Assembly: GCA_020444415.1 (NCBI GenBank)
Contig: JAHLLA010000001.1
Coordinates: 62,001 to 126,000 of the forward strand
Source of the DNA: Bacteroidota bacterium
Lineage (GTDB): Bacteria > Bacteroidota > Bacteroidia > Bacteroidales > F082
Reading direction: 5' to 3'
Length of the DNA: 64,000 bases
Shown in pieces: positions 1 to 64,000 of this stretch (the first letter of the stretch is position 1; each line of letters begins with the position of its first letter). The notes beneath the pieces are model-generated. The model was not told the DNA's origin. It saw only the letters and a list, made by a program, of their open reading frames with translations, and searched no databases. The position numbers and the translations under genes were made by a program.

Positions 1-354
1 GGCAAATATCCTGATGTTGACCACTTTCAGGTTGATCATCCGCCAGCCAATATTCAGCGGCACCTGGATGGTATTTAGTTTTATTTCCTGTTCAATAGGT
101 GAAATACTTCCAATAGAAGGATATTTAAATACACTGCCCTGGGTGAGCCAGTTCAATTCCGGCTGCACATAGATCTTTTCGCCAAAGCGGGCAAAAACCC
201 CAACAACAAAATTGTTTTTTAAACCATTTGTAATAGAATCTTTATCAATTGAAAGATTCGATCCGGTGTAACCTATTTGCGGCCCGATGTGAAACTGGGC
301 ATATCCTGAGACTGAAATGGTAATGGCAACTAAGGCAATAATTAGCTTTTTCAT
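1..354 (-). CDS. Outer-membrane beta-barrel protein, PorT-like family (partial, C-terminus off the window)
   Basis: The first 118 residues of a secreted protein are visible, beginning MKKLIIALVAITISVSGYAQ, a clear signal peptide with a cleavage site after the YAQ. The mature part has alternating hydrophobic strands (FHIGPQIGY, FVVGVFARFGEKIYVQPEL, LNTIQVPLNIGWRM) in the style of the small Bacteroidota barrels of the OMP_b-brl_2 group: a first strand ending in Gly-rich turns, then 'QPEL' and 'IQVPL' strands. The reading frame runs off the left edge, so length and C-terminus are unknown. It is transcribed divergently from the similar barrel at 608. The family assignment comes from pattern only; no specific substrate or role can be given. 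Confidence 0.7.
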   Translation of the reverse strand, partial: MKKLIIALVAITISVSGYAQFHIGPQIGYTGSNLSIDKDSITNGLKNNFVVGVFARFGEKIYVQPELNWLTQGSVFKYPSIGSISPIEQEIKLNTIQVPLNIGWRMINLKVVNIRIFA

Positions 355-394
355 GTGTTTAAAATTTTGTAAATTTATTAAAATGAAGCTATTC

Positions 395-402
395 CAAATT
401 TA
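395..402 (-). promoter_or_regulatory. Putative -7 element (TAAATTTG) for the leftward barrel gene
   Basis: Read on the minus strand this is TAAATTTG, a full match to the Bacteroidota -7 consensus TAnnTTTG, about 40 bases upstream of the ATG at 354. I did not find a convincing -33 TTTG. The rest of the 253-base divergent intergenic stretch (355-607) is AT-rich with no other recognisable feature. Confidence 0.4.
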
Positions 403-583
403 TAAACACATGGAACCGCTTCGCTTTCTCATAAACTTATTTAAACATACTTGGTAAGGTATGCTTAAAAATGTTTATGCTCATTTCATATGTGTTTGAT
501 TTAAAATAAGTATCAAAAATAAGAGTTTAATAAAGAAAGAACGTAAGAATTATAAAAGAAATTATCATTTGGATGTTAATAGT

Positions 584-591
584 TATTTTTG
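584..591 (+). promoter_or_regulatory. Putative -7 element (TATTTTTG) that decides the start of the next gene
   Basis: TATTTTTG matches TAnnTTTG. It lies inside the in-frame upstream extension of the next gene (which would begin at 569), placing transcription start near 598 and so favouring the downstream ATG at 608. Confidence 0.4.
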
Positions 592-607
592 CCTAAAATT
601 TTCGTGG

Positions 608-1297
608 ATGAAAAAGATCATTTTTATTGTTTTTCTTTTGTATTCAAATATCGTGTTTGCGCAACATAAACCATTTCAGTTCGGTTTTAAAGGAGCCGCA
701 AATATGGGCTGGTTTGGCACGGATGTAAAAGGTTACAGTAACGAAGGCGTAGAGTTTGGTGGATCATGGGGTTTTGTGGCCGACATCTACATGATGGAAA
801 ATTATGCCTTTACCACTGGTTTTGATGTGTTGTTCCTGAATGGTTTTATGAGGTATCCGTATGCGATGCAAGACACCATTGATATGACTGTTTTAGGACA
901 AATGGAAAGCAAATTTAAAGCCAAGTATATTGAGATCCCGCTTATTTTTACCATGCGTACAAACGAAATTGGCAAGGTGAAGATTTTTGGCCAGATCGGA
1001 TTTGGATTTGGCATTTTGCTTGACGCCAAAGCCAATAATACGTTTATACCTGACAATGGCCAAACTAATGAAAGTAGTGAAGGCGAAGATTCTGGCATAT
1101 TCCGTCCAACACGCGAATCATTTATTATTGGTGCCGGTATTGAAATACCGCTGGATGGCTCTACTTTTATCAGAACGGGTATTAGATATGATAACGCGTT
1201 TATAGATGTTTTAAAAGGCAATAATACCGCTGATCTTAGCATTGAAAATGATGCCAGGAACAATTTTATTGAATTCAACCTGTGTTTAATTTTTTAA
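608..1297 (+). CDS. Outer-membrane beta-barrel protein, PorT-like family
   Basis: A 229-residue protein starting MKKIIFIVFLLYSNIVFAQ, a typical Sec signal peptide. An upstream in-frame TTG-type start at 569 would place polar residues ahead of the signal peptide and is overlapped by a promoter-like element, so 608 is preferred. The mature chain has beta-barrel features: 'FGFKGAANMGWFG', 'YIEIPLIFTMRT', 'FGQIGFGFGILLDAKAN', 'FIIGAGIEIPL', and a C-terminal 'FIEFNLCLIF' ending in Phe, as expected for a final barrel strand. The loop around residues 150-165 is acidic. It is probably an integral outer-membrane protein of OMP_b-brl_2 type. Its role is unknown. nadE begins nine bases after the stop, so the two may be co-transcribed. 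Confidence 0.7.
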   Translation: MKKIIFIVFLLYSNIVFAQHKPFQFGFKGAANMGWFGTDVKGYSNEGVEFGGSWGFVADIYMMENYAFTTGFDVLFLNGFMRYPYAMQDTIDMTVLGQMESKFKAKYIEIPLIFTMRTNEIGKVKIFGQIGFGFGILLDAKANNTFIPDNGQTNESSEGEDSGIFRPTRESFIIGAGIEIPLDGSTFIRTGIRYDNAFIDVLKGNNTADLSIENDARNNFIEFNLCLIF

Positions 1298-1306
1298 TCC
1301 GCTCCT

Positions 1307-2944
1307 GTGAAAATAGCCTTAGCACAACTCAATTATCATATCGGGAATTTTAGCAGTAATGTGCAGAAAATGATACGATCCATCCGGGAAGCTGAAAATT
1401 CCGGCGCTGACCTGGTGGTATTTGCCGAATTGGGGATTTCCGGTTATCCACCAAGAGATTTTCTTGAATTTGATGATTTTATCAACCGTTGCCACCTGGC
1501 TCTTGAAGATATTGCCCCTCACTGTAAAAAAGTGGCTGCCATCGTAGGCGTTCCTACTTATAACAAAGACGGAAAAGGCAAACCCCTATATAATTCAGCA
1601 GCATTTATTGCCAATGGTAAGGTGCAAAAATTCATTCATAAGTCGCTGTTGCCCAATTACGACGTGTTTGATGAATACCGGTATTTTGAGCCCAATAAAA
1701 GATTTGAGATTATTGAATTTCAAGATCGGAAAATAGCGCTGACCATATGTGAAGATCTTTGGAATGTGCAGGACAACCCGCTCTATACGGTTAATCCAAT
1801 GGATGAATTGATGGCACTGAAACCTGACCTGATGATCAATATTGCCGCCTCCCCTTTCAATTACCACCAGATTGAAATCCGTACAGAAATACTGCGTCGC
1901 AATGCCGAAAAATATAAGCTACCTTTGTTTTATGTGAACCATGTAGGCGCTCAAACAGAATTGATCTTTGATGGTGGATCCCTTGTGATGAATGCCAAAG
2001 GAGAAATAATGGAAGAACTCAAATATTTTGATGAAGACTTAAAAATAGTTGAGGTTGATGATATTCAAAACGGGAAAGCTTCAACTCAAAATGAAAAAAA
2101 ACTTGTGATCGGAATGATCCATGATGCACTGGTGATGGGCATCAGGAATTATTTTGAAAAGCTGGGATTTAAAAAAGCTATAATCGGTTTGTCGGGTGGC
2201 ATTGATTCGGCCTTAACTGCTGCACTGGCATCGGAAGCACTGGGGCCTGAAAATGTGTACAATGTGTTGATGCCTTCTGAATTTTCGAGTGCACATTCCG
2301 TAAAGGATGCCATTGAACTTGCTGAGAATCTGCAGATGCCATATGACAAAATTTCAATTGAAGAGGCATACAGTGCCTTTGAAAGTACCCTGAAGCCCTA
2401 TTTTCAAAACCTGCCATTTAATATTGCTGAAGAAAACATCCAGGCCCGGATCAGGGGTGTATTGTTAATGGCATTGTCCAACAAGTTTGGATATATTTTA
2501 CTGAATACCAGTAACAAGAGTGAAGCGGCTGTGGGCTATAGTACGTTGTATGGAGATATGAACGGTGGGCTATCGGTATTGGGAGATGTGTATAAAACGC
2601 AAGTATTTGAACTTGCACAATACATCAACCGAGAAAAGGAGGTCATCCCACATCATATAATTACCAAACCACCCTCAGCCGAGTTACGACCGGACCAAAA
2701 AGATACAGATTCCCTGCCTGAATATGATATTCTGGATGAAATCCTATACCAATACATTGAAAAGCGGCTGGGTCCGAAAGAAATAATCGCAATGGGATTT
2801 GAAGAAAAGCTGGTACAAAGAATATTGAAGCTTGTGAACACAAGTGAATATAAAAGATACCAGACACCCCCGATTCTGAGGGTATCGTCGAAAGCTTTTG
2901 GTATGGGCCGAAGAATGCCCATCGTGGGTAAATACCTGTCTTAA
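1307..2944 (+). CDS. nadE: Glutamine-dependent NAD+ synthetase
   Basis: Makes NAD+ from deamido-NAD+ (nicotinate adenine dinucleotide), ATP and glutamine in the cytoplasm. The 545-residue length is that of the two-domain eukaryote-like form. The N-terminal nitrilase-fold amidotransferase (about residues 1-260) shows the Glu-Lys-Cys triad: Glu41 in AELGISGYPP, a Lys in FIHKSLLP, and Cys in ALTICEDLW. The C-terminal synthetase domain has the PP-loop SGGIDS at residues 296-301, then LNTSNKSE and the YGDMNGG segment. The start is GTG, ten bases after the previous stop; translation from it begins directly with the conserved 'KIALAQLNYHIG' strand. The stop codon overlaps the stop of the convergent nfu gene. 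Confidence 0.95.
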   Translation: MKIALAQLNYHIGNFSSNVQKMIRSIREAENSGADLVVFAELGISGYPPRDFLEFDDFINRCHLALEDIAPHCKKVAAIVGVPTYNKDGKGKPLYNSAAFIANGKVQKFIHKSLLPNYDVFDEYRYFEPNKRFEIIEFQDRKIALTICEDLWNVQDNPLYTVNPMDELMALKPDLMINIAASPFNYHQIEIRTEILRRNAEKYKLPLFYVNHVGAQTELIFDGGSLVMNAKGEIMEELKYFDEDLKIVEVDDIQNGKASTQNEKKLVIGMIHDALVMGIRNYFEKLGFKKAIIGLSGGIDSALTAALASEALGPENVYNVLMPSEFSSAHSVKDAIELAENLQMPYDKISIEEAYSAFESTLKPYFQNLPFNIAEENIQARIRGVLLMALSNKFGYILLNTSNKSEAAVGYSTLYGDMNGGLSVLGDVYKTQVFELAQYINREKEVIPHHIITKPPSAELRPDQKDTDSLPEYDILDEILYQYIEKRLGPKEIIAMGFEEKLVQRILKLVNTSEYKRYQTPPILRVSSKAFGMGRRMPIVGKYLS

Positions 2945-3189
2945 ATATTGATAGCCACCACTTCCTTAATCTCGGGCAGTACTTTCTTTAATGTAGCTTC
3001 TACACCGTTTTTCAAGGTCATTGTACTGTATGGGCATGAACCACAAGCGCCGGTGAGTTCTACATTCACCACATTATCGTCGGTGAGTTCAATAAATGAA
3101 ATATCGCCACCATCCTGCTGCAAATAAGGTCTCACCTGGTCAAGTACATTGAGTACTTTTCGGGTTAAATCTTCTCTTGAATTCTCCAT
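2941..3189 (-). CDS. NifU-like C-terminal domain protein (Nfu-type Fe-S scaffold)
   Basis: A stand-alone 82-residue Nfu domain that binds a labile [4Fe-4S] cluster through a CxxC pair and passes it to apo-proteins. Seen here: 'VRPYLQQDGGDI' and 'LTGACGSCPYSTMTLK' with Cys49 and Cys52, followed by 'GVEATLKKVLPEIKEV'. Length is normal for the single-domain form. It follows mrp by 11 bases on the same strand, so the two form a small Fe-S carrier operon. The end overlaps convergently with the end of nadE by three bases. Confidence 0.92.
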   Translation of the reverse strand: MENSREDLTRKVLNVLDQVRPYLQQDGGDISFIELTDDNVVNVELTGACGSCPYSTMTLKNGVEATLKKVLPEIKEVVAINI

Positions 3190-3200
3190 TGTATATTATA

Positions 3201-4253
3201 TTAGTTTCTTAAATTTTTAACCTGTTCTTCCACATTATCAGCGATCTCTTTGAATGCTTTTGTCACCAATGAACTATCATCAAGCGCAATGGGTGATCCA
3301 CTATCACCGGTTTCTACTATCTTTTCAACGATTGGTATTCTGCCCAGCACGGGAATCTCCAATTCTTTTGCCAGTTCGTCTGTTGCACCTTTGCCAAAGA
3401 TGAAATATTTCTTATCCGGCATGTCCTCGGGCGTGAAAAAAGACATATTCTCCACAATTCCCAGTAAAGGTATGGTAAGCACGTCCTGGCGGTACATCAT
3501 GGCAGCCCTGCGCACATCAGCCGTTGCTACCTTTTGTGGTGTTGTAACCAATACGGTACCTCGAACATTGTATGTTTGCGCCAGCGTTAGTTGAATATCG
3601 CCTGTACCCGGAGGCATATCGATCACCAGGTAATCCAGTTCACCCCAATCAGAATCAGCCATAAGCTGGTTAAAAGCCTTATTGATCATTGATCCGCGCC
3701 ACATCAATGCCTGGTTGGGTTGCACAAAAAATCCCAACGACAGTATTTTAACACCGTAGTTTTCCAAAGGCAGCATGATGGCTTTTCCTTCGCGCTCGAT
3801 TACTCCTGGTTTCTGGCCTTCCACACCGAACATCATTGGAACCGATGGCCCCATTATATCCGCATCCAGGATACCTACCTTTTTACCTGATTTTGCCAGC
3901 GAAACCGCCAGGTTGGCTGCGATAGTCGATTTACCAACACCGCCTTTTCCAGCAATCACTGCAACTATATTTTTAACACCTGAAAGGGGACCCATTCCCT
4001 TTTCCGCTTCCGAAACAGGAATAATGTTGATTTTGATATCTTCACCGATCTCTGATTTTAAGATCTTTTCAGCAGAGGAACTGATGATACCCACAGAAGG
4101 GTCATCTTTTTTGGGAAAAATAATATGCACGGTTATTTCTTCATCTTTAATGTCAATATCGTCTATCATGTTCAAATCGACAATATTGTCCTTTTTTGCG
4201 AAAAAGATAACTTGTTTTAAAGCATTATATACTTGCTTTTTGGTAATGAACAT
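3201..4253 (-). CDS. Mrp/NBP35-family P-loop ATPase (Fe-S cluster carrier)
   Basis: A 350-residue ApbC/Mrp-type ATPase thought to carry Fe-S clusters. Residues 1-90 form the MIP18/DUF59-like domain. The deviant Walker A GKGGVGKST sits at 102-110, followed by 'LDADIMGPSVP', 'MWRGSMINKA' and 'DYLVIDMPPGTGD'. The C-terminal CxxC that binds the cluster in E. coli ApbC is not present: the segment after 'IVENMSFF' reads TPEDMPDKKYFIFGKG. To my knowledge many Bacteroidota Mrp proteins also lack it. Cotranscription with the downstream Nfu protein supports an Fe-S role. Confidence 0.93.
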   Translation of the reverse strand: MFITKKQVYNALKQVIFFAKKDNIVDLNMIDDIDIKDEEITVHIIFPKKDDPSVGIISSSAEKILKSEIGEDIKINIIPVSEAEKGMGPLSGVKNIVAVIAGKGGVGKSTIAANLAVSLAKSGKKVGILDADIMGPSVPMMFGVEGQKPGVIEREGKAIMLPLENYGVKILSLGFFVQPNQALMWRGSMINKAFNQLMADSDWGELDYLVIDMPPGTGDIQLTLAQTYNVRGTVLVTTPQKVATADVRRAAMMYRQDVLTIPLLGIVENMSFFTPEDMPDKKYFIFGKGATDELAKELEIPVLGRIPIVEKIVETGDSGSPIALDDSSLVTKAFKEIADNVEEQVKNLRN

Positions 4254-4312
4254 ACTTCTATTTTAATTTAGATTTAATAATAATTACTAGAAATACCAAT
4301 GGCAAAATTACG

Positions 4313-4320
4313 GATAATTT
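4313..4320 (-). promoter_or_regulatory. Putative -7 element (TAATTTTG) upstream of mrp-nfu
   Basis: On the minus strand TAATTTTG matches TAnnTTTG, about 60 bases upstream of the mrp ATG. The 106-base gap to the ATL gene is otherwise AT-rich and featureless. Confidence 0.35.
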
Positions 4321-4359
4321 TTCTAACAGCACGGTGGATTTAGGGAATATATTCTTTAT

Positions 4360-4695
4360 TCATCGGAGCTTTTCCGCAGGATTCCAAAATTTCTTTTTGA
4401 AGTGTATAATCTGATCATTTTCAACGAGTATTCCCTCGCTCTCTAATAATTCTTTCATTACGTCAGGGCCTCCGAAATGGCGCTTGCCAGTCAGCATGCC
4501 ATTTCTATTTACAACGCGGTGTGCTGGAATATTCTCAGGCATGTTATGACTCCCATTCATGGCCCAGCCCACCATTCTTGCAGAGCCTTTGCTCCCCAAA
4601 TACTCGGCAATGGAACCATATGATGTAACATAACCGTAAGGAATCTGTTTCACAACTTCATAAACGCGCTGAAAGAAACCGCTTTGATCGCTCAT
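4360..4695 (-). CDS. Alkyltransferase-like protein (ATL), MGMT family without catalytic Cys
   Basis: A 111-residue protein homologous to the DNA-binding domain of O6-methylguanine-DNA methyltransferase. 'IPYGYVTSYGSIAEYLG' is the start of the helix-turn-helix domain, 'SARMVGWAMN' carries the arginine-finger region, and 'IPAHRVVNRNG' is the active-site loop. In a true MGMT this loop is PCHRV; here residue 58 is Ala, so the protein cannot accept the alkyl group. ATL proteins instead bind O6-alkylguanine and flag it for nucleotide excision repair. The gene overlaps trmB by four bases (ATGA), so it is the second gene of that transcript. Confidence 0.9.
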   Translation of the reverse strand: MSDQSGFFQRVYEVVKQIPYGYVTSYGSIAEYLGSKGSARMVGWAMNGSHNMPENIPAHRVVNRNGMLTGKRHFGGPDVMKELLESEGILVENDQIIHFKKKFWNPAEKLR

Positions 4696-5363
4696 TTGTG
4701 CAGTTTAAATTTTAAGTATTTGATTTTTGTGCCGTGCTCCAGCCACTTCTTTTCATAAAACGTTTGTATCTGCGTGAGTTCATTATCAATGGAGCTATCA
4801 TAAATATCATAAGAATGGAATAAAAGGTCAAGTTTTTCTTCCCTGATGACATCCAATGTATATTCGAAAAAAATGATGTTGTCTGTCTTCAGGTGAATGA
4901 TACCATCCTTTTTCAGGAACTTCCTGTACCGATCCAGGAATTGTGGTGATGTCAGCCTTTTACGGGTTTTGATTTCCCGGGGGTGAGGATCAGGAAAAGT
5001 AATCCATATTTCACTTACTTCATCCATATCAAAATAATAGCTAACCTGGTTGATACGTGTTCTGATAAATGCCACATTTTTTAAACCTTTTTCATTGGCC
5101 ATTTTCAAACCACGCCACATCCGCGCACCTTTTATATCCATGCCAATAAAGTTCTTATCGGGATACAGTTGTGCCAATCCGATGGTATATTCTCCTTTTC
5201 CGCAACCCAGTTCGAGTACAACCGGCTGGTTATTTTTAAAAAAATTCTTTCCCCATTTTCCTTTCAGATAAAAGCCATCTTTTACTTCTTCAAAATGGTA
5301 TTGAAACATGTTATCGAAGGTCATGTTTTCGGCAAAACGCTTCAATTTATTTTTGGCACACAC
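4692..5363 (-). CDS. trmB: tRNA (guanine-N7-)-methyltransferase
   Basis: Methylates G46 of the tRNA variable loop to m7G using S-adenosylmethionine. The 223-residue chain shows the SAM-binding motif 'VVLELGCGKGEYTIGLA', the acidic loop 'FIGMDIKGARMWRG', and the TrmB signature 'WITFPDPHPREIKTRKRLTSPQ'. The C-terminus 'THFYEKKW'-like segment ('QTFYEKKWLEHG') is also typical. It is followed by the overlapping ATL gene and lies 21 bases downstream of the SPOR-domain gene. Confidence 0.95.
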   Translation of the reverse strand: MCAKNKLKRFAENMTFDNMFQYHFEEVKDGFYLKGKWGKNFFKNNQPVVLELGCGKGEYTIGLAQLYPDKNFIGMDIKGARMWRGLKMANEKGLKNVAFIRTRINQVSYYFDMDEVSEIWITFPDPHPREIKTRKRLTSPQFLDRYRKFLKKDGIIHLKTDNIIFFEYTLDVIREEKLDLLFHSYDIYDSSIDNELTQIQTFYEKKWLEHGTKIKYLKFKLHK

Positions 5364-5384
5364 TTGATAAAATTTTCTTGGAAA

Positions 5385-6521
5385 TTACTTTTTCTTCAGT
5401 ATCCAGGCATCCGGATATTGTTGGTTTCTGATGGCATACAATTCATCCTTCGCTTCATCCAGAGTATTATATACAGCGTAGGCCACCCGGTACATACCAT
5501 TTTTGGAGGTGTCGGCGATAACCGCCCCAATACCTGATTGTTTGAGTTGATCCACCAGTTTCAAAGCATTTGACTCTTCGGAGAACGAACCGGTAATAAT
5601 CATATATGATCCGGATTGCGGTTTAATCGTTGCCACCTGATGTTCTTCCTTTGGAAGCTCCTGATTATAAGCGGTCTCTGTTTTGGTCTCAGTAGCATTT
5701 TCAATAATTTCATGACCTGATACTATCTCTTCTTCAATAGGGACAACTCTTTCCCTTGCTTTGATCGAAAGGTCAGCATCAGCAGTTTCTTTATCAATTA
5801 AAACGGGGATTTCTTTACGGATTGTTTTGCTATCAGTACGCGGGGAGATGGGTGTATTCTCAGTGTTAAATACAGGTATGAGCATGGCATAATTTTGCCA
5901 GTAGGACGTTGCATGCTCCTTAAATGTAAACCCTCCCCCTATGCTTAATAAAAGAATGAACAAAACAAGTACAACAACACCTGCCCGTTTTCTTCTCTTG
6001 CCCCCACTTTCCTTTTGAACAAAGGGTTTCCTGTCTCTGGGTTTTAATTTACCACTGATCAATGGTTCAACAATTCCTTTTATCCGTTCTTCGTCACTTG
6101 CCCTTTCGACAGGTGGCGAATAGAAACTGCCCAATCCAAAAGCATCATGGTTATAATTTACCTGCTCGTTTTGCTCGAATGTGATATGTCCTTCTTTATT
6201 TTTATACAGACTGCCTATATTTATGAAGTTGATCTTATTCCCGGATTTCAATTCTTCTTGGCAATGTTTTGCAAAATCGATTACCATTTGCTTGGCCTCC
6301 ACGTAGGAGATATGATCCATATTGGCGATATGGTTTATCAGCAGCCCATCATTGGCACTTAAATGGATGTTAAACATCACTTTTCTGAAAGGCGGCGAAA
6401 ACTGGTGGGTAATCCGGTTGACGGTGGCCGGTCTATCGTTCACGATAAAGCCACCAAAGCCAGGTATGACCACGCATTCATGTTCAAAAAGTAATTCGCT
6501 TATGTAGGAGGCTATGTTCAA
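5385..6521 (-). CDS. HU-like (CCDC81-type) and SPOR domain membrane protein
   Basis: A 378-residue protein. Residues 1-130 resemble the bacterial HU-CCDC81 domains ('MNIASYISELLFEHECVVIPGFGG'... 'NINFINIGSLYKNKEGHITF'-like), with 'VVIPGFGGFIVND' as the hallmark. A basic stretch (KRRKRAG) precedes one transmembrane helix at about 181-200. An acidic, low-complexity periplasmic linker follows. The C-terminal 70 residues ('SYMIITGSFSEESNALKLVDQLK'... 'YRVAYAVYNTLDEAKDEL') form a SPOR domain, which binds denuded septal peptidoglycan. By inference it is an inner-membrane protein with the HU-like part in the cytoplasm and SPOR in the periplasm, possibly linking division to DNA or cytosolic partners. 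Cellular function is not established. Confidence 0.85.
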   Translation of the reverse strand: MNIASYISELLFEHECVVIPGFGGFIVNDRPATVNRITHQFSPPFRKVMFNIHLSANDGLLINHIANMDHISYVEAKQMVIDFAKHCQEELKSGNKINFINIGSLYKNKEGHITFEQNEQVNYNHDAFGLGSFYSPPVERASDEERIKGIVEPLISGKLKPRDRKPFVQKESGGKRRKRAGVVVLVLFILLLSIGGGFTFKEHATSYWQNYAMLIPVFNTENTPISPRTDSKTIRKEIPVLIDKETADADLSIKARERVVPIEEEIVSGHEIIENATETKTETAYNQELPKEEHQVATIKPQSGSYMIITGSFSEESNALKLVDQLKQSGIGAVIADTSKNGMYRVAYAVYNTLDEAKDELYAIRNQQYPDAWILKKK

Positions 6522-6574
6522 CTAACTCAACATTTTTTCAGAACAGGCTAAATTATGCATTCGAAATGTTTTTA

Positions 6575-7324
6575 TCAAGGCTTGTTCGTAAGTTTTAATA
6601 AGTCTTCTGGCGTATCTACGCCCATCGATTCATATTCAGTATAAGCTACGGAAAGCTTATAGCCGTTTTCCATCCATCGCAATTGTTCTAATTTTTCCGT
6701 CATTTCCCACCTGGAAGGTTCCAGTTCCACTATTTCAAGCAACATATCTTTCCGGTAACCATACAATCCGACATGTTTGTAAAAATCAGCATGTGAAAGC
6801 CACTGGGATTTGTCGGCATCCCTGACAAATGGTATGGGGTTCCGGCTGAAGAACAAAGCCCTGTTTTTTTTATCGGCAACGAGCTTTACCACGTTGGGAT
6901 TGAACAACTCTTCTTCCTTTTCAATTTTTTTTGCCAGTGTACCTATCTGAACATCCGGTTGGTCAAAAACTGACACTAACTGATGTATCTGCTCCGGTTG
7001 AATAAAAGGTTCATCTCCCTGGATATTGATGATCGTATTAAAAGCCAGGCCGCTTTTCTTTTCGTATGATATAAGCGCTTCGGCGCAGCGAGACGTACCA
7101 TTCTGATGTTCGCTGGAAGTCATCACGGCTTCGCCACCAAAACCCGTCACATGATCAAATATCCTTGCATCGTCGGTTGCTACAATAACTTTATGGAGAT
7201 CTTCAGACAATTTACATTGTTCAAATACCCGCTGGATGATTGATTTGCCGTTTACAAATGCCAGGGGCTTACCCGGAAAACGGGAGGAAGCATATCGGGC
7301 AGGAATGATTCCAATAATGGCCAT
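6575..7324 (-). CDS. kdsB: 3-deoxy-manno-octulosonate cytidylyltransferase (CMP-Kdo synthetase)
   Basis: Activates Kdo with CTP to CMP-Kdo for lipid A inner core synthesis. The 249-residue length is normal. Motifs seen: 'IGIIPARYASSRFPGKPL' (nucleotide-binding, residues 3-20), 'VIVATDD', 'HQNGTSRCAEAL', 'INIQGDEPFI', 'HVGLYGYRKD', and 'LEPSRWEMTEKLEQLRWMENG'. The kdsC-like phosphatase at 18497 acts earlier in the same pathway. The deoxynucleoside kinase gene lies 22 bases upstream on the same strand. Confidence 0.96.
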   Translation of the reverse strand: MAIIGIIPARYASSRFPGKPLAFVNGKSIIQRVFEQCKLSEDLHKVIVATDDARIFDHVTGFGGEAVMTSSEHQNGTSRCAEALISYEKKSGLAFNTIINIQGDEPFIQPEQIHQLVSVFDQPDVQIGTLAKKIEKEEELFNPNVVKLVADKKNRALFFSRNPIPFVRDADKSQWLSHADFYKHVGLYGYRKDMLLEIVELEPSRWEMTEKLEQLRWMENGYKLSVAYTEYESMGVDTPEDLLKLTNKP

Positions 7325-7346
7325 TTAACAAGCGTCATTTTATTAT

Positions 7347-7958
7347 TTAAAACAGACCATGGAGATCGGCGTTTACTTTATCAATAACCACACTCAAATT
7401 CTCAGGATCATTAAAGTCCGTATCATCCACATTGATGATCAATAATTTTCCCTGATCATATTTTTCAATCCAGGCTTCGTATCTTTCGTTCAATAACTTC
7501 AGATAATCCAATCGTATCGATTCTTCATAATCCCGGCCTCTTTTTTGGATTTGTTCGACAAGTGTAGAAACAGAACCTCGTAAATAGATCAGCAAATCGG
7601 GAGGCTGGATAAAAGAGCTCATCAACTCGAAAAGGGAAATATAGTTTTCAAAATCGCGCGTCGACATCAGGTTCATTGAGTGGAGGTTGGGTGCGAAAAT
7701 ATAAGCATCCTCATAGATGGTACGATCCTGGATGATATTTTTACCGCTTTTCCTAATCTCTACCACCTGTCTGAAACGGGAATTCAGGAAATAAATCTGT
7801 AAATTGAACGACCACCGCTGCATGTCTTCGTAAAAACTATGCAGATACGGGTTATTCTCTACGTCTTCGAAATGGGGTTTCCAGTTGAAATGCTTTGCCA
7901 GCAAACGTGTTAATGTTGTTTTTCCTGATCCTATGTTTCCTGCTATCGCTATATGCAT
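7347..7958 (-). CDS. Deoxynucleoside kinase family protein
   Basis: A 203-residue kinase of the dNK/dGK/dCK family, which phosphorylates deoxynucleosides for salvage. The P-loop GNIGSGKTTL is at residues 7-16, 'IIQDRTIYEDAYIFA' occupies the place of the family DRS/ERS motif, and 'LIYLRGSVSTLVEQIQKRGRDYE' is the LID region with its arginines. Substrate preference cannot be told from the sequence. A second paralogue is encoded at 59957. It is followed closely by kdsB. Confidence 0.9.
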   Translation of the reverse strand: MHIAIAGNIGSGKTTLTRLLAKHFNWKPHFEDVENNPYLHSFYEDMQRWSFNLQIYFLNSRFRQVVEIRKSGKNIIQDRTIYEDAYIFAPNLHSMNLMSTRDFENYISLFELMSSFIQPPDLLIYLRGSVSTLVEQIQKRGRDYEESIRLDYLKLLNERYEAWIEKYDQGKLLIINVDDTDFNDPENLSVVIDKVNADLHGLF

Positions 7959-8022
7959 CGATTCAAAATTAAGTTACGAATTTAATAAAATTAGCGCTGC
8001 CTGCCATTCATCATTTAAATTG

Positions 8023-9537
8023 TTAAGATTTTGCGAGAATTGATAATATCTCATCCACGTATGTTCGGTCATTAAATAGCCTGGGTACTTTATTCTGCCC
8101 ACCCAACTTATCTCTCATTTTCATCCATTTATAAAATGTATCGGGTGGCAGGCTTTTAACAATCGGAGGTTTAAGTACAAAATTGTGGTACCTCTTGGCT
8201 TCATAATCTGTATTCAACGATTTTAAGGCATTGTCAAATGCTTCGCTGAAAAACTCAAAATCGGCGGGAGGTTTTTCAAATTCGATAAGCCATTGGTGTG
8301 CCATATCATCTTTATCAAAATTGGGTGCTGCTGTGTATTCCGTTAAAATAGCACCCGTTTTTTTACAGGCAATCGATAGCGCACTATCTGCATTGTCGAT
8401 GATGAGTTCTTCGCCCACTAGGTTGATAAAGTTTTTGGTACGACCGGTAATCCTGATCGTATAAGGATCCGTGGAAGTAAAGGTTACCGTGTCGCCAATT
8501 TCATATCTCCAGAGACCGCCATTGGTAGTGATTATCAATGCATAATTTTTGCCGATCACCACCTCATGCAATTGCATCACCTTTGGTTCCTTTTTTCCCA
8601 ATTCATTTATAGGGATGAATTCATAAAAAATACCGTAATCCAGCATCAGCAGGAGGTCATCGCTATCCCTGCTGTTCTGTATACCAAAAAAGCCTTCCGA
8701 TGCATTGTATGTATTGAAATAGTGCATCTTGCCAGGCTCGATGATCTGGTTGTATTGCTCCCTGTATGGCTCAAAATTAACACCCCCATGGAAGAATACT
8801 TCCAGGTTAGGCCATACTTCATGCATATGACTTTTACCAGATTTTTTCAGTATCTTTTTGAGCAGAACAAGCATCCATGAAGGGACGCCAGATAAACTTG
8901 TTACATCATGGTCGATCGTTGATTCGGCCATCAATTCCAATTTACTTTCCCATTCGTCCATCAAAGCGATAGTTAAGGAAGGAGTGCGCTTGAACTGCGC
9001 CCAGAATGGCAGATTGTTCATGATAATAGCCGACAAATCACCTTCATAATAGGAAGCATTGCTAACTTCTTTGATATTCCCGCTGCCCCCCATGGCCAGG
9101 CCGTCACCATTAAATAAGTCTGCTTCCGGAAACTGGTTGAAATACATGGACAACATATCTTTTCCGCCTTTATAATGGCAATCGTTGAGTGCCGATTCAG
9201 TAACCGGTATGAATTTACTTTTTCCGGCGGTGGTGCCTGAAGATTTTGCAAACCATTTCACTTCTTCAGGCCAGAGCAGGTTCTGTTCGCCTTCTCTCAA
9301 CCGGTCAATAAAAGGTTTTAAATCTTCGTAGGTGCTAACCGGTACTCTTTCAGCAAATTTAGACACAGAGTTGATGCTTTCATAATCAAATTTTTTACCC
9401 CATTCTGTGTCTTTTGCTGTCTGAATTAGTTTTTTAAACCATTCTTCCTGCACTTCATGCGGGTACTTCATGAACAGGTCTATCTGGTGTATCCTTTTTT
9501 TTATAAGCCAATTAAGTGCTGATGCGATGATGGGCAT
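8023..9537 (-). CDS. GH3 auxin-responsive promoter family protein (acyl-adenylate/acyl-amido synthetase-like)
   Basis: A 504-residue member of the GH3 branch of the adenylate-forming enzymes. Seen here: 'FAKSSGTTAGKSKFIPVT' (P-loop equivalent), 'YNASEGFFGIQ', 'LWRYEIGDTVTF', and the C-terminal 'VLKPPIVKSLPPDTFYKWMK'. Plant GH3 enzymes conjugate amino acids to acyl acids. The role of the bacterial family is largely unknown, so no substrate is proposed. It starts at the ATG 132 bases from ispE, from which it diverges. Confidence 0.88.
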   Translation of the reverse strand: MPIIASALNWLIKKRIHQIDLFMKYPHEVQEEWFKKLIQTAKDTEWGKKFDYESINSVSKFAERVPVSTYEDLKPFIDRLREGEQNLLWPEEVKWFAKSSGTTAGKSKFIPVTESALNDCHYKGGKDMLSMYFNQFPEADLFNGDGLAMGGSGNIKEVSNASYYEGDLSAIIMNNLPFWAQFKRTPSLTIALMDEWESKLELMAESTIDHDVTSLSGVPSWMLVLLKKILKKSGKSHMHEVWPNLEVFFHGGVNFEPYREQYNQIIEPGKMHYFNTYNASEGFFGIQNSRDSDDLLLMLDYGIFYEFIPINELGKKEPKVMQLHEVVIGKNYALIITTNGGLWRYEIGDTVTFTSTDPYTIRITGRTKNFINLVGEELIIDNADSALSIACKKTGAILTEYTAAPNFDKDDMAHQWLIEFEKPPADFEFFSEAFDNALKSLNTDYEAKRYHNFVLKPPIVKSLPPDTFYKWMKMRDKLGGQNKVPRLFNDRTYVDEILSILAKS

Positions 9538-9616
9538 ATTCGTGTTTCGATCAAATAATAAGCCTTCAAAAATAAAAAGAAATGGGCTTCGACTTCTGTT
9601 TCTTTTATGAAATTAG

Positions 9617-9649
9617 TTTGTGCACAGCAAATACAATTTATTATTTTTG
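9617..9649 (+). promoter_or_regulatory. Putative Bacteroidota promoter for ispE
   Basis: TTTG at 9617-9620 and TATTTTTG at 9642-9649, with a 21-base spacer, resemble the -33/-7 consensus TTTG-N19-21-TAnnTTTG, about 20 bases upstream of the ATG. Confidence 0.5.
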
Positions 9650-9668
9650 ATCCTCATTAATTTTTCGA

Positions 9669-10478
9669 ATGATCATTTTTCCAAATGGCAAAATAAATCT
9701 GGGTTTATCCATCATTAATAAGCGGACCGACGGATTCCATAATATAGAATCATTCATCTATCCCGCACCTATTTATGACGCGATCGAATTCAAACCTTCA
9801 TTAAAATTTTCAATTGAAATTTCCGGAATATCTATTCCCGGTAACCTGGCAGATAACATTTTGTATAAAACCTGGAAATTGCTGCATGAGCATCATCAAA
9901 TTCCACCTGTTGAGATCAAACTACTGAAAGGTATTCCTTTGGGTTCAGGGCTGGGTGGTGGTTCATCGGATGCAGTTTTTCTTCTGAAAAGCCTGAACAC
10001 ATATTTTAAACTGGATATAACGAATGAAACAATGTTCAGATATGCTGCTTCGCTTGGAAGTGACTGCCCGTTTTTCTTGGGAAACTCCGCGGCTATCCTT
10101 AAAGGGCGTGGCGAAGTTGTAGAACCCGTAAACTTTAGTTTAAAAGGCATGCACCTGGTCATCGTTTGTCCTGATTTTCAAATTTCCACTCAGGAAGCCT
10201 TTAGAAATATTATTCCCGATAAAAAGCATTTCAAGATGGAAGACATTCTAAATAAACCTGTTGAGCAATGGCAGGACATCCTGGTTAATGACTTTGAAAA
10301 AACGGCTTTAAAAAAATATCCTTTATTACGAACTATTAAGAACACACTCATGGATAATGGGGCTGTTTATGCTTCTTTAACCGGAAGCGGCTCAACCATC
10401 TATGGTTTATTCAGACAATCAATCAATATAAAAAAATATTTTCCGGATGCTGTTGTCCGGGATGGAATCTTAAAATAA
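9669..10478 (+). CDS. ispE: 4-diphosphocytidyl-2-C-methyl-D-erythritol kinase
   Basis: GHMP kinase of the MEP isoprenoid pathway; phosphorylates CDP-ME to CDP-MEP. The 269-residue chain shows the N-terminal 'FPNGKINLGLSI' with the conserved Lys and Asn, the ATP-binding loop PLGSGLGGGSSDA at 90-102, 'SLGSDCPFFL', and the C-terminal 'ASLTGSGSTIYGLF'. It is followed four bases later by an SDR gene. The pathway supplies prenyl diphosphates for the UbiA enzyme and the menaquinone step found elsewhere in this window. Confidence 0.95.
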   Translation: MIIFPNGKINLGLSIINKRTDGFHNIESFIYPAPIYDAIEFKPSLKFSIEISGISIPGNLADNILYKTWKLLHEHHQIPPVEIKLLKGIPLGSGLGGGSSDAVFLLKSLNTYFKLDITNETMFRYAASLGSDCPFFLGNSAAILKGRGEVVEPVNFSLKGMHLVIVCPDFQISTQEAFRNIIPDKKHFKMEDILNKPVEQWQDILVNDFEKTALKKYPLLRTIKNTLMDNGAVYASLTGSGSTIYGLFRQSINIKKYFPDAVVRDGILK

Positions 10479-10482
10479 AATT

Positions 10483-11241
10483 ATGCAACACATTACTTTG
10501 ATAACAGGAGCAACGGCAGGCATCGGATTGGCCTGTGCACAGAGGTTTGCCAGAGAAGGCCACGACCTGATCATTACAGGCCGGAGGAAAGAAAGATTGG
10601 AAAAAATAGCGGCCGATCTGAGGCAGGAAACAGGCGTTCAGGTATGGCCCCTTAGTTTTGACATCACTTTGGTTAATGAAGTCAGGAATGCCATCGAATC
10701 ATTACCTCATGAGTGGAAAAAAATAGAGATTCTTGTAAATAATGCCGGACTCGCCGTTGGATTGAATACTGTTCAGGAAGGTGTTATTGATGATTGGGAA
10801 CGGATGATCGACACCAATATTAAGGGGTTATTATACATTTCAAGAGTTGTAACACCCATAATGATCGAACAGGGAAGCGGGCATGTAATCAACATTGGAT
10901 CCATCGCCGGTAAAGAAATATACCCTAATGGAAACGTGTATTGCGCTACCAAACATGCAGTTGATGCCCTTTCAAAAACCATGCGTATTGATTTGGTAAA
11001 ATATGGCATCAGGGTATCACAAATTGCGCCGGGAGCTGTAGAAACCGAATTCTCAAAAGTCAGGTTTAAAGGAGACACCGAAAGGGCAAAAAGTGTGTAT
11101 AAGGGCTATATTCCCTTGCATGCGGACGATGTAGCCGAAGTCACTTATTATGTTACTACTTTGCCAAAGCATGTCAATATCAACGATTTAGTTGTTATGC
11201 CGACGGCACAGGCAAGCGCCACCATTTTTAATAAAGAATAA
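10483..11241 (+). CDS. SDR family NAD(P)-dependent oxidoreductase
   Basis: A 252-residue classical short-chain dehydrogenase similar to the YdfG/serine (3-hydroxy acid) dehydrogenase branch. The cofactor motif TGATAGIG is at residues 8-15, the Arg pair in 'ITGRRKERL' favours NADPH, 'VNNAGLA' at 86-92, and the catalytic Ser140-Tyr153-Lys157 set in 'NIGSIAG' and 'YCATK'. Length is normal. It sits four bases after ispE, which suggests cotranscription but not a shared pathway. The natural substrate is unknown. It lies far from the polyketide-like cluster, so it should not be assumed to be that cluster's ketoreductase. Confidence 0.9.
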   Translation: MQHITLITGATAGIGLACAQRFAREGHDLIITGRRKERLEKIAADLRQETGVQVWPLSFDITLVNEVRNAIESLPHEWKKIEILVNNAGLAVGLNTVQEGVIDDWERMIDTNIKGLLYISRVVTPIMIEQGSGHVINIGSIAGKEIYPNGNVYCATKHAVDALSKTMRIDLVKYGIRVSQIAPGAVETEFSKVRFKGDTERAKSVYKGYIPLHADDVAEVTYYVTTLPKHVNINDLVVMPTAQASATIFNKE

Positions 11242-11243
11242 TG

Positions 11244-11251
11244 TAAATTTG
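11244..11251 (+). promoter_or_regulatory. Putative -7 element (TAAATTTG) for the acyl-CoA synthetase gene
   Basis: TAAATTTG matches TAnnTTTG and lies 28 bases before the ATG of the following gene, directly after the preceding stop codon. Confidence 0.45.
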
Positions 11252-11278
11252 CGCCAGCATTTTTAGCAGGAATAGTAA

Positions 11279-13051
11279 ATGGAAATAAAACGACTTTTTG
11301 ACCTGTTACCGAATTACGAAACATCTTTTAAGCCAAAAGATGATGTACTTGCAGGAAAAGTAAAAGGTGAATGGGTTAAATACGATATTAAAGCATATCG
11401 TGAGTTTGCAAATCATATCAGTTACGGGCTTCTAGCGCTCGGTATAAAAAAAGGCGATAAAATTGCCACCATTTCCAACAATCGGCCCGAATGGAACTTT
11501 ATTGATATGGGTATTATGCAGGCTGGTGCCATTCACGTGCCTATCTACCCAACGATCAGTGAAGACGACTACAAATATATTTTGAAGCATGCCGAAGTCA
11601 AATACGTATTTGTGTCGGGGAAAGAATTATTGCGGAAAATTGAACATATCCTACCAGAAATTGACAACATCATAGACTTGTATACTATTTCAAAGATTGA
11701 TGAGCACAAACATCTGGATGAACTGATTGAAGCTGGAAAGAAATCGAAGGACGTAGAACTTCTCGAAACAATTAAATCAGAAATTGATGAAAATGATGTA
11801 GCCTCGCTCATTTATACATCCGGCACTACCGGGTACCCAAAAGGCGTGATGCTGACCCATAAGAATATTCTGAGCAATGTGATTGCTTCTGACCCTATCT
11901 TTCCGGTAGATGAAACTTCGAAAGGCTTGAGCTACCTGCCTTTGTGCCATGTGTATGAAAGAATGGTGAATTATGTATTACAGATTAAAGGCGTGTCTAT
12001 CTATTATGCCGAAAGTATGGCCACTATAGTGGATAACATCCAGGAAGTGCAGCCACATATTATGACAACTGTACCACGGCTACTTGAAAAAGTGTACGAT
12101 AAGATACTTGCCAAAGGGCGAAAGCTGACAGGACTTAAAAAACAGATTTTTTTCTGGGCAGTGAATCTCGGTTTACGTTATGAATACGACAGGCCCGACC
12201 GTATTATTTACAACCTACAGCTTGCTATTGCCAACAAACTTGTGTTCAATAAATGGCGCGAAGCACTTGGTGGCAATATGAAGTCAATCGTTTCTGGAGG
12301 TGCTGCCTTGCAACCCAGGCTCGCGAGTATATATAACGCGGCCAACATTCCAACGGTGGAAGGTTATGGAATGACCGAATCTTCGCCCGTGATTGCAGTG
12401 AATACTTTTGAAAAAGGCAAACGGAAAATTGGGACGGTTGGTCCTCCCCTGTTCAATGTGGAAGTTAAAATATCTGAACGAGGTGAAATCCTTGTAAAAG
12501 GACCTAATGTGATGAAGGGCTATTACAAACAACCCGATTTGACCAAAGAAGCCATTATTGACGGTTGGCTGCATACCGGTGATGTAGGCATTCTTGATGA
12601 GGATGGCATGCTGAAAATTACCGGACGTGTAAAAGAAATCTTTAAAACATCAATGGGCAAGTATATTTCACCCGTATTGCTGGAAAATAAGATCAAAGAA
12701 TCACCTTTTATTGATCAGATCATGGTGATTGGTGAAAACCAGAAATTTGCAGCCGCCCTTGTAGTACCCGATTTTGAACATTTTCGAACCTGGTGTAAAA
12801 TCAAAGATATTCCTTACACCACCAATTCAGATATGATCCGGCATAAGGAATTCAGAAGCAGGATTAAAAAGGAGTTGGATTGTTTTAACAAACAATTCGG
12901 TGATACGGAACAGATTAAAAAGTTTGAATTGATTGATCATGAGTGGACGGTTGAGTCAGGTGAAATTACCGCCAATCTCAAATTGAAACGGCGAACCATA
13001 CATGAGAAATACAAGGACCTGATCAACGCGATCTATAACCTTAAGGAATAA
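11279..13051 (+). CDS. Long-chain acyl-CoA synthetase (AMP-dependent)
   Basis: A 590-residue adenylate-forming enzyme of the FadD15/long-chain group, which converts fatty acids, ATP and CoA to acyl-CoA. Motifs: P-loop 'LIYTSGTTGYPKGVMLTH' around residue 178, 'YLPLCHVYER', 'GGAALQPRLASIYNA', 'VEGYGMTESSPV', 'GWLHTGDVG' and 'GRVKEIFKTSMGKYISP' with the hinge and C-terminal Lys region. It is membrane-associated by family habit; no transmembrane helix stands out. Its end converges on lpxB with only seven bases between the stops. Confidence 0.94.
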   Translation: MEIKRLFDLLPNYETSFKPKDDVLAGKVKGEWVKYDIKAYREFANHISYGLLALGIKKGDKIATISNNRPEWNFIDMGIMQAGAIHVPIYPTISEDDYKYILKHAEVKYVFVSGKELLRKIEHILPEIDNIIDLYTISKIDEHKHLDELIEAGKKSKDVELLETIKSEIDENDVASLIYTSGTTGYPKGVMLTHKNILSNVIASDPIFPVDETSKGLSYLPLCHVYERMVNYVLQIKGVSIYYAESMATIVDNIQEVQPHIMTTVPRLLEKVYDKILAKGRKLTGLKKQIFFWAVNLGLRYEYDRPDRIIYNLQLAIANKLVFNKWREALGGNMKSIVSGGAALQPRLASIYNAANIPTVEGYGMTESSPVIAVNTFEKGKRKIGTVGPPLFNVEVKISERGEILVKGPNVMKGYYKQPDLTKEAIIDGWLHTGDVGILDEDGMLKITGRVKEIFKTSMGKYISPVLLENKIKESPFIDQIMVIGENQKFAAALVVPDFEHFRTWCKIKDIPYTTNSDMIRHKEFRSRIKKELDCFNKQFGDTEQIKKFELIDHEWTVESGEITANLKLKRRTIHEKYKDLINAIYNLKE

Positions 13052-13058
13052 GGCTTCT

Positions 13059-14174
13059 TTAATCTAATATTAGCTCTAAAATCAAAGCTGCCGCATGTTC
13101 AGAAGCACCTTCTTTGCCAAGCCTTTCCTTCAGTTCCTTATAGTCTAGCTGTAACTGATGCAATTTCTTTTTATTACGAACGATCAATTCCAGTTCATGC
13201 AACAGATTTTTTGTATTTAACTGACCCTGGATAAGTTCCTTCACAATTTCCCGCTCCATGATCAAATTGACCAATGAAATATACTTCACATCGATGATGT
13301 GCCTGGCAATGGCCACCGAAATAAAATTGCCTTTATAACAGACGACTTCCGGTACTTCCATCAAGGCAGTTTCGAGGGTGGCTGTACCTGATGTAACAAG
13401 GGCTGCCACGGCATGTTGCAGTAGACTATCAGTTTGATCCACTACCAGTTTAGCTGGTGAATTTCTCAGAATATCATGGTAAAATCTGATATTTATAGAA
13501 GACAAACCGGCAACAATAAACTGGTGATCAGGAAAATGATTGATGACTGTAAGCATACTTTTTAACATACTGTTAATTTCCTGCTTTCGGCTACCTGGTA
13601 ATAACGCGATTATAGGCTTGCTGTTCAACTTATTTTTTTCATGAAACTCCGACTTGCTGATCTTTTTTTGGTTCTTGATTTCATCTAATAGCGGGTGTCC
13701 GACAAAATCTACATCCACCCCGTATTTCTCGTAAAAGGCCTTTTCAAATGGCAGGATGACCAGCATTTTATCCACCACTCTTTTAATTTTATGAACGCGC
13801 GATTTCTTCCATGCCCACACCTGTGGCGAAACATAATACACCACTTTAATTCCCTGCTTATGTGCGAATTCTGCAATTCTCAGGTTAAACCCGGGGTAAT
13901 CTACCAGGACCAGTATATCAGGCCTGAATAACAGAATATCCTTTTTGCAAAATGATATATTATTGGAAATCGTCCGGATATTTAAAAGTACTTCAACAAA
14001 TCCCATGAATGCGAGATCGCGATAGTGTTTTACAATCTCCGCTCCCTGCGCTTCCATCCGGTCGCCGCCCCATGCCCTGAAAACTGATTCTTCATCCTTA
14101 TCTTTGATAGACCGGATGAGATTTGCCGCGTGCACATCTCCCGAAGCTTCGCCGGCTATGATGTAATACTTCAT
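13059..14174 (-). CDS. lpxB: Lipid-A-disaccharide synthase
   Basis: Joins UDP-2,3-diacylglucosamine and lipid X to form the lipid A disaccharide, at the inner membrane. The 371-residue GT19 protein starts 'MKYYIIAGEASGDVHAANLI' and has 'FMGFVEVL', 'DYPGFNLRIAEFAHKQGIKVVYYVSPQVWAWKKSR', 'LPFEKAFYEKYGVDVDFVGHPL' and 'LLPGSRKQEI', all typical. It is the distal gene of the DUF502-surE-small membrane protein-lpxB operon. Confidence 0.96.
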   Translation of the reverse strand: MKYYIIAGEASGDVHAANLIRSIKDKDEESVFRAWGGDRMEAQGAEIVKHYRDLAFMGFVEVLLNIRTISNNISFCKKDILLFRPDILVLVDYPGFNLRIAEFAHKQGIKVVYYVSPQVWAWKKSRVHKIKRVVDKMLVILPFEKAFYEKYGVDVDFVGHPLLDEIKNQKKISKSEFHEKNKLNSKPIIALLPGSRKQEINSMLKSMLTVINHFPDHQFIVAGLSSINIRFYHDILRNSPAKLVVDQTDSLLQHAVAALVTSGTATLETALMEVPEVVCYKGNFISVAIARHIIDVKYISLVNLIMEREIVKELIQGQLNTKNLLHELELIVRNKKKLHQLQLDYKELKERLGKEGASEHAAALILELILD

Positions 14175-14179
14175 TCGGC

Positions 14180-14473
14180 TCAGGCTTGATAAAACATAAA
14201 AAAATAAGAAAGGATATAAATTCCAGTGATGACCAGCACACCTATTCCTGATTTTTCAGCTTTGATATTCACCAGGTAATATCGAATGGGTACCACGTTG
14301 ATGGCGGCACTCAATAAATACAGATAATGTGTTTGCCGAGTCAGATGCACATAAAACAAACTGAATAGTAGCATATCAATCAACCACACTACCCCATAAA
14401 AAGCAAAAGGTAAAATCAGGCCGACTAATAAACCGGTGATATAATTGTCTTTTTTAAAAAAGGAAGGTATCAT
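14180..14473 (-). CDS. Small membrane protein of unknown function
   Basis: A 97-residue, strongly hydrophobic protein with about three transmembrane helices: residues 10-33, 40-60 and 75-95 approximately. I do not recognise a family. It fits exactly between surE and lpxB (five bases on each side) and is therefore almost certainly translated as part of that operon. Such a small protein often accompanies surE-lpxB in Bacteroidota. A role in envelope or lipid A assembly would be a guess from position only. Confidence 0.75.
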   Translation of the reverse strand: MIPSFFKKDNYITGLLVGLILPFAFYGVVWLIDMLLFSLFYVHLTRQTHYLYLLSAAINVVPIRYYLVNIKAEKSGIGVLVITGIYILSYFFMFYQA

Positions 14474-14478
14474 CCGAT

Positions 14479-15243
14479 TTATTCAAAATTTAATTTTTCT
14501 AAGTAATGGTGTGCAGTAAAATCTACATGCACCGGAACCACCGATATATAATTTTCTTCCAGCACTTTCTGATCTGTATCTTTATTCGGGTCGCCATTAA
14601 CAAATTCGCCCTTCATCCACAAATAATTTCTACCGTAAGGATCAAAACGTGAGTCGAAATCTTCCACCCATCGTGCCTTTGCCTGTTTACAAACTTTGAT
14701 GCCCTGAATGGGTTGATCTGAAATTTTAGGAATGTTGACATTCAAACCTATATCAGATGGCATTCCTTCTGATAAAACTTTTTTGGTGATCCTGAGAATG
14801 TATTCATCTACATGCGAAAAATCGGCTTCGTGACTGTAATCAAGTAACGAAAAACCGATTCCGGGGATGCCATCAATGGTACCTTCCAGCACTGCTCCCA
14901 TCGTACCTGAATAGATAATATTGATAGAAGCGTTGGAACCGTGGTTGATACCTGAAACCAGCAAGTCGGGTTGCCTTTCTAAAATCTGATGTTTACCCAG
15001 TTTCACATTGTCGCTGGGTGTTCCATTGGTAATATACTCCTTGTATCCCGGCTCTTCTTTTACCAGATTCATTCGCAAGGGTGTTTGAATGGTAACCGCA
15101 TGTGCCATGCCTGACATCACATGTTCCGAAGCAATCACAATTACATCACCCAGGGGCTTCATCAATGAGATTAGTTTTCGCAAACCGGGTGCACGAACAC
15201 CATCATCATTGGTAATAAGTATTAAAGGCTTTTTGTTTGTCAT
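14479..15243 (-). CDS. surE: 5'/3'-nucleotidase SurE
   Basis: Metal-dependent survival-protein phosphatase acting on nucleoside monophosphates. The 254-residue chain has the family metal-site motifs: 'ILITNDDGVRAPGL' with Asp13 and Asp14, 'IASEHVMSGMAHAVT' with the Ser, 'NGTPSDNVKLG', and 'LVSGINHGSNAS' with Asn. The gene begins nine bases after the DUF502 gene and is followed by the small membrane protein and lpxB. Confidence 0.95.
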   Translation of the reverse strand: MTNKKPLILITNDDGVRAPGLRKLISLMKPLGDVIVIASEHVMSGMAHAVTIQTPLRMNLVKEEPGYKEYITNGTPSDNVKLGKHQILERQPDLLVSGINHGSNASINIIYSGTMGAVLEGTIDGIPGIGFSLLDYSHEADFSHVDEYILRITKKVLSEGMPSDIGLNVNIPKISDQPIQGIKVCKQAKARWVEDFDSRFDPYGRNYLWMKGEFVNGDPNKDTDQKVLEENYISVVPVHVDFTAHHYLEKLNFE

Positions 15244-15251
15244 TAGTTTTT

Positions 15252-15839
15252 CTATTCAATATTTGTAACGCCGGCCGAGATAATAAATTTCATCACTTCC
15301 GTTGAAGATGCCTGTATGGGTTTCACATATTTTGAAGAAACAACAATCAAATTACCCGACCAGGCATAAGAGTGGGGCAAATATACCGCTACTTTTTCAT
15401 TTGAAATACCGATAACGGAAAGATCTTTATTGGTAATAAAACCAAGCTTTTCAATATTTGAAGCACTGTCGAGCTGCACCAAAACAGGCTCAGTAAAACG
15501 TTTTTTCTGCCCTACAAATGCAGAAACCAAGTCTTTAACAGCCGTATAAATGATTTTAATTAAAGGTGCCCGCGCCATCAGCTTATCAAAATAAGTTACA
15601 AGTGGTCGGAAGATGATGGTAGAACCTATGAACCCGATAAAAGTTATCAAAAGCAGCAAAATAAGCAATCCCAAACCAGGAATATGCATACCGAGGTATT
15701 TATCAATAAATCCCTGGAGCAAACCATCGATCAAATAAAAAAGTTCCAGAATTGCCCATATGGTAATTGCAATAGGTGCGAGAAATAATAATCCCTTGAA
15801 AAAATAATTGACAAAACCTTTTACCAGTTTACCGTTCAT
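15252..15839 (-). CDS. DUF502 family membrane protein
   Basis: A 195-residue protein with two N-terminal transmembrane helices (about residues 10-32 and 52-76) and a soluble C-terminal part. Family features: 'GLLFLAPIAITIWAIL', 'HIPGLGLLILLLLITFIGFIG', 'PLIKIIYTAVKDL', and 'KVAVYLPHSYAWSGNLIVV', where most DUF502 proteins have PTTPNPTSG. It opens the operon running through surE to lpxB. The function is not known, although DUF502 proteins are widespread in bacteria and plants. Confidence 0.88.
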   Translation of the reverse strand: MNGKLVKGFVNYFFKGLLFLAPIAITIWAILELFYLIDGLLQGFIDKYLGMHIPGLGLLILLLLITFIGFIGSTIIFRPLVTYFDKLMARAPLIKIIYTAVKDLVSAFVGQKKRFTEPVLVQLDSASNIEKLGFITNKDLSVIGISNEKVAVYLPHSYAWSGNLIVVSSKYVKPIQASSTEVMKFIISAGVTNIE

Positions 15840-15871
15840 AATATGTTATATTTATTGTTTTCACTGTGAGC

Positions 15872-15900
15872 CAAAAGTAATACAAGAATAATTATTACAA
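15872..15900 (-). promoter_or_regulatory. Putative promoter for the DUF502-surE-lpxB operon
   Basis: On the minus strand TTG (15900-15898) and TACTTTTG (15879-15872) are separated by 18 bases, a good fit to the Bacteroidota -33/-7 pattern. The -7 element is about 32 bases upstream of the DUF502 start. Confidence 0.55.
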
Positions 15901-15905
15901 TCATT

Positions 15906-16367
15906 TTACTTCAGGAACATTCTCTGATCGAATGTGAAAGGCTCCACCTTTGCAATTTGGATCATTTTAGCGTCTGGATGATCCGGGTTAATCAGATAAT
16001 TGCTGTCTCCCGGCACTACTGCTGATGGAGCTTTCATCACTACATGTATTCCTGCTTTGATAAATGCGTCTCCCAATTCTTGGGTTATACCCGAATGCGG
16101 AATCGCTTTCCATTCCGGCGCCAAATTTTGAGGTAAAATTTTAAAGATTTTTATATGGTCAGGTATTTCAATGGTGATCAAGTGGTAATCGTCAGGTAAA
16201 ATTCCTAAGGGCATATGAACTGCAATCTCAGCCGTACATAAAGCCCTCGATTCACTGGTATAAACCATTGAAACACCCCTGCTATTCCATCTTCCACCAG
16301 CTTTTTGAGCCCCTTTTCCAGACAGATCATGGCTATATACCGTTTTTGCCAACCGGTAAACAATCAT
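15906..16367 (-). CDS. RES-domain toxin (NAD+ phosphorylase type)
   Basis: A 153-residue RES protein, the toxin of RES-Xre modules. Characterised members deplete NAD+ by phosphorolysis. Visible hallmarks: 'YRLAKTVY' with the conserved Arg5, 'GGRWNSRGVSMVYTSESRALCTAEI' containing the Tyr and Glu, and 'NYLINPDHPDAKMI' with the late Ser/Asn region preceded by 'AVVPGDS'. Length is usual. Its start overlaps the antitoxin stop by four bases, the normal antitoxin-first order. The module sits alone among housekeeping genes, consistent with horizontal arrival. Confidence 0.92.
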   Translation of the reverse strand: MIVYRLAKTVYSHDLSGKGAQKAGGRWNSRGVSMVYTSESRALCTAEIAVHMPLGILPDDYHLITIEIPDHIKIFKILPQNLAPEWKAIPHSGITQELGDAFIKAGIHVVMKAPSAVVPGDSNYLINPDHPDAKMIQIAKVEPFTFDQRMFLK

Positions 16368-16795
16368 GCCAGAACGCCGTGTTCAATATGGGCTAACTCA
16401 TCTTTTATTAACTGTATTCCGAACGAACTATCTAAAAGTTTTTTCGGGCTAGCGCCCCCTAAAGCTGTATTATTAGCAGCCAACCATATATTGAATTTTT
16501 TCTGTTCACCGAAAACCTGGATGCCATATTTATTGAGCATCGCTATTTCGATGATTTTTTCAGATGTTACCGGATTGAATGTGCCTCTTTCCTTTTTATA
16601 TCGCTGCAACGACCGTTCTGACAAATGCAAGTAGGAAGACCATTCCCGGAGCGTGAATGGAATTTTCCTGGCAAGCTTTTCAAAAAATGAAAACTGGATG
16701 CCTTCCTTTATGGCATTGATCAGCATATATACACTCCTATCATCAAGCGAAGCATAGGCCACAATTGGTTCTTTAAGTTCTGATTTTTTTGCCAT
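16364..16795 (-). CDS. Xre/MbcA/ParS-type antitoxin (DUF2384 C-terminal domain)
   Basis: The 143-residue antitoxin partner of the RES toxin. The N-terminal half contains an Xre-like helix-turn-helix ('IPFTLREWSSYLHLSERSLQRYKKE'); the C-terminal half is the toxin-binding domain with 'NTALGGASPKKLLDSSFGIQLIKDELAHIEHG', the characteristic ALGG..P..LL..G....V...L..IE.G pattern. An upstream in-frame start (16882) would run through the palindromic operator and the promoter, so the ATG at 16795 is preferred. The protein probably represses its own operon through the operator just upstream. Confidence 0.92.
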   Translation of the reverse strand: MAKKSELKEPIVAYASLDDRSVYMLINAIKEGIQFSFFEKLARKIPFTLREWSSYLHLSERSLQRYKKERGTFNPVTSEKIIEIAMLNKYGIQVFGEQKKFNIWLAANNTALGGASPKKLLDSSFGIQLIKDELAHIEHGVLA

Positions 16796-16810
16796 ATCAA
16801 TTTGTTTCCA

Positions 16811-16853
16811 CAAAGATACGCATTTTTTCGTATTTATTACGACATTTGTCGTA
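16811..16853 (-). promoter_or_regulatory. Toxin-antitoxin promoter with palindromic operator
   Basis: On the minus strand, TATCTTTG (16818-16811) is a perfect TAnnTTTG -7 element. Just upstream is the perfect 7-base inverted repeat TACGACAttTGTCGTA (16838-16853). A third half-site TCGTA at 16828-16832 pairs with the TACGA of the first arm, giving three regularly placed half-sites in 26 bases. The overlap with the expected -33 region suggests autorepression by the antitoxin. Confidence 0.7.
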
Positions 16854-16944
16854 TTTCTTATAAAATTATTTGACAAATACATCCCAAGCCCCTTATTTCA
16901 GTATCATAAATTTGTAAATAAAAGTAGCGAAACCGTCTCAATAC

Positions 16945-17538
16945 TTATGCTTTCGCAAACGAAATGAGTTCTTCGTACAGGCGATGCGTTGGTAAACCCA
17001 TTACATTAAAATAGGAACCCTCGATCTTTTCGATGGCCGCATGGCCAATCCATTCCTGAATACCATAAGCACCAGCTTTGTCAAAAGGTTGAAAATTTTC
17101 AATGTAATAATCTATTTCAGCATCAGAAAGTTCTTTAAAAAACACAATGGTTACCACTGAAAATGTTTTTAATTTATTGAAAGTCCTGATGGTAACCCCG
17201 GTGATCACTTCGTGTCTGCGTCCTGATAGTTGTTGCAGAATGTTTTTAGCTTCTTCCACATTTTTTGGTTTTCCCAGAATAATGTCGTCAATGGTTACGA
17301 TGGTATCTGCGGTAATGATCATGGTATTTGTATGCAGTTCGCTACCTGAAAATGCGCGCGCTTTCTTCTCACTTAAATATTCAGCTACCTTTTGCGAGGG
17401 TAATTCCGGATCGAAACTTTCATCAATATGCTTTGGGTGCACACTGAATTGTACACCAAACTCCTTCATTAATTCGGTTCTTCTCGGTGAAGCTGAAGCC
17501 AGAATCACATCATAGGGCTGTAATATTTTTTTGAGCAT
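16945..17538 (-). CDS. Maf-like nucleotide pyrophosphatase
   Basis: A 197-residue Maf/HAM1-superfamily protein that hydrolyses non-canonical or methylated nucleoside triphosphates. Seen: 'VILASASPRRTELMKEFG' (residues 10-27), 'TADTIVTIDDIILGKP', 'LSGRRHEVITGV', and 'DKAGAYGIQEWIG'. An upstream in-frame start exists but would overlap the preceding UbiA gene and adds an unrelated basic-hydrophobic leader, so the internal ATG is chosen. It is the last gene of the DUF2520-kdsC-ubiA-maf run. Confidence 0.92.
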   Translation of the reverse strand: MLKKILQPYDVILASASPRRTELMKEFGVQFSVHPKHIDESFDPELPSQKVAEYLSEKKARAFSGSELHTNTMIITADTIVTIDDIILGKPKNVEEAKNILQQLSGRRHEVITGVTIRTFNKLKTFSVVTIVFFKELSDAEIDYYIENFQPFDKAGAYGIQEWIGHAAIEKIEGSYFNVMGLPTHRLYEELISFAKA

Positions 17539-17548
17539 CTTTTTTAGA

Positions 17549-18487
17549 TTAATATTCAAAATAAACAAGTGCCATCGACAGGATGCCAATGACCATTAAT
17601 ATCTTCACAACCAGGGATGCATTTTTATAATCTTTTGGCTCCCGGGCTTTTATCAGCATCCATGCAACGATCAGAAATAACAGGTCAACAAAAAAGAAAT
17701 AATAAAAGAGTTTTTCAAAGCCTGCCCTGATAAAAAATACCTGGCACCAAATACTTAATCCAAATGTTAATAGTGTAACGGTAAGCGCAAGCCATTGCGC
17801 CTTTTTTATGCCAAATATTACAGGAAATGTTCTGCAACCAAAGCGGTCATCGCCTTTAAAGTCTTCTATATCTTTTATCATTTCCCGCATCAGGCTTGTG
17901 AAAAAGGCAAAACCTGAAAAGAGAAGGATTAGTATATTCAGATTTGAAAATTGTAACTGCACATTTGCGAAGATTACCGGGTCCTTAATAAGGGCAAAAA
18001 AACTGAAAAGCCAGACGAGTGCGATGGTTAACGTACTTAGAAACGCGACTACTATATTGCCAATAACTGGTTGACACTGGTAGCGTTCCGAGTAAAACCA
18101 CAACAATCCGGCAGCAAAAACGAATATCAGGCTATAATTGATCTTTCCTATAGCATACGACACGTAAACACCAAGTAATACCCCTGAAACTGTAAAAATC
18201 CAGTATAAGATTTGCACCACATGCACCCTGAATTTCCTGCCCACCATATTTTTTCCAGGCTTATTTACCTGGTCAGGATTGATATCAAAAAGATCGTTCA
18301 ACAAGTATCCGGCTATGGAAATAAAAGTAGTTGACGCAACCAGTATTATAAATTGAGAGATGCTGAGTCCGGCTTCAAAATTTTCCAGTCCTAAAACAGG
18401 GTTGATCACGCAGAAAAGCATGAGCGACATACTCAACCATATGATGAGTATATTAGGCCAACGTATGAGTTTTAGAAATGAGATCAT
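17549..18487 (-). CDS. UbiA-family prenyltransferase
   Basis: A 312-residue polytopic inner-membrane protein with about eight transmembrane helices. The two Asp-rich motifs of UbiA enzymes are present: 'NDLFDINPDQVNKPGKN' near residue 65 and 'IKDIEDFKGDDRFG' near residue 210. Bacteroidota homologues are often labelled geranylgeranylglycerol-phosphate geranylgeranyltransferase, but the prenyl acceptor cannot be read from sequence. It sits between kdsC and maf with 9-10 base gaps, one operon. Confidence 0.87.
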   Translation of the reverse strand: MISFLKLIRWPNILIIWLSMSLMLFCVINPVLGLENFEAGLSISQFIILVASTTFISIAGYLLNDLFDINPDQVNKPGKNMVGRKFRVHVVQILYWIFTVSGVLLGVYVSYAIGKINYSLIFVFAAGLLWFYSERYQCQPVIGNIVVAFLSTLTIALVWLFSFFALIKDPVIFANVQLQFSNLNILILLFSGFAFFTSLMREMIKDIEDFKGDDRFGCRTFPVIFGIKKAQWLALTVTLLTFGLSIWCQVFFIRAGFEKLFYYFFFVDLLFLIVAWMLIKAREPKDYKNASLVVKILMVIGILSMALVYFEY

Positions 18488-18496
18488 AGCAATCTT

Positions 18497-19018
18497 TTAC
18501 CAGTGGTGCGATTCGTCCGACATCCACTTTCCCTGTACTTTTAACACCTGTTCAATAATATCTCGTACGCAGCCTTCACCGCCTTTTTTATCTGAAATAT
18601 AGATGGATATTTCTTTGATTTCTTCAGCAGCATCAGCGGGACAAACCGGCACGCCCACTTTTTTCATTACTTTATAATCTGGTATATCGTCACCCATGTA
18701 AACAGTAGTTTCCGGATCGATGCCATTATTGGTGATATATTCATCAAATACGATCAATTTATCCCTGATGCCAAGGAATACATCCTTGATGCCAAGCGCT
18801 TCAAATCGAGTTTCAACAGATTTTGAAAAACCGCCCGAGATAACCACAACACGATAACCCAATTTTACAGCCAGTTGCAATACAAAACCGTCTTTTACAT
18901 TGGCAAACCGCAAGGGTTGCCCGTCCATTTGCAACAACAGGTTGCCATTGGTCATCACACCATCGTAATCAAACACGAAGGTTTTTACATTCGTTAATAA
19001 AGCTTTATAATTGCTCAT
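18497..19018 (-). CDS. kdsC: HAD-family phosphatase, Kdo-8-phosphate phosphatase (KdsC-like)
   Basis: A 173-residue cap-less C0-type HAD phosphatase. Motif I is 'FDYDGVMTNG' (residues 16-25), motif II 'VVISGG', and motif IV 'VYMGDDIPDYKVM' with 'GVPVCPADA' after it, the exact KdsC pattern. It would remove phosphate from Kdo-8-phosphate, just before the KdsB step. The start overlaps the DUF2520 gene by 14 bases. Confidence 0.9.
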   Translation of the reverse strand: MSNYKALLTNVKTFVFDYDGVMTNGNLLLQMDGQPLRFANVKDGFVLQLAVKLGYRVVVISGGFSKSVETRFEALGIKDVFLGIRDKLIVFDEYITNNGIDPETTVYMGDDIPDYKVMKKVGVPVCPADAAEEIKEISIYISDKKGGEGCVRDIIEQVLKVQGKWMSDESHHW

Positions 19019-19787
19019 TGTATTTTTTTGTTAACTGCTGCGCAAATATCTTATATAATTCTTTATAATCCTGATGTTCTTCCAGGAGTTGCAGGTGCTT
19101 CTCAATTGTCTCCGTATCTTTTCTGCGTGCCGGCCCGGTTTGTGCCACTGCAGGATGCAGCGATTTGATCTTGGATATGGTTTCATCAATAAGGGGCATT
19201 AAAAGCGTATGATCAATACCCTTTGTTTCAAGAATATCAAAAGCCATCCTGAACAGGTAATTTGAATAATTATTCACCATCACAGCTGCCAAATGCAGAT
19301 ACTGCCGCTGGTCTGAATTGATCTCAAAAACAGACGAAGATAGCATGGAAGCTACTTTTTTCAATTTCAGCAATATCTCTTTCGATGAAGCTTCAATACA
19401 AAATGGTACACTGGACATCTCTGGTTTCCTTTGCTTTGAAAAAGTTTGCAAAGGATATAACACACCAAAAAGGGGTAATTTTTCCAGCACATTCATCAGG
19501 GTGATCCCGGAAGTATGAACCACAATCCCTTGCACCGGAGGAAAATTTTGCATGACATGTTTAATGGCACCGTCGGGAATAGATATCACATATAAATCTA
19601 TTAACGGGTCTAATTCTTCAATGGTATGAATCGCTTTGCCACCTGTTTTTTGTGCCAACGCCCTTGCATTTTCATGCGATTGGGAATAGATTTCATTTAT
19701 ATGAAGCCCAGCCTCTTTTAATGCCAAAGCCAGATGTGTAGCCACATTGCCCGAACCGATAAAACTTATTGATTGAATCTGGTCCAT
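19005..19787 (-). CDS. Rossmann-like and DUF2520 domain protein
   Basis: A 260-residue putative oxidoreductase. The N-terminal Rossmann segment is 'ISFIGSGNVATHLALALKEAG' (residues 7-27), and the chain resembles ProC/F420-dependent NADP reductase folds through 'VVHTSGIT'. The C-terminal DUF2520 domain has 'LHLAAVMVNNYSNYLFRMA' and 'GPARRKDTETIEKHL'. No substrate is known. It starts the operon DUF2520-kdsC-ubiA-maf and lies 14 bases after the membrane-anchored protein at 19802. Confidence 0.87.
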   Translation of the reverse strand: MDQIQSISFIGSGNVATHLALALKEAGLHINEIYSQSHENARALAQKTGGKAIHTIEELDPLIDLYVISIPDGAIKHVMQNFPPVQGIVVHTSGITLMNVLEKLPLFGVLYPLQTFSKQRKPEMSSVPFCIEASSKEILLKLKKVASMLSSSVFEINSDQRQYLHLAAVMVNNYSNYLFRMAFDILETKGIDHTLLMPLIDETISKIKSLHPAVAQTGPARRKDTETIEKHLQLLEEHQDYKELYKIFAQQLTKKYNEQL

Positions 19788-19801
19788 TATCTGCGAAGAT
19801 A

Positions 19802-20362
19802 TTATAAGTCAGCTAATTCACTCTTCAGGCTTTGCATCGCCTTGTCAATAGGGTCTTTATTGTCCGAAAAGCCTTTACTTAATATCTCCTGCGCAAAAAT
19901 ACCTGCGCTTTTATCCATCATTTCGGCACTCATGCTCGCATTGATCAATCCTGATATTTCTTCTTTAGCTGATTTGATCAATTCCCAACTTGATGATGAC
20001 AAAAATATTTGTTGCGACATATTATGCTCGTATTCCTCACGGATGCTTTGTAGTAAAAGCTTTTGAAATTCAGGCGCTTTTTGATTGGCACCAATGTACC
20101 TGGTGATCAGGTTGGGTGGATTGATACGTTCCAGGAATAGCGCCATGCGTTCAAATGCCTGCAATTTATGTTGGATGAGTATTTTATCAGAATTCAATTT
20201 TTTATCAATGGACAATTTCAGCCGCTGGAGTTCCTGTTCGTTTTTTAAAAAATCAAATTGCCTGCCATTTTCTTTAAAAAAATGCCGCAGCATAAGGTAC
20301 ATGGCCACCAATAAAAATATAAGCGGTACGGACACCAATATTATTTCTCTGAAAAAGCTCAT
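19802..20362 (-). CDS. Membrane-anchored protein of unknown function
   Basis: A 186-residue protein with one N-terminal transmembrane helix (about residues 7-28) and a largely helical, charged cytoplasmic part. The segment 'QELQRLKLSIDKKLNSDKILIQHKLQAFERMALFLERINPPNLI' looks coiled-coil-like. I do not recognise the domain; similar hypothetical proteins occur in Bacteroidota. It is the first gene before the DUF2520-kdsC-ubiA-maf set and is probably cotranscribed with it. Confidence 0.75.
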   Translation of the reverse strand: MSFFREIILVSVPLIFLLVAMYLMLRHFFKENGRQFDFLKNEQELQRLKLSIDKKLNSDKILIQHKLQAFERMALFLERINPPNLITRYIGANQKAPEFQKLLLQSIREEYEHNMSQQIFLSSSSWELIKSAKEEISGLINASMSAEMMDKSAGIFAQEILSKGFSDNKDPIDKAMQSLKSELADL

Positions 20363-20506
20363 AATCAGTATTTTTTATCAGGAATGAAAGTACTACAAAA
20401 TAACAACATATTTTTAAACCGGCAAAGCTGAATTGATGCTTTCTGAAATCGCAAAAAAAGGCAAATATCCCTCATTGAGCTTTCTGAACATACTGTAATA
20501 AAACCG

Positions 20507-20514
20507 TATATTTG
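20507..20514 (+). promoter_or_regulatory. Putative -7 element (TATATTTG) for the aminotransferase gene
   Basis: TATATTTG matches TAnnTTTG and lies 31 bases before the ATG at 20545. No clear -33 element. Confidence 0.4.
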
Positions 20515-20544
20515 CCCTCTTAATCCCGAAACACCAAATTGTTG

Positions 20545-21753
20545 ATGGACCAGCATATTTTATCTGACAGATTGTTGTCGATGACAGAATCAGCCACCCT
20601 CGAAATGACACGAAAAAGTCGTGAATTGAAAGACAAAGGTTTCGATGTAATCACATTAAGTATTGGCGAACCTGATTTTAATACCCCCGAACCCGTTAAA
20701 GAAGCAGCTAAAAAAGCGATTGATGAAAATTTCACCCATTATCCGCCAGTTCCGGGCTTTCCGGTTTTAAGAAAAGCTATTGCTCAAAAACTAAAGCGTG
20801 ATAACGGTCTCGATTTCAACGAAAGCCAAGTAGTGATTTCCAACGGGGCCAAGCAGTCTATTGCCAACGTGCTTCTATGTATTTTAAATGAGGGAGATGA
20901 GGTAATTGTGCCTGCGCCTTACTGGGTTTCGTACCCTTCAATGATACAAATGGCCGGTGGAAAAACGGTGGTTATAAAAGCCGGTATAGAAACCGACTTT
21001 AAAGTAACTCCTGAACAAATTGAAAACGCGATCACTAAGCGCACCAAGGCTTTTCTATTCAACTCGCCAAGCAACCCGACAGGAAGTGTATACAACAAAG
21101 TAGAACTCGAAGCGATAGCACGGGTGTTTGAAAAGCATCCAGATATTTTGATCATAGCTGACGAAATATACGAATACAACCTTTTCGAAGGGGAACATGT
21201 CAGCCTTGCCTCGTTTGAAAACATCAAAAACCAGGTGGCTGTTATCAATGGTGTTTCAAAAGGTTATGCCATGACGGGCTGGAGAATAGGATATGTGGCT
21301 GCTCCACAAGTAATTGCAAGCGCTTGCAATACTATTCAGGGTCAATATACCTCGGGTGCAGGCTCCATTTCACAAATGGCCGCGTTGGAAGCAATAAAAA
21401 CGGACCCAACACAATCACCCGATATTAAAATGATGGTGAACGCATTTAAAGAACGTCGTGATCTGGTCATAGAATTACTGAATGATATTCCGGGGATGAT
21501 CACCAATAAACCAAATGGTGCATTTTATGTGTTTCCTGATGTAAGTTATTATTATGGTAAATCAAACGGATCTGTAACGATACAGAACAGCACTGACCTC
21601 TGCCTGTACCTACTCGATAAAGCCCTCGTAGCGCTTGTGCCGGGCGAAGCGTTCGGTTCACCTGAATGCATCAGGATATCTTATGCTACCTCTAAAGAAC
21701 AAATTACAGAAGCGGTAAAAAGACTGAAACCGGCACTTGAAAAACTGAAATAA
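20545..21753 (+). CDS. Pyridoxal-phosphate aminotransferase, aspartate aminotransferase-like (class I)
   Basis: A 402-residue fold-type I aminotransferase. Visible: 'VITLSIGEPDFNTPEPVK', 'NGAKQSIANVL', 'PAPYWVSYPSM', 'FNSPSNPTGSVY', 'IADEIYEYN', and the PLP-lysine loop 'INGVSKGYAMTGWRIGY'. The closest type is subgroup I-beta/AspC-like aspartate (or prephenate/aromatic) aminotransferase. An in-frame TTG two codons upstream is less likely than the ATG. It stands alone on its strand, divergent from the operon to the left. Confidence 0.93.
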   Translation: MDQHILSDRLLSMTESATLEMTRKSRELKDKGFDVITLSIGEPDFNTPEPVKEAAKKAIDENFTHYPPVPGFPVLRKAIAQKLKRDNGLDFNESQVVISNGAKQSIANVLLCILNEGDEVIVPAPYWVSYPSMIQMAGGKTVVIKAGIETDFKVTPEQIENAITKRTKAFLFNSPSNPTGSVYNKVELEAIARVFEKHPDILIIADEIYEYNLFEGEHVSLASFENIKNQVAVINGVSKGYAMTGWRIGYVAAPQVIASACNTIQGQYTSGAGSISQMAALEAIKTDPTQSPDIKMMVNAFKERRDLVIELLNDIPGMITNKPNGAFYVFPDVSYYYGKSNGSVTIQNSTDLCLYLLDKALVALVPGEAFGSPECIRISYATSKEQITEAVKRLKPALEKLK

Positions 21754-21806
21754 TTTCTTTCTTAATGCTTGAAACTTTTTCCAGCAGCAAGTTTATGGAC
21801 AATTAT

Positions 21807-21814
21807 TATATTTG
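21807..21814 (+). promoter_or_regulatory. Putative -7 element (TATATTTG) for the heptose kinase-menG transcript
   Basis: TATATTTG matches TAnnTTTG and is 22 bases upstream of the ATG at 21836. Confidence 0.4.
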
Positions 21815-21835
21815 AATTTCTAATATGCTTACTAA

Positions 21836-22849
21836 ATGATCACAACAGAAACTGTTTCACGTTTATTTTCAGGATTTAACAACCTCAATGCGCTCATTAT
21901 CGGCGATGTTATGGTAGACGCTTACTTATGGGGTAAAGTAGAACGTATTTCGCCTGAAGCGCCGGTACCTATAGTAAGTGTTCATAAAAGAGAAAACAGA
22001 CTGGGTGGAGCTGCCAACGTGGGCTTGAATATTAAATCACTAGGTGCAACTGCATATTTATGTGCTGTGATTGGAAACGACCAAAAAGGAACAGAATTTC
22101 TGGAACTTCTTGACAATGAAGGCATCTCAAAGCAGGGGATTGTGCAAAGCGATCACAGGGTAACCACGACTAAATTCAGGGTAATTGGTAATAATGCCCA
22201 AATGATCCGGGTGGATGAAGAACACACGAAGCCACTAAACGATACTGAAGCAGAAGACTTACGCTCCAAAATAACTAAGTTGTTGGAACTGGAAGAAATA
22301 AACGTGGTTATTTTCCAGGATTATGACAAAGGAGTGATTAGCCCTAAATTGATCGATGAAATTGTTTCGCTTGCCAATGCTAAAAATACTCCTGTCGTGG
22401 TCGATCCAAAAAAAGACCATTTTCTCGATTTTAAAAATGTAAGCCTGTTCAAACCCAATTTAAAAGAGATTAAAGAAGGGCTGAAAATTGAGTTCGATGA
22501 AAATGATCCTATCGCGCTTGAAAAAGCGATCCGTTCATTGCAGGAATCAGTGAATGCGCAGGTTGTGCTGAACACATTATCAGATAAAGGAATGATAGTG
22601 AGATGGCAGGAAGATGGCCAGTTTAAATCAGAGAAATTTCCGGCCCATTATCGTAACATTTCAGATGTGTCAGGTGCTGGAGACACCGTGATCAGCGTTG
22701 CCGCTTTGTGCCTTGCGTCAGGTATTGAAGTGCCTGATATGGCTGCCATTGCGAACCTGTCGGGTGGTATCGTGTGTGAAGAAGTGGGTGTTGTTCCCAT
22801 TAATAAAACAAAACTTCAGGATGAAGTGATACGCATGCTTAGCAAATAA
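21836..22849 (+). CDS. PfkB-family sugar kinase, HldE N-terminal (RfaE1-type) ADP-heptose synthesis kinase
   Basis: A 337-residue ribokinase-fold protein corresponding to the kinase half of E. coli HldE (D-glycero-beta-D-manno-heptose-7-phosphate kinase). Seen: 'IGDVMVDAYLWGKVERISPEAPVPIV' with the RfaE1 signature, 'LGGAANVGLNIKSLGA', and 'SGAGDTVISVAALCLASG' with the catalytic Asp. The nucleotidyltransferase half is absent, as is common in Bacteroidota, where it is encoded separately. It would supply ADP-heptose for the LPS core, in keeping with kdsB, kdsC and lpxB here. menG follows after three bases. Confidence 0.9.
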   Translation: MITTETVSRLFSGFNNLNALIIGDVMVDAYLWGKVERISPEAPVPIVSVHKRENRLGGAANVGLNIKSLGATAYLCAVIGNDQKGTEFLELLDNEGISKQGIVQSDHRVTTTKFRVIGNNAQMIRVDEEHTKPLNDTEAEDLRSKITKLLELEEINVVIFQDYDKGVISPKLIDEIVSLANAKNTPVVVDPKKDHFLDFKNVSLFKPNLKEIKEGLKIEFDENDPIALEKAIRSLQESVNAQVVLNTLSDKGMIVRWQEDGQFKSEKFPAHYRNISDVSGAGDTVISVAALCLASGIEVPDMAAIANLSGGIVCEEVGVVPINKTKLQDEVIRMLSK

Positions 22850-22852
22850 CCC

Positions 22853-23566
22853 ATGACAAAGCAACCCAACTCAACAGGAAAGAAAGTGAAAGTAGAAGCC
22901 ATGTTTAACGACATTGCGCCCAAATACGATTTTCTGAACCATTTTCTCTCACTTGGTATTGATATACAATGGCGTAAAAAAGTCAGGAAATTATTAGCAC
23001 CCTACCAGCCGAGAACCATACTCGACGTAGCCACAGGTACCGGTGACCTGGCCATCGAACTCAGCAAATTACAGCCTACAAAAATTATCGGACTCGATAT
23101 CGCCGCCAATATGCTGGATATTGGAAAAGAGAAGATTAAAGCAAAAAAACTGGATCAGTTAATTGAGATGCTGCTTGGAGATTCAGAAGACCTGCCTTTT
23201 GAAGACCAAACATTTGATGCTGTGACAGTAGCATTCGGTGTTCGGAATTTCGAAAACCTCCAAAAAGGACTGAAAGAAATGAACCGTGTGTTAAAGCCCG
23301 GAGGCATTGCCATCATTCTGGAATTCTCAAAACCCAAAACTTTTCCAGTTAAACAGGTATATAATTTTTATTTCAAATATATCCTGCCCGGTTTTGGAAA
23401 ACTTGTTTCAAAAAGTAAAGATGCCTATACCTATCTGCCTGAATCAGTAAGTTCTTTTCCGGAAGACAAAGATTTTTTAGACGAACTTCTGCATGCTGGT
23501 TTTACCAAAAACACCCAAAAACGACTAAGCATGGGAATAGCCACACTGTATTCGGCATACAAATAA
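22853..23566 (+). CDS. menG: Demethylmenaquinone methyltransferase (UbiE/MenG)
   Basis: SAM-dependent C-methyltransferase for the last step of menaquinone synthesis. The 237-residue chain carries 'VEAMFNDIAPKYDFLNHFLSLGID' and 'ILDVATGTGDLAIELSK' (motif I), 'DLPFEDQTFDAVTVAFGVRNF', 'EMNRVLKPGG', and 'YTYLPESVSSFPEDKDF', all diagnostic of UbiE. It starts three bases after the sugar kinase stop. The porT gene downstream has its own promoter-like element. The ubiE-porT order recurs in Bacteroidota. Confidence 0.95.
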   Translation: MTKQPNSTGKKVKVEAMFNDIAPKYDFLNHFLSLGIDIQWRKKVRKLLAPYQPRTILDVATGTGDLAIELSKLQPTKIIGLDIAANMLDIGKEKIKAKKLDQLIEMLLGDSEDLPFEDQTFDAVTVAFGVRNFENLQKGLKEMNRVLKPGGIAIILEFSKPKTFPVKQVYNFYFKYILPGFGKLVSKSKDAYTYLPESVSSFPEDKDFLDELLHAGFTKNTQKRLSMGIATLYSAYK

Positions 23567-23606
23567 CAATCATGTTGCATGGTTTTAAATTCTTATATAA
23601 TTCATG

Positions 23607-23614
23607 TATTTTTG
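23607..23614 (+). promoter_or_regulatory. Putative -7 element (TATTTTTG) for porT
   Basis: TATTTTTG matches TAnnTTTG, about 60 bases before the porT start and after the menG stop. Confidence 0.4.
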
Positions 23615-23675
23615 CCGACCTCCATTTCATGGATACTAATGTCAGGATAAGGTCGTTTAATAAAAAATCATTTTT

Positions 23676-24455
23676 TTGAAAAAATTATTCACCATAGTTG
23701 TGGTTCTCTTTATTAGCATGAGCTTTAATAAGGAAGCTTTTGCGCAACGCGACAGGGTGCAAAACCTGCGCAATTACAACCAGCAACCCTATCATTTTGG
23801 TTTTATTCTTGCCGCCAATCAAATGCACTTCACCTTAAAAACAATTGACAATCTGCCATTTGTAGAATGGCGTGGAACACAATTACCTGAAGACCCGGGT
23901 TTAGTAAATATCGATTATGCTCAAATTCTAAGCCTCAATGCCAGACCCACACCCGGTTTTACAATCGGTATACTGGGTAGCTTACTTTTACATCAATATA
24001 TTGATATGCGTTTTACGCCTTCACTTTCGTTTGGAGAAAGAATTCTGACATATGATATTTTAACAGTAAGTGGCATTGACACGAATCGATTTGTGGTGGA
24101 TAAAAATATCTCTTCCACGCTTATTGAATTCCCGCTCGACTTTAAATACCGTTCCAAACGTCTGAACAATTTCGATGCTTATATATTAGCCGGAGTAAAT
24201 TATACACTTGATCTCGCCTCACAAAAAAAAGCGGAGCAAAACAGTAACACAACTACAGTTAAGATTAATAAAAGTGATGTAACCATAGACGTAGGTGTTG
24301 GAATCGATTTTTATACGCAATATTTCAAATTCGGTGTAGAGGTAAAAATGGCTTACGGACTCTTTAACCTGATAAAGAAAGAAGATAACCTGTACACCAA
24401 CAGTATTGAATCGTTAAACTCAAAATTATTCCAGCTTTCTTTTACCTTTGAATAA
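23676..24455 (+). CDS. porT: PorT, type IX secretion system outer-membrane protein
   Basis: A 259-residue outer-membrane barrel required for T9SS protein export and gliding or adhesin secretion in Bacteroidota. It begins with a TTG start giving MKKLFTIVVVLFISMSF and a signal peptide ending at 'EAFAQ'. The mature part has 'QNLRNYNQQPYHFGFILAANQMHFTL', which is the PorT/SprT N-terminal region, and barrel strands such as 'FTIGILGSLLLHQYIDMRFTPSLSFG' and 'STLIEFPLDFKYRSKR', with a C-terminal Phe-rich strand. The neighbourhood (menG upstream) supports the assignment. The T9SS substrate-like protein at 50266 shows the pathway is used. Confidence 0.9.
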   Translation: MKKLFTIVVVLFISMSFNKEAFAQRDRVQNLRNYNQQPYHFGFILAANQMHFTLKTIDNLPFVEWRGTQLPEDPGLVNIDYAQILSLNARPTPGFTIGILGSLLLHQYIDMRFTPSLSFGERILTYDILTVSGIDTNRFVVDKNISSTLIEFPLDFKYRSKRLNNFDAYILAGVNYTLDLASQKKAEQNSNTTTVKINKSDVTIDVGVGIDFYTQYFKFGVEVKMAYGLFNLIKKEDNLYTNSIESLNSKLFQLSFTFE

Positions 24456-24464
24456 AATTAGCAT

Positions 24465-25160
24465 ATGGGTATCGACAAAAAACCTGATGAAAAGCACCTT
24501 TTTGATAAACTCATCGAAAAGTCAGAATTAAAACAGACTGTGTATCAAAGTACTTTCGACTCGTTCAATCTTTTAAAAAAGACGATTGAGCAGATGAGCA
24601 GGAATTACCAAACCTATACCAAATCAAGAAAAGGTAAGTACGATATCCCCTTCGAGGTGGTATCGAGAAGCAAATTCGAGATCGAACTCAAGTTTGGTGG
24701 TGATATCCTGCTTTTTATGATGCATACAAATGTATTCGAGTTTTCACGCGGACACAGGGTGATGAATACCAGCTACGTAAAAGAAGACAAAAACCGCTCG
24801 TATTGTGGTGTGATTCATCTGTATAATTTCCTTGCAGACTCTTTTAAATACAACCGGGTAAATGATGTGGGTTACCTTATTGGCCGGGTGTTCATCAATA
24901 AAGACAAACAATATTTCATCGAAGGCAAACGCGAACTGGGCTACCTTTTTAATAATTTCGGTCAGAATAAACTCAACCTGGAGGCCATCCAAACCATTGT
25001 GGGAGCCGCTATCGAATACACCGTTAATTTTGATTTACTCACACCACCTTACGAAAACGTAAAAGAAGTAAGCCTGCGAGAAATGGCATCAGCACTCGAC
25101 ACGCTTTCTATAAAAACCGGTAAACGACTGGGTTTCAAGTTCCAGGCTGACGAAGATTAG
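24465..25160 (+). CDS. Conserved hypothetical protein downstream of porT
   Basis: A 231-residue soluble, mixed alpha/beta protein with no signal peptide or transmembrane helix. I do not recognise a domain. A recognisable segment is 'IPFEVVSRSKFEIELKFGGDILLFMMHTNVFEFSRGH', followed by 'YCGVIHLYNFLADSFKYNRVNDVGYLIGRVFINKDKQYFIEGKRELGYL'. It starts nine bases after porT stops and ends before tRNA-Glu, so it is probably cotranscribed with porT. A T9SS link is position-based inference only. Confidence 0.75.
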   Translation: MGIDKKPDEKHLFDKLIEKSELKQTVYQSTFDSFNLLKKTIEQMSRNYQTYTKSRKGKYDIPFEVVSRSKFEIELKFGGDILLFMMHTNVFEFSRGHRVMNTSYVKEDKNRSYCGVIHLYNFLADSFKYNRVNDVGYLIGRVFINKDKQYFIEGKRELGYLFNNFGQNKLNLEAIQTIVGAAIEYTVNFDLLTPPYENVKEVSLREMASALDTLSIKTGKRLGFKFQADED

Positions 25161-25208
25161 GCTCTTTAGTTACATGACAAACAAAATTCATTTATTTTTT
25201 CGAAAAAT

Positions 25209-25238
25209 TTTGGACAATAAAATATTTTATTACTTTTG
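25209..25238 (+). promoter_or_regulatory. Putative promoter for tRNA-Glu
   Basis: TTTG at 25209-25212 and TACTTTTG at 25231-25238 with an 18-base spacer, a strong match to the Bacteroidota consensus, 20 bases before the tRNA. Confidence 0.6.
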
Positions 25239-25257
25239 CAGCCGCTAACGCACAGAA

Positions 25258-25331
25258 GCACCGTTCGTCTAGCCAGGTCAGGACGCCAGGTTTTCATCCT
25301 GGTAACACGGGTTCAAATCCCGTACGGTGTA
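25258..25331 (+). tRNA. tRNA-Glu (UUC)
   Basis: A full cloverleaf: acceptor GCACCGT/ACGGTGT (with a G-U pair at position 1-72), D-arm GTCT/GGAC, anticodon stem CCAGG/CCTGG around loop TTTTCAT with anticodon TTC, and T-arm ACGGG-TTCAAAT-CCCGT. The CCA is not encoded. A strong terminator follows. Confidence 0.97.
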
Positions 25332-25346
25332 CAACACTAAGATTTA

Positions 25347-25380
25347 CCCTTCTAATTTACAATAAGTTAGAAGGGTTTTT
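25347..25380 (+). terminator. Rho-independent terminator after tRNA-Glu
   Basis: A 9-base perfect stem CCCTTCTAA/TTAGAAGGG (25347-25355 with 25367-25375), an 11-base loop, then TTTTT. Confidence 0.9.
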
Positions 25381-25477
25381 CTTTAATAGGGTGGTTATTG
25401 TTGTGTTATTATTTTTTTAATTGTGGAAAATAGACTTACGTCAGCTTATACACATAGCACCCAAACAACGATTTCCC

Positions 25478-25485
25478 TACATTTG
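25478..25485 (+). promoter_or_regulatory. Putative -7 element (TACATTTG) that decides the start of the GT2 gene
   Basis: TACATTTG matches TAnnTTTG and sits inside an in-frame upstream extension of the glycosyltransferase gene (from 25421). Transcription would begin near 25490, so the ATG at 25496 is the likely, nearly leaderless, start. Confidence 0.45.
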
Positions 25486-25495
25486 CAGCTTACAA

Positions 25496-26725
25496 ATGAC
25501 AAAGGAATATCCATATATTTGGTTTGAGGAATTGAACATCTGTGTTATTATTCCTACATACAACAATCAGAAGTCCATAGGAGCTGTTATCTCCGGTGTG
25601 AAAAATTATACGAAACGGATCATTGTTGTAAATGATGGATCAACTGACGATACATCTCAAATCCTGGCCAAAATAGAGGGGATCGACATCATTCAGTATT
25701 TACCGAATAAGGGTAAAGGATATGCCATCAGGTCTGGTTTTAAGCGCGCCTTGGAACAGGGGTTTGACTATGCCATTACAATCGATGCTGACGGGCAGCA
25801 TTTTGCAGATGACCTGCCTTTGTTTATTGACAAATTAAGGAAAAATCCAGGCAGTCTGATTGTGGGTTCTCGCAATATTGAAGCCGAAGGGATGCCTGGA
25901 AAAAACACTTTTGCCAACCGCTTTTCAAATTTCTGGTTCCGGCTTGAAACTGGTATCCGTTTACCCGACACACAATCGGGTTACCGATTGTACCCATTAA
26001 GAGCCTTTGAAAAAAGCAACTTTATCACCAGGAAATATGAATTTGAGCTTGAAATTCTTGTCAGGTCGGCATGGCGCAATATTCCCATTATTCCCATATC
26101 CGTTAAGGTATATTATCCGCCGGAAGGAGAACGTGTTTCTCACTTCAGACCTTTGCGTGATTTTACAAGGATCAGCCTGCTGAATACAGTTCTTGTGCTC
26201 ATCACTTTGCTGGTGGTTTGGCCGGTTAAGTTATTTCGCTACCTCACAAAAAATAAATTTACAGATATTGTCAGGGAGCAGATCACCGTCCACAACGAAA
26301 ATCCGTTTAAAGTAGCTACAGCCATTGGTTTTGGCACTTTTATGGGCATCTCCCCCATCTGGGGATTTCAAATGTTGACCGCGGCTTTTCTGGCCCACCT
26401 GATGCGTTTAAATAAAGTACTGGTACTGCTGGCTTCTAATATTTCCATCCCTCCGCTTATTCCTTTTATCATTTATTTCAGCTATAAAACCGGTGGACTG
26501 GTGCTGGGTAATAAGAGCATTTTGACAAATGAAGCCCTCATGGATTTGAAAAACCAGTTGCTGAACGGACATTTTTATGATTCCTTAAGGGATTTTGGAT
26601 ACAACTTGTTTCAATACGTGCTCGGTAGCCTGGTTTTCGGGCTGGTGCTGGGTTTTGTAATGGCACTTTTCACTTATTTATTATTAATTTTATGGAAGAA
26701 TAAAGCTGTCAATTCGCAAACATGA
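25496..26725 (+). CDS. Glycosyltransferase family 2 protein with C-terminal DUF2062 domain
   Basis: A 409-residue protein. The N-terminal GT2 domain has 'CVIIPTYNNQKSIGAVI', 'IIVVNDGSTDDTSQIL' and 'YAITIDADGQHFADDL' (DxD region) and resembles dolichol-phosphate mannosyltransferase-like enzymes. The C-terminal part has about four transmembrane helices and the DUF2062 pattern 'FKVATAIGFGTFMGISPIWGFQM' and 'SNISIPPLIPFIIYFSYKTGG'. It is likely membrane-bound and faces the cytoplasm. It is the first gene of the pigment-like cluster and overlaps the MMPL fusion gene by four bases (ATGA). Aryl polyene clusters also carry glycosyl/acyltransferase genes. The sugar donor is unknown. Confidence 0.88.
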   Translation: MTKEYPYIWFEELNICVIIPTYNNQKSIGAVISGVKNYTKRIIVVNDGSTDDTSQILAKIEGIDIIQYLPNKGKGYAIRSGFKRALEQGFDYAITIDADGQHFADDLPLFIDKLRKNPGSLIVGSRNIEAEGMPGKNTFANRFSNFWFRLETGIRLPDTQSGYRLYPLRAFEKSNFITRKYEFELEILVRSAWRNIPIIPISVKVYYPPEGERVSHFRPLRDFTRISLLNTVLVLITLLVVWPVKLFRYLTKNKFTDIVREQITVHNENPFKVATAIGFGTFMGISPIWGFQMLTAAFLAHLMRLNKVLVLLASNISIPPLIPFIIYFSYKTGGLVLGNKSILTNEALMDLKNQLLNGHFYDSLRDFGYNLFQYVLGSLVFGLVLGFVMALFTYLLLILWKNKAVNSQT

Positions 26726-29700
26726 GCCTCGTTTTCAATTACATATACCAGCAAATCAATAAGCACAAACTATTTTCTATATTGGTGTTTACAGTTATCC
26801 TTACCGTGGCCGGATATTTTACTTCCAGGCTCACTTTTTCCGAAGATATTACGAAAGTATTACCTGAAAGCGATAAAATAAACCAGTTGAATTTCGTTTT
26901 GGATAATTCGGAATTTATGGAAAAGCTTGTATTCAATATAAGCTTAAGAGATACCGCCCATGCCGCCAAGCCGGAATTACTCACTTTATTTGCAGACCGT
27001 TTTTCTGACTCCATCGAAAAAAGGTATGTACCTGAAAGTATCCTCTCAATAGAAACAGCACCTGATGATGCCGAAATGTTGCAGATGTATGATTTCATTT
27101 ACAACAACCTCCCTGTTTTCCTTGACGAGACGGATTATATTGAAATTGAAAAAAGGATCAGCGATACTGGTATCAGGAATAACCTGCAAAACAACCTGAA
27201 AACCTTGATATCCCCAGCCGGATTTGGTGTGAAAAAGATGATCAGGAACGATCCTTTGCACTTAACAACGATCGCATTGGAAAAGTTCAGGTCATTCCGG
27301 ATAAGCGACAATTTTGAGTTGTATAGGGGCCATTTTTTAACCAAAGACAGGAAAAACCTGTTATTGATTGTTACACCGGTGTCAACCAATAATTCATCAG
27401 TTAATAAGGGCTTGTTTAGTGGAATTGATCAATTAATTGCTGATATAACTACAGATGAGTTTGGCGCCATCAATGTGCAATATTTTGGCAATGCCGCCGT
27501 GGCACTTGGCAATGCTGAACGCATTAAAAAGGATATTATCATTACAGTTTCTGTAGCCGCCATCCTGCTTGTTTTGCTCATTTCGGCATTTTTCAGAAAA
27601 AAAAGAACTTTTCTGGTTATTTTTCTACCGGTGGTGGCTGGTGCATTGGTTTCGCTTGCCCTCATTTATTTTTTCAGGTCCAACATTTCAGCCATTTCAC
27701 TTGGTATTGGTTCGGTGCTGGTAGGTATTTCCGTTGATTATGCCCTGCATATTTTTTCGCATTACCGCAAAAATCAGGACATCGAGCTACTTTATAAAGA
27801 TATCGCGACTCCTATTGTGATGAGCAGCATCACAACCGCTGCCGCTTTTTTATGTTTATTTTTTATCAATTCTAAAGCACTGAATGATTTAGGCTTGTTT
27901 GCTGCTTTGAGTATCTTAGGAGCAGCCTTGTTTTCCCTGATCATCTTGCCACATTTGATCAAATCAAAATCAGAGAAAACGCCAAAAGAAAACTGGCTCG
28001 ACAAACTGGCCAATGTTCAAACATCAAAAAAAACCTTCGTTTGGCTTGGCATTATTGCATTAACCATCTTTTTCTATTTCACATCAAAAAAAGTTGGGTT
28101 TGATGCTGATATGATGAAGAATAACTATATGAGCGAAGAACTCAGCAAAGCTGAAGAAGACTTAAACAGGGTAACAAACCTGTCAAAAAAAACCATCTAT
28201 CTCGTATCGCCTGGCACCACCATTGATGTAGCATTAACGAATAATGAAAAAGCACAATATCTTATCGATAGCCTTTCGCGATTGGGAACTATAAAAAGTT
28301 CCATGGTTTTAAATACGGTTTTCAAATCCAACGAAAGCCAGAAAAAGTCAATTGCTCAATGGAACTATTTCTGGGATAAAAACAGAGAAAATGTAAAAGA
28401 GAAATTGATTACAAACGGAGCTGAATTTGGTTTTAAAGAAACCGCCTTCACTCCATTCCTTCAAATGCTCGATAAAAATTACGAGCTTGTTCCCATCGGC
28501 CAGTCAGGCATTATGAAAACATATTTACTGGATAATTACATCATAGAAACCGATACAATGTCAGCCATCATTAATACTGTAAAAGTGGATAGTGAGAATG
28601 AAGCCATAGAGCAGGTTTATGAAGGTTTTAGTGATGAAGATGCTATTTGGGTGGTTGATAAAAGGATGGTTACGAGCGAACTAATCAAACTACTCAATCA
28701 CAACCTGAACCAACTGGTACTCATCTCCCTTCTTGTGGTTTTTGTAATTCTACTGATCGCTTACGGAAGAATTGAACTGACGGTTATTACCATGATTCCC
28801 ATTGTGATCAGTTGGATTTGGACTGTAGGTATCATGGGGCTTTTCGGCATTTCATTCAATATTTTTAATGTTATTATACTGACTTTTATTTTCGGACTGG
28901 GTATTGATTACAGCATTTTTGTGATGCGAGGATTGATTCAGGGATATAAATACGGTATGAAAGATTTATCTTCCTACAAAGTATCTGTTCTTTTATCAGT
29001 TTTAACAACCATTCTCGGGATCGGGGTATTGATATTCGCCAAACATCCTGCCTTGCGTTCCATTGCCACCATGTCGATCATTGGAATCGTCTCTGTGGTT
29101 TTTATCACCTTTACCCTATTACCAGGTATTTTTAATTGGTTGGTAACCTATAAAAAAGGATTACGTAACCGGCCTGTTACTTTTCTCGATTTTATTTTTT
29201 CCATTATTGCACTCCTTGTTTTTATTGGTGGTGCTTTATTGATGGGATTATTTGCGTTGATCCTCGAAATTATTCCTGCTGACAAATTAAAAAAGAAGTG
29301 GCTGTTTCATGTTATATTCAGCAAACTCACCTGGTTTCTGATCTATTTGAATTTTCTGAGCCCTAAGAAGATTGACAATCCAAACAAGGAAGATTTTAAA
29401 AATCCTGCCATTGTTATTGCCAATCACCAGTCGCACGTCGACCTGATGCTGATCATGTTATTAAATCCACGCATTCTCATCGTTACCAATGCACGTAATT
29501 ACTATCATCCGGTTCATGGAAAAGCCATCCGATATGCTGATTTCCTTCCGCACGATGCCGGTTATGAAAAATTGAAGGAGATGGCCGCAGAAAAAGTGAA
29601 AGAAGGTTATTCGATCATGATATTCCCGGAGGGTCACCGAAGCGATACGGGGGAAATCAGACGTTTCCATAAAGGTGCTTTTCAACTGGCAAGCGATCTA

Positions 29701-30570
29701 AAAATCGAGATACTTCCTATTATCATCCATGGTCAGAATCAATGCCTTAAAAAAAGTGAATTCTTCCTGAAAAGAGGAAGCGTTGTAACAACTATTCTGC
29801 CCAGGATTGATCTCACTAAAAATGAATTCGGAGAAACCATCAAAGAACAAACAAAGGGCATACAAGCCTATTTTAGAGATGAATATGCCAAGGTAAAGGC
29901 TCTTTTTGAAACAACTTCATATTTCAGCGACTTTATTAAAAAAAATTACCTGTATAAAGGACCGGTTTTGGAATGGTACACCAAAATTAAGATCAGGCTT
30001 GAAAATGACTATGCATTTGTTGAAAAAACGGTCCCTAAAAAAGCCCGGATTACAGACCTCGGATGTGGATACGGTTATTTGGATTATATGTTATCCCTTA
30101 CTTCCAATGAGCGACTGATAACAGGAATAGATTACGATAGCAATAAAATAAAAATAGCTCAAAACTGTGCTATTAAAAATGATCAAATTACATTTATAGC
30201 AGGTGATATAATTGATTTAGATTTTGAAGAATCAGATGTTTTTATCTTAAATGATGTGCTGCACTATATGCCTACTGACATGCAAATAAAAACCATCGAA
30301 AAGTGCATCGGAAATCTGACCGAAAAGGGAATGATCATTATCCGTGATGCCGATAAAAGTCTGAAAAAAAGACATATGGGAACCATTTTCACGGAATTTT
30401 TGTCGACCAATCTTGGTTTTAATAAAAAACAATTTAAACTTGAATTTGTTTCTCATGAGGTCATTCAGGATGTTGCCATATCAAACCACCTTGACCTGGA
30501 AATAATTGACCAAACCAAAAGAACTTCTAACCTTGTTTATATTCTGCGTAAAAGAGCATCTGCTATTTAA
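26722..30570 (+). CDS. MMPL/RND exporter - PlsC acyltransferase - SAM methyltransferase fusion
   Basis: A 1282-residue single open frame with three parts. Residues 1-860 form an RND/MMPL-type transporter: one helix at 18-35, a periplasmic loop, a bundle of six helices, a second periplasmic loop (about 450-660), and a second bundle ('LLIAYGRIELTVITMIPIVISW', 'FIFGLGIDYSIFVMRG'). Residues 880-1075 are a 1-acyl-glycerol-3-phosphate-type acyltransferase, with ANHQSHVD (HX4D) near 901 and FPEGHRSD near 968. Residues 1095-1282 are a class I methyltransferase with 'ITDLGCGYGYLDYML' near 1114 and 'VFILNDVLHYM'. Each of these activities exists in aryl polyene/flexirubin clusters as separate genes. A role in acylating, methylating and exporting the cluster product is inferred. 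There is no internal stop or frameshift. Confidence 0.9.
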   Translation: MSLVFNYIYQQINKHKLFSILVFTVILTVAGYFTSRLTFSEDITKVLPESDKINQLNFVLDNSEFMEKLVFNISLRDTAHAAKPELLTLFADRFSDSIEKRYVPESILSIETAPDDAEMLQMYDFIYNNLPVFLDETDYIEIEKRISDTGIRNNLQNNLKTLISPAGFGVKKMIRNDPLHLTTIALEKFRSFRISDNFELYRGHFLTKDRKNLLLIVTPVSTNNSSVNKGLFSGIDQLIADITTDEFGAINVQYFGNAAVALGNAERIKKDIIITVSVAAILLVLLISAFFRKKRTFLVIFLPVVAGALVSLALIYFFRSNISAISLGIGSVLVGISVDYALHIFSHYRKNQDIELLYKDIATPIVMSSITTAAAFLCLFFINSKALNDLGLFAALSILGAALFSLIILPHLIKSKSEKTPKENWLDKLANVQTSKKTFVWLGIIALTIFFYFTSKKVGFDADMMKNNYMSEELSKAEEDLNRVTNLSKKTIYLVSPGTTIDVALTNNEKAQYLIDSLSRLGTIKSSMVLNTVFKSNESQKKSIAQWNYFWDKNRENVKEKLITNGAEFGFKETAFTPFLQMLDKNYELVPIGQSGIMKTYLLDNYIIETDTMSAIINTVKVDSENEAIEQVYEGFSDEDAIWVVDKRMVTSELIKLLNHNLNQLVLISLLVVFVILLIAYGRIELTVITMIPIVISWIWTVGIMGLFGISFNIFNVIILTFIFGLGIDYSIFVMRGLIQGYKYGMKDLSSYKVSVLLSVLTTILGIGVLIFAKHPALRSIATMSIIGIVSVVFITFTLLPGIFNWLVTYKKGLRNRPVTFLDFIFSIIALLVFIGGALLMGLFALILEIIPADKLKKKWLFHVIFSKLTWFLIYLNFLSPKKIDNPNKEDFKNPAIVIANHQSHVDLMLIMLLNPRILIVTNARNYYHPVHGKAIRYADFLPHDAGYEKLKEMAAEKVKEGYSIMIFPEGHRSDTGEIRRFHKGAFQLASDLKIEILPIIIHGQNQCLKKSEFFLKRGSVVTTILPRIDLTKNEFGETIKEQTKGIQAYFRDEYAKVKALFETTSYFSDFIKKNYLYKGPVLEWYTKIKIRLENDYAFVEKTVPKKARITDLGCGYGYLDYMLSLTSNERLITGIDYDSNKIKIAQNCAIKNDQITFIAGDIIDLDFEESDVFILNDVLHYMPTDMQIKTIEKCIGNLTEKGMIIIRDADKSLKKRHMGTIFTEFLSTNLGFNKKQFKLEFVSHEVIQDVAISNHLDLEIIDQTKRTSNLVYILRKRASAI

Positions 30571-30606
30571 TCTTCTTGCTGATTCTGTGGCTTTTACAAT
30601 ATTAAA

Positions 30607-30638
30607 TTTGCTTTTTATTTTCTCATATTGTATCTTTG
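30607..30638 (+). promoter_or_regulatory. Putative promoter for the small lipoprotein gene
   Basis: TTTG (30607-30610), 20-base spacer, TATCTTTG (30631-30638): an excellent fit to TTTG-N19-21-TAnnTTTG. Confidence 0.6.
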
Positions 30639-30706
30639 ATCTTTCAGTTTACGTATACCTCTCCGGTTGGTAAACCTGAAAACGAAAAACAAACAAAGCA
30701 TAGATC

Positions 30707-31066
30707 ATGAAAACAAGATTACTCTTAGGATTATTGGGCCTGCTTTTTATTGCATCTTCATGCAATAAGGAAGAGTTTCCCGACAGGGAAACGCTGGTCG
30801 GAAAATGGGCGCTTAAAGATGGACCCAGCGATGCTTATATTGAGTTTGGCATGTGGCGCATGACCATTACCAATGGTAATACCCAGGAATACCACTATTC
30901 ACCATTAAACAGCACTATGTATTTGTACCCCAATAAATACGACGATCCTGATGATTTCAGCACGCATTCCATTTATTACAACAAGAAAAAGGACGAGCTC
31001 AGGATCTGGCATATTTTAAAAGAATATGGTGATAGCTCGGGTTATACAACTTTTAAAAAGCAATAA
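30707..31066 (+). CDS. Small lipoprotein of unknown function
   Basis: A 119-residue protein with a lipoprotein signal peptide (MKTRLLLGLLGLLFIASSC, lipobox ending at Cys19) and 'NKEEFPDRETLVGKWALKDG', where the 'LVGKWAL' pattern resembles lipocalin-like/META-type Bacteroidota lipoproteins. The remainder is short beta-rich sequence ('MRMTITNGNTQEYHY', 'YNKKKDELRIWHIL'). It is 136 bases after the fusion gene and has its own promoter. It probably sits on the periplasmic side of the inner or outer membrane. Function unknown. Confidence 0.8.
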   Translation: MKTRLLLGLLGLLFIASSCNKEEFPDRETLVGKWALKDGPSDAYIEFGMWRMTITNGNTQEYHYSPLNSTMYLYPNKYDDPDDFSTHSIYYNKKKDELRIWHILKEYGDSSGYTTFKKQ

Positions 31067-31147
31067 TCTGTCAGAAGCCTGTTGTTTCTTTTTAATGATA
31101 TTCTAAATAGCCACCTAATCACATTCCTTTAGGTCTGAATCTTTTCT

Positions 31148-31155
31148 TACTTTTG
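31148..31155 (+). promoter_or_regulatory. Putative -7 element (TACTTTTG) for the FAD oxidoreductase operon
   Basis: TACTTTTG matches TAnnTTTG, about 50 bases upstream of the ATG at 31208. TTTA near 31128 is a possible degenerate -33. Confidence 0.4.
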
Positions 31156-31207
31156 AATCCAACTGAAATTCATTCATTATTTACTTTTATTTTGAGTTGC
31201 TTTTTTG

Positions 31208-32704
31208 ATGGAAACCTTGTATGATGTTGTTATAATTGGAAGTGGGCTTGGCGGGCTTGAATGTGCTACAATCCTCAGTAAACATGGTTATCGTGTTTGT
31301 GTGCTGGAGAAAAACTCTAAACTGGGCGGAACACTCCATAGTTTCAAACGCTTTGGTTGTGAATATGGAACCGGTATGCATTATATAGGCAGCCTGGACG
31401 AAGGACAGGTAACTCATCAGCTTTTTAAATACCTGGGCATTCTGGATAAGATCAACATAAAAAGAATGGATACAACGGGTTTCGATCAATTCAGTATCGG
31501 GGGAAAAGAATATAAATATTCCATGGGCAAACAGGCATTCGTTGAACGACTTACCTCCTATTTCCCAAATGAGAAAGCTGATATTGCGAATTACTTTGAA
31601 GAAATTGAGAAAGCAACAAACGAAGTGGATGTGTACAACCTGAAACCGCTGAAAAATTTCGACATAAGGACAAATTACGCTCTAAATACCGGGGCTTTCA
31701 ATAAAATAAAATCCCTTACCGCTAATCCGGACCTGCAAAATGTGCTGGGCGCTTTGAACTTTGTACACGCCGGAGAAAAAGACAAAACCCCTTTCTATAC
31801 TCATGCGCTCATTAACAAATACTATATTGACAGTGCTTATAAACTAGTGGATGGCAGTTACCAGATAGCCACTTCCCTGGTTGAGAATATAAAAGATGCA
31901 GGAGGAGATGTTTTTAACCGTGAAAAGGTTTGTGAAATGATTTCTAAAGACGGAAAGATTATTGCCGTAAAAACCGAACAAGGAAAAACAGTTTATGGGA
32001 AACAGTTTATTTCCAATATTCATCCTTCGCTTACAATCCGTATGCTGGACGATTCATTGCTCAGAAAAGCATACAAACTGCGGATCACAGAACTTGACAA
32101 CACCATATCTGCTTTTACCCTTCACCTAAAATTAAAGGAAAACTCTTTTCCCTATCTGAACTATAACTACCATTACTATAAAAGAAACGATGTATGGTAT
32201 CCGTCGTACTATTCAGAAAAAAACTGGCCTGAATTTTACTATTTGTTTGTACCTGCTAAATCCGGTTCAGGTACATTTGCAAATTGTATCAGCATTCATA
32301 CCTATATGAAATTTGCAGAAGTTGAAAAATGGAAAGACTTGCCCATACGGCAAAGAGGCGATGAATATGAAGATTGGAAAGCATCGAAAGCAGAAAAATT
32401 GATCCAAATGGTGTCGGAAAAATTTCCTGAAATAAAAGGAAACATTGAAGCCTATAATGTCAGCACACCTTTATCTTTGCGTGATTATATAGGAACACCC
32501 GATGGCGGCATGTACGGAATTTCAATGGATTATAAAAACCCCATGACAACCTACGTAGCACCAAGAACTAAGATACCCAACCTGTTTTTTACAGGCCAGA
32601 ATGTTAGTCTGCATGGTATGCTGGGTGTGAGTATAAGCAGCCTGATCACTAGTGGCGAATTATTGGGATTGAACAAATTAATAAATGAAATCAATGAAGT
32701 GTAA
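31208..32704 (+). CDS. FAD-dependent oxidoreductase, phytoene desaturase/retinol saturase-like
   Basis: A 498-residue flavoprotein of the CrtI/RetSat type. The FAD-binding GxGxxG motif is in 'DVVIIGSGLGGLECATILSKHG' at the N-terminus, followed by 'VLEKNSKLGGTLHSFKR' and the C-terminal FAD motif 'NLFFTGQNVSLHGMLGVSISS'. Such enzymes desaturate, saturate or isomerise polyenes, and flexirubin-type clusters carry comparable genes. It is the first of two in the cluster; the second is at 34396. Its 3' end overlaps the start of the C45 gene by 20 bases. The upstream in-frame TTG (31205) is not needed, since an ATG follows directly. Confidence 0.88.
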   Translation: METLYDVVIIGSGLGGLECATILSKHGYRVCVLEKNSKLGGTLHSFKRFGCEYGTGMHYIGSLDEGQVTHQLFKYLGILDKINIKRMDTTGFDQFSIGGKEYKYSMGKQAFVERLTSYFPNEKADIANYFEEIEKATNEVDVYNLKPLKNFDIRTNYALNTGAFNKIKSLTANPDLQNVLGALNFVHAGEKDKTPFYTHALINKYYIDSAYKLVDGSYQIATSLVENIKDAGGDVFNREKVCEMISKDGKIIAVKTEQGKTVYGKQFISNIHPSLTIRMLDDSLLRKAYKLRITELDNTISAFTLHLKLKENSFPYLNYNYHYYKRNDVWYPSYYSEKNWPEFYYLFVPAKSGSGTFANCISIHTYMKFAEVEKWKDLPIRQRGDEYEDWKASKAEKLIQMVSEKFPEIKGNIEAYNVSTPLSLRDYIGTPDGGMYGISMDYKNPMTTYVAPRTKIPNLFFTGQNVSLHGMLGVSISSLITSGELLGLNKLINEINEV

Positions 32705-34382
32705 ACCTAAAAACAAATTCCTGCGATTTCTATTGTTTCTGTTGTTAACAATCGTGTTGGTAATTCTTATCTTCATTATATGGTATCATTTAGATACACA
32801 ACTATCAAAACCGTCTGTTGACAAATCCATCGTTAATAAACTACATAGGGAAACCGCGGGAACTGATCAGTACCAAATTGGAAACAACTGGTTGAAAAAA
32901 AACACATACGGGCTTTGGGAAATGTACCTTGAAGGCCCGGCATTTGAGCGAGGTGTAGTTAGCGGAAAACTAACCAGGGAATTGATCTACAAACAGGAAA
33001 AATCATTTGTTGACCAGATCAGGGAAATGATCCCATCTGAATCCTACCTGAATTTTCTGAAATATTTTATCCGGTTTTTCAATCGTGATATTGATGAATA
33101 TATTCTACCTGAATACCAGGAGGAAATATACGGCATATCGTTTTCAGCTTCTGATGATTTTGATTTTATCGGCACCAAATATGAACGCATGCTCAATTAC
33201 CATGCAGCACATGATGTAGGCCATGCCTTGCAGGACCTCATGCTGGTGGGCTGTACTTCTTTTGCTGCCAATATGGGATTTGCTGACAGTAGTATGATCA
33301 TAGGCCGTAATTTTGATTTTTACATTAATGATGCCTTTGCTGAAGACAAAATCATCTGCTTCGTAAGACCTGATGAGGGCCACGAATTCGCTTATATCAC
33401 CTGGGCGAGTATGATAGGTGTAGTTTCCGGCATGAACAATAAAGGATTGACCGTTACCATCAATGCCGGAAAATCGGATGTACCATTCAGAGCAGCTACG
33501 CCCATTTCTTTGCTGGCCAGGGAGATTTTACAATACGCTGCAAACATTGAAGAGGCCATTGAGATTTCGAAGAAAAGAAAAACTTTCGTGTCCGAATCCC
33601 TGTTGATTGGATCAGCCAGTGATAACCAGGCAGTCATTATCGAAAAATCACCATCTAAATTTGGCGTTTACAGCGCTGACAATGAATTTTTGGTTTGTTC
33701 CAATCATTTTCAAAGCGAAACTTTTGCAGGTGACGAAAACAACAACGATCAAATCTCAACATCGGCATCATTATACAGGCAAAACCGAACTATTGAAATG
33801 CTCAACAAGGAAGATACAATAAGCTACCTGGAAGCAGCTGACATATTGAGAAATCGCTGGGGTTTAAATGAACAGCCCATTGGTATCGGCAATGAAAAAG
33901 CCATGGCGCAGATGATCTCGCATCATAGTGTCATTTTTCAGCCCCTAAAAAGAAATATCTGGATTTCAACAGCGCCTTACCAGTTGGGAGAATTTTTGAA
34001 CTATAACCTGTCTGATTTTTTTTCAGTTAATTACCCGAATCCATCTGCTACAATGTTTGATACTGCTTATACGATTCCTGATGATCCTTTCCAGTATTCA
34101 GTAGAGTTCAAAAATTATCTGCAGTATAAATCGGAGCGGCTTAAACTTAAAGAAGCCACACAAAACAAAATACTACTGGAAGATGATTATATAGATTATT
34201 TTATTGCCCTCAATCCCGGGTATTTTGAAAGTTACGTGCTTGCAGCAGATTATTACTTTGCCACAGGCAACTCCGAAAAAGCTTTACAACTCTACACGAA
34301 ATCTCGAAGCAAAGAATTTGAAAAAACATCGCAACGGATGGAAGTAGAAGAAAAAATCCAGGAGATCGAAAACAGACCATAA
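32685..34382 (+). CDS. C45-family autoproteolytic acyltransferase/hydrolase with membrane anchor
   Basis: A 565-residue protein with one N-terminal transmembrane helix (about residues 12-34). The core is of the peptidase C45/acyl-CoA:6-aminopenicillanate acyltransferase (Ntn hydrolase) type. 'LVGCTSFAANMGFADSSMIIGRNFDFY' has Cys190 as the likely nucleophile freed by self-cleavage at Gly189-Cys190, and 'GVVSGMNNKGLTVTINAG' follows the family. The C-terminal 100 residues look like TPR-type helices ('YVLAADYYFATGNSEKALQLYTKS'). In this cluster it could join an acyl chain to an acceptor outside the cytoplasm, but acceptor and donor are unknown. Another in-frame ATG lies at 32694. Confidence 0.85.
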   Translation: MKSMKCKPKNKFLRFLLFLLLTIVLVILIFIIWYHLDTQLSKPSVDKSIVNKLHRETAGTDQYQIGNNWLKKNTYGLWEMYLEGPAFERGVVSGKLTRELIYKQEKSFVDQIREMIPSESYLNFLKYFIRFFNRDIDEYILPEYQEEIYGISFSASDDFDFIGTKYERMLNYHAAHDVGHALQDLMLVGCTSFAANMGFADSSMIIGRNFDFYINDAFAEDKIICFVRPDEGHEFAYITWASMIGVVSGMNNKGLTVTINAGKSDVPFRAATPISLLAREILQYAANIEEAIEISKKRKTFVSESLLIGSASDNQAVIIEKSPSKFGVYSADNEFLVCSNHFQSETFAGDENNNDQISTSASLYRQNRTIEMLNKEDTISYLEAADILRNRWGLNEQPIGIGNEKAMAQMISHHSVIFQPLKRNIWISTAPYQLGEFLNYNLSDFFSVNYPNPSATMFDTAYTIPDDPFQYSVEFKNYLQYKSERLKLKEATQNKILLEDDYIDYFIALNPGYFESYVLAADYYFATGNSEKALQLYTKSRSKEFEKTSQRMEVEEKIQEIENRP

Positions 34383-34395
34383 ACTTGCAATTTTA

Positions 34396-35913
34396 ATGAA
34401 GCAACCAAAAAAAGTGATCATCATCGGGGCAGGATTGGCAGGTATGTCAGCAGGCAGTTATTTGCAGATGAACGGCTTCCAAACGGAAATCTTCGAATCC
34501 TATTCAATGTCTGGTGGTTTATGTGCTTCATGGAAAAGAAAAGATTACAATATTGATGGCTGCATCCATTTTATGGAAGGCCTGTCACCCGCTGAAGTGT
34601 ATTATGATTTCTGGAACAATATCATTGATATGAAATCCATCGACTTTGTTTTTTTCGACAGCCATTCGGTGGTGGATGATAAAGACGGCAACCGGATTCA
34701 TTTTTACAGTGATATTGATCAACTGGAGCACGAATTTTTAACCAAAGCGCCTGAGGATAAAAAACAAATCAAGAAGTTTATCGGACTGGTCAGGAAGTTT
34801 AACAAAGTTAAATTACCAATCAAAAAGCCATTTGAGGTAATGACTGTTATTGACAAACTCAAAGTGGCTTATCATATGTTTCCGTATCTGAATAGCATGC
34901 GCAAATATTTAAAAATTACAAACCGTGAATTTGCCGAGAAACTAAAAAATCCAACGCTCAGATACGCCATCGAAACTGCATTCGTGGGACATATGCCCTT
35001 ATTTTATTCGATTATGCCTCTCGTCTGGCGCAACAAAAAAGATACGGGTTATCCAAGAGGCGGCGCAGCTTTGATCAGCAGTATGATGGAAAAAAGTTAT
35101 AAAGAACTGGGGGGTGCCATTCATTTCGATTCGAAAGTAAAAAAGATACTCGTTGAGAATGATCATGCATGCGGCATTGAACTTGTTAATGGAGAAGTGC
35201 ACCGATGCGACATGGTTATAAATGCTGCTGACGGAAGAACTGCCATATATGATTTACTCAACGGAAAATATAAAGACAAGAACATCATTGAAAGATATGA
35301 ATCTGATGTATTTGAAACGATCGACAAAACACTTTACATAGCTCTTGGAATCAATCGCGACTTCTCAGATATGCCTCGAAAAATACATTTTCATATCGAC
35401 AAACCTATAGTCGTGGACAAAATGACCACAATGAATCACCTCGAAGTTACCCATTACTGTGACGATCCGCATGCAGCACCCAAAGGGAAATCATTGTTGG
35501 CATTGATGCCAGAAGCTAAAGACTGGGAATATTGGCAAAATCTCCGACTGAATGATAAATCAAAATATAACAAAGAAAAAAATAGGGTCGCAAAAGATGT
35601 CATTGAAGCACTCGAGACCAAATTTGGAAATATTAAAGAAAACGTGGATATGATCGATGTAGCCACACCAGCTACCTATATTCGTTATACGAATAACTGG
35701 ACCGGCGGACAGATCAGTTGGAAGGCTACCCGGAAAACCTTTGGCAAGCCCACCACATGGCAAATTAAAGGATTGAAAGATTTTTACATGACCGGTCAGT
35801 GGGCAGGTACATCAGGAGGGCTGATCAATGTTGTGATGATGGGCAATCACCTGACACAGATCATTTGTAAAAATGAAGGCATTAAATTTAAAGATAGAAT
35901 TCAAAAAAAATAG
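34396..35913 (+). CDS. FAD-dependent oxidoreductase, CrtI-like (second copy)
   Basis: A 505-residue flavoprotein: 'KVIIIGAGLAGMSAGSYLQMNG' (dinucleotide-binding), 'IFESYSMSGGLCASWKRKDYNIDGCIHFM', a middle domain with 'GYPRGGAALISSMMEKSYKELGG', and C-terminal 'LKDFYMTGQWAGTSGGLINVVMMG', the FAD motif of amino-oxidase/phytoene desaturase proteins. It is related to, but clearly different from, the one at 31208. It might introduce or isomerise double bonds in the polyene chain, or oxidise the aryl head. The gene is 13 bases after the C45 gene. The following ligase gene starts 16 bases after its stop if the ATG at 35930 is used. Confidence 0.86.
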   Translation: MKQPKKVIIIGAGLAGMSAGSYLQMNGFQTEIFESYSMSGGLCASWKRKDYNIDGCIHFMEGLSPAEVYYDFWNNIIDMKSIDFVFFDSHSVVDDKDGNRIHFYSDIDQLEHEFLTKAPEDKKQIKKFIGLVRKFNKVKLPIKKPFEVMTVIDKLKVAYHMFPYLNSMRKYLKITNREFAEKLKNPTLRYAIETAFVGHMPLFYSIMPLVWRNKKDTGYPRGGAALISSMMEKSYKELGGAIHFDSKVKKILVENDHACGIELVNGEVHRCDMVINAADGRTAIYDLLNGKYKDKNIIERYESDVFETIDKTLYIALGINRDFSDMPRKIHFHIDKPIVVDKMTTMNHLEVTHYCDDPHAAPKGKSLLALMPEAKDWEYWQNLRLNDKSKYNKEKNRVAKDVIEALETKFGNIKENVDMIDVATPATYIRYTNNWTGGQISWKATRKTFGKPTTWQIKGLKDFYMTGQWAGTSGGLINVVMMGNHLTQIICKNEGIKFKDRIQKK

Positions 35914-35929
35914 TAAGCGCAAGTATACC

Positions 35930-37225
35930 ATGCATATTCCCGAAATAGAAAAGAAAACGATTGAAGAAATAAAACAGCACCAGGAAAGCCAGCTTCCCGG
36001 ATTACTCCATTATTTAAAAGAGCATTCCACCTTTTATGGTCAATTATTCAAAGAAAACAATATTGACATCAACACCATCAAAAAGCTGGAAGACCTTACC
36101 CAAATTCCGGTGACAACAAAAGATGACCTACAGAACCGAACAGATGATTTTCTTTGCGTTCCAAAAAGTGAAATTGTTGATTTTATTACTACATCAGGCA
36201 CCATGGGAGAGCCGGTAACTTTTGCCATGACAGATCATGACCTCAACAGGCTGGCCCATAATGAATATATTTCATTTTCATGCGCCAACACTACAAGTGA
36301 AGATATATTCCAATTGATGGTAACGCTCGACAAACGTTTTATGGCTGGTATGGCTTACTTCCTGGGATTGCGAAAATTAGGTGCAGGTATTATCAGGATT
36401 GGCCCGGGATTGCAGGAGTTACAGTTTGAATCCATACGGCGTTTCTCCCCTACCGGACTTGTTACTGTACCATCATTCATTCCAAAATTAATTGAATACG
36501 CCGAAAAAAATAATATCGATTATAAAAACACATCCATTCAAAAGGCCGTTTGCATAGGTGAAGCCATCAGGAATCCTGATTTTACATTGAATACACTCGG
36601 GAAAAAAATTACCGATAAGTGGAACATCAAACTATATTCCACCTATGCCTCAACAGAAATGGGAACAGCTTTTACCGAATGTGAAGCTGGGAAAGGTGGC
36701 CACCACCACCCTGAAATGATCATTGTTGAATTTCTGGATGAAAACAACCAGCCGGTGAAAGAAGGAGAAGCAGGCGAAGTGACCATCACCACCTTGGGTG
36801 TAGAAGGAATGCCCCTTTTAAGATTTAAAACCGGTGATATATGCCACTACCACACGGAACCCTGCGAGTGCGGAAGAACTACGATGCGACTGGGACCTGT
36901 GATCGGGCGAAAACAGCAAATGATCAAATTTAAAGGTACCACCTTATACCCACCTGCTATTTATGATTTGCTCAATGAAATAGAATGGATTCAAAATTAT
37001 ATTATTGAGGTTACCACCAATCAATTGGGAACTGATGAGATAACCATCAATATTGGATGCAGCAAAGCACATGTACATTCTGAAAAGATGATTAAAGACC
37101 ATTTCAGGGCCAGGTTAAGGGTGGCACCGGAAATTAAATTTTATGATCCTGATGAAATTTTAAAACTACAGATGCCAGCCAATAGTAGAAAACCTATTAT
37201 TTTTATCGACAAAAGAACCCCATAA
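35930..37225 (+). CDS. Phenylacetate-CoA ligase (PaaK)-like adenylate-forming enzyme
   Basis: A 431-residue AMP-binding ligase. Seen: 'DFITTSGTMGEPVTFAMTDHD' (P-loop), 'IKLYSTYASTEMGTAFTECEAGKGGHHHPEM' (A5-like), 'LRFKTGDICHYHTEPCECGRTTMRLGPVIGRKQQMIKFKG' with the characteristic Cys-X-Cys, and 'LYPPAIYDLLNEIEW' with the C-terminal AMP domain typical of PaaK. It would activate an aryl or acyl acid as the CoA thioester or load it on the ACP at 46782. An in-frame start at 35873 would overlap the preceding gene by 41 bases, so the ATG at 35930 is chosen. Confidence 0.88.
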   Translation: MHIPEIEKKTIEEIKQHQESQLPGLLHYLKEHSTFYGQLFKENNIDINTIKKLEDLTQIPVTTKDDLQNRTDDFLCVPKSEIVDFITTSGTMGEPVTFAMTDHDLNRLAHNEYISFSCANTTSEDIFQLMVTLDKRFMAGMAYFLGLRKLGAGIIRIGPGLQELQFESIRRFSPTGLVTVPSFIPKLIEYAEKNNIDYKNTSIQKAVCIGEAIRNPDFTLNTLGKKITDKWNIKLYSTYASTEMGTAFTECEAGKGGHHHPEMIIVEFLDENNQPVKEGEAGEVTITTLGVEGMPLLRFKTGDICHYHTEPCECGRTTMRLGPVIGRKQQMIKFKGTTLYPPAIYDLLNEIEWIQNYIIEVTTNQLGTDEITINIGCSKAHVHSEKMIKDHFRARLRVAPEIKFYDPDEILKLQMPANSRKPIIFIDKRTP

Positions 37226-37236
37226 AACTAAACATC

Positions 37237-37836
37237 ATGAAAAAATCACTCGTAATTTTACTGGCAGCGTTCCTGGCTGCTGCAACAACATTCGGACAAA
37301 AAGCAGATATCGCAAATGCGCAAAGCTGGACATGGCTTGGCATTGATTATACCCATTGTTATTTTATCACATCAATAGATTTTGTTAATGCTGATGATCT
37401 GTTTGAAAAAACTAAAGCATGGAACAACCTGGTTTATACCGAAAGAGAAAAATACATCGAAAAAACTCTTAAATCCAAAAAAGTTGCTTTGTCATCGAAT
37501 ATGATCAAAGAAAGAAATGCAGAGATAGATATTGAAAAGAGGATCACTGATGACGAATCTCTTTACACGCATCTGGATAAAGATCAAGTCATAAAAATTG
37601 TCAGTGAATACAACATACCGGATGACCTATCAGGTATTGGTCTTGTTCTGATAGCAGAAAGTTATAACAAATTGGAAGAATCCGGCGCTTATTATGTTAC
37701 TTTTATAGACCTTGACACAAAAGAAGTGCTTAGCACTGAAAGAAAGTTGGGTAAAGCCAGAGGGTTTAGCTTTAGAAATTACTGGGCCTACACATATTAT
37801 CTTGTCATAAAGGAGATTGGGAAAGAATATAAATAA
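37237..37836 (+). CDS. Secreted protein of unknown function in the pigment-like cluster
   Basis: A 199-residue protein with a signal peptide (MKKSLVILLAAFLAAATTFGQ). The mature part is helical and beta mixed: 'WTWLGIDYTHCYFITSIDFVNADDLFEKTKAWNNLVYTEREKYIEKTL' and 'IGLVLIAESYNKLEESGAYYVTFIDLDTKEVLSTERKLGKARGF'. I do not recognise a domain, although the pattern 'YVTFIDLDTKEVL' resembles repeats of small periplasmic Bacteroidota proteins. It sits 11 bases after the PaaK-like gene and nine before the DUF2141 gene. Confidence 0.78.
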   Translation: MKKSLVILLAAFLAAATTFGQKADIANAQSWTWLGIDYTHCYFITSIDFVNADDLFEKTKAWNNLVYTEREKYIEKTLKSKKVALSSNMIKERNAEIDIEKRITDDESLYTHLDKDQVIKIVSEYNIPDDLSGIGLVLIAESYNKLEESGAYYVTFIDLDTKEVLSTERKLGKARGFSFRNYWAYTYYLVIKEIGKEYK

Positions 37837-37845
37837 GATCACAAC

Positions 37846-38274
37846 ATGCAGAAATTTATTTTGATCATCTTTTTAATCTTGGTTCATATGCTTGGCTTAG
37901 GTCAATCGCATGAACTAACTGTTCAAGTGAACGGTATCCTTGAAATGAAAGGAAATCTGAGGATCGCAGTTTTTACAAATGCTGATCATTTTAAAGATAA
38001 AGTCAACCCTGCCGATTCGGCCATTATTGAAGTAACATCACAAGAGTTAACTAATATTTTCAAACTAAGCAAAGGCACCTATGCTGTTGCTGTGTATCAA
38101 GATGAAAATAATGACGGGCAACTAAATACAAGGGCCCTGGGTATTCCGGAGGAAAGCGTTGGCTTTTCAAACATAGAAAAGAAAAAGCTTCGACCTCCGG
38201 ATTTTAAAGAGTCTGCTTTTTTTCTGCAATCTGATACAACTATTCAAATTCCGCTTTTTTACGATAAAAAATAA
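37846..38274 (+). CDS. DUF2141 domain secreted protein
   Basis: A 142-residue protein with a signal peptide ending near 'LGQS'. The DUF2141 hallmarks are 'LTVQVNGILEMKGNLRIAVFTNADHF' and 'GTYAVAVYQDENNDGQLNTRALGIPEESVGFS', a beta-sandwich of unknown function that often accompanies carotenoid or pigment genes in Bacteroidota. Length is normal. It closes the segment before the darA promoter-like element. Confidence 0.87.
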   Translation: MQKFILIIFLILVHMLGLGQSHELTVQVNGILEMKGNLRIAVFTNADHFKDKVNPADSAIIEVTSQELTNIFKLSKGTYAVAVYQDENNDGQLNTRALGIPEESVGFSNIEKKKLRPPDFKESAFFLQSDTTIQIPLFYDKK

Positions 38275-38354
38275 CCACCGTTGAACAAAAAATAATACCA
38301 ATTGTTTTTTGAACGAATACCTTGAAAAATCAGGTGAATAATATGAATATTCCC

Positions 38355-38362
38355 TAAATTTG
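38355..38362 (+). promoter_or_regulatory. Putative -7 element (TAAATTTG) for darA-darB
   Basis: TAAATTTG matches TAnnTTTG and lies 27 bases before the GTG start of darA. Confidence 0.45.
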
Positions 38363-38388
38363 GCATTTTTTAACAAACTCTATAGAGC

Positions 38389-39309
38389 GTGAAAAATGTT
38401 CTAGTTTTAACATATTCCCAATCAGGACAATTGGATAATATTGTAAAAAATGCAATCCATGAAATGAGTCTTGATAAAACGATTCATTTTGACTTCGAGT
38501 CATTAATGCCTGAGCCTGAGTTTCCTTTTCCCTGGCCTGACATGAGTTTTTGGGATGTCATGCCTGAATCGGTGAGAAAAATTCCGTCAAAACTCAAGCC
38601 ATTCCAGTTTGACCATAATAAGAAATACGATCTGATCTTCCTCGGATACCCCATCTGGTTCCTCAGTCCGCCCATACCTTTAACAACGTTTTTAAAGTCG
38701 GATGCAGCCAAAAAAGTGATGGCTGGTACACCTATAGTCACGATCATTGGTGCACGAAACATGTGGGTAAGTGCACAGGAAGACATTAAAAAGATGATCG
38801 TTGATAACAAGGGAAAATTAGTGGGCAACATCGCCCTCCACGACCGCCATCAGAACTTATTGAGTGTGATAACAATTATCTATTGGCTGATGACCGGAAA
38901 GAAAGACAGGTACCTGGGTATTTTTCCAAAACCCGGTGTATCGGATGAAGATATCCAACAAGCTACAAGATTCGGGAAACCCATCCATAAGGCACTAAGT
39001 TCAGGCCACTTTGAACAATTACAGGATGATCTGTGCCAACTGGGATCTGTGGAGCTTTCACCGGATATTACTTCGATTGAACTGAAAGCAAAGAAAATAT
39101 TTTATATATGGTCAGGCTTTATCCTAAAAAAAGGTGGGCCACGAGCCAGGGAACGCATTGGGCGGCTTAAAATGTTCAAATGGTACCTGTTGTTTGTTAT
39201 CTTTGCCGTTTCGCCGATCGCATCATTGGTATTCTATCTGACCTATCCATTATTTTATAGTAAGATCAGAAAAAATATGGCGTACTTTAAAGGTGTGGAT
39301 TTGAGGTAA
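38389..39309 (+). CDS. darA: DarA-like dialkylresorcinol condensing enzyme
   Basis: A 306-residue flavodoxin-fold-like protein starting at a GTG. 'VLVLTYSQSGQLDNIVKNAI' at the N-terminus resembles a flavodoxin P-loop, and 'DLIFLGYPIWFLSPPIPLTTFL' and 'MAGTPIVTIIGARNMWVSAQE' match the DarA group from Bacteroidota flexirubin clusters. A C-terminal transmembrane helix (about 265-287) is seen. DarA and DarB together convert two beta-keto acyl units into a cyclised, aromatised 2,5-dialkylresorcinol. It is followed by darB, whose ATG lies 15 bases after the stop. Assignment rests on family resemblance and the darB partner. Confidence 0.85.
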   Translation: MKNVLVLTYSQSGQLDNIVKNAIHEMSLDKTIHFDFESLMPEPEFPFPWPDMSFWDVMPESVRKIPSKLKPFQFDHNKKYDLIFLGYPIWFLSPPIPLTTFLKSDAAKKVMAGTPIVTIIGARNMWVSAQEDIKKMIVDNKGKLVGNIALHDRHQNLLSVITIIYWLMTGKKDRYLGIFPKPGVSDEDIQQATRFGKPIHKALSSGHFEQLQDDLCQLGSVELSPDITSIELKAKKIFYIWSGFILKKGGPRARERIGRLKMFKWYLLFVIFAVSPIASLVFYLTYPLFYSKIRKNMAYFKGVDLR

Positions 39310-39324
39310 AAATTGAAGGTTAGA

Positions 39325-40461
39325 ATGAATGTTTATATAAATAAAATTGAGAAGTTTCTGCCGAATGACCCGGTATCAAATGATGAAATGGAACAATACC
39401 TGGGTTTGATCAATGGGAAAACTTCTATTAACAGGGGATTGATATTAAGAAGTAACCAGATTAAAACAAGGTATTTCGCGCTGGATAAGCAGGGACATCC
39501 TACACATACGAATGCAGAACTCACAGCTATAGCTATCAAAAAATTATTTGATGATCATTTTTCCCTGGATGATATTGAGCTCTTAGCCGCGGGAACTTCA
39601 TCTGCCGATGCGATTCAACCATCCCATGCTCTCATGGTTCAGGGCGAATTGGGTGGCTCTGAGCATATTGAAGTTATGTCGGCCCATGGCACTTGCAATG
39701 CTGCAATGCAATCTCTCAAATACGCCTATATGTCCGTTTTAACATCTCAGGTTGCAAACGCAGTTTGTGCTGGTTCTGAAACACTGGGTTCGTGGATGCA
39801 TGCGCGGAATTTCGACACTGAAATTGACAAAAGAAAAGAAATTGAAGAAAATCCGTATATCGCTTTTGAAAAAGATTTCTTAAGATGGATGTTATCCGAC
39901 GGAGCTGCAGCCATGCTCATTCAAAACAAAGCGAATACCCATGGCATTTCATTAAAGATCGAATGGATTGAAATATCTTCATTTGCCAATGAACTTGAAA
40001 CATGCATGTTCGCCGGATGTGAAAAAAATAAAGATGGAACGATCCGTGGCTGGAAAGATATGAATACAGATGAAAGAAATTCGACCTCCGTATTCAGTTT
40101 AAAACAGGATGCACGTCTTCTGCAAAATAATATTGTGGAGCGGGGTGCCGATTTTTTGAAAATATTAGCTGAAAAACACCACCTGAACATTGATGATGTG
40201 GATTATTTCCTACCGCACCTCTCATCCATGTTTTTTAAGAAGAAAGTGTACAATGCTTTGGAAGCCCTTGGCATGAAGATCCCCTATGAGAAATGGTTTC
40301 TGAACCTGCCCAGTATAGGAAATATTGGCGCTGCTTCTGGATTTTTTATGTTAGAAGAGCTATTTAATTCAGGAAAGTTAAAAAAGAACGACAAAATACT
40401 AATGATGATTCCTGAAAGTGCACGTTTTTCATATACCTTCATGCTGCTTACGGTTGTTTAG
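39325..40461 (+). CDS. darB: DarB-like 3-oxoacyl-ACP synthase III family protein
   Basis: A 378-residue KAS III/FabH-fold ketosynthase. The catalytic Cys lies in 'VMSAHGTCNAAMQSL' (about residue 124 from the chosen ATG), His in 'YFLPHLSSMFFKK', and Asn in 'PSIGNIGAASGFFML', so the Cys-His-Asn triad is complete. The start 'MNVYINKIEKFLPNDPV' fits the family better than the TTG four codons upstream. DarB joins the acyl units that DarA cyclises. It is the second gene of the darA-darB pair and is followed by a new promoter-like element. Confidence 0.87.
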   Translation: MNVYINKIEKFLPNDPVSNDEMEQYLGLINGKTSINRGLILRSNQIKTRYFALDKQGHPTHTNAELTAIAIKKLFDDHFSLDDIELLAAGTSSADAIQPSHALMVQGELGGSEHIEVMSAHGTCNAAMQSLKYAYMSVLTSQVANAVCAGSETLGSWMHARNFDTEIDKRKEIEENPYIAFEKDFLRWMLSDGAAAMLIQNKANTHGISLKIEWIEISSFANELETCMFAGCEKNKDGTIRGWKDMNTDERNSTSVFSLKQDARLLQNNIVERGADFLKILAEKHHLNIDDVDYFLPHLSSMFFKKKVYNALEALGMKIPYEKWFLNLPSIGNIGAASGFFMLEELFNSGKLKKNDKILMMIPESARFSYTFMLLTVV

Positions 40462-40498
40462 ACCAAAAGCTTTTCATTCATTCATAGGTCAAAATTTG

Positions 40499-40506
40499 TA
40501 TTTTTG
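40499..40506 (+). promoter_or_regulatory. Putative -7 element (TATTTTTG) upstream of the dehydratase-BtrH-ABC transcript
   Basis: TATTTTTG matches TAnnTTTG, 31 bases before the ATG at 40538. Confidence 0.4.
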
Positions 40507-40537
40507 ACGGCAGTTTCAATCCGGATACCAATTGATC

Positions 40538-40960
40538 ATGTTAGCAGAGAAAACAGAAATATGGCAAATGATCCCCCAAAAGCCACCCATGGCAATGGTG
40601 GATGGATTGGTAGCTCATGATGAAGTCTCAACCATTTCACGATTGGAACTAAATGACCAGAATATTTTCTGCAAGAATGGGTATTTTCATGAAACCGGAC
40701 TTATAGAAAACATAGCGCAAACTGCTGCATTAAGGGCAGGATATACAGCGCAAATGAACAATTCGCAACCGCTTGTTGGTTATATTGGCGCGATAAAAAA
40801 AATGAAAATATATCATCTGCCTGAAGACACGGATGTGTTGGAAACTAAAATAACCGTACTTACGGAAGTGGCCAACGCCACCATTGTAAAAGGAGAAGTG
40901 TATTCGAATTTTAAAATGATGGCTGAAGGTGAATTGTCGATATTTAAACAGGATTTATAA
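40538..40960 (+). CDS. ApeP-like hotdog dehydratase
   Basis: A 140-residue hotdog-fold protein of the ApeP type, which dehydrates 3-hydroxyacyl-ACP. 'MIPQKPPMAMVDGLV' (N-terminal strand with the KPPM motif) and 'HETGLIENIAQTAALRAGY', with the putative catalytic Glu57 in the central helix, match that family. Tight coupling (five bases) with the next gene. An in-frame TTG two codons upstream is less likely than the ATG. Together with the hotdog protein at 49320 it supplies the dehydratase function for a polyene chain. Confidence 0.86.
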   Translation: MLAEKTEIWQMIPQKPPMAMVDGLVAHDEVSTISRLELNDQNIFCKNGYFHETGLIENIAQTAALRAGYTAQMNNSQPLVGYIGAIKKMKIYHLPEDTDVLETKITVLTEVANATIVKGEVYSNFKMMAEGELSIFKQDL

Positions 40961-40965
40961 GGATC

Positions 40966-41376
40966 ATGAAAAAGAAAGAAGTACCTCAGGACGACGCGAA
41001 TATGATGCAGGGGAAATTCAGGGAACCTGTTTATTCATTGGATGAGACTGGTAACTATACCACAGTTAAAAGTGTTGGATGGGATCCGAAGAATGCTGTT
41101 ATGCAACAAGCCTGGGATCATATCAATGAAAAAGTGGAAGAAACGAGGCTAAAAGTAATCAACGGACAATTAAGCCCGATTGCTTACTATATGGAGAAAA
41201 ACATCATGGATGTTGGTCTTTTATCAAAATATATGGGTTTATGGAAGTGGACCGTTAAAAAACATTTAAAACCAAAATACTTTAACAAACTGTCAGAAGA
41301 ACGGCTTGCACAATACGCCGATATTTTTGATATTACACCCGGGCAACTAAAGGATATAAATCAACTGAAGAAATGA
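40966..41376 (+). CDS. Small HTH-like protein of unknown function in the pigment-like cluster
   Basis: A 136-residue soluble protein. The N-terminal 60 residues are polar ('REPVYSLDETGNYTTVKSVGWDPKN'). The C-terminal part 'LLSKYMGLWKWTVKKHLKPKYFNKLSEERLAQYADIFDITPGQLKDI' has the helix spacing of an Xre-like helix-turn-helix with a following helix pair. It may be a regulator or a structural partner. The start codon of the next gene overlaps its stop (ATGA). I cannot name a family. Confidence 0.75.
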   Translation: MKKKEVPQDDANMMQGKFREPVYSLDETGNYTTVKSVGWDPKNAVMQQAWDHINEKVEETRLKVINGQLSPIAYYMEKNIMDVGLLSKYMGLWKWTVKKHLKPKYFNKLSEERLAQYADIFDITPGQLKDINQLKK

Positions 41377-42401
41377 GAGCAGAGAAGATCATTGTAAAAG
41401 AAAAAGTTTTCGAGCACCAACAAGCGGCGCATTGCGAAAATGGGGTGGTCTCCAATCTGCTCAGGTACTACAATGTAGAATTGAGCGAACCCTTGGTATT
41501 TGGTATCGGATCAGGCTTGTTTTTCTCGCACATGCCTTTTCTGAAAGTCGATGGCATTCCCGTTACTTCTTTCAGGCCATTGCCAGGCATTATCTTTAGC
41601 CGGATATCCAAAAGACTCGGCATTACTTTTAAAAAGAAGCGCTTCAAAAACAGCCCGCAAAAAGCTATGGAAGCGCTCAATGCAAATATTTCAGAGGGCA
41701 TACCCACAGGTATGTTGGTGGGCGTTTATCACCTCTCCTATTTTCCGGACCCATACCGTTTTCATTTCAATGCACATAATATTGTTGTTTTTGGAAGGGA
41801 AAACGGCGCATATCATATAAGCGACCCGATCATGGAAGATTTTACCCAACTCGACTATAAAGAATTGATGCGTGTCCGTTATGCCAAAGGCGTTTTTGCG
41901 CCCAAAGGACATATGTACTGGGTCGAAAACATTCCTGATTCGATCGATCTGAAACCAGCCATTTATAAAGGCATCAGGCAAACCTGTAAGCATATGCTGA
42001 CCATTCCAATTCATTATTTTGGTGTGAAAGGCATCCGATTTATGGCGAAAAAAGTTCGCAACTACCCAAAAAAATTGGGTGCCAGGAAAGCCGCTTTATT
42101 TACCGGACAGATTGTGAGGGCGCTGGAAGAGATTGGAACCGGTGGCGCAGGATTCAGGTTTATGTATGCTGCTTTCCTACAGGAAGCTGCAAAAATAACA
42201 GGAAACGATAAATTGAAAGATCTTTCATTTGAAATGACAGCTATCGGTGATTTATGGCGGGAATTTGCGATCATTACAGGCAGGATCGTAAAGAACAGGA
42301 ATAAAGCCGACGAAAGCTACAACCATGCAGCTGACTTATTATTAACCATAGCTGATAAAGAAGAAACGTTCTATAAAAAACTCAGGGAAAGTATCAGCTA
42401 A
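41373..42401 (+). CDS. BtrH N-terminal domain protein (papain-like acyltransferase), DUF4872-like C-terminus
   Basis: A 342-residue protein. The N-terminal 150 residues match the BtrH acyltransferase fold: 'HQQAAHCENGVVSNLLRYYN' with Cys21 as nucleophile, 'FHFNAHNIVVFGRENGAYHISDPIM' with His and Asp. The C-terminal part 'GAGFRFMYAAFLQEAA' and 'FEMTAIGDLWREFAIITGR' is helical and resembles DUF4872. In butirosin synthesis BtrH transfers an acyl group from ACP to an amino sugar, so this enzyme could move the polyketide chain from the cluster's ACP to an acceptor. It overlaps the next ABC gene by one base (TAATG). Confidence 0.86.
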   Translation: MRAEKIIVKEKVFEHQQAAHCENGVVSNLLRYYNVELSEPLVFGIGSGLFFSHMPFLKVDGIPVTSFRPLPGIIFSRISKRLGITFKKKRFKNSPQKAMEALNANISEGIPTGMLVGVYHLSYFPDPYRFHFNAHNIVVFGRENGAYHISDPIMEDFTQLDYKELMRVRYAKGVFAPKGHMYWVENIPDSIDLKPAIYKGIRQTCKHMLTIPIHYFGVKGIRFMAKKVRNYPKKLGARKAALFTGQIVRALEEIGTGGAGFRFMYAAFLQEAAKITGNDKLKDLSFEMTAIGDLWREFAIITGRIVKNRNKADESYNHAADLLLTIADKEETFYKKLRESIS

Positions 42402-43156
42402 TGGAAAAAGCGAGCATCATCGATATTAAACATCTGACCAAGTGCTATAAAAACGCCGATGAAGCTGCTGTTAAAGATTTAACCCTGTCTGTTAACAAAG
42501 GTGATATTTTCGGGCTGTTAGGGCCCAATGGTGCAGGTAAAACAACAACGATTTCCATACTTTGCAACCAGATATCTGCTGATGAAGGTGAGGTTATGAT
42601 AGAAGGTCACGACCTGAATTCAGAAAGCGATCTCATTAAAAAAATCATAGGTGTCGTACCCCAGGATATTGCATTATATCCGAAACTAACTGCCTATGAA
42701 AATCTGAAATTTTTCGGAAATATGTATGGTTTAAGAGGCAAAGTGCTTAAAGAAAGGATCACCAGTTCCGTAAGCGATTTTGGCCTAGAAAAAAAGCTTC
42801 ACTCAAAAGTCGGAACGTTTTCAGGCGGCATGAAACGCCGGATCAACCTGATTGCTGGCATCTTGCACAAACCCAACATATTGTTTCTTGATGAACCTAC
42901 GGTGGGCATCGATGTCCAATCGAAAAATGTGATCATTGAACACTTACAACAATTGAATGCCAGCGAAGGCACTACCATAGTTTATACCTCGCACCTGATG
43001 GAAGAAGCCGAAAGATTTTGCACGCATATCGCAATTATTGATATGGGTAAAGTGGTCACGGTTGGTGAACCTTCAGCACTGATAAAAGCATATCCGGGCT
43101 GCAGCAATTTAGAGGATATTTTTCTATTGTTAACCGGCAGAAGTCTAAGAGATTAA
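42401..43156 (+). CDS. ABC transporter ATP-binding protein
   Basis: A 251-residue ATPase of the ABC-2 export type. Walker A GPNGAGKTTT at about residues 39-48, signature 'FSGGMKRRINL', Walker B 'ILFLDEPTVGID' and H-loop 'TIVYTSHLMEE' are all present. The translational overlap with the BtrH-like gene and the permease gene four bases downstream show a dedicated exporter for this cluster. Confidence 0.95.
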   Translation: MEKASIIDIKHLTKCYKNADEAAVKDLTLSVNKGDIFGLLGPNGAGKTTTISILCNQISADEGEVMIEGHDLNSESDLIKKIIGVVPQDIALYPKLTAYENLKFFGNMYGLRGKVLKERITSSVSDFGLEKKLHSKVGTFSGGMKRRINLIAGILHKPNILFLDEPTVGIDVQSKNVIIEHLQQLNASEGTTIVYTSHLMEEAERFCTHIAIIDMGKVVTVGEPSALIKAYPGCSNLEDIFLLLTGRSLRD

Positions 43157-43160
43157 TCAT

Positions 43161-44453
43161 ATGTGGCTCAAATTTAAAGCATCTACAATTAAGGAATTAC
43201 TCCTGCTCATGCGCGACAGGGCGGGACTTGCCATGCTTTTTCTTATGCCAATGTTACTGATTTTCATCATGTCGCTGCTCCAGGAGTCTACTTTAAAAAA
43301 GCTGGAAGAAAGACACACCCCCGTGCTTATCGTCAATTTTGATAACGATTCATTGGGTATAAATATAGTAAACGGCTTAAGAAGTGCCGGTTTTTTTGAA
43401 ATTCATGAACTTATTGATGGTAAGCAACCCAGTTTGGAAGAATTAAAAAAACTTGTAAACTACGGTAAGTATAGGGTAGGTATTATCGTTAAAGAAGGTG
43501 CTTCCGAGGCATTACGAAACCAGATCAGGTGCGAGATACAGCAAATGTTTCCGGCCGAAGAAGGTGATTTGTTTTCACCCCCACCAGACCCTGACAAACC
43601 ATATCCGGAAATTGACATCTATTTTGACCCCATTACGCAACCTACTTTCAAGCACGCTGTTAGCAGTGCACTGAATGAATTTACATACGCAGTCGAGGCA
43701 AAAATGATCATGGGCATTTATGCCCAAATGCTGAATGATATTGTGGGCATTGAGATAAACCGGTCGGGTAATTTCAAAAACATGATCAATTTGAACGAGC
43801 AATATGCCGGTAACCGTAAAAAAATTATTGTCCCGAATGCGGTGCAGCATAATGTACCTGCCTGGACCATATTTGCTATGTTTTTCATCGTGATACCGCT
43901 GGCAGGAAATATCATCAAAGAAAGGGAAAGCGGCATGTCACTCAGGTTGCGTACCATGCCTGGCTCCAACCTGGCCGTTATTTTCGGAAAAGCGAATGTC
44001 TATTTTATGGTTGGTATATTGCAGGCAGTTTTCATGCTGCTGATCGGTGTATTCGTCCTGCCCATGGTGGGCATGCCTGCCCTTGAACTGGGTTCAAGCA
44101 TATTAGCCCTTTTGTTGGTAACCATTTCCATTTCCCTTGCAGCTTCCGGCTATGGCATCTTAATCGGGACCATTTCCACATCCCAGGAACAATCATCCAT
44201 TTTTGGCTCTATTTCCGTAGTCATACTGGCAGCAATTGGCGGCATCTGGATACCCACATTCATGATGTCGGAAAAAATGAATATTGTTAGTAAACTATCA
44301 CCGCTCAATTGGGGACTGGATGCCTATTATGATATTTTTCTGAGAAATGCGGACGTATCAGATATCCTGATCTACATATTGCCACTTTTCTTATTTGCCT
44401 TAAGTTGCATCTTAGCTTCATGGCTTTATAACCGCTATAAAACCTCAAATTAA
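43161..44453 (+). CDS. ABC-2 type transporter permease
   Basis: A 430-residue membrane permease: one N-terminal helix (about 22-42), a large extracytoplasmic loop (about 45-215, with 'FSPPPDPDKPYPEIDIYFDP'), then five or six helices from about 235 to the C-terminus, ending 'IYILPLFLFALSCILASWLYNRY'. 'IPLAGNIIKERESGMSLRLRTMPGS' is the typical ABC-2 coupling segment. Paired with the ATPase gene just upstream. Confidence 0.93.
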   Translation: MWLKFKASTIKELLLLMRDRAGLAMLFLMPMLLIFIMSLLQESTLKKLEERHTPVLIVNFDNDSLGINIVNGLRSAGFFEIHELIDGKQPSLEELKKLVNYGKYRVGIIVKEGASEALRNQIRCEIQQMFPAEEGDLFSPPPDPDKPYPEIDIYFDPITQPTFKHAVSSALNEFTYAVEAKMIMGIYAQMLNDIVGIEINRSGNFKNMINLNEQYAGNRKKIIVPNAVQHNVPAWTIFAMFFIVIPLAGNIIKERESGMSLRLRTMPGSNLAVIFGKANVYFMVGILQAVFMLLIGVFVLPMVGMPALELGSSILALLLVTISISLAASGYGILIGTISTSQEQSSIFGSISVVILAAIGGIWIPTFMMSEKMNIVSKLSPLNWGLDAYYDIFLRNADVSDILIYILPLFLFALSCILASWLYNRYKTSN

Positions 44454-44536
44454 AAATTGTAAAGATTTTATAAGATTTCATGAACACTTTATAGCACTTT
44501 GTTGTTATTAGTTCTTACGATTGCCCGCTAAATAAT

Positions 44537-44544
44537 TACCTTTG
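44537..44544 (+). promoter_or_regulatory. Putative -7 element (TACCTTTG) for the thioesterase-ketosynthase transcript
   Basis: TACCTTTG matches TAnnTTTG and is 26 bases before the ATG at 44570, in the 116-base gap after the permease. It marks the start of a second block of assembly genes that runs to 49700. Confidence 0.45.
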
Positions 44545-44569
44545 CACCCTTAAACTGAAGCAACCCAGC

Positions 44570-44995
44570 ATGAGTAAGCAATTAAAAGACAGAACCGAAG
44601 TTAAAGTCCGTTTTGGAGAAGTGGATTCGATGGGGATTGTCTGGCATGGCAACTACGTAAAATATATTGAAGAAGGCCGTGAGTCATTTGGTAAAAGGTA
44701 TGGCATATCCTATCTTGACATCTATGCTAATAAAGTGATGGCACCTGTGGTCAACATGAATATTGATTTTAAAAAACAGGTTCAATACGGTGATATTCTC
44801 ATCGTGGAAACAGAATTTATTAACAACCCGGCGGCAAAGATCATATTTCGATTTAAAATCTTCCGAAAATCAGATAATGAATTGGTAGCAACAGCCGAAA
44901 GCACACAGGTATTTATTGATTTGAAGCGCGAAATGTTATTATACCCACCTGCATTTGTACTCGATTGGAAAAAGAAAGTGGGATTAACCGGATAA
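44570..44995 (+). CDS. 4-hydroxybenzoyl-CoA thioesterase family (hotdog) protein
   Basis: A 141-residue hotdog thioesterase. The signature 'VRFGEVDSMGIVWHGNYVKYIEEGRESF' contains the conserved Asp in VDSMGIV and HGNY/EEGRE. Members hydrolyse acyl-CoA or acyl-ACP. Aryl polyene clusters contain such a thioesterase, thought to release or proofread chains. The ketosynthase gene starts four bases later. Confidence 0.92.
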   Translation: MSKQLKDRTEVKVRFGEVDSMGIVWHGNYVKYIEEGRESFGKRYGISYLDIYANKVMAPVVNMNIDFKKQVQYGDILIVETEFINNPAAKIIFRFKIFRKSDNELVATAESTQVFIDLKREMLLYPPAFVLDWKKKVGLTG

Positions 44996-44998
44996 GTG

Positions 44999-46144
44999 AT
45001 GCATATGGCATTTTTCGTAGCTGATAATATTATTTCTCCACTGGGTTTTACAACCGCTGATAATTTTTTTGCATTAGCAAAAGGCCTAACAGGAATTGAT
45101 ATTATAAACGACACCAAAATCTATCCTGAAACTTTTCCAGCAGCTATGATACAGCCGAGATCACTAAACAATGCATTTGAAAATATTCCAACAACTACCA
45201 CGTTCACACACCTCGAGAAAATGCTGCTATTATCCGTTTCTGATGCTATAAACAAAACAACCATTGATATAAAATCACCAAAAACGGGCATCATACTTTC
45301 CACCACTAAAGGAAATATCGACCTTTTAGCGCCTGATCAGCAAAACAAATTTGAAAAAGAAAGGGTACAATTATGGCGACTCGCTCAGGTTATAGCAGGG
45401 TATTTTGGCAATCCAAATCAACCTATCGTAATTTCCAATGCATGTATTTCAGGTGTATTGGCGATAAATGTGGCGGCCATGCTCATCCATGAAGGAAAAT
45501 TTGATCATATAATTGTAATCGGGGGTGATATCGTTTCACGATTTGTTGTCAGTGGTTTTATGTCGTTTATGTCGCTAAGCCCAAAAGCTTGTAAACCCTT
45601 CGACAAAGAACGTGACGGCTTATCACTCGGTGAAGCAGCCAGCACGATTATTTTAAGTAAAGACAAGACCGGAAAAAACAATATTAGATATTTAGGAGGT
45701 GCTTCTGCCAACGACGCCAACCATATTTCAGGACCTTCAAGAACGGGGGAAGGCTCTTTTATTGCCATAAAAAAGGCAATGGAAGAAGCGAATGTAACAC
45801 CCCATCAAATAGATCACATTTCGGCACACGGAACAGCCACTCCCTACAACGATGAGATGGAAAGTATTGCCATCGACAGGCACCAATTGAACAAGGCACC
45901 TGTAAATAGTTTGAAAGGCAGTTTTGGACATACCCTTGGGGCAGCCGGGCTTGTTGAAACGGCTATTTTGCTTGAAGAAATGCGTAACAACATGTTGCTA
46001 AAAACAGTTGGTTTTTCAGAATTGGGGGTGTCAAGAAAAATTAATGTGGTGAATCAAACAACAAACCATGAACTAAAAACCTGTTTAAAAATGGCATCAG
46101 GTTTCGGGGGTAGCAATGCGGCCATGGTCATTCAGAAAGCATAA
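44999..46144 (+). CDS. Beta-ketoacyl-ACP synthase (FabF-like), first ketosynthase
   Basis: A 381-residue KAS I/II-fold ketosynthase. The triad is complete: Cys149 in 'VISNACISGVLAIN', His in 'HISAHGTATPYNDEMES', His in 'SLKGSFGHTLGAAGLVETA', with the GFGGSN C-terminal motif. A GTG two codons... one codon upstream in frame could also serve as start, but the ATG at 44999 is preferred. It would elongate the chain on the ACP at 46782. The stop overlaps the start of the next gene (TAATG). Confidence 0.92.
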   Translation: MHMAFFVADNIISPLGFTTADNFFALAKGLTGIDIINDTKIYPETFPAAMIQPRSLNNAFENIPTTTTFTHLEKMLLLSVSDAINKTTIDIKSPKTGIILSTTKGNIDLLAPDQQNKFEKERVQLWRLAQVIAGYFGNPNQPIVISNACISGVLAINVAAMLIHEGKFDHIIVIGGDIVSRFVVSGFMSFMSLSPKACKPFDKERDGLSLGEAASTIILSKDKTGKNNIRYLGGASANDANHISGPSRTGEGSFIAIKKAMEEANVTPHQIDHISAHGTATPYNDEMESIAIDRHQLNKAPVNSLKGSFGHTLGAAGLVETAILLEEMRNNMLLKTVGFSELGVSRKINVVNQTTNHELKTCLKMASGFGGSNAAMVIQKA

Positions 46145-46779
46145 TGGAACAGTTGATAATAAAGACATATTGCCATATTAAAAACAACCATGTTTACATC
46201 AACGGCCAACCTGCTTTTGATTACCCGGAAGCTAACAGTATGCATGATTTTCTTAAAAAAGCATTCAAACATTTTAAACCCGGTTATGCTAAGTTTTATA
46301 AAATGGACGACATCAGTAAACTAGGGTTTTTGGCCTCAGAAGTTATTTTGAAAGATAAGCCTAATCAGAATTGTGCACCGGAGGACGTTGGCATCGTAAT
46401 AAGTAATTCGCAATCTACGCTGGTAACAGATACAGAATTCCAGGCTTCGATTGAAGACGACGACCATTTTTTTCCCAGCCCGTCCGTATTTGTATATACC
46501 CTTCCCAACATTATGATGGGTGAAATTTCCATAAGGCATGGATTTAGAGGTGAAAATGCTTTTTATATCTTTGAAAACTTTAATGCAAATTTTGTGGCTG
46601 ATTACATCAATCAGTTATTTTTGTCGCAGAAATTAAAAGCCTGCATCGGGGGTTGGGTGGATCAATCTTCTGAAAGTTATGAAGCCTTTATATACTGGGC
46701 AGATGATCAGAAAGACGGAATACCGGCCATAGAACATTCAGGCAATGAAATTGAACGCTTATATAATTTAATAAGATAA
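46144..46779 (+). CDS. Truncated ketosynthase-like protein without active-site Cys
   Basis: A 211-residue protein with weak similarity to the first half of ketosynthases: 'VGIVISNSQSTLVTDTEF', 'FPSPSVFVYTLPNIMMGEISIRHGFRGENAFYIFENFNANFVADYINQLFLSQKLKACIGGWVDQSS'. The region where a KS has its catalytic Cys (ACSSS) reads 'ENAFYIFENF', and the C-terminal half with both catalytic His is missing. Similar short proteins are found beside KS genes in flexirubin-type clusters. It probably plays a structural or scaffold role and is not an enzyme in its own right. It lies between an intact KS and the ACP. Confidence 0.75.
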   Translation: MEQLIIKTYCHIKNNHVYINGQPAFDYPEANSMHDFLKKAFKHFKPGYAKFYKMDDISKLGFLASEVILKDKPNQNCAPEDVGIVISNSQSTLVTDTEFQASIEDDDHFFPSPSVFVYTLPNIMMGEISIRHGFRGENAFYIFENFNANFVADYINQLFLSQKLKACIGGWVDQSSESYEAFIYWADDQKDGIPAIEHSGNEIERLYNLIR

Positions 46780-46781
46780 TA

Positions 46782-47036
46782 ATGGAAGAATTGATACAAA
46801 AGTTGAAGGTACAGATCATCGAGCAATTAAATCTTGAGGATATGGAACCGGACGATATTGACGAAACTGATCCTTTATTTGGAAATGGATTGGGTTTGGA
46901 TTCAATAGACGCGTTGGAACTCATCGTTTTGCTGGAAAAGGAGTATGGTATAAAAATTGAAAACCCGAAAGACGGTCAAAAGATATTCTACTCCATTAAA
47001 AGTATGGCCGAATTCATCGAAAGTCATCAAAAATAA
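46782..47036 (+). CDS. Acyl carrier protein
   Basis: An 84-residue acidic four-helix ACP. The phosphopantetheine attachment site is Ser41 in 'GNGLGLDSIDALELIVLLE'. The chain elongates while tethered here through the KS, CLF-like and dehydratase proteins encoded around it. It begins three bases after the preceding stop. Confidence 0.95.
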   Translation: MEELIQKLKVQIIEQLNLEDMEPDDIDETDPLFGNGLGLDSIDALELIVLLEKEYGIKIENPKDGQKIFYSIKSMAEFIESHQK

Positions 47037-47045
47037 TTCTTCCCT

Positions 47046-48257
47046 ATGTCATCTCCCATTGTTGTTACCGGCATCGGAATTATATCCTCCATTGGTAATA
47101 ATTTAAAGGAGACAACCCATGCTTTGCTGCACATGCAAAGCGGGATCAAGCCTGTTTCCATACTCAACACGCGCCATGCGGCCGATTTTGTATTGGGAGA
47201 AGTAAAAAAAACACAGGAAGAATTAAACCAGTTAGCAAATGCTGATCAAACCAAACCCTGGACCCGCACAGCCTTACTGGGGTTGATCGCTGCCAGGGAA
47301 GCCATTCAGGATGCCCGCTTAGATCATTCAGGCGCATTCAAAACAGGGATTGTTTCTGCCTCTACAGTAGGTGGAATGGACCGCAGCGAATTGTATTATA
47401 AAGATTTTATAGGCGAGGCCCGGCACAAAGAATTCATCGACACCCACCATGCCGGTGACCATACTGAAAAAATTGCTGAAACTTTGGACATAAAAGATTA
47501 CCTGACCACCATCAGTACGGCTTGTTCTTCTTCACTCAACAGCATCATGTTCGGCACCCGGCTGATTAAAAACGGCATACTTGACCGCGTTTTGGTAGGT
47601 GGCTCTGATGCTTTGTCGAAATTTACACTCAATGGATTCAATACCTTAATGATCCTCGACAAGGAGCATTGCCGGCCATTTGACGAAAGCCGCGCCGGAC
47701 TGAACCTGGGCGAAGGTGCCGCATACCTCGTCCTGGAAAAAGAAGAAGCAGCCCTTAAGCAGGGAAAAAAGATTTATGCCTATATTTCGGGCTATGCAAA
47801 TGCCAACGATGCCCACCATCAGACAGCTTCGTCAGAAGAAGGAAATGGCCCTTTCCTGGCCATGCAACATGCCATCACAAAAGCAGGATTAATACCAGAT
47901 GATATCGATTATATCAATGTACATGGCACCGGCACTGAAAACAATGACCTCACGGAAGGCATGGCCATGAAGCGTCTTTTTGGAACGCGAATACCCCCTT
48001 TCAGTTCAACCAAAGCTTTTACGGGGCATACACTGGGTGCCGCCGGAGTGATTGAATCCGTTTTTTCGATCATTGCCCTGCAGGAACAGAAACTGTTACC
48101 CAATATCAATTTTAAAACTGCCATCCCGGAAATCAATCTTATCCCTGTAACCGAAGTTAAAAATGCCAAATTAGGGCATGTCCTTACCAATTCTTTTGGC
48201 TTTGGCGGCAACGATTCCACAGTTGTTTTTTCATCGAATAAAACACGGGTATCATGA
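47046..48257 (+). CDS. Beta-ketoacyl-ACP synthase (FabF-like), second ketosynthase
   Basis: A 403-residue ketosynthase with a complete triad: Cys160 in 'TTISTACSSSLNSIMFG', His in 'INVHGTGTENNDLTE', His in 'TKAFTGHTLGAAGVIES', and the 'NSFGFGGND' C-terminal motif. Its stop overlaps the start of the following KS-like gene by four bases (ATGA), the arrangement of a KS-alpha/KS-beta pair. It is likely the main chain-extending enzyme in the second block. Confidence 0.93.
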   Translation: MSSPIVVTGIGIISSIGNNLKETTHALLHMQSGIKPVSILNTRHAADFVLGEVKKTQEELNQLANADQTKPWTRTALLGLIAAREAIQDARLDHSGAFKTGIVSASTVGGMDRSELYYKDFIGEARHKEFIDTHHAGDHTEKIAETLDIKDYLTTISTACSSSLNSIMFGTRLIKNGILDRVLVGGSDALSKFTLNGFNTLMILDKEHCRPFDESRAGLNLGEGAAYLVLEKEEAALKQGKKIYAYISGYANANDAHHQTASSEEGNGPFLAMQHAITKAGLIPDDIDYINVHGTGTENNDLTEGMAMKRLFGTRIPPFSSTKAFTGHTLGAAGVIESVFSIIALQEQKLLPNINFKTAIPEINLIPVTEVKNAKLGHVLTNSFGFGGNDSTVVFSSNKTRVS

Positions 48258-49318
48258 AAGCATATATCAATGGTATAGGTGCGGTGAGTCCGCAAAATAC
48301 ATTAAGCCAGGAGCACTTTCTGGACGATGTGGTAGCTGTAGAAGAACGCTTTCTTCAGGTACTTAAACCGGATTACAAATCTTTTATCGATCCTAAAGTG
48401 CTGCGCCGGATGAGCAAGATCGTCCGTATGTCGATCGTAGCTGCAAAAACTGCTTTGGATGAAGCGGGCATTGCAAAACCTGACGCCATTCTTACTGGCA
48501 CGGGAATGGGATGCCAGGCGGATACGGAAAAGTTTTTGAATGCCGTTCTCGATAACAACGAAACTTTATTGAACCCAACTGCCTTTATCCAATCGACCCA
48601 CAATACAATGGGTGCACAAATAGCCTTGATGCAAAACAATCACAATTACAATCTCACTTATGTAAATCGCGGTTTTTCATTTGAAAGCGCCTTACTAGAT
48701 GGTCTCATGCTGATTAAAGAGGGAGAAGTAAAAAACCTGTTGTTGGGAGGTATTGATGAAATAACGGATGAAAGCTGGCTGATTTCCACCAAAAATGACA
48801 TGTATAAAACTGAACCTCTCAATAATCTGCAATTACTGAATGACACACAAACGGGAGGGCTATCTGGTGAAGGTGCTAACTTTTTTGTACTTGCCGGTCA
48901 GAAAACCTCAAACTCATACGCGTGTATCTCGGGTTTAGACACGTTTTATAAACCTGCAAACGAACAGGTTGTTCTGGAAAAAATCCTTGATTTTTTAAAG
49001 AAACAAGAACTCGAATTGAAAGATATCGACCTTGTAATACTGGGTTACAATGGAAATCCAATATCAGATAATATTTATATGCATCTTGAAAATGAACTGT
49101 TTGCCGAAAATGCAACAGCATATTTCAAGCATCTGAGTGGCGAATATGATACAGCCGTTTCATTTGCCACCTGGCTGGCTGCCAAAATAATCAAAAACGG
49201 AGTTGTACCATCCAACGTGCAAAAACGGAAATATACAGGCACAGCTCCCAAAAAGGTTCTCATATACAACCACCTGAGAAATTTGTACCACAGCCCCATT
49301 TTATTAGAACAGGTTTAA
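48254..49318 (+). CDS. Ketosynthase-like protein, chain-length-factor candidate (KS-beta)
   Basis: A 354-residue KS-fold protein without the active site. The segment aligning with the catalytic Cys loop reads 'YVNRGFSFESALLDG', with no Cys. The first His motif is replaced by 'LVILGYNGNPISDN', and the GHTLGAAG motif by 'KHLSGEYDTAVSFATW'. The N-terminal 'GTGMGCQADTEKFLNAV' and 'PTAFIQSTHNTMGAQIALM' show it is KS-related. Loss of all three residues and the translational coupling to an active KS fit a KS-alpha/chain-length-factor heterodimer, as in type II polyketide and aryl polyene systems. Confidence 0.84.
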   Translation: MKAYINGIGAVSPQNTLSQEHFLDDVVAVEERFLQVLKPDYKSFIDPKVLRRMSKIVRMSIVAAKTALDEAGIAKPDAILTGTGMGCQADTEKFLNAVLDNNETLLNPTAFIQSTHNTMGAQIALMQNNHNYNLTYVNRGFSFESALLDGLMLIKEGEVKNLLLGGIDEITDESWLISTKNDMYKTEPLNNLQLLNDTQTGGLSGEGANFFVLAGQKTSNSYACISGLDTFYKPANEQVVLEKILDFLKKQELELKDIDLVILGYNGNPISDNIYMHLENELFAENATAYFKHLSGEYDTAVSFATWLAAKIIKNGVVPSNVQKRKYTGTAPKKVLIYNHLRNLYHSPILLEQV

Positions 49319-49319
49319 A

Positions 49320-49700
49320 ATGCTGGTCGAAGATTTTTATCATATCACAGAATTAATAAAACATGAGGATGCTCTTGATGCTGAAATTAAGTTGAATGCT
49401 GACCATGAGGTGTATAAAGGGCATTTTCCAGAACGGCCTGTTGTTCCTGGTGTAATTCAATTGCAGGTCATCAAAGAAGTATTGGAAAATGTTCTGGGCA
49501 TCGATTTAATGATCAGAGAAATAGTGGTGGCCAAATACCTTAGGCCGGTTACACCCGGTGAAAATCTATTTTTGCAAATTCGTATCGATTACAAGCAGGG
49601 CGAAACCGGTGAATACCTGATAAACGCGCGGGTAACAAAGAATGATACGACCTTTACAAAACTGAAAGCAACACTTTCTAAATCAACAATCAGGAGATAA
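49320..49700 (+). CDS. FabZ/ApeI-like hotdog protein
   Basis: A 126-residue hotdog protein. 'YKGHFPERPVVPGVIQLQVIKEVLE' contains His35 and the HFPxxPVVPGV pattern of FabZ/FabA/ApeI dehydratases. The acidic residue expected 14 positions after the His is Gln49 here ('IQLQV'). Either the dehydratase uses another residue or the protein has lost activity. It starts one base after the KS-beta gene stops and is the last gene of the cluster. Confidence 0.86.
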   Translation: MLVEDFYHITELIKHEDALDAEIKLNADHEVYKGHFPERPVVPGVIQLQVIKEVLENVLGIDLMIREIVVAKYLRPVTPGENLFLQIRIDYKQGETGEYLINARVTKNDTTFTKLKATLSKSTIRR

Positions 49701-49731
49701 AGAATTACAGATTATTTTTTAGCCGGATTTC

Positions 49732-49763
49732 TTGGAAGTTGATGAAAAAATTATTTACATTTG
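49732..49763 (+). promoter_or_regulatory. Putative promoter for tRNA-Gly
   Basis: TTG (49732-49734), 21-base spacer, TACATTTG (49756-49763), which matches TAnnTTTG; 41 bases before the tRNA. Confidence 0.45.
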
Positions 49764-49804
49764 CACCTCCATTTTTGATAGCAGTTTTATCATCAATGCG
49801 AAAT

Positions 49805-49877
<73 letters not shown>

Positions 49878-49880
49878 CAC

Positions 49881-49932
49881 AAAATCCCGATCCCGTCCCG
49901 ATAGAAACCGGGATGACGAAAGGGATTTTTCT
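49881..49932 (+). terminator. Composite stem-loop/terminator after tRNA-Gly
   Basis: Outer stem AAAATCCC (49881-49888)/GGGATTTT (49922-49929) with an inner stem TCCCG (49896-49900)/CGGGA (49909-49913) and a trailing TTTTTC. Likely acts as a terminator built from intergenic repeat material. Confidence 0.6.
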
Positions 49933-49947
49933 TTGACATTATGCTCG

Positions 49948-49965
49948 TCCCGATAATTATCAGGA
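49948..49965. repeat. Near-palindromic intergenic repeat (TCCCGATAATTATCAGGA)
   Basis: An 18-base sequence that reads almost the same on both strands (one mismatched pair). Such TCCCGATAATTATCGGGA-type palindromes are common in the intergenic DNA of Bacteroidota. Confidence 0.55.
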
Positions 49966-49980
49966 GGTGGCATCAAAAAC

Positions 49981-50060
49981 GCTCGAGTGGTGGAATCCTG
50001 CCGGCAGGCAGGTGGTAGATACGTCCGTACGGATGACCATTGCGAGCACAGGGTTAAAAG
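49981..50060 (+). pseudogene. Decayed tRNA-Leu copy interrupted by a small palindrome
   Basis: The first 15 bases (GCTCGAGTGGTGGAA) equal the start of the intact tRNA-Leu 95 bases downstream. Then comes an insert with the palindrome CCTGCCGGCAGG at 49997-50008 in the D-loop position, followed by TGGTAGATACGT (one change from TGGTAGACACGT) and ATGACCATTGCG (identical to the variable-arm side, 50033-50044). The anticodon stem-loop is replaced by about eight bases and the T-arm is degenerate. It cannot fold as a tRNA. Confidence 0.75.
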
Positions 50061-50075
50061 TTCTTAAAGGTATTT

Positions 50076-50160
50076 GCTCGAGTGGTGGAATTGGTAGACA
50101 CGTTGGACTTAAAATCCAATGACCATTGCGGTCGTGCGGGTTCAAGTCCCGCCTCGAGTA
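50076..50160 (+). tRNA. tRNA-Leu (UAA)
   Basis: An 85-base class II tRNA: acceptor GCTCGAG/CTCGAGT (G-U at 1-72), Leu-type D-arm, anticodon stem TTGGA/TCCAA around CTTAAAA with anticodon TAA, a long variable arm (TGACCATTGCGGTCG), and T-arm TGCGGG-TTCAAGT-CCCGCC. The CCA is not encoded. Confidence 0.97.
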
Positions 50161-50163
50161 CTT

Positions 50164-50190
50164 AAAAGGCGCTGAAAAGCGCCTTTTTTG
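50164..50190 (+). terminator. Rho-independent terminator after tRNA-Leu
   Basis: Stem AAAAGGCGCT (50164-50173)/AGCGCCTTTT (50178-50187) with a GAAA loop and a T-run. Confidence 0.92.
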
Positions 50191-50206
50191 TTTTATAGCT
50201 ATCTCC

Positions 50207-50237
50207 TTGACATTAAGCACTTTTTGTTGTATCTTTC
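50207..50237 (+). promoter_or_regulatory. Putative promoter for the YCF48-repeat gene
   Basis: TTG (50207-50209), 20-base spacer, TATCTTTC (50230-50237), one mismatch to TAnnTTTG; 28 bases upstream of the ATG at 50266. Confidence 0.45.
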
Positions 50238-50265
50238 GATTTTTAAGAACCAAAAGAATCCTGCT

Positions 50266-51561
50266 ATGAAACATCTACTCTCTTGCATTATCTTCATTTT
50301 CTGCACATCAATCCTGTCATTTTCGCAATGGTATGAATTAAACCCAGAAACCAGTAGTCATATCCTATCCGTTCATTTTACCGATAACAACATCGGTTGG
50401 ATCTGTGGTAATAACAACCTTATCAAACAAACTGCTGACGGAGGTGACACTTGGAACGAAACCAACTTCCATGGCGGAACCAGTGGATCAAGTGATTTTA
50501 ATTGGTACAGCATTTATGCAATAAATGAAAATGAGGTATACGCTTGTGGAAGCAAATATAACTGGGACAGGTTTCAATTTAACTACGCGTATTCAACAAA
50601 TGCAGGAAGTTCATGGACATGGCAATCAAGTTGGGGCAGTTCTGCCGGTTCCTGGAGACAAGTGTTTTTTATAGATGATCAAATTGGGTGGAAAGTTGGC
50701 ACCCGGTCAGGTAATGGATGGATAGGGCGAACCTCAAATGGATTCAACGAATTCGTCAATTCACCTGTTTTTGATGATCAATCCCTCAGGTCAATCCATT
50801 TTGTCGACCAGGATATGGGCTGGATAGCAGGCAAGGATGGATTTATTGCAAAATCAGTAGATGCCGGAATTACCTGGACCGAAATACAATCAGGCTTTAC
50901 ACAAGATCTTGAAAAGATATTTTTTATCAATTCAACAATTGGATGGGCCGTTGGACACGAGGATGATACCGGTGTTATTATCAAATCAGCAGACGGAGGA
51001 GAAAGTTGGTATGCAGTAAATATTCCATCAACTATGGATCTTTATGGATTATATTTTATCAATGAGAATATCGGTTGGGCCTGTGGATCAAAAATAGTCA
51101 ACCAAGAGGAAAAGGGCCTAATCCTATATTCAGATGATGCTGGAGAAAATTGGATAGAACAATTTGTTACTGATGAATTGTCTGAGTTATACGATGTCTT
51201 TTTTATTAATGAATTCACTGGTTGGGTGTCTGGTTACAACGGCATTTTACTAAAAACAATCAATGCAGGAGGCACCCAATTTGAAGATGTTGAAGAGAAT
51301 TCATTTAATTATTCCGTTATAAAATATCCAAATCCTTTCACCTTGTCCATCATTTTTGAATATGAACTAAAACAACCTGAAAAAGTATCACTTACCATTT
51401 TTGACAATATGGGTAAACAGATCAATTTTATTCAGAAAAATCAGTTCGGTGGCATACAGCAAATCCAATGGAATGCTGAAATCCGGCCTGAAGGAATCTA
51501 TCATTACCGGATTCAAGCCGGAGAAAAAGCAGCTGCAGGTAAAATCTTGAAAATTAAATAG
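50266..51561 (+). CDS. YCF48/BNR-like repeat protein with T9SS C-terminal sorting domain
   Basis: A 431-residue secreted protein. The signal peptide (MKHLLSCIIFIFCTSILSFSQ) fixes the start; a longer in-frame form would begin inside the terminator. The middle consists of about seven beta-propeller-like repeats with the YCF48/BNR pattern ('IIKSADGGESWYAV', 'YSDDAGENWIEQF', 'FINSTIGWAVGHE'). The C-terminal 75 residues ('YPNPFTLSIIFEYEL'... 'GIYHYRIQAGEKAAAGKILKIK'-type strand) form a type A sorting domain that directs export through the T9SS, for which porT is present in this window. Its binding target is unknown. Confidence 0.9.
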   Translation: MKHLLSCIIFIFCTSILSFSQWYELNPETSSHILSVHFTDNNIGWICGNNNLIKQTADGGDTWNETNFHGGTSGSSDFNWYSIYAINENEVYACGSKYNWDRFQFNYAYSTNAGSSWTWQSSWGSSAGSWRQVFFIDDQIGWKVGTRSGNGWIGRTSNGFNEFVNSPVFDDQSLRSIHFVDQDMGWIAGKDGFIAKSVDAGITWTEIQSGFTQDLEKIFFINSTIGWAVGHEDDTGVIIKSADGGESWYAVNIPSTMDLYGLYFINENIGWACGSKIVNQEEKGLILYSDDAGENWIEQFVTDELSELYDVFFINEFTGWVSGYNGILLKTINAGGTQFEDVEENSFNYSVIKYPNPFTLSIIFEYELKQPEKVSLTIFDNMGKQINFIQKNQFGGIQQIQWNAEIRPEGIYHYRIQAGEKAAAGKILKIK

Positions 51562-51580
51562 GTATTTTGCAACCTCCGCT

Positions 51581-51623
51581 CTTCCAGATTCCTGCCTATC
51601 CGCAGGCGGGTGTAATTTGGAAG
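51581..51623. repeat. Imperfect inverted repeat with CCTGCCT/CAGGCGGG core
   Basis: Outer arms CTTCCAGATT and AATTTGGAAG flank an inner stem CCTGCCT/CAGGCGGG. The core is related to the CCTGCCGGCAGG palindrome inside the broken tRNA-Leu. No T-run follows, so it is not an obvious terminator. It is probably an intergenic REP-like element. Confidence 0.55.
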
Positions 51624-51709
51624 TAATGGGCAGTGGGTTTTAAATCCTGGTTAGCCAACAAAAATTCATTGGAAATAAGAAAAATGTTAGAATTCTAGTA
51701 ACTTTCTGG

Positions 51710-51743
51710 ACACGCGAAATAATTCTCGCGCCAGTGAGGTTAA
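51710..51743 (+). repeat. REP-like element, left copy flanking the SIR2-like gene
   Basis: ACACGCGAAATAATTCTCGC... with stem CGCGA/TCGCG followed by GCCAGTGAGGTTAA. An inverted, diverged copy lies at 52997-53033. Confidence 0.6.
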
Positions 51744-51791
51744 GTATACTTCTTTACTTTTACTTTATGCTTAAATGTTATTTAAAAAAAT

Positions 51792-52784
51792 ATGAAAACT
51801 AAGTTTACCTACCTGTTAGGCGCAGGGGCAAGCGCAGAAGCAATCCCAGTCGTAAAGAAGTTTAAAGAAAGGGCTGATCAATTTAAGGTTGAACTAGATG
51901 ATTTTACAACAAAAGAGTTTTCTTCGCTGGATTATTTATCTGATTTTGGATTAAAATTTACCGAATACGTTAATGAAAGCGAGAACTTCTCAACCATTGA
52001 CACTTTAGCGAAATATTACTTTTTAAAGGATAGACAAAAATTTGAAGAATTAAAAAGACTTTTGTCGTTATATTTCACTTTCGAGCAATTGCTCTTTGAG
52101 AAATTTGATTATCGCTATTTGGTTTTTTTAACAACAATCTTAAAACAATCATCATTTTTTCCAGATAATATTAAAATAATTACCTGGAATTATGATTTTC
52201 AATTTGAATTAGCAGGAATGCATTTCAGTAAAGACACATTTAATACTGACGGACACGGAAATGAGGTTAAAAGCGTCCCACTAATGGAGTATTACCCAAC
52301 ATTGGGAACAGATATTATTCCAGCAGCCGAAGAAATTGACATTCTCCACCTTAATGGAATAGCTGGATTTTTCTTTGACACTAAAGGAAAATTTAATTTC
52401 AGCGCGTTTCATAATATGGAGAAAGAGATTGTTGGTAATTTCATATCAAATGTTGTTAATCTAAATAGATCACATAATTCACTATTATCATTTGCATGGG
52501 AAGGTGGACAGGCCGGTTTTAGAAACAGAATTGAATTAGCGAAAGAGATTGCCCAAGAAACAACTCATTTAGTAATAATTGGTTATTCATTCCCCTTCTT
52601 TAATCGTGAAATTGATAAAGAGATTATGAGCGCTCTCGTTCAGACTCCTTATATTCAGAAAATATACTACCAAGACCCTGAAAAAGACGGTCAATTTCTA
52701 TACAATCAATTTGATATAGATAAAAAAATTGAAATTGTGCATATTTCAGATAAGAAACAATTTCATATCCCCATAGAGTTGTAA
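51792..52784 (+). CDS. SIR2-like domain protein (candidate defence NADase)
   Basis: A 330-residue protein with the SIR2-like pattern: 'YLLGAGAS' (residues 7-14, nucleotide-binding GAGAS), 'ITWNYDF' with Asn133 and Asp135, 'LHLNGIAG' with His186, and 'VIIGYSFPFFNREID' at 262-276. Stand-alone SIR2-like proteins with these motifs often belong to anti-phage systems that deplete NAD+. No obvious partner gene lies next to it. Base composition looks more AT-rich than the neighbouring genes, and REP-like inverted copies flank it, so it may be an acquired cassette. The substrate and trigger are unknown. Confidence 0.85.
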   Translation: MKTKFTYLLGAGASAEAIPVVKKFKERADQFKVELDDFTTKEFSSLDYLSDFGLKFTEYVNESENFSTIDTLAKYYFLKDRQKFEELKRLLSLYFTFEQLLFEKFDYRYLVFLTTILKQSSFFPDNIKIITWNYDFQFELAGMHFSKDTFNTDGHGNEVKSVPLMEYYPTLGTDIIPAAEEIDILHLNGIAGFFFDTKGKFNFSAFHNMEKEIVGNFISNVVNLNRSHNSLLSFAWEGGQAGFRNRIELAKEIAQETTHLVIIGYSFPFFNREIDKEIMSALVQTPYIQKIYYQDPEKDGQFLYNQFDIDKKIEIVHISDKKQFHIPIEL

Positions 52785-52996
52785 AATGCAATGAATATTC
52801 TTCAAAATGTAGAAATTTAGAAATGCTTTTTTGTTAAGTAGTCTGGGCAAATACTTTCTAACATTTAGTTTCATTTATATTGATATTCAACTGGTTGTGT
52901 AATCAAGTAGCAGTATAGTAACATATTTCACGATTTAGTGTTTGATTTAGCAGTTTTTATGTTTTTCAGATTATCAATGTATAAAATTATCTAAGT

Positions 52997-53033
52997 TTAA
53001 CCCCCCACTGGCGCGCGCATCCTGCGCGTGGCG
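52997..53033 (-). repeat. REP-like element, right copy flanking the SIR2-like gene
   Basis: Read on the minus strand: CGCCACGCGCAGGATGCGCG... GCCAGTGGGGGGTTAA. It aligns with the element at 51710-51743 over about 36 bases in inverted orientation, with the CCACGCG, GCGCGCCAGTG and GGTTAA blocks shared. The remaining 212 bases between the SIR2-like stop and this element are AT-rich with no feature seen. Confidence 0.6.
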
Positions 53034-53058
53034 TTCAAATCCCTTTATCGAAAATCTC

Positions 53059-53979
53059 TTACTTATACGACCTCACCGTCTCCTCAATCCCCTCTTTATA
53101 AGTGGTGGTTTTAAAATCGAATGCCTTGTCAAACTTCGAACTGTCAAATAAATAATCAGAGTCAAGCTGGTAGAGCATTTCAACGCTTTCTTTGATATTG
53201 TGGTTGAACATGCCGGCCATCTGTATCATCCATTTTTTAAGTACGGTATATTTGGGTTGCACGCCTATAATCTGAGCAGCCAGTTCCATGAATTCTTTAC
53301 CGGTTAGCGCATTTTTATCAATTGGCAAATGCCATACCTGGTTGTAAGCCGATTCTGTATTTCCGAGCAAAGCAGTCGCTTTGGCGGCATCAGGTGTGTA
53401 TGTGAACGAGTGTTTCTTGTTCTCATCGATCATCCATTGTGCCTTTTTGCCTTTCAGGTAATTATCAATTACCATCATATTAATAAAACTCAAAGGCGTA
53501 TTAGGTCCGTAAAAGTCGGCAGCGCGGGCGATAATGGCCTGCAGGTTGCCCCGCTCCACATCATACATAAGCATTTCATCCAGTCGTGCCCTGATCTTAC
53601 CCTTTTCACTACTGGGATTGATGGGCGTTTCTTCCGTCATCCATCCATCCACCTTTCCGTAAGGATATACATTATCGAAAAACACCAGTTTGGCATCGTG
53701 TTTTTTGCAGGCATGAATGGCATTGCGCATGATGATCTCCCATTGCCTGTTCCATTCCTTTAGTTTGTAAACTATCCCCACGGTGAGATACACAACTTCT
53801 GATCCTTTGACAGCCTGGCTTACTTTTTCAGCTTCAAGTAAGTCCAGCGAAACTAGTTCGTCATCTGCATTTACTTTTTGAGGATTTCGGCTGACGAGCC
53901 TGACTTTATCCGTGTATTTTGGCAGTTCTTTAGCGATATAAGTACCTATGGTTCCGTTCGATCCAAGTATGGTTTGCAT
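53059..53979 (-). CDS. NAD(P)-dependent epimerase/dehydratase-like protein (extended SDR)
   Basis: A 306-residue protein of the atypical/extended SDR type: 'TILGSNGTIGTYIAKELPKY' (residues 3-22) is the glycine-rich dinucleotide motif, with 'VVYLTVGI', 'FFDNVYPYGKVDG' and 'IARAADFYGPNTPL' (a YxxxK-like Tyr is not obvious, so it may be an NmrA/atypical member). It lies 11 bases from mutS in the same direction, probably cotranscribed downstream of it. Substrate unknown. Confidence 0.82.
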   Translation of the reverse strand: MQTILGSNGTIGTYIAKELPKYTDKVRLVSRNPQKVNADDELVSLDLLEAEKVSQAVKGSEVVYLTVGIVYKLKEWNRQWEIIMRNAIHACKKHDAKLVFFDNVYPYGKVDGWMTEETPINPSSEKGKIRARLDEMLMYDVERGNLQAIIARAADFYGPNTPLSFINMMVIDNYLKGKKAQWMIDENKKHSFTYTPDAAKATALLGNTESAYNQVWHLPIDKNALTGKEFMELAAQIIGVQPKYTVLKKWMIQMAGMFNHNIKESVEMLYQLDSDYLFDSSKFDKAFDFKTTTYKEGIEETVRSYK

Positions 53980-53990
53980 AATTCAGTGAT

Positions 53991-56615
53991 TTAATTTTTT
54001 TTGCTTAATAAATTTTTAATTTCATTCAGTTTCATTAATGCCTCCACCGGTGTTAAGGTGTCGATGTTGGTGTTGAGGATATCGTCCTTGATCTGGTGCA
54101 GCAAAGGATCATCCAACTGGATAAAACTCAATTGGAAATCGCTCTCTTTCGATTTTTCTTTAACTGCTTTATTCAACTCATCACTCGAATGGCTTTTTTC
54201 AAGAATCTTCAGCATCTGCCTGGCTCTTTCCAGCACCTTTTGCGGCATGCCGGCCATTTCAGCCACATGGATGCCAAAGCTGTGTTCGCTCCCACCCTTT
54301 TTCAGTTTCCTGAGAAAGATCACTTTATTACCGATCTCTTTGATGGAAATATGGTAATTTTTAATCCGCGACATGGAAGCTGCCATTTCATTTAACTCAT
54401 GGTAATGCGTGGCAAACAGCACTTTGGCTCTGTATGCCGGGTGATTGTGTAAAAACTCGGCAATCGACCAGGCGATGGAAATGCCATCATAAGTGCTGGT
54501 ACCCCTGCCAATCTCATCCAGCAGGATCAGGCTGCGGTTGGAAATATTGTTCAGTATGCTGGCCGTTTCATTCATTTCCACCATAAAAGTGGATTCGCCC
54601 GATGAAATATTATCCGAAGCACCGACCCTGGTAAACACCTTATCGACATAGCCAATGTTGGCCGATGCAGCCGGCACAAAGCAACCCATTTGCGCCAGGA
54701 GGACTATCAATGCAGTTTGACGCAGTAAAGCTGATTTTCCCGACATATTCGGCCCCGTGAGAATGATCAATTGCTGTTTGGTATTATCCAGGTATACATT
54801 ATTAGTAATGTATTTTTCACCTGCGGGCATATGTTGTTCAATTACCGGGTGACGCCCTTCTTTTATGTCGATGAGATAGTCATCCGTAATATTGGGTTTG
54901 CAATATTGGCTTTCAGCCGACACTTTGGCAAACGACGACAGGCAATCCAGCGAAGCAATGATCGAAGCATTAAGTTGCACAGGTTGGATAAAACCGGCAG
55001 CAAACTTGACAAGTTCATCAAATAATTTTTGTTCAAGAACATTGATCTTCTCTTCGGCGCCCAGTATTTTCTGCTCGTATTCCTTAAGCTCTTCAGTAAT
55101 GTAGCGTTCCGATGTGGTCAGTGTTTGCTTTCGGTGCCATTCTTCAGGTACTTTATCCTTGTGGGTGTTGGTGACTTCCAGGTAATAGCCAAACACGTTG
55201 TTATACCCGATTTTTAATGAAGAAATGCCGGTTCTTTCCGATTCCCTCTGCTGGATGCCTTTGAGATAATCCTTACCGGAATAAGCGATTTTTCTCAGTT
55301 CATCCAATTCGTCAGAAACACCATCCCGGATCACATTGCCTTTATGTACCAATGCCGGCGGATCATCTTTGAGTTCCTCAACAAGCCTCTTTGCCAGCAC
55401 ATTGCAGGGGTTCAACTGGTCGGAAAACTGCTGGAATGCTTCAGGCTTTTCATTGGAACATACAGCTTTTATGGCGGCAACCGCTTCCAGCGCCCTGAAC
55501 AATTGCAATAATTCACGTGGATTCACCCGCAGGGTTACTACTTTCGAGATCAGTCGCTCCAAATCTCCAATTTTCCTGAATTCCTCATGCAGTTTATGGG
55601 CTAAATCTGTATGTGCTATCAGGTGTTCAACAATCTTTAAGCGCTTATCGATTTCGTGTTTCTCCACCAGTGGTAAGGTCACCCATTTCCGCATGAGCCG
55701 GGCGCCTATGGGCGTATCGGTCCGGTCAATCACATCCAGCAAGGTTTTCCCTTCGCGGCTTAACGGATGCAGAATTTCAAGATTCCGGGTGGTAAACTTA
55801 TCCAGCCACACGTATTTTCCTTCGTCGATACGACTCAATTGCGCAATATGATCCAGTTTGTCGTGGTGCGTTTCATTCAAATAATGCAATGCGGCTCCGG
55901 CGGCAATCACGCCCCTGCTCATATTTTCCACACCAAAACCTTTCAGCGAAGTAGTTTTAAAATGTTTTAAGAGGATATCCTGAGCAAAGTCAGAAGAAAA
56001 CACCCAGTCATCGAACACCGCCAGGTAGAATTTGTCGCCATAATTCTCAATAAATTTCGCCCTGTGCTGGCGTTGCACAACTACTTCACTAGGTAAAAAA
56101 CTTTGAAGTATCTTATCAATATAATCCGTATTTCCTTCAGCAATATAGAATTCGCCTGTGGAAATATCCAACAATGAAATGCCCGAAATACCGGAACTGA
56201 TATGTACGGCAGCCAGAAAATTATTCTCCTTTTGTTCCAGCACATTATCGTTTAACGATACGCCTGGTGTTACCAGCTCGGTCACACCTCTTTTTACAAT
56301 CTTTTTAGTCAGTTTGGGGTCTTCCAACTGATCACAAATGGCCACACGGTTTCCTGCCCTTACCAGTTTAGGCAAATAGGTATCGAGCGAATGATGTGGA
56401 AACCCGGCCAACTCCACAAAGGAAGCAGCCCCATTGCGTCGTTTGGTGAGCACAATACCAAGAATACCGGCAGCTTTGATGGCATCTTCGCCAAAAGTCT
56501 CGTAGAAATCGCCCACCCTGAAAAGCAATAAAGCATCCGGATATTTAGCCTTGATGCTGTTGTATTGCTTCATCAATGGTGTTTCAGCGTATTTCTTCTG
56601 TTCGGCCACTGGCAA
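53991..56615 (-). CDS. mutS: DNA mismatch repair protein MutS
   Basis: Recognises mismatches and recruits MutL. The 874-residue chain has the N-terminal mismatch-binding '[20 protein letters not shown]' (Phe-x-Glu), the connector and lever domains, then Walker A '[20 protein letters not shown]' and Walker B '[23 protein letters not shown]', ending with a helix-turn-helix. The start is either TTG at 56615 or GTG at 56609; no ATG comes before 'MKQYNSIK', which is within the conserved domain. The -7-like element at 56626-56633 lies only about 10 bases upstream, so the transcript is almost leaderless. It is divergent from the TrmH-type gene. Confidence 0.96.
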
Positions 56616-56625
56616 ATTTTTCGAA

Positions 56626-56633
56626 CAAAGGTA
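56626..56633 (-). promoter_or_regulatory. Putative -7 element (TACCTTTG) for mutS
   Basis: TACCTTTG on the minus strand matches TAnnTTTG. It lies immediately upstream of the mutS start. Confidence 0.45.
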
Positions 56634-56663
56634 ACAAATGAAGTGTTATATTTCAGGTCTTTT

Positions 56664-56671
56664 TACCTTTG
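56664..56671 (+). promoter_or_regulatory. Putative -7 element (TACCTTTG) that decides the start of the TrmH-type gene
   Basis: TACCTTTG matches TAnnTTTG and overlaps an in-frame TTG at 56669, ruling that out as start and leaving the ATG at 56690. Confidence 0.5.
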
Positions 56672-56689
56672 CATGCATCAATAGATTTT

Positions 56690-57223
56690 ATGAGAAAGTT
56701 AAAAAATGCCGAGTTGAACCGGCTGGATGTTGACAGTTATAAAAAAGCGGAAAAGAATCCCATCATCATTGTTCTCGACAATATCAGGAGCCTGAATAAT
56801 ATCGGGTCTATATTCAGAACCGCAGATGCATTTCGTGTTGAAGCCATTTATCTGTGTGGTATCACAGCCCAACCACCCCATCGCGATATACACAAAACAG
56901 CTTTGGGCGCAACAGATTCCGTGAATTGGAAATATTTTAAAACGACAGAGCAAGCCATTCTCGAACTAAAAAGCAAAAACTATAAGACAATCGCCCTCGA
57001 ACAAGCTGATCAAAGCATCATGCTCAATAGGTTTTCACCTGATCCGGAGGCCTCTTACGCCATCATTTTGGGCAATGAAGTGCACGGAATTGAGCAAAAA
57101 ATCGTCGATTTCTCAGACTTCTGTGTCGAAATTCCCCAGTTCGGAACCAAGCACTCTTTTAATGTAACTGTTAGTAACGGTATTGTATTGTGGGATATAT
57201 TACTGAAATTAAACGCTTTATAA
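56690..57223 (+). CDS. TrmH/SpoU-family RNA methyltransferase
   Basis: A 177-residue SPOUT-fold 2'-O-ribose methyltransferase. The three family motifs are seen: 'VLDNIRSLNNIGSIFRTADAF' (motif 1, residues 24-45), 'AIILGNEVHGI' (motif 2), and 'IPQFGTKHSFNVTVSNGIVLWD' (motif 3). The chain is short, so it lacks the extra N-terminal RNA-binding domain of some SpoU members. The target nucleotide (tRNA or rRNA) cannot be told. Confidence 0.93.
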   Translation: MRKLKNAELNRLDVDSYKKAEKNPIIIVLDNIRSLNNIGSIFRTADAFRVEAIYLCGITAQPPHRDIHKTALGATDSVNWKYFKTTEQAILELKSKNYKTIALEQADQSIMLNRFSPDPEASYAIILGNEVHGIEQKIVDFSDFCVEIPQFGTKHSFNVTVSNGIVLWDILLKLNAL

Positions 57224-57292
57224 ATTCTTGAAACATTAAATAAATTCTGGCGTAAAACTTTATTATCTATTAAAGTGGTAGCTAAATATGAT

Positions 57293-57300
57293 TATATTTG
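57293..57300 (+). promoter_or_regulatory. Putative -7 element (TATATTTG) for the OmpA/TPR gene
   Basis: TATATTTG matches TAnnTTTG, about 105 bases before the ATG at 57406, in the 182-base intergenic stretch. The implied leader is long. Confidence 0.4.
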
Positions 57301-57405
57301 CCTTTTAATGAAGGGCATCCGTCGACTTGATAAAGAGTTGATAGAAAAATTAAAATAAATTCATAAATTTGTAAATAAATCAGTTTGTTAATAAAAATTA
57401 AAACC

Positions 57406-59892
57406 ATGAAAAAAGTTTACTTTTTGCTCACTAAAGTTATGATCTTCAGCTTGATCTTAGCGTTTCCTATCACGATGATCGGACAGGATGATGGTGAGGT
57501 TGAAAAAACAAGAAAAGAAAAAAAGGCTTCATTCTCACCCTACTGGATGGTGATAGGTGAGATGGGTATGGCCTGGTCGCACACCGACCTTGCTAAAAAT
57601 GATTGGCTGCCGGATTATAGCCGTATCGGTTATAATGGACAGCTAGGTTTTGGTCGTCAGTTTACACCAGTTATCGGACTTTACTTAAAAGGTGCCTATG
57701 GTAGCCTGAATGATGGAAAAGAAAATGTGTCATCTCCAACACCGGGTATTAACGCCATGTATGGACGTGATATGAGTTCAGAATTCACCTATTTCAAAGA
57801 AAGTTTGAACCTGGGCATCAACCTGAGTAATTTATTTGCCGGTTACCGTGACCGTACTGTAAACTTTGGTGTTCACCTCGGTGTGGGTGCTGCACAGTGG
57901 CAGTCGACAACCTACGACCTTAATTCAGGTGTTGAAATTGCAAATTCAGGAGATTCGAGAACCAATAGTATCGCAGTTCCTGGTGGTGTAAATGTAGACT
58001 TCAGGGTAAGTGAATTAGTCGACCTCTATGTAGACTACACCTACACCTGGAACAATACTGACATGATTGACGGTGTTGAGCATGGTGCCATGCAAGTATA
58101 CGATGATGTTTGGTCACACGTAAATCTGGGTATCAGATTTAAATTTGGTGGCGATAAAGTGAAGAAAATGGTTGAAAACTTCGACCTTGTAACTTTGCAA
58201 ACCTCACCTGATCCTCTGGAAGAAAAAGGCGACATGGTGGATGTTACCATTACCGGTACCTTCCCTCCGAAATATTTTGACAAAAATGCCGTAATGTGCT
58301 TCAACCCAGTTCTGAAAACTTCAGACGGACAGGAATTTCCATTGAAAACTATGAATTTCAAAGGCGAAAATGTGATGGGCGACGGTACTTTGATCACATG
58401 GGGTGAAGGTGGAACTTTCACTTATACCGATCAAATTCCTTATGACCCGGCAATGGATGTTTCTGACCTCGTTGTGGCTCCGGTTGTATACCTGAACGAC
58501 GGTGAAGCATATGAATCATGTGCTGATGCATTGCTGGAAGGCAAAAAAGCCATGCAGGTGCAACCTGACAGAAAACTGGCTGACGGAGTGATTCACACCT
58601 CAAAATACATGAGACATACTGAAATTGCAGATTTCGCACCTCATGGTTATGAACTGGAAACAATTATATTGGAGCAAGGCAATATTTATTTTGCAAAAAA
58701 TATGCATAACCTGAATTGGAATCTTCCATTAAATAAAGATGAAGAAAACATAGCAGCTCTAGCTGGCAACCACAATAACTTGCTCAAAGGCTGGGAACTG
58801 AAAGATATTATCATTGAAGGATGGGCTTCTCCTGAAGGTGAAGAAACATTTAACCAGGGATTGTCTGAACGCAGGGCCGAAACAGCAGAAAATTTTATGG
58901 CTAAAAAGCTAAAGAAAGCAGCTAAAGAAAATGAAGAGGTGTTAGATAAGGATGCCGTTGAAGCTATTGAGATGATCATGACAGCCAATGGTCCTGACTG
59001 GAACGGTTTCATGCAGGCTGTAGAAGCTTCTGACATTAAAGACAAAGCAGCTATCATCAATGTGATCAATTCTGCTAACCAGGATAAGAGAGAAGAGGAG
59101 ATCAGAAATATGATCCTCATATATCCCGAACTGGAAAAAGAAATCCTGCCTCCTTTAAGACGTGCCGAGATCAAAGTGTTCACATTTGAATATAAGCGTC
59201 CTGCTGAAGAAATTGCTGAAATGGCAATTACCAAACCTGGAGAACTTACATTACCTGAGTTGCTCTATGCCGGAACCTTAACAGAAGACCTGGGAACAAA
59301 GCGTGTGATCTATCAAAACGTGCTGGAACAGCATCCTAAATGTCACAGGGCCATGACCAACCTGGCAGCCGTTGAATTAGCAGATGGTAATACAGATGAA
59401 GCAAAAGATTTATTGGATTCATCTTATGAGTTAAATCCTGAATCATATGAAACTTTAAACAATATGGCTGTTTATTATATGATGGAAGGAGATTATGCTA
59501 AAGCAAAAGATTATCTGAACCAATCGAAAGGCTTAGGTGGCGATGTAGATTACAATATGGGTATTGTGAATATTTATAATGGTAACTACAGCGAAGCAGT
59601 AGCAAACCTGCGCGATGCCAATTGTGATTTCAATCTTGGTTTAGCACAACTGTTAAACAAAGATTACAGTGCTGCCGAAAACACATTTAAATGTGTTGAA
59701 CCTAAAGATGCAGATGTATATTATTTGCTGGCTATTTCAGCTGCTCGTCAGGATAACAAAGAAATGACACTTGACTATCTCGGACAGTCTATCAAAGCTG
59801 ATCCGGAGATGGCTACAAGAGCAACTTTAGATCGTGAATTCCTGAAGTATTATACTGATCCTGCATTCCAGGCTTTGGTAAATGCACAATAA
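57406..59892 (+). CDS. Outer-membrane barrel, OmpA-like and TPR domain protein
   Basis: An 828-residue protein with a signal peptide (MKKVYFLLTKVMIFSLILAFPITMIGQ) that fixes the start at the inner ATG. Residues 40-250 look like an OmpA-type N-terminal barrel ('GYNGQLGFGRQFTPVIGLYLKGAYG', 'VHLGVGAAQW', 'VNLGIRFKFG'). A middle extracellular or periplasmic beta domain follows. Near 465-500 'IIIEGWASPEGEETFNQGLSERRAETAENFM' is an OmpA C-terminal peptidoglycan-binding motif. Residues 640-828 hold TPR-like helices ('NNMAVYYMMEGDYAKAKDYL'). It probably anchors the outer membrane to the cell wall and mediates protein contact. A strong terminator follows. Confidence 0.86.
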   Translation: MKKVYFLLTKVMIFSLILAFPITMIGQDDGEVEKTRKEKKASFSPYWMVIGEMGMAWSHTDLAKNDWLPDYSRIGYNGQLGFGRQFTPVIGLYLKGAYGSLNDGKENVSSPTPGINAMYGRDMSSEFTYFKESLNLGINLSNLFAGYRDRTVNFGVHLGVGAAQWQSTTYDLNSGVEIANSGDSRTNSIAVPGGVNVDFRVSELVDLYVDYTYTWNNTDMIDGVEHGAMQVYDDVWSHVNLGIRFKFGGDKVKKMVENFDLVTLQTSPDPLEEKGDMVDVTITGTFPPKYFDKNAVMCFNPVLKTSDGQEFPLKTMNFKGENVMGDGTLITWGEGGTFTYTDQIPYDPAMDVSDLVVAPVVYLNDGEAYESCADALLEGKKAMQVQPDRKLADGVIHTSKYMRHTEIADFAPHGYELETIILEQGNIYFAKNMHNLNWNLPLNKDEENIAALAGNHNNLLKGWELKDIIIEGWASPEGEETFNQGLSERRAETAENFMAKKLKKAAKENEEVLDKDAVEAIEMIMTANGPDWNGFMQAVEASDIKDKAAIINVINSANQDKREEEIRNMILIYPELEKEILPPLRRAEIKVFTFEYKRPAEEIAEMAITKPGELTLPELLYAGTLTEDLGTKRVIYQNVLEQHPKCHRAMTNLAAVELADGNTDEAKDLLDSSYELNPESYETLNNMAVYYMMEGDYAKAKDYLNQSKGLGGDVDYNMGIVNIYNGNYSEAVANLRDANCDFNLGLAQLLNKDYSAAENTFKCVEPKDADVYYLLAISAARQDNKEMTLDYLGQSIKADPEMATRATLDREFLKYYTDPAFQALVNAQ

Positions 59893-59910
59893 AAATAAAC
59901 TGATTTATCC

Positions 59911-59945
59911 AAAAAAACCCGATCCGCATGGATCGGGTTTTTTTA
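59911..59945. terminator. Bidirectional Rho-independent terminator
   Basis: Stem AAAACCCGATCC (59914-59925)/GGATCGGGTTTT (59930-59941) with a GCAT loop, flanked by A-run and T-run. It serves the convergent OmpA/TPR and deoxynucleoside kinase genes. Confidence 0.93.
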
Positions 59946-59956
59946 TGCCTAAACAT

Positions 59957-60586
59957 TTAAAAAGTAATACGGTGAATACCCAGCGTATATTCCTGATCAA
60001 TCACACGTACAACTTTCTGGTAATCCTTTTGGCTGTTTACAAAGTCAATATTATTGGTATCTAGCACCAATACCCGCATATTGCTTTGTTTGATAAATTC
60101 AAAATAGCCCTCCTGTATCTTATCCAGATAGGCATTTTCAATTTCCTGTTCATAAGGCCTGCCCCGCTGTTTGATGTTTTGCTGAAGTTTTGTTGTTTCT
60201 ACGTGGAGAAAAACAAAAAGGTCAGGTTTGGGTAGCTGCTGATGGACAATGTTAAAAAAACGTGTGTATAACGAATATTCATCTTCCTGTAATGTTTTCT
60301 TGGCAAAGATGAGCGATTTGATAATGTAATAATCAGAAATGGTAAAGGTTTTAAAAAGATCCTGTGGCCCCAGTTGATCCTTTAATTGCTGGAATCGCGA
60401 AGCTAGAAAAGACATTTCAAGCGGAAAAGCATATTTATCAGGCTCTTTGTAAAATTTGGGCAGGAATGAATTTTCCTCGAACTGTTCCAGGATTAATTTA
60501 GCATTGTATGCTTCTGCAATTCGACTTGCAAGCGATGTTTTCCCCGCCCCAATGTTACCCTCAATAGCAATAAAATTATATTTCAT
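59957..60586 (-). CDS. Deoxynucleoside kinase family protein (second copy)
   Basis: A 209-residue dNK-fold kinase. The P-loop is GNIGAGKTSLASR (residues 10-22); 'ISDYYIIKSLIFAKKTL' is the region where other members have the DRS/ERS motif, and 'FLHVETTKLQQNIKQRGRPYEQ' is the LID. An upstream in-frame start (60610) is possible but 'MKYNFIAIEGNIG' is the natural N-terminus. The start overlaps folK by 11 bases, so the two form an operon, an arrangement typical of Bacteroidota. It differs from the paralogue at 7347 in the DRS region, so the substrate may differ. Confidence 0.9.
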   Translation of the reverse strand: MKYNFIAIEGNIGAGKTSLASRIAEAYNAKLILEQFEENSFLPKFYKEPDKYAFPLEMSFLASRFQQLKDQLGPQDLFKTFTISDYYIIKSLIFAKKTLQEDEYSLYTRFFNIVHQQLPKPDLFVFLHVETTKLQQNIKQRGRPYEQEIENAYLDKIQEGYFEFIKQSNMRVLVLDTNNIDFVNSQKDYQKVVRVIDQEYTLGIHRITF

Positions 60587-61094
60587 CTCTTTGCATCTCT
60601 TTAGAAACATTTACTTCCAGCGAATCTTCTATGGAAGCTAACAATTCTGAATTTGTTTTTTCTAGCAAAGGATGAACATATCCCGGAGCTACCTCTGCAA
60701 GGGGTACCATAGCAAACCGTCGTACATGCAGCCGGGGATGCGGGATAGTCAGTTCTGGTAAGTCAATTACTGAATTATTAAAATACAGTATATCGATATC
60801 AATAAGCCTCGACTGGTATCTTTCAGTCATGTTTCGTCTTCGTCCCAGTTTTTTTTCAATGGTTAAAATACGCTTCAACAGATCAAGTGGCGATAGAAGG
60901 GTCTCAACTAAAATAAGTTGGTTCAGAAAATTTTTATCTGCTTTAAATCCCCATGCTTCACTTTCATATACAGATGACAATTCAAGCACCTTGCCTACAT
61001 CAACTTCTATCATAGCGACAGCCTGTTTGATCAGATCAAACCTGGGCTCCATATTACTGCCCGTCAGCAGATATGCTTTGTTAAGTTTTGTCAT
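60576..61094 (-). CDS. folK: 2-amino-4-hydroxy-6-hydroxymethyldihydropteridine diphosphokinase
   Basis: Pyrophosphokinase of folate biosynthesis. The 172-residue chain shows 'YLLTGSNMEPRFDLI' (glycine-Ser-Asn loop), 'SSVYESEAWGF', 'QLILVETLLSPLDLLKRILTIEKKLGRRRN' and 'RLIDIDILYFN' with 'IPHPRLHVRRFAMVPL', the classical HPPK pattern. The ATG at 61094 gives 'MTKLNKAYLLTGSNM', which fits the family. It overlaps the deoxynucleoside kinase gene downstream. Confidence 0.95.
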   Translation of the reverse strand: MTKLNKAYLLTGSNMEPRFDLIKQAVAMIEVDVGKVLELSSVYESEAWGFKADKNFLNQLILVETLLSPLDLLKRILTIEKKLGRRRNMTERYQSRLIDIDILYFNNSVIDLPELTIPHPRLHVRRFAMVPLAEVAPGYVHPLLEKTNSELLASIEDSLEVNVSKEMQRDEI

Positions 61095-61367
61095 CGTTTT
61101 TATTGAATTGCACAAAATTAAAAAATGAGTTCCTTAAAGGTGTTGATAAATCCAGTTTTTAATTCAAAGTAATTAACAATTTCCAGATTGGCACCTATAG
61201 AATTCCCTTTTGAGATTAGATATATCATTTTTGCATATTGTATGGTTTTACACACATAAAAACTACCAGTTACCGACAGAATACCGCCATCGGTCGATTA
61301 TTGAGTATGTAACATCTGCTTTTTTAGTAATATTGTAATGAAAAATTAAAACTTTAAAAAATATTTT

Positions 61368-63146
61368 ATGAAAGAATTCTTCAAATTCATGTTTGCCTCA
61401 TTTCTTGGCACACTGCTTACTTTACTTGTTATTGGATTGATGTTTGTCGGAATGATAGCAGGTATCGTATCCATGTCACAGGACAAAGAGGTAGAAGTAA
61501 AATCCAACAGTGTATTGCATATCAGTTGGAAAACACCCATTCTCGATCGTGGTTCAGATAACCCTTTTGAGAATTTTGACTTTAACACCATGGAAAGTAA
61601 TAAACCCGTTGGGTTAAATGACATTTTGGAAAATCTCGAAAAAGCTTCAGAAGATCCCAATATTGATGGCATCTTACTCGATATGGAATCAGTACCTGCC
61701 GGAATGGCCACCCTCGAAGAGATCCGAAACAAAATGCTGGAGTTTAAAGAAAGTGGTAAATTCATCATCAGCTACGCGAATAATTACGACCAGAAAGGAT
61801 ATTACCTGGCCAGCCTATCCGATGAAATTTACCTGAATCCCGAAGGTATGATCCTTTTTAAAGGCTTACATGCTCAATTGATGTTTTTTAAGGGATTGCT
61901 TGAAAAACTGGAAGTTGATATGCAGGTATTACGCGGACCCGATAACAAATTTAAGAGTGCTGTTGAACCGCTTCTACTTGAAAAAATGAGCGAGGCCAAC
62001 AGGGAACAATTTGAAACCCTTTTAAATTCGGCATGGGGGCAAATGTTGGTGGATATTTCTGCAAGCCGCAATATCAGCATAGACGATCTGAATAACATTG
62101 CCGACAAATTGGAATTAACGACTGCTGAAAATGCCCTTGAATACAACTTTATTGACGGAATTTTATACCGGGATGAACTGATCGATTTATTGAAGGAGAA
62201 AACCGGGCGTGAAGAAGATGATAAAGTAAACAGCGTGAGCTTTGGAAAATACACCAACGCGAAAAGCAAAAAAGAACGCAAAATGACCAAAAATAAAGTG
62301 GCAGTAATTTATGCTGAAGGCAGCATTGTTCAGGGCAAAGGCGGACAGGGAGAAATAGGTTCTGCGTCGCTGGCAGCTACAATTCGTAAGGTAAGAAAAG
62401 ATGAAAATGTGCAAGCTATTGTTTTCCGCGTCAACTCACCGGGCGGCGATGCACAGGCATCTGAAGAAATTCGCCGGGAAGTCGAACTTGCAGGGGCTAA
62501 TATCCCTCTTATAGTTTCCATGGGCAACCTGGCTGCATCTGGTGGTTATTGGATATCTACCAATGCCGATTATATCTTTGCACAACCCACTACCATTACT
62601 GGTTCAATAGGTGTATTTGGTATCATCCCCAACTTTAAAGAATTATTCAACAACAAACTCGGAATCACCTTTGATGAGGTGATGACCAATGAAAATTCCG
62701 ATTTCATTGATGTGATGAAGCCAATGAGCGAATTCCAGAAAGCTGTAATAAATGAGCAAATCGTTGAAATTTATGAAGATTTCACAAATCTTGTGGCCAA
62801 TACACGTAACCTGGATGTAGCATACGTAAACGAAGTGGGCCGTGGCAGGGTATGGCTAGGTACCGATGCCCTTGAACTGAAACTTGTTGACCAAATGGGC
62901 GGCATTGAGGATGCCATTGCCTATGCTGCCGAGCAAGCCGAATTAGGCGAAGAATACCGTTTATCTGAGTACCCCAAACAAGAAGATTTCTTTGAACAAT
63001 TAGTAAAAGAGATCATGGGTGATATAAAAACACATATCATAGGAAATGAATTAGGTGAGTTCAGAACCTATTACGACCAATACCAAAGCATTCGTAAAAT
63101 GGAAGGTGTTCAGGCACGTTTGCCATTCATTTATACAATTGATTAA
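61368..63146 (+). CDS. sppA: Signal peptide peptidase SppA, 67K type
   Basis: Inner-membrane serine protease that degrades remnant signal peptides. The 592-residue length is that of the two-domain form. There is one N-terminal transmembrane helix (about 10-38). The catalytic dyad is visible: Lys196 in 'DNKFKSAVEPL' and Ser391 in 'NLAASGGYWIST'. The usual 'FRVNSPGGDAQASEEIR' segment and 'TTITGSIGVFGI' are present. It is preceded by 250 bases in which no feature was recognised and followed by a strong terminator. Confidence 0.95.
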   Translation: MKEFFKFMFASFLGTLLTLLVIGLMFVGMIAGIVSMSQDKEVEVKSNSVLHISWKTPILDRGSDNPFENFDFNTMESNKPVGLNDILENLEKASEDPNIDGILLDMESVPAGMATLEEIRNKMLEFKESGKFIISYANNYDQKGYYLASLSDEIYLNPEGMILFKGLHAQLMFFKGLLEKLEVDMQVLRGPDNKFKSAVEPLLLEKMSEANREQFETLLNSAWGQMLVDISASRNISIDDLNNIADKLELTTAENALEYNFIDGILYRDELIDLLKEKTGREEDDKVNSVSFGKYTNAKSKKERKMTKNKVAVIYAEGSIVQGKGGQGEIGSASLAATIRKVRKDENVQAIVFRVNSPGGDAQASEEIRREVELAGANIPLIVSMGNLAASGGYWISTNADYIFAQPTTITGSIGVFGIIPNFKELFNNKLGITFDEVMTNENSDFIDVMKPMSEFQKAVINEQIVEIYEDFTNLVANTRNLDVAYVNEVGRGRVWLGTDALELKLVDQMGGIEDAIAYAAEQAELGEEYRLSEYPKQEDFFEQLVKEIMGDIKTHIIGNELGEFRTYYDQYQSIRKMEGVQARLPFIYTID

Positions 63147-63165
63147 TTTTTGAAAAACTTTTAAT

Positions 63166-63202
63166 AGGGATAGTAACTTTTATTGTGTTACTATCCCTTT
63201 TC
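63166..63202 (+). terminator. Rho-independent terminator after sppA
   Basis: Stem GGGATAGTAAC (63167-63177)/GTTACTATCCC (63187-63197), a 9-base loop, then TTTTCT. Confidence 0.9.
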
Positions 63203-63378
63203 TATTGGTATGCGATAAAAAAGGGAATGTTCATATTCCTAACCCATCTTTATTCCAGGTATAATTTATTCTTTATTCTTTTGCTCCTGTTTTGTTAAGT
63301 ATTTGTTAATTAATAAGTAAGGGTTCGTAAATTATTTACTTTCGGCCCACTTATCAATTTTTATTAAAATATAAACAC

Positions 63379-64000
63379 ATGAAAAAAACATTTATGCTTA
63401 CCGCTTTACTTATTGGAGCGTGCCTGATGACCATTGGTCAAACTGATTACAAAATGTGGCAACTGGTATATTTAAAAGCACTGCCAGGTGCTGATATGGA
63501 AGCCGCAGCAAAGGCCATGGCCGACCACAACAAAAATTTTCATCCCGATGGAAAATACCATGCCTCTGTATGGGCCAACAATACAGGCAGCCGTGTAGGA
63601 ACCTTATGTTGGGTAATGGGACCTGCTACTTTTACAGATCATGATGCCCGTCCTTCAGGTAAAGATCATGACAAAGACTGGCGCAATGTGATGCAATATT
63701 TTAAACTTGTTTCCAACGAATACTGGAAATTGGATGAAAAGAAATCATATGAACCCGAAGGTTTCGAATTTGGAGATAAGGTTATATGGACAGTTTATGA
63801 TATAGCTCCGGGAGAAGGTTACAGATTCGCAGCCTTATTAGAGAAAATTTCTGAAGTATATAAAGAGAAAAAATATGATCATAATTTCGCTGTCTACTGG
63901 AATAAATTCGACAATAAAGATGGTCGTGATGCAGCTATTGAAGTTTCCTTTAGCAAGTGGGCTTTTATAGACGAAGATAATTCCATGAAAAAGGACTATG
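63379..64000 (+). CDS. Secreted protein of unknown function (partial, C-terminus off the window)
   Basis: Begins MKKTFMLTALLIGACLMTIGQ, a signal peptide with Gln after the cleavage site. The 207 visible residues look like two similar alpha/beta units: 'MWQLVYLKALPGADMEAAAKAMADHN' with 'HASVWANNTGSRVGTLCWVMGPATF', and 'VIWTVYDIAPGEGYRFAALLEKIS' with 'NFAVYWNKFDNKDGRDAAIEVSFSKW', which suggests a tandem ferredoxin-like (dimeric alpha/beta barrel-type) fold. I do not recognise the family. The right edge cuts the gene. No ribosome-binding site is obvious, as usual in this phylum. Confidence 0.7.
   Translation, partial: MKKTFMLTALLIGACLMTIGQTDYKMWQLVYLKALPGADMEAAAKAMADHNKNFHPDGKYHASVWANNTGSRVGTLCWVMGPATFTDHDARPSGKDHDKDWRNVMQYFKLVSNEYWKLDEKKSYEPEGFEFGDKVIWTVYDIAPGEGYRFAALLEKISEVYKEKKYDHNFAVYWNKFDNKDGRDAAIEVSFSKWAFIDEDNSMKKDY

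Follow-up and report, generated by a model that had tools for sequence, protein, structure and literature searches.

The locus poses the question of whether a run of pigment genes that includes no aryl-forming ammonia lyase encodes a new product or part of a known pathway. Flexirubin is an orange bacterial pigment, an aryl polyene esterified to a dialkylresorcinol, whose colour shifts with KOH. An earlier note, based on the window (the whole 64,000-nucleotide stretch analysed), described a flexirubin/dialkylresorcinol-type cluster with an unusual enzyme set, and proposed either that lyase, ketoreductase and LolA are encoded elsewhere or that a starter from another source than tyrosine leads to a new product variant.

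The gene run in the window

Analysis of open reading frames, with smaller nested and antisense frames excluded, revealed 23 plus-strand genes at 25421-49700 with overlaps that are short at most. The first frame begins at 25421, and the start given earlier, 25496, is its in-frame Met 26. The description of 23 co-directional flexirubin/dialkylresorcinol genes was upheld, with FlxY, DarB, DarG and DarH all scoring above curated cut-offs. Profile matches likewise confirmed the ACP, ABC pair, thioesterase, MMPL fusion, two CrtI-like proteins and C45 enzyme named previously, while a 211-aa KS-like protein at 46144 had been absent from that gene list. The genes are as follows.

25421..26725, +, GT2 glycosyltransferase-DUF2062 fusion (profile match; placed after the flxA-group LolB2 in relative G012)
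26722..30570, +, MMPL exporter-lysophospholipid acyltransferase-methyltransferase fusion, 1282 aa (profile match)
30707..31066, +, putative lipoprotein, 119 aa (no family match)
31205..32704, +, CrtI-like oxidoreductase 1 (profile match; adjoins C45 in G009, G012, G017 and G030)
32685..34382, +, C45 autoproteolytic acyltransferase (NF040521, 225 bits, cut-off 85)
34396..35913, +, CrtI-like oxidoreductase 2, accessory (profile match)
35873..37225, +, FlxY, predicted 4-coumarate-CoA ligase (NF053551, 709.6 bits, cut-off 520)
37237..37836, +, 199-aa protein with signal-like N terminus (no family match)
37846..38274, +, DUF2141 protein (Pfam)
38389..39309, +, DarA, flavodoxin-like, putative dialkylresorcinol aromatase/condensing enzyme (sub-cut-off Pfam match, place before DarB)
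39313..40461, +, DarB ketosynthase, dialkylresorcinol cyclase (NF053539, 566 bits, cut-off 550)
40532..40960, +, FabZ-like hotdog, putative dehydratase 1 (FabZ, 31.6 bits, cut-off 113)
40966..41376, +, DarG (NF053545, 179.3 bits, cut-off 170)
41373..42401, +, DarH, BtrH-related acyltransferase (NF053550, 450.1 bits, cut-off 300)
42401..43156, +, ABC transporter ATPase (Pfam)
43161..44453, +, ABC-2 type permease (Pfam)
44570..44995, +, YbgC/FadM-family (4HBT) thioesterase (TIGR00051, 78.9 bits, cut-off 68.7)
44996..46144, +, ketosynthase, Cys-His-His motifs intact (profile match, motif scan)
46144..46779, +, motif-less KS-like protein, 211 aa (fabF, 16.2 bits, motif scan)
46782..47036, +, acyl carrier protein (profile match, LDSID motif)
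47046..48257, +, ketosynthase, Cys-His-His motifs intact (profile match, motif scan)
48254..49318, +, KS-beta/chain-length-factor-like protein (profile match; without KS motifs)
49320..49700, +, FabA-like hotdog, putative dehydratase 2 (FabA, 36.3 bits, cut-off 23)

The motif scan revealed that the ketosynthases at 44996 and 47046 keep the Cys, HGT and GHT motifs, and it found neither HGT nor GHT in the two KS-like proteins (48254 and 46144), whose usual Cys position, on reading, holds no Cys. The hotdog at 40532 gave no match in the Pfam scan, and that at 49320 scored 27.1 bits against the ApeI model (cut-off 28.5). The gene at 38389 exceeds no family's cut-off (Flavodoxin_4, 23.4 bits, cut-off 24), and its place before DarB suggests the name DarA; of the 80 DarB loci fetched with up to 10 kb on each side of DarB, 66 include a DarA homologue. 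DarA, hotdog 1 and the FlxJ-like methyltransferase described below all fall under the flexirubin-specific cut-offs. The GTCN cysteine of DarB is invariant among 11 aligned sequences.

Starter, ketoreductase and Lol genes upstream

The genome-wide search for HAL/TAL, FabG and LolA homologues suggested in the earlier note was carried out, and it recovered FlxA, FlxB and LolA2 as one group. This flxA group is a single plus-strand run at contig positions 48152-56129, on the same contig (C5) and strand as the window run. It lies 6-14 kb before the window start (C5:62001) and ends about 31 kb before the run. Its members are:

C5:48152-49729, +, FlxA, predicted tyrosine ammonia-lyase (NF053541, 860.2 bits, cut-off 700)
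C5:49732-50460, +, FlxB ketoreductase (NF053542, 382.8 bits, cut-off 340)
within C5:54766-56129, +, LolA2_flexi (NF053544, 199.1 bits, cut-off 125)
within C5:54766-56129, +, LolB2_flexi (NF053540, 85.9 bits, cut-off 60)
within C5:48152-56129, +, ketosynthase, ACP, LpxL-like acyltransferase and deacetylase
in the flxA group, +, FlxJ-like methyltransferase (end-to-end with the FlxJ model, 510.1 bits, cut-off 560)

A genome profile search gave three PF00221 matches, all outside the window, which itself contains no ammonia lyase. FlxA carries Gln where the genome's other two PF00221 proteins carry Glu, and we take this position to be the motif described in PMC3992019, with Gln in TAL/PAL and Glu in HAL; the same paper states that lyase specificity is not predictable from sequence alone. 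Within the window, 14 kb ahead of the run, an SDR (about 10483-11241) reached 132.9 bits with the FabG model (cut-off 297.75), and a Pfam scan of 46 window proteins found no LolA.

The lyase, ketoreductase and LolA that had been missed in the run are all present in the upstream group, where FlxA, FlxB, LolA2 and LolB2 stand together, and the earlier alternative of genes encoded elsewhere proved correct. The note had added that a lyase and ketoreductase adjacent elsewhere, with conserved operon links, would make the cluster ordinary; FlxA and FlxB are so placed, their links are conserved in relatives, and the cluster is therefore ordinary. One candidate new class of pigment thus drops out, and the case illustrates that apparent novelty can arise when sequence is read in a window of fixed extent, the missing enzymes lying 6 to 14 kb past its edge.

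Of the proteins encoded in the interval separating the two groups, twenty were scanned, among them NAD synthase, ParA-like, cytidylyltransferase, GH3, LpxB, SurE, Maf, UbiA, UbiE and two UPF0004/radical SAM proteins. No mobile-element family occurred among these 20, the stretch at about C5:58.9-62 kb lying outside the scan, and a recent insertion splitting the cluster was rejected on this basis. Pathway decay was also rejected, as the genes read are open and motifs are intact where checked.

Predicted pathway and competing readings

Very probably, a complete flexirubin pathway is divided between two gene groups on one contig, and the window run is the larger of them. Gene identity, location and co-occurrence form the basis of the pathway proposed for this genome, and the product is predicted from them. 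FlxA (outside the window) would convert tyrosine to 4-coumarate, which FlxY (in the window) would activate as the CoA thioester. Elongation to an ACP-bound aryl polyene would then involve the ketosynthases with their KS-beta partner, the hotdog dehydratases of the window, the ACPs and, from outside the window, FlxB, with ring methylation by the FlxJ-like methyltransferase (outside) and perhaps also by the MMPL-fused one. DarB and DarA would form a dialkylresorcinol from two fatty-acid-derived chains, the halves would be joined as an ester by an acyltransferase, most plausibly DarH, and transport of the pigment to the outer membrane may fall to the MMPL, ABC, LolA2 and LolB2 proteins.

Co-occurrence was surveyed in 80 genomes, this one included; the flexirubin genomes are related and the counts are unweighted for kinship, so that Fisher values computed from them exaggerate independence, and several assemblies are fragmented. 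FlxA occurs in 31 genomes (29 over cut-off, two cut at contig ends, G003 and G037), and FlxY exceeds its cut-off in 31 (that of G038, in two pieces under cut-off, was counted absent). DarB occurs in 21, comprising 19 matches of at least 500 bits (10 over cut-off, nine near full length) and two contig-end fragments, in G001 and G002, counted as present. Gene order within both groups is largely kept in relatives; it is not uniform, since in G039 an ACP-LpxL-FlxJ piece precedes DarA-DarB and FlxA is on another contig. The MMPL fusion aligns over 1191-1278 of its 1282 residues in G009, G012 and G016, and a homologue of the 199-aa protein at 37237 directly follows FlxY in G012, G019 and G039. In a separate tally covering 80 of at least 542 confirmed DarB loci, FlxA lay inside the flanks of up to 10 kb in 11; given these limits, a gene's absence from the tally carries little weight. 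The nearest among the loci listed are MAGs, and the source organism is probably uncultured.

These data bear directly on the proposal of a starter not derived from tyrosine and a new aryl polyene-resorcinol variant, which we regard as very unlikely. In vitro, certain other arylpropionic and arylacrylic acids are also substrates of C. pinensis FlxY (PMC3992019), and an extra CrtI2 gene precedes FlxY here; however, the same contig encodes, about 38 kb upstream of the run, an FlxA of the flexirubin type that exceeds its curated cut-off, and 30 of the 31 FlxY genomes also have FlxA, each protein occurring in one further genome without the other. Also very unlikely are two independent pathways, in which the aryl polyene of the flxA group would stay free and the window group (FlxY plus dar) would make something else. 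No DarB was found in 10 of the 31 FlxA genomes, some of them fragmented, so that an aryl polyene without resorcinol probably does exist in this order. Yet all 21 DarB genomes contain FlxA, and here one group has no ligase and the other neither lyase nor ketoreductase. In several genomes FlxA, DarB and FlxY form a single block, and genes move from one group to the other: in G012 the two genes at the head of the window run, GT2-DUF2062 and MMPL, stand after the flxA-group LolB2.

Returning to the split flexirubin pathway, the claim of an unusual enzyme set finds no support. C45 occurs in 30 of 80 genomes and in 27 of the 31 with FlxY (a fragment in G037 counted as present; the matches of G002, G003, G019 and G068 each contain one stop), and it was rejected as an unusual component on these counts; the ABC, BtrH-like, ACP and KS genes are published dar-cluster parts. 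CrtI2 is not general, with close relatives (77-94%) in 4 of the 79 other genomes, so that the product may be a tailored derivative. A literature search for a published role of C45, judged by titles and the start of abstracts, gave no paper on the gene cluster. Strong DarH matches occur in 19 of 21 DarB genomes, whereas C45 is found in seven FlxY genomes without DarB as well as in all 21 with it. This pattern makes DarH the better candidate for joining resorcinol and polyene, a preference that is only a lead, C45 likewise being in every DarB genome.

A second dar-like locus and known systems

One real oddity of the genome lies outside the window cluster. It is a second dar-like locus at C17:29011-50075, encoding a DarB-like KSIII, DarG- and DarH-like proteins, a KS/KS-beta pair, an ACP, an acyltransferase, two crotonases, a hydroxyacyl dehydrogenase, a methyltransferase, a sulfotransferase and three radical SAM proteins with B12-type domains. 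We found no published description of a pathway of this type. It is conceivable, if rather unlikely, that the locus supplies the aryl polyene with another partner, methylated and sulfated, beside or replacing the dialkylresorcinol. Such a role would fit the C17-type loci that adjoin flexirubin genes in G004, G018 and G019, and the distribution of its radical SAM protein rSAM421, found in 10 of 80 genomes, nine of them with FlxA; a 67% homologue lies between CrtI and FlxY in a DarB-less polyene cluster (G016) and next to FlxY in G041. Against it, rSAM421 is absent from 22 of the 31 FlxA genomes and shows no clear tie to DarB, with which it co-occurs in five of its 10 genomes.

Among known systems, the two-locus layout is shared with Chitinophaga pinensis, for which PMC3992019 reports an flxA-flxY cluster and a separate dar cluster, with FlxA and FlxY reactions demonstrated and earlier work cited for the DarAB product. 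The break point differs: here the dar genes are accompanied by FlxY, the exporter and several KS, and the other group, 31 kb away, holds FlxA, FlxB, LolA2, LolB2, the FlxJ-like methyltransferase and one KS and one ACP. Flavobacterium johnsoniae UW101, in contrast to the two groups here, has one 37 kb cluster (PMC3992019). Compared by the genes named in that text, both species share with this genome the TAL FlxA, a reductase, the ligase FlxY, several KS, dehydratases, thioesterases, a deacetylase, an acyltransferase, LolA, a glycosyltransferase, an exporter, darB and, with the DarA here putative, darA; C45 and a second CrtI-like gene are present here.

Azoarcus sp. BH72, with a darA-darK cluster plus arcuflavin polyene loci, likewise groups DarB with a BtrH-like protein, an ABC ATPase and permease, an ACP, a KS and DarA (putative here) and has polyene genes in two physically unlinked loci, but it uses a XanB2-type chorismate-utilizing enzyme that yields hydroxybenzoic acids and has no FlxA lyase (PMC3949708). 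FlxA, DarB and FlxY, split here, lie on one contig within 30.9 kb in an uncultured Maribacter (L195), 25.7 kb in Sphingobacterium lumbrici (L196) and 30.3 kb in Paenimyroides baculatum (L200), the last having a second DarA-DarB pair. All three share the same core genes and largely the same internal order of the dar block. The cluster is of the known flexirubin kind, with another break point.

The 23-gene run and its FlxA group

The earlier note's co-directional run of 23 genes proved real, and family scans confirmed its families:

25421-49700, + strand: window run, 23 genes taken from ORFs
26722-30570, within the run: MMPL exporter, lysophospholipid acyltransferase and methyltransferase fused into one three-part protein, which aligns over nearly its whole length in genomes G009, G012 and G016

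FlxY, DarB, DarG, DarH and C45 pass curated cut-offs and most other proteins fall into broad families as expected; the 119-, 199- and 211-aa proteins gave nothing over cut-off in these scans. Motif scanning revealed that two full-length ketosynthases (KS) keep their catalytic motifs, while two other KS-like proteins are without them. CrtI2 (34396-35913) sits between C45 and FlxY and is accessory: it has close relatives (77-94% identity) in only four of 79 other genomes (G002, G019, G037, G043), all carrying FlxY.

Seeing no ammonia lyase, ketoreductase or LolA in the window, the earlier note had proposed either that they are encoded elsewhere or that a new variant uses a non-tyrosine starter. 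The genome (96.2% complete) holds three aromatic lyase matches, all with the ASG triad of the MIO cofactor. Two sit together on contig C10, with Glu at the presumed HAL/TAL motif position; the third (C5:48152-49729), on the window's own contig, carries Gln and scores 860 bits against the flexirubin FlxA model. On the same strand, 3′ of FlxA, follow FlxB, a KS, an ACP, an LpxL-like acyltransferase, an FlxJ-like methyltransferase (below the FlxJ cut-off), a polysaccharide deacetylase, LolA2 and LolB2. This group ends at C5:56129, the window starts at C5:62001 and the run begins at C5:87421, leaving therefore a gap of 31.3 kb between the groups (~38 kb from FlxA to the run). The grouping of FlxA, FlxB, LolA2 and LolB2 upstream on C5 supports the elsewhere-encoded alternative, and an ammonia lyase and ketoreductase standing together with operon links (FlxA-FlxB), which the earlier note itself had given as grounds for calling the cluster ordinary, argue against an unusual cluster.

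Co-occurrence and operon links in relatives

We surveyed 80 genomes, our own included, with tests that ignore phylogeny. FlxA exceeded its cut-off in 29 (two more are cut at contig ends), FlxY in 31, and both occurred together in 30. DarB passed its cut-off in 10 genomes, reached at least 500 bits in 19 and was fragmentary in two; FlxA and C45 each accompany it in 21 of 21 DarB genomes. C45 occurs in 30 genomes, 27 with FlxY; nine lack DarB, seven of these having FlxY. DarH (at least 400 bits) was found in 21 genomes, 19 with DarB.

FlxA and FlxY occur without a true DarB match in G008, G016 (L118, L119), G031, G037, G041, G048, G050, G067, G068 and G074, some of these assemblies being fragmented. 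In G016, FlxA through FlxY form a single 23 kb block, and this contiguous cluster suggests an aryl polyene whose resorcinol partner is either another one or missing altogether. On contig C40 of G004 (L215, L216), an apparently decaying flexirubin locus retains ACP, LpxL, FlxJ-like, LolA2, LolB2, CrtI1 and C45; FlxY is only a 43-residue match, and no FlxA exceeds its cut-off.

The orders FlxA-FlxB-KS-ACP-LpxL-FlxJ (continued by deacetylase-LolA2-LolB2 in G012) and DarA-DarB-hotdog-DarG-DarH-ABC-ABC are conserved in relatives, some with gaps, and thioesterase-KS-KS-like-ACP-KS-KS-beta lies behind the dar block in G009, G012 and G030. The split of flexirubin genes is common in this family, because the FlxA and dar groups occupy separate contigs of 86-211 kb each in G012, G017 and G030, and FlxA, DarB and FlxY lie on three contigs in G009. 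In G012, GT2-DUF2062 and MMPL genes stand behind LolB2, which links the first genes of the window run with the FlxA group. In G039, ACP-LpxL-FlxJ precede DarA-DarB, with FlxA at another place.

A second dar-like locus

Profile searches, through weak DarB and DarH relatives, drew attention to a second dar-like locus outside the window (C17:29011-50075; L211, L212). It encodes a FabD-like acyltransferase, a thioesterase, two crotonases, a hydroxyacyl dehydrogenase, a KS, a methyltransferase, an ACP, a sulfotransferase, a putative outer-membrane barrel-like protein (by reading) and three radical SAM proteins that also have B12-binding domains (all three pass the radical SAM cut-off; for the B12 domain one passes and two fall slightly short). 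In this genome a Fic gene is located within the locus. Its DarB-like KSIII scores 110 bits against the StlD/DarB model (cut-off 450), its DarG-like protein 68 (cut-off 170) and its DarH-like protein 322 (cut-off 300); its KS/KS-beta pair shares 50% and 42% identity with the window counterparts.

This gene set is nearly whole on one contig in G019, present from the dehydrogenase onward in G001 and G003, where contigs start at that point, and in pieces in G004, G018 and G025. In G004 and G018 it borders on flexirubin genes, and in G019 it is 3.5 kb away from CrtI1-C45-CrtI2-FlxY. A radical SAM homologue (67%) sits within the G016 polyene cluster and beside FlxY in G041. The radical SAM gene rSAM421 occurs in 10 of the 80 genomes, nine with FlxA and five with DarB, and is absent from 22 FlxA genomes. 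A literature search returned no paper on such a combination by title. The locus may make a separate product; that it shares a pathway with flexirubin seems unlikely.

Comparison with published systems

We compared parts of PMC3992019, PMC3949708, PMC11237725 and PMC9606717. The consulted portions report tyrosine ammonia-lyase activity for FlxA and 4-coumarate ligase activity for FlxY, cite dialkylresorcinol formation by DarAB (all PMC3992019), and describe a Galbibacter flexirubin cluster (PMC11237725). The Azoarcus dar cluster shares a BtrH-like protein, ABC pair, ACP and KS with the window run (Table 1, PMC3949708). The seemingly unusual items thus have a counterpart in these published parts or in the curated flexirubin models, contrary to the claimed unusual enzyme set. 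The exceptions, with no printed match in the portions compared, are C45, the CrtI-like genes and the exact position of the break; of these, C45 and CrtI1 are found again close to FlxY in relatives.

An uncultured Maribacter genome has FlxA, DarB and FlxY within 30.9 kb, Sphingobacterium lumbrici within 25.7 kb and Paenimyroides baculatum within 30.3 kb. Chitinophaga filiformis (L170) and C. pinensis YS-16 (L174) hold FlxA and FlxY within ~25.6 kb on one contig, and their 21 kb DarB locus contains neither. In the sections consulted, C. pinensis has two clusters versus one in F. johnsoniae (PMC3992019), and the two Azoarcus polyene loci have no physical linkage (PMC3949708). Collectively, the window run and FlxA group are predicted to constitute an ordinary flexirubin pathway, whose only novelty is a different break point.
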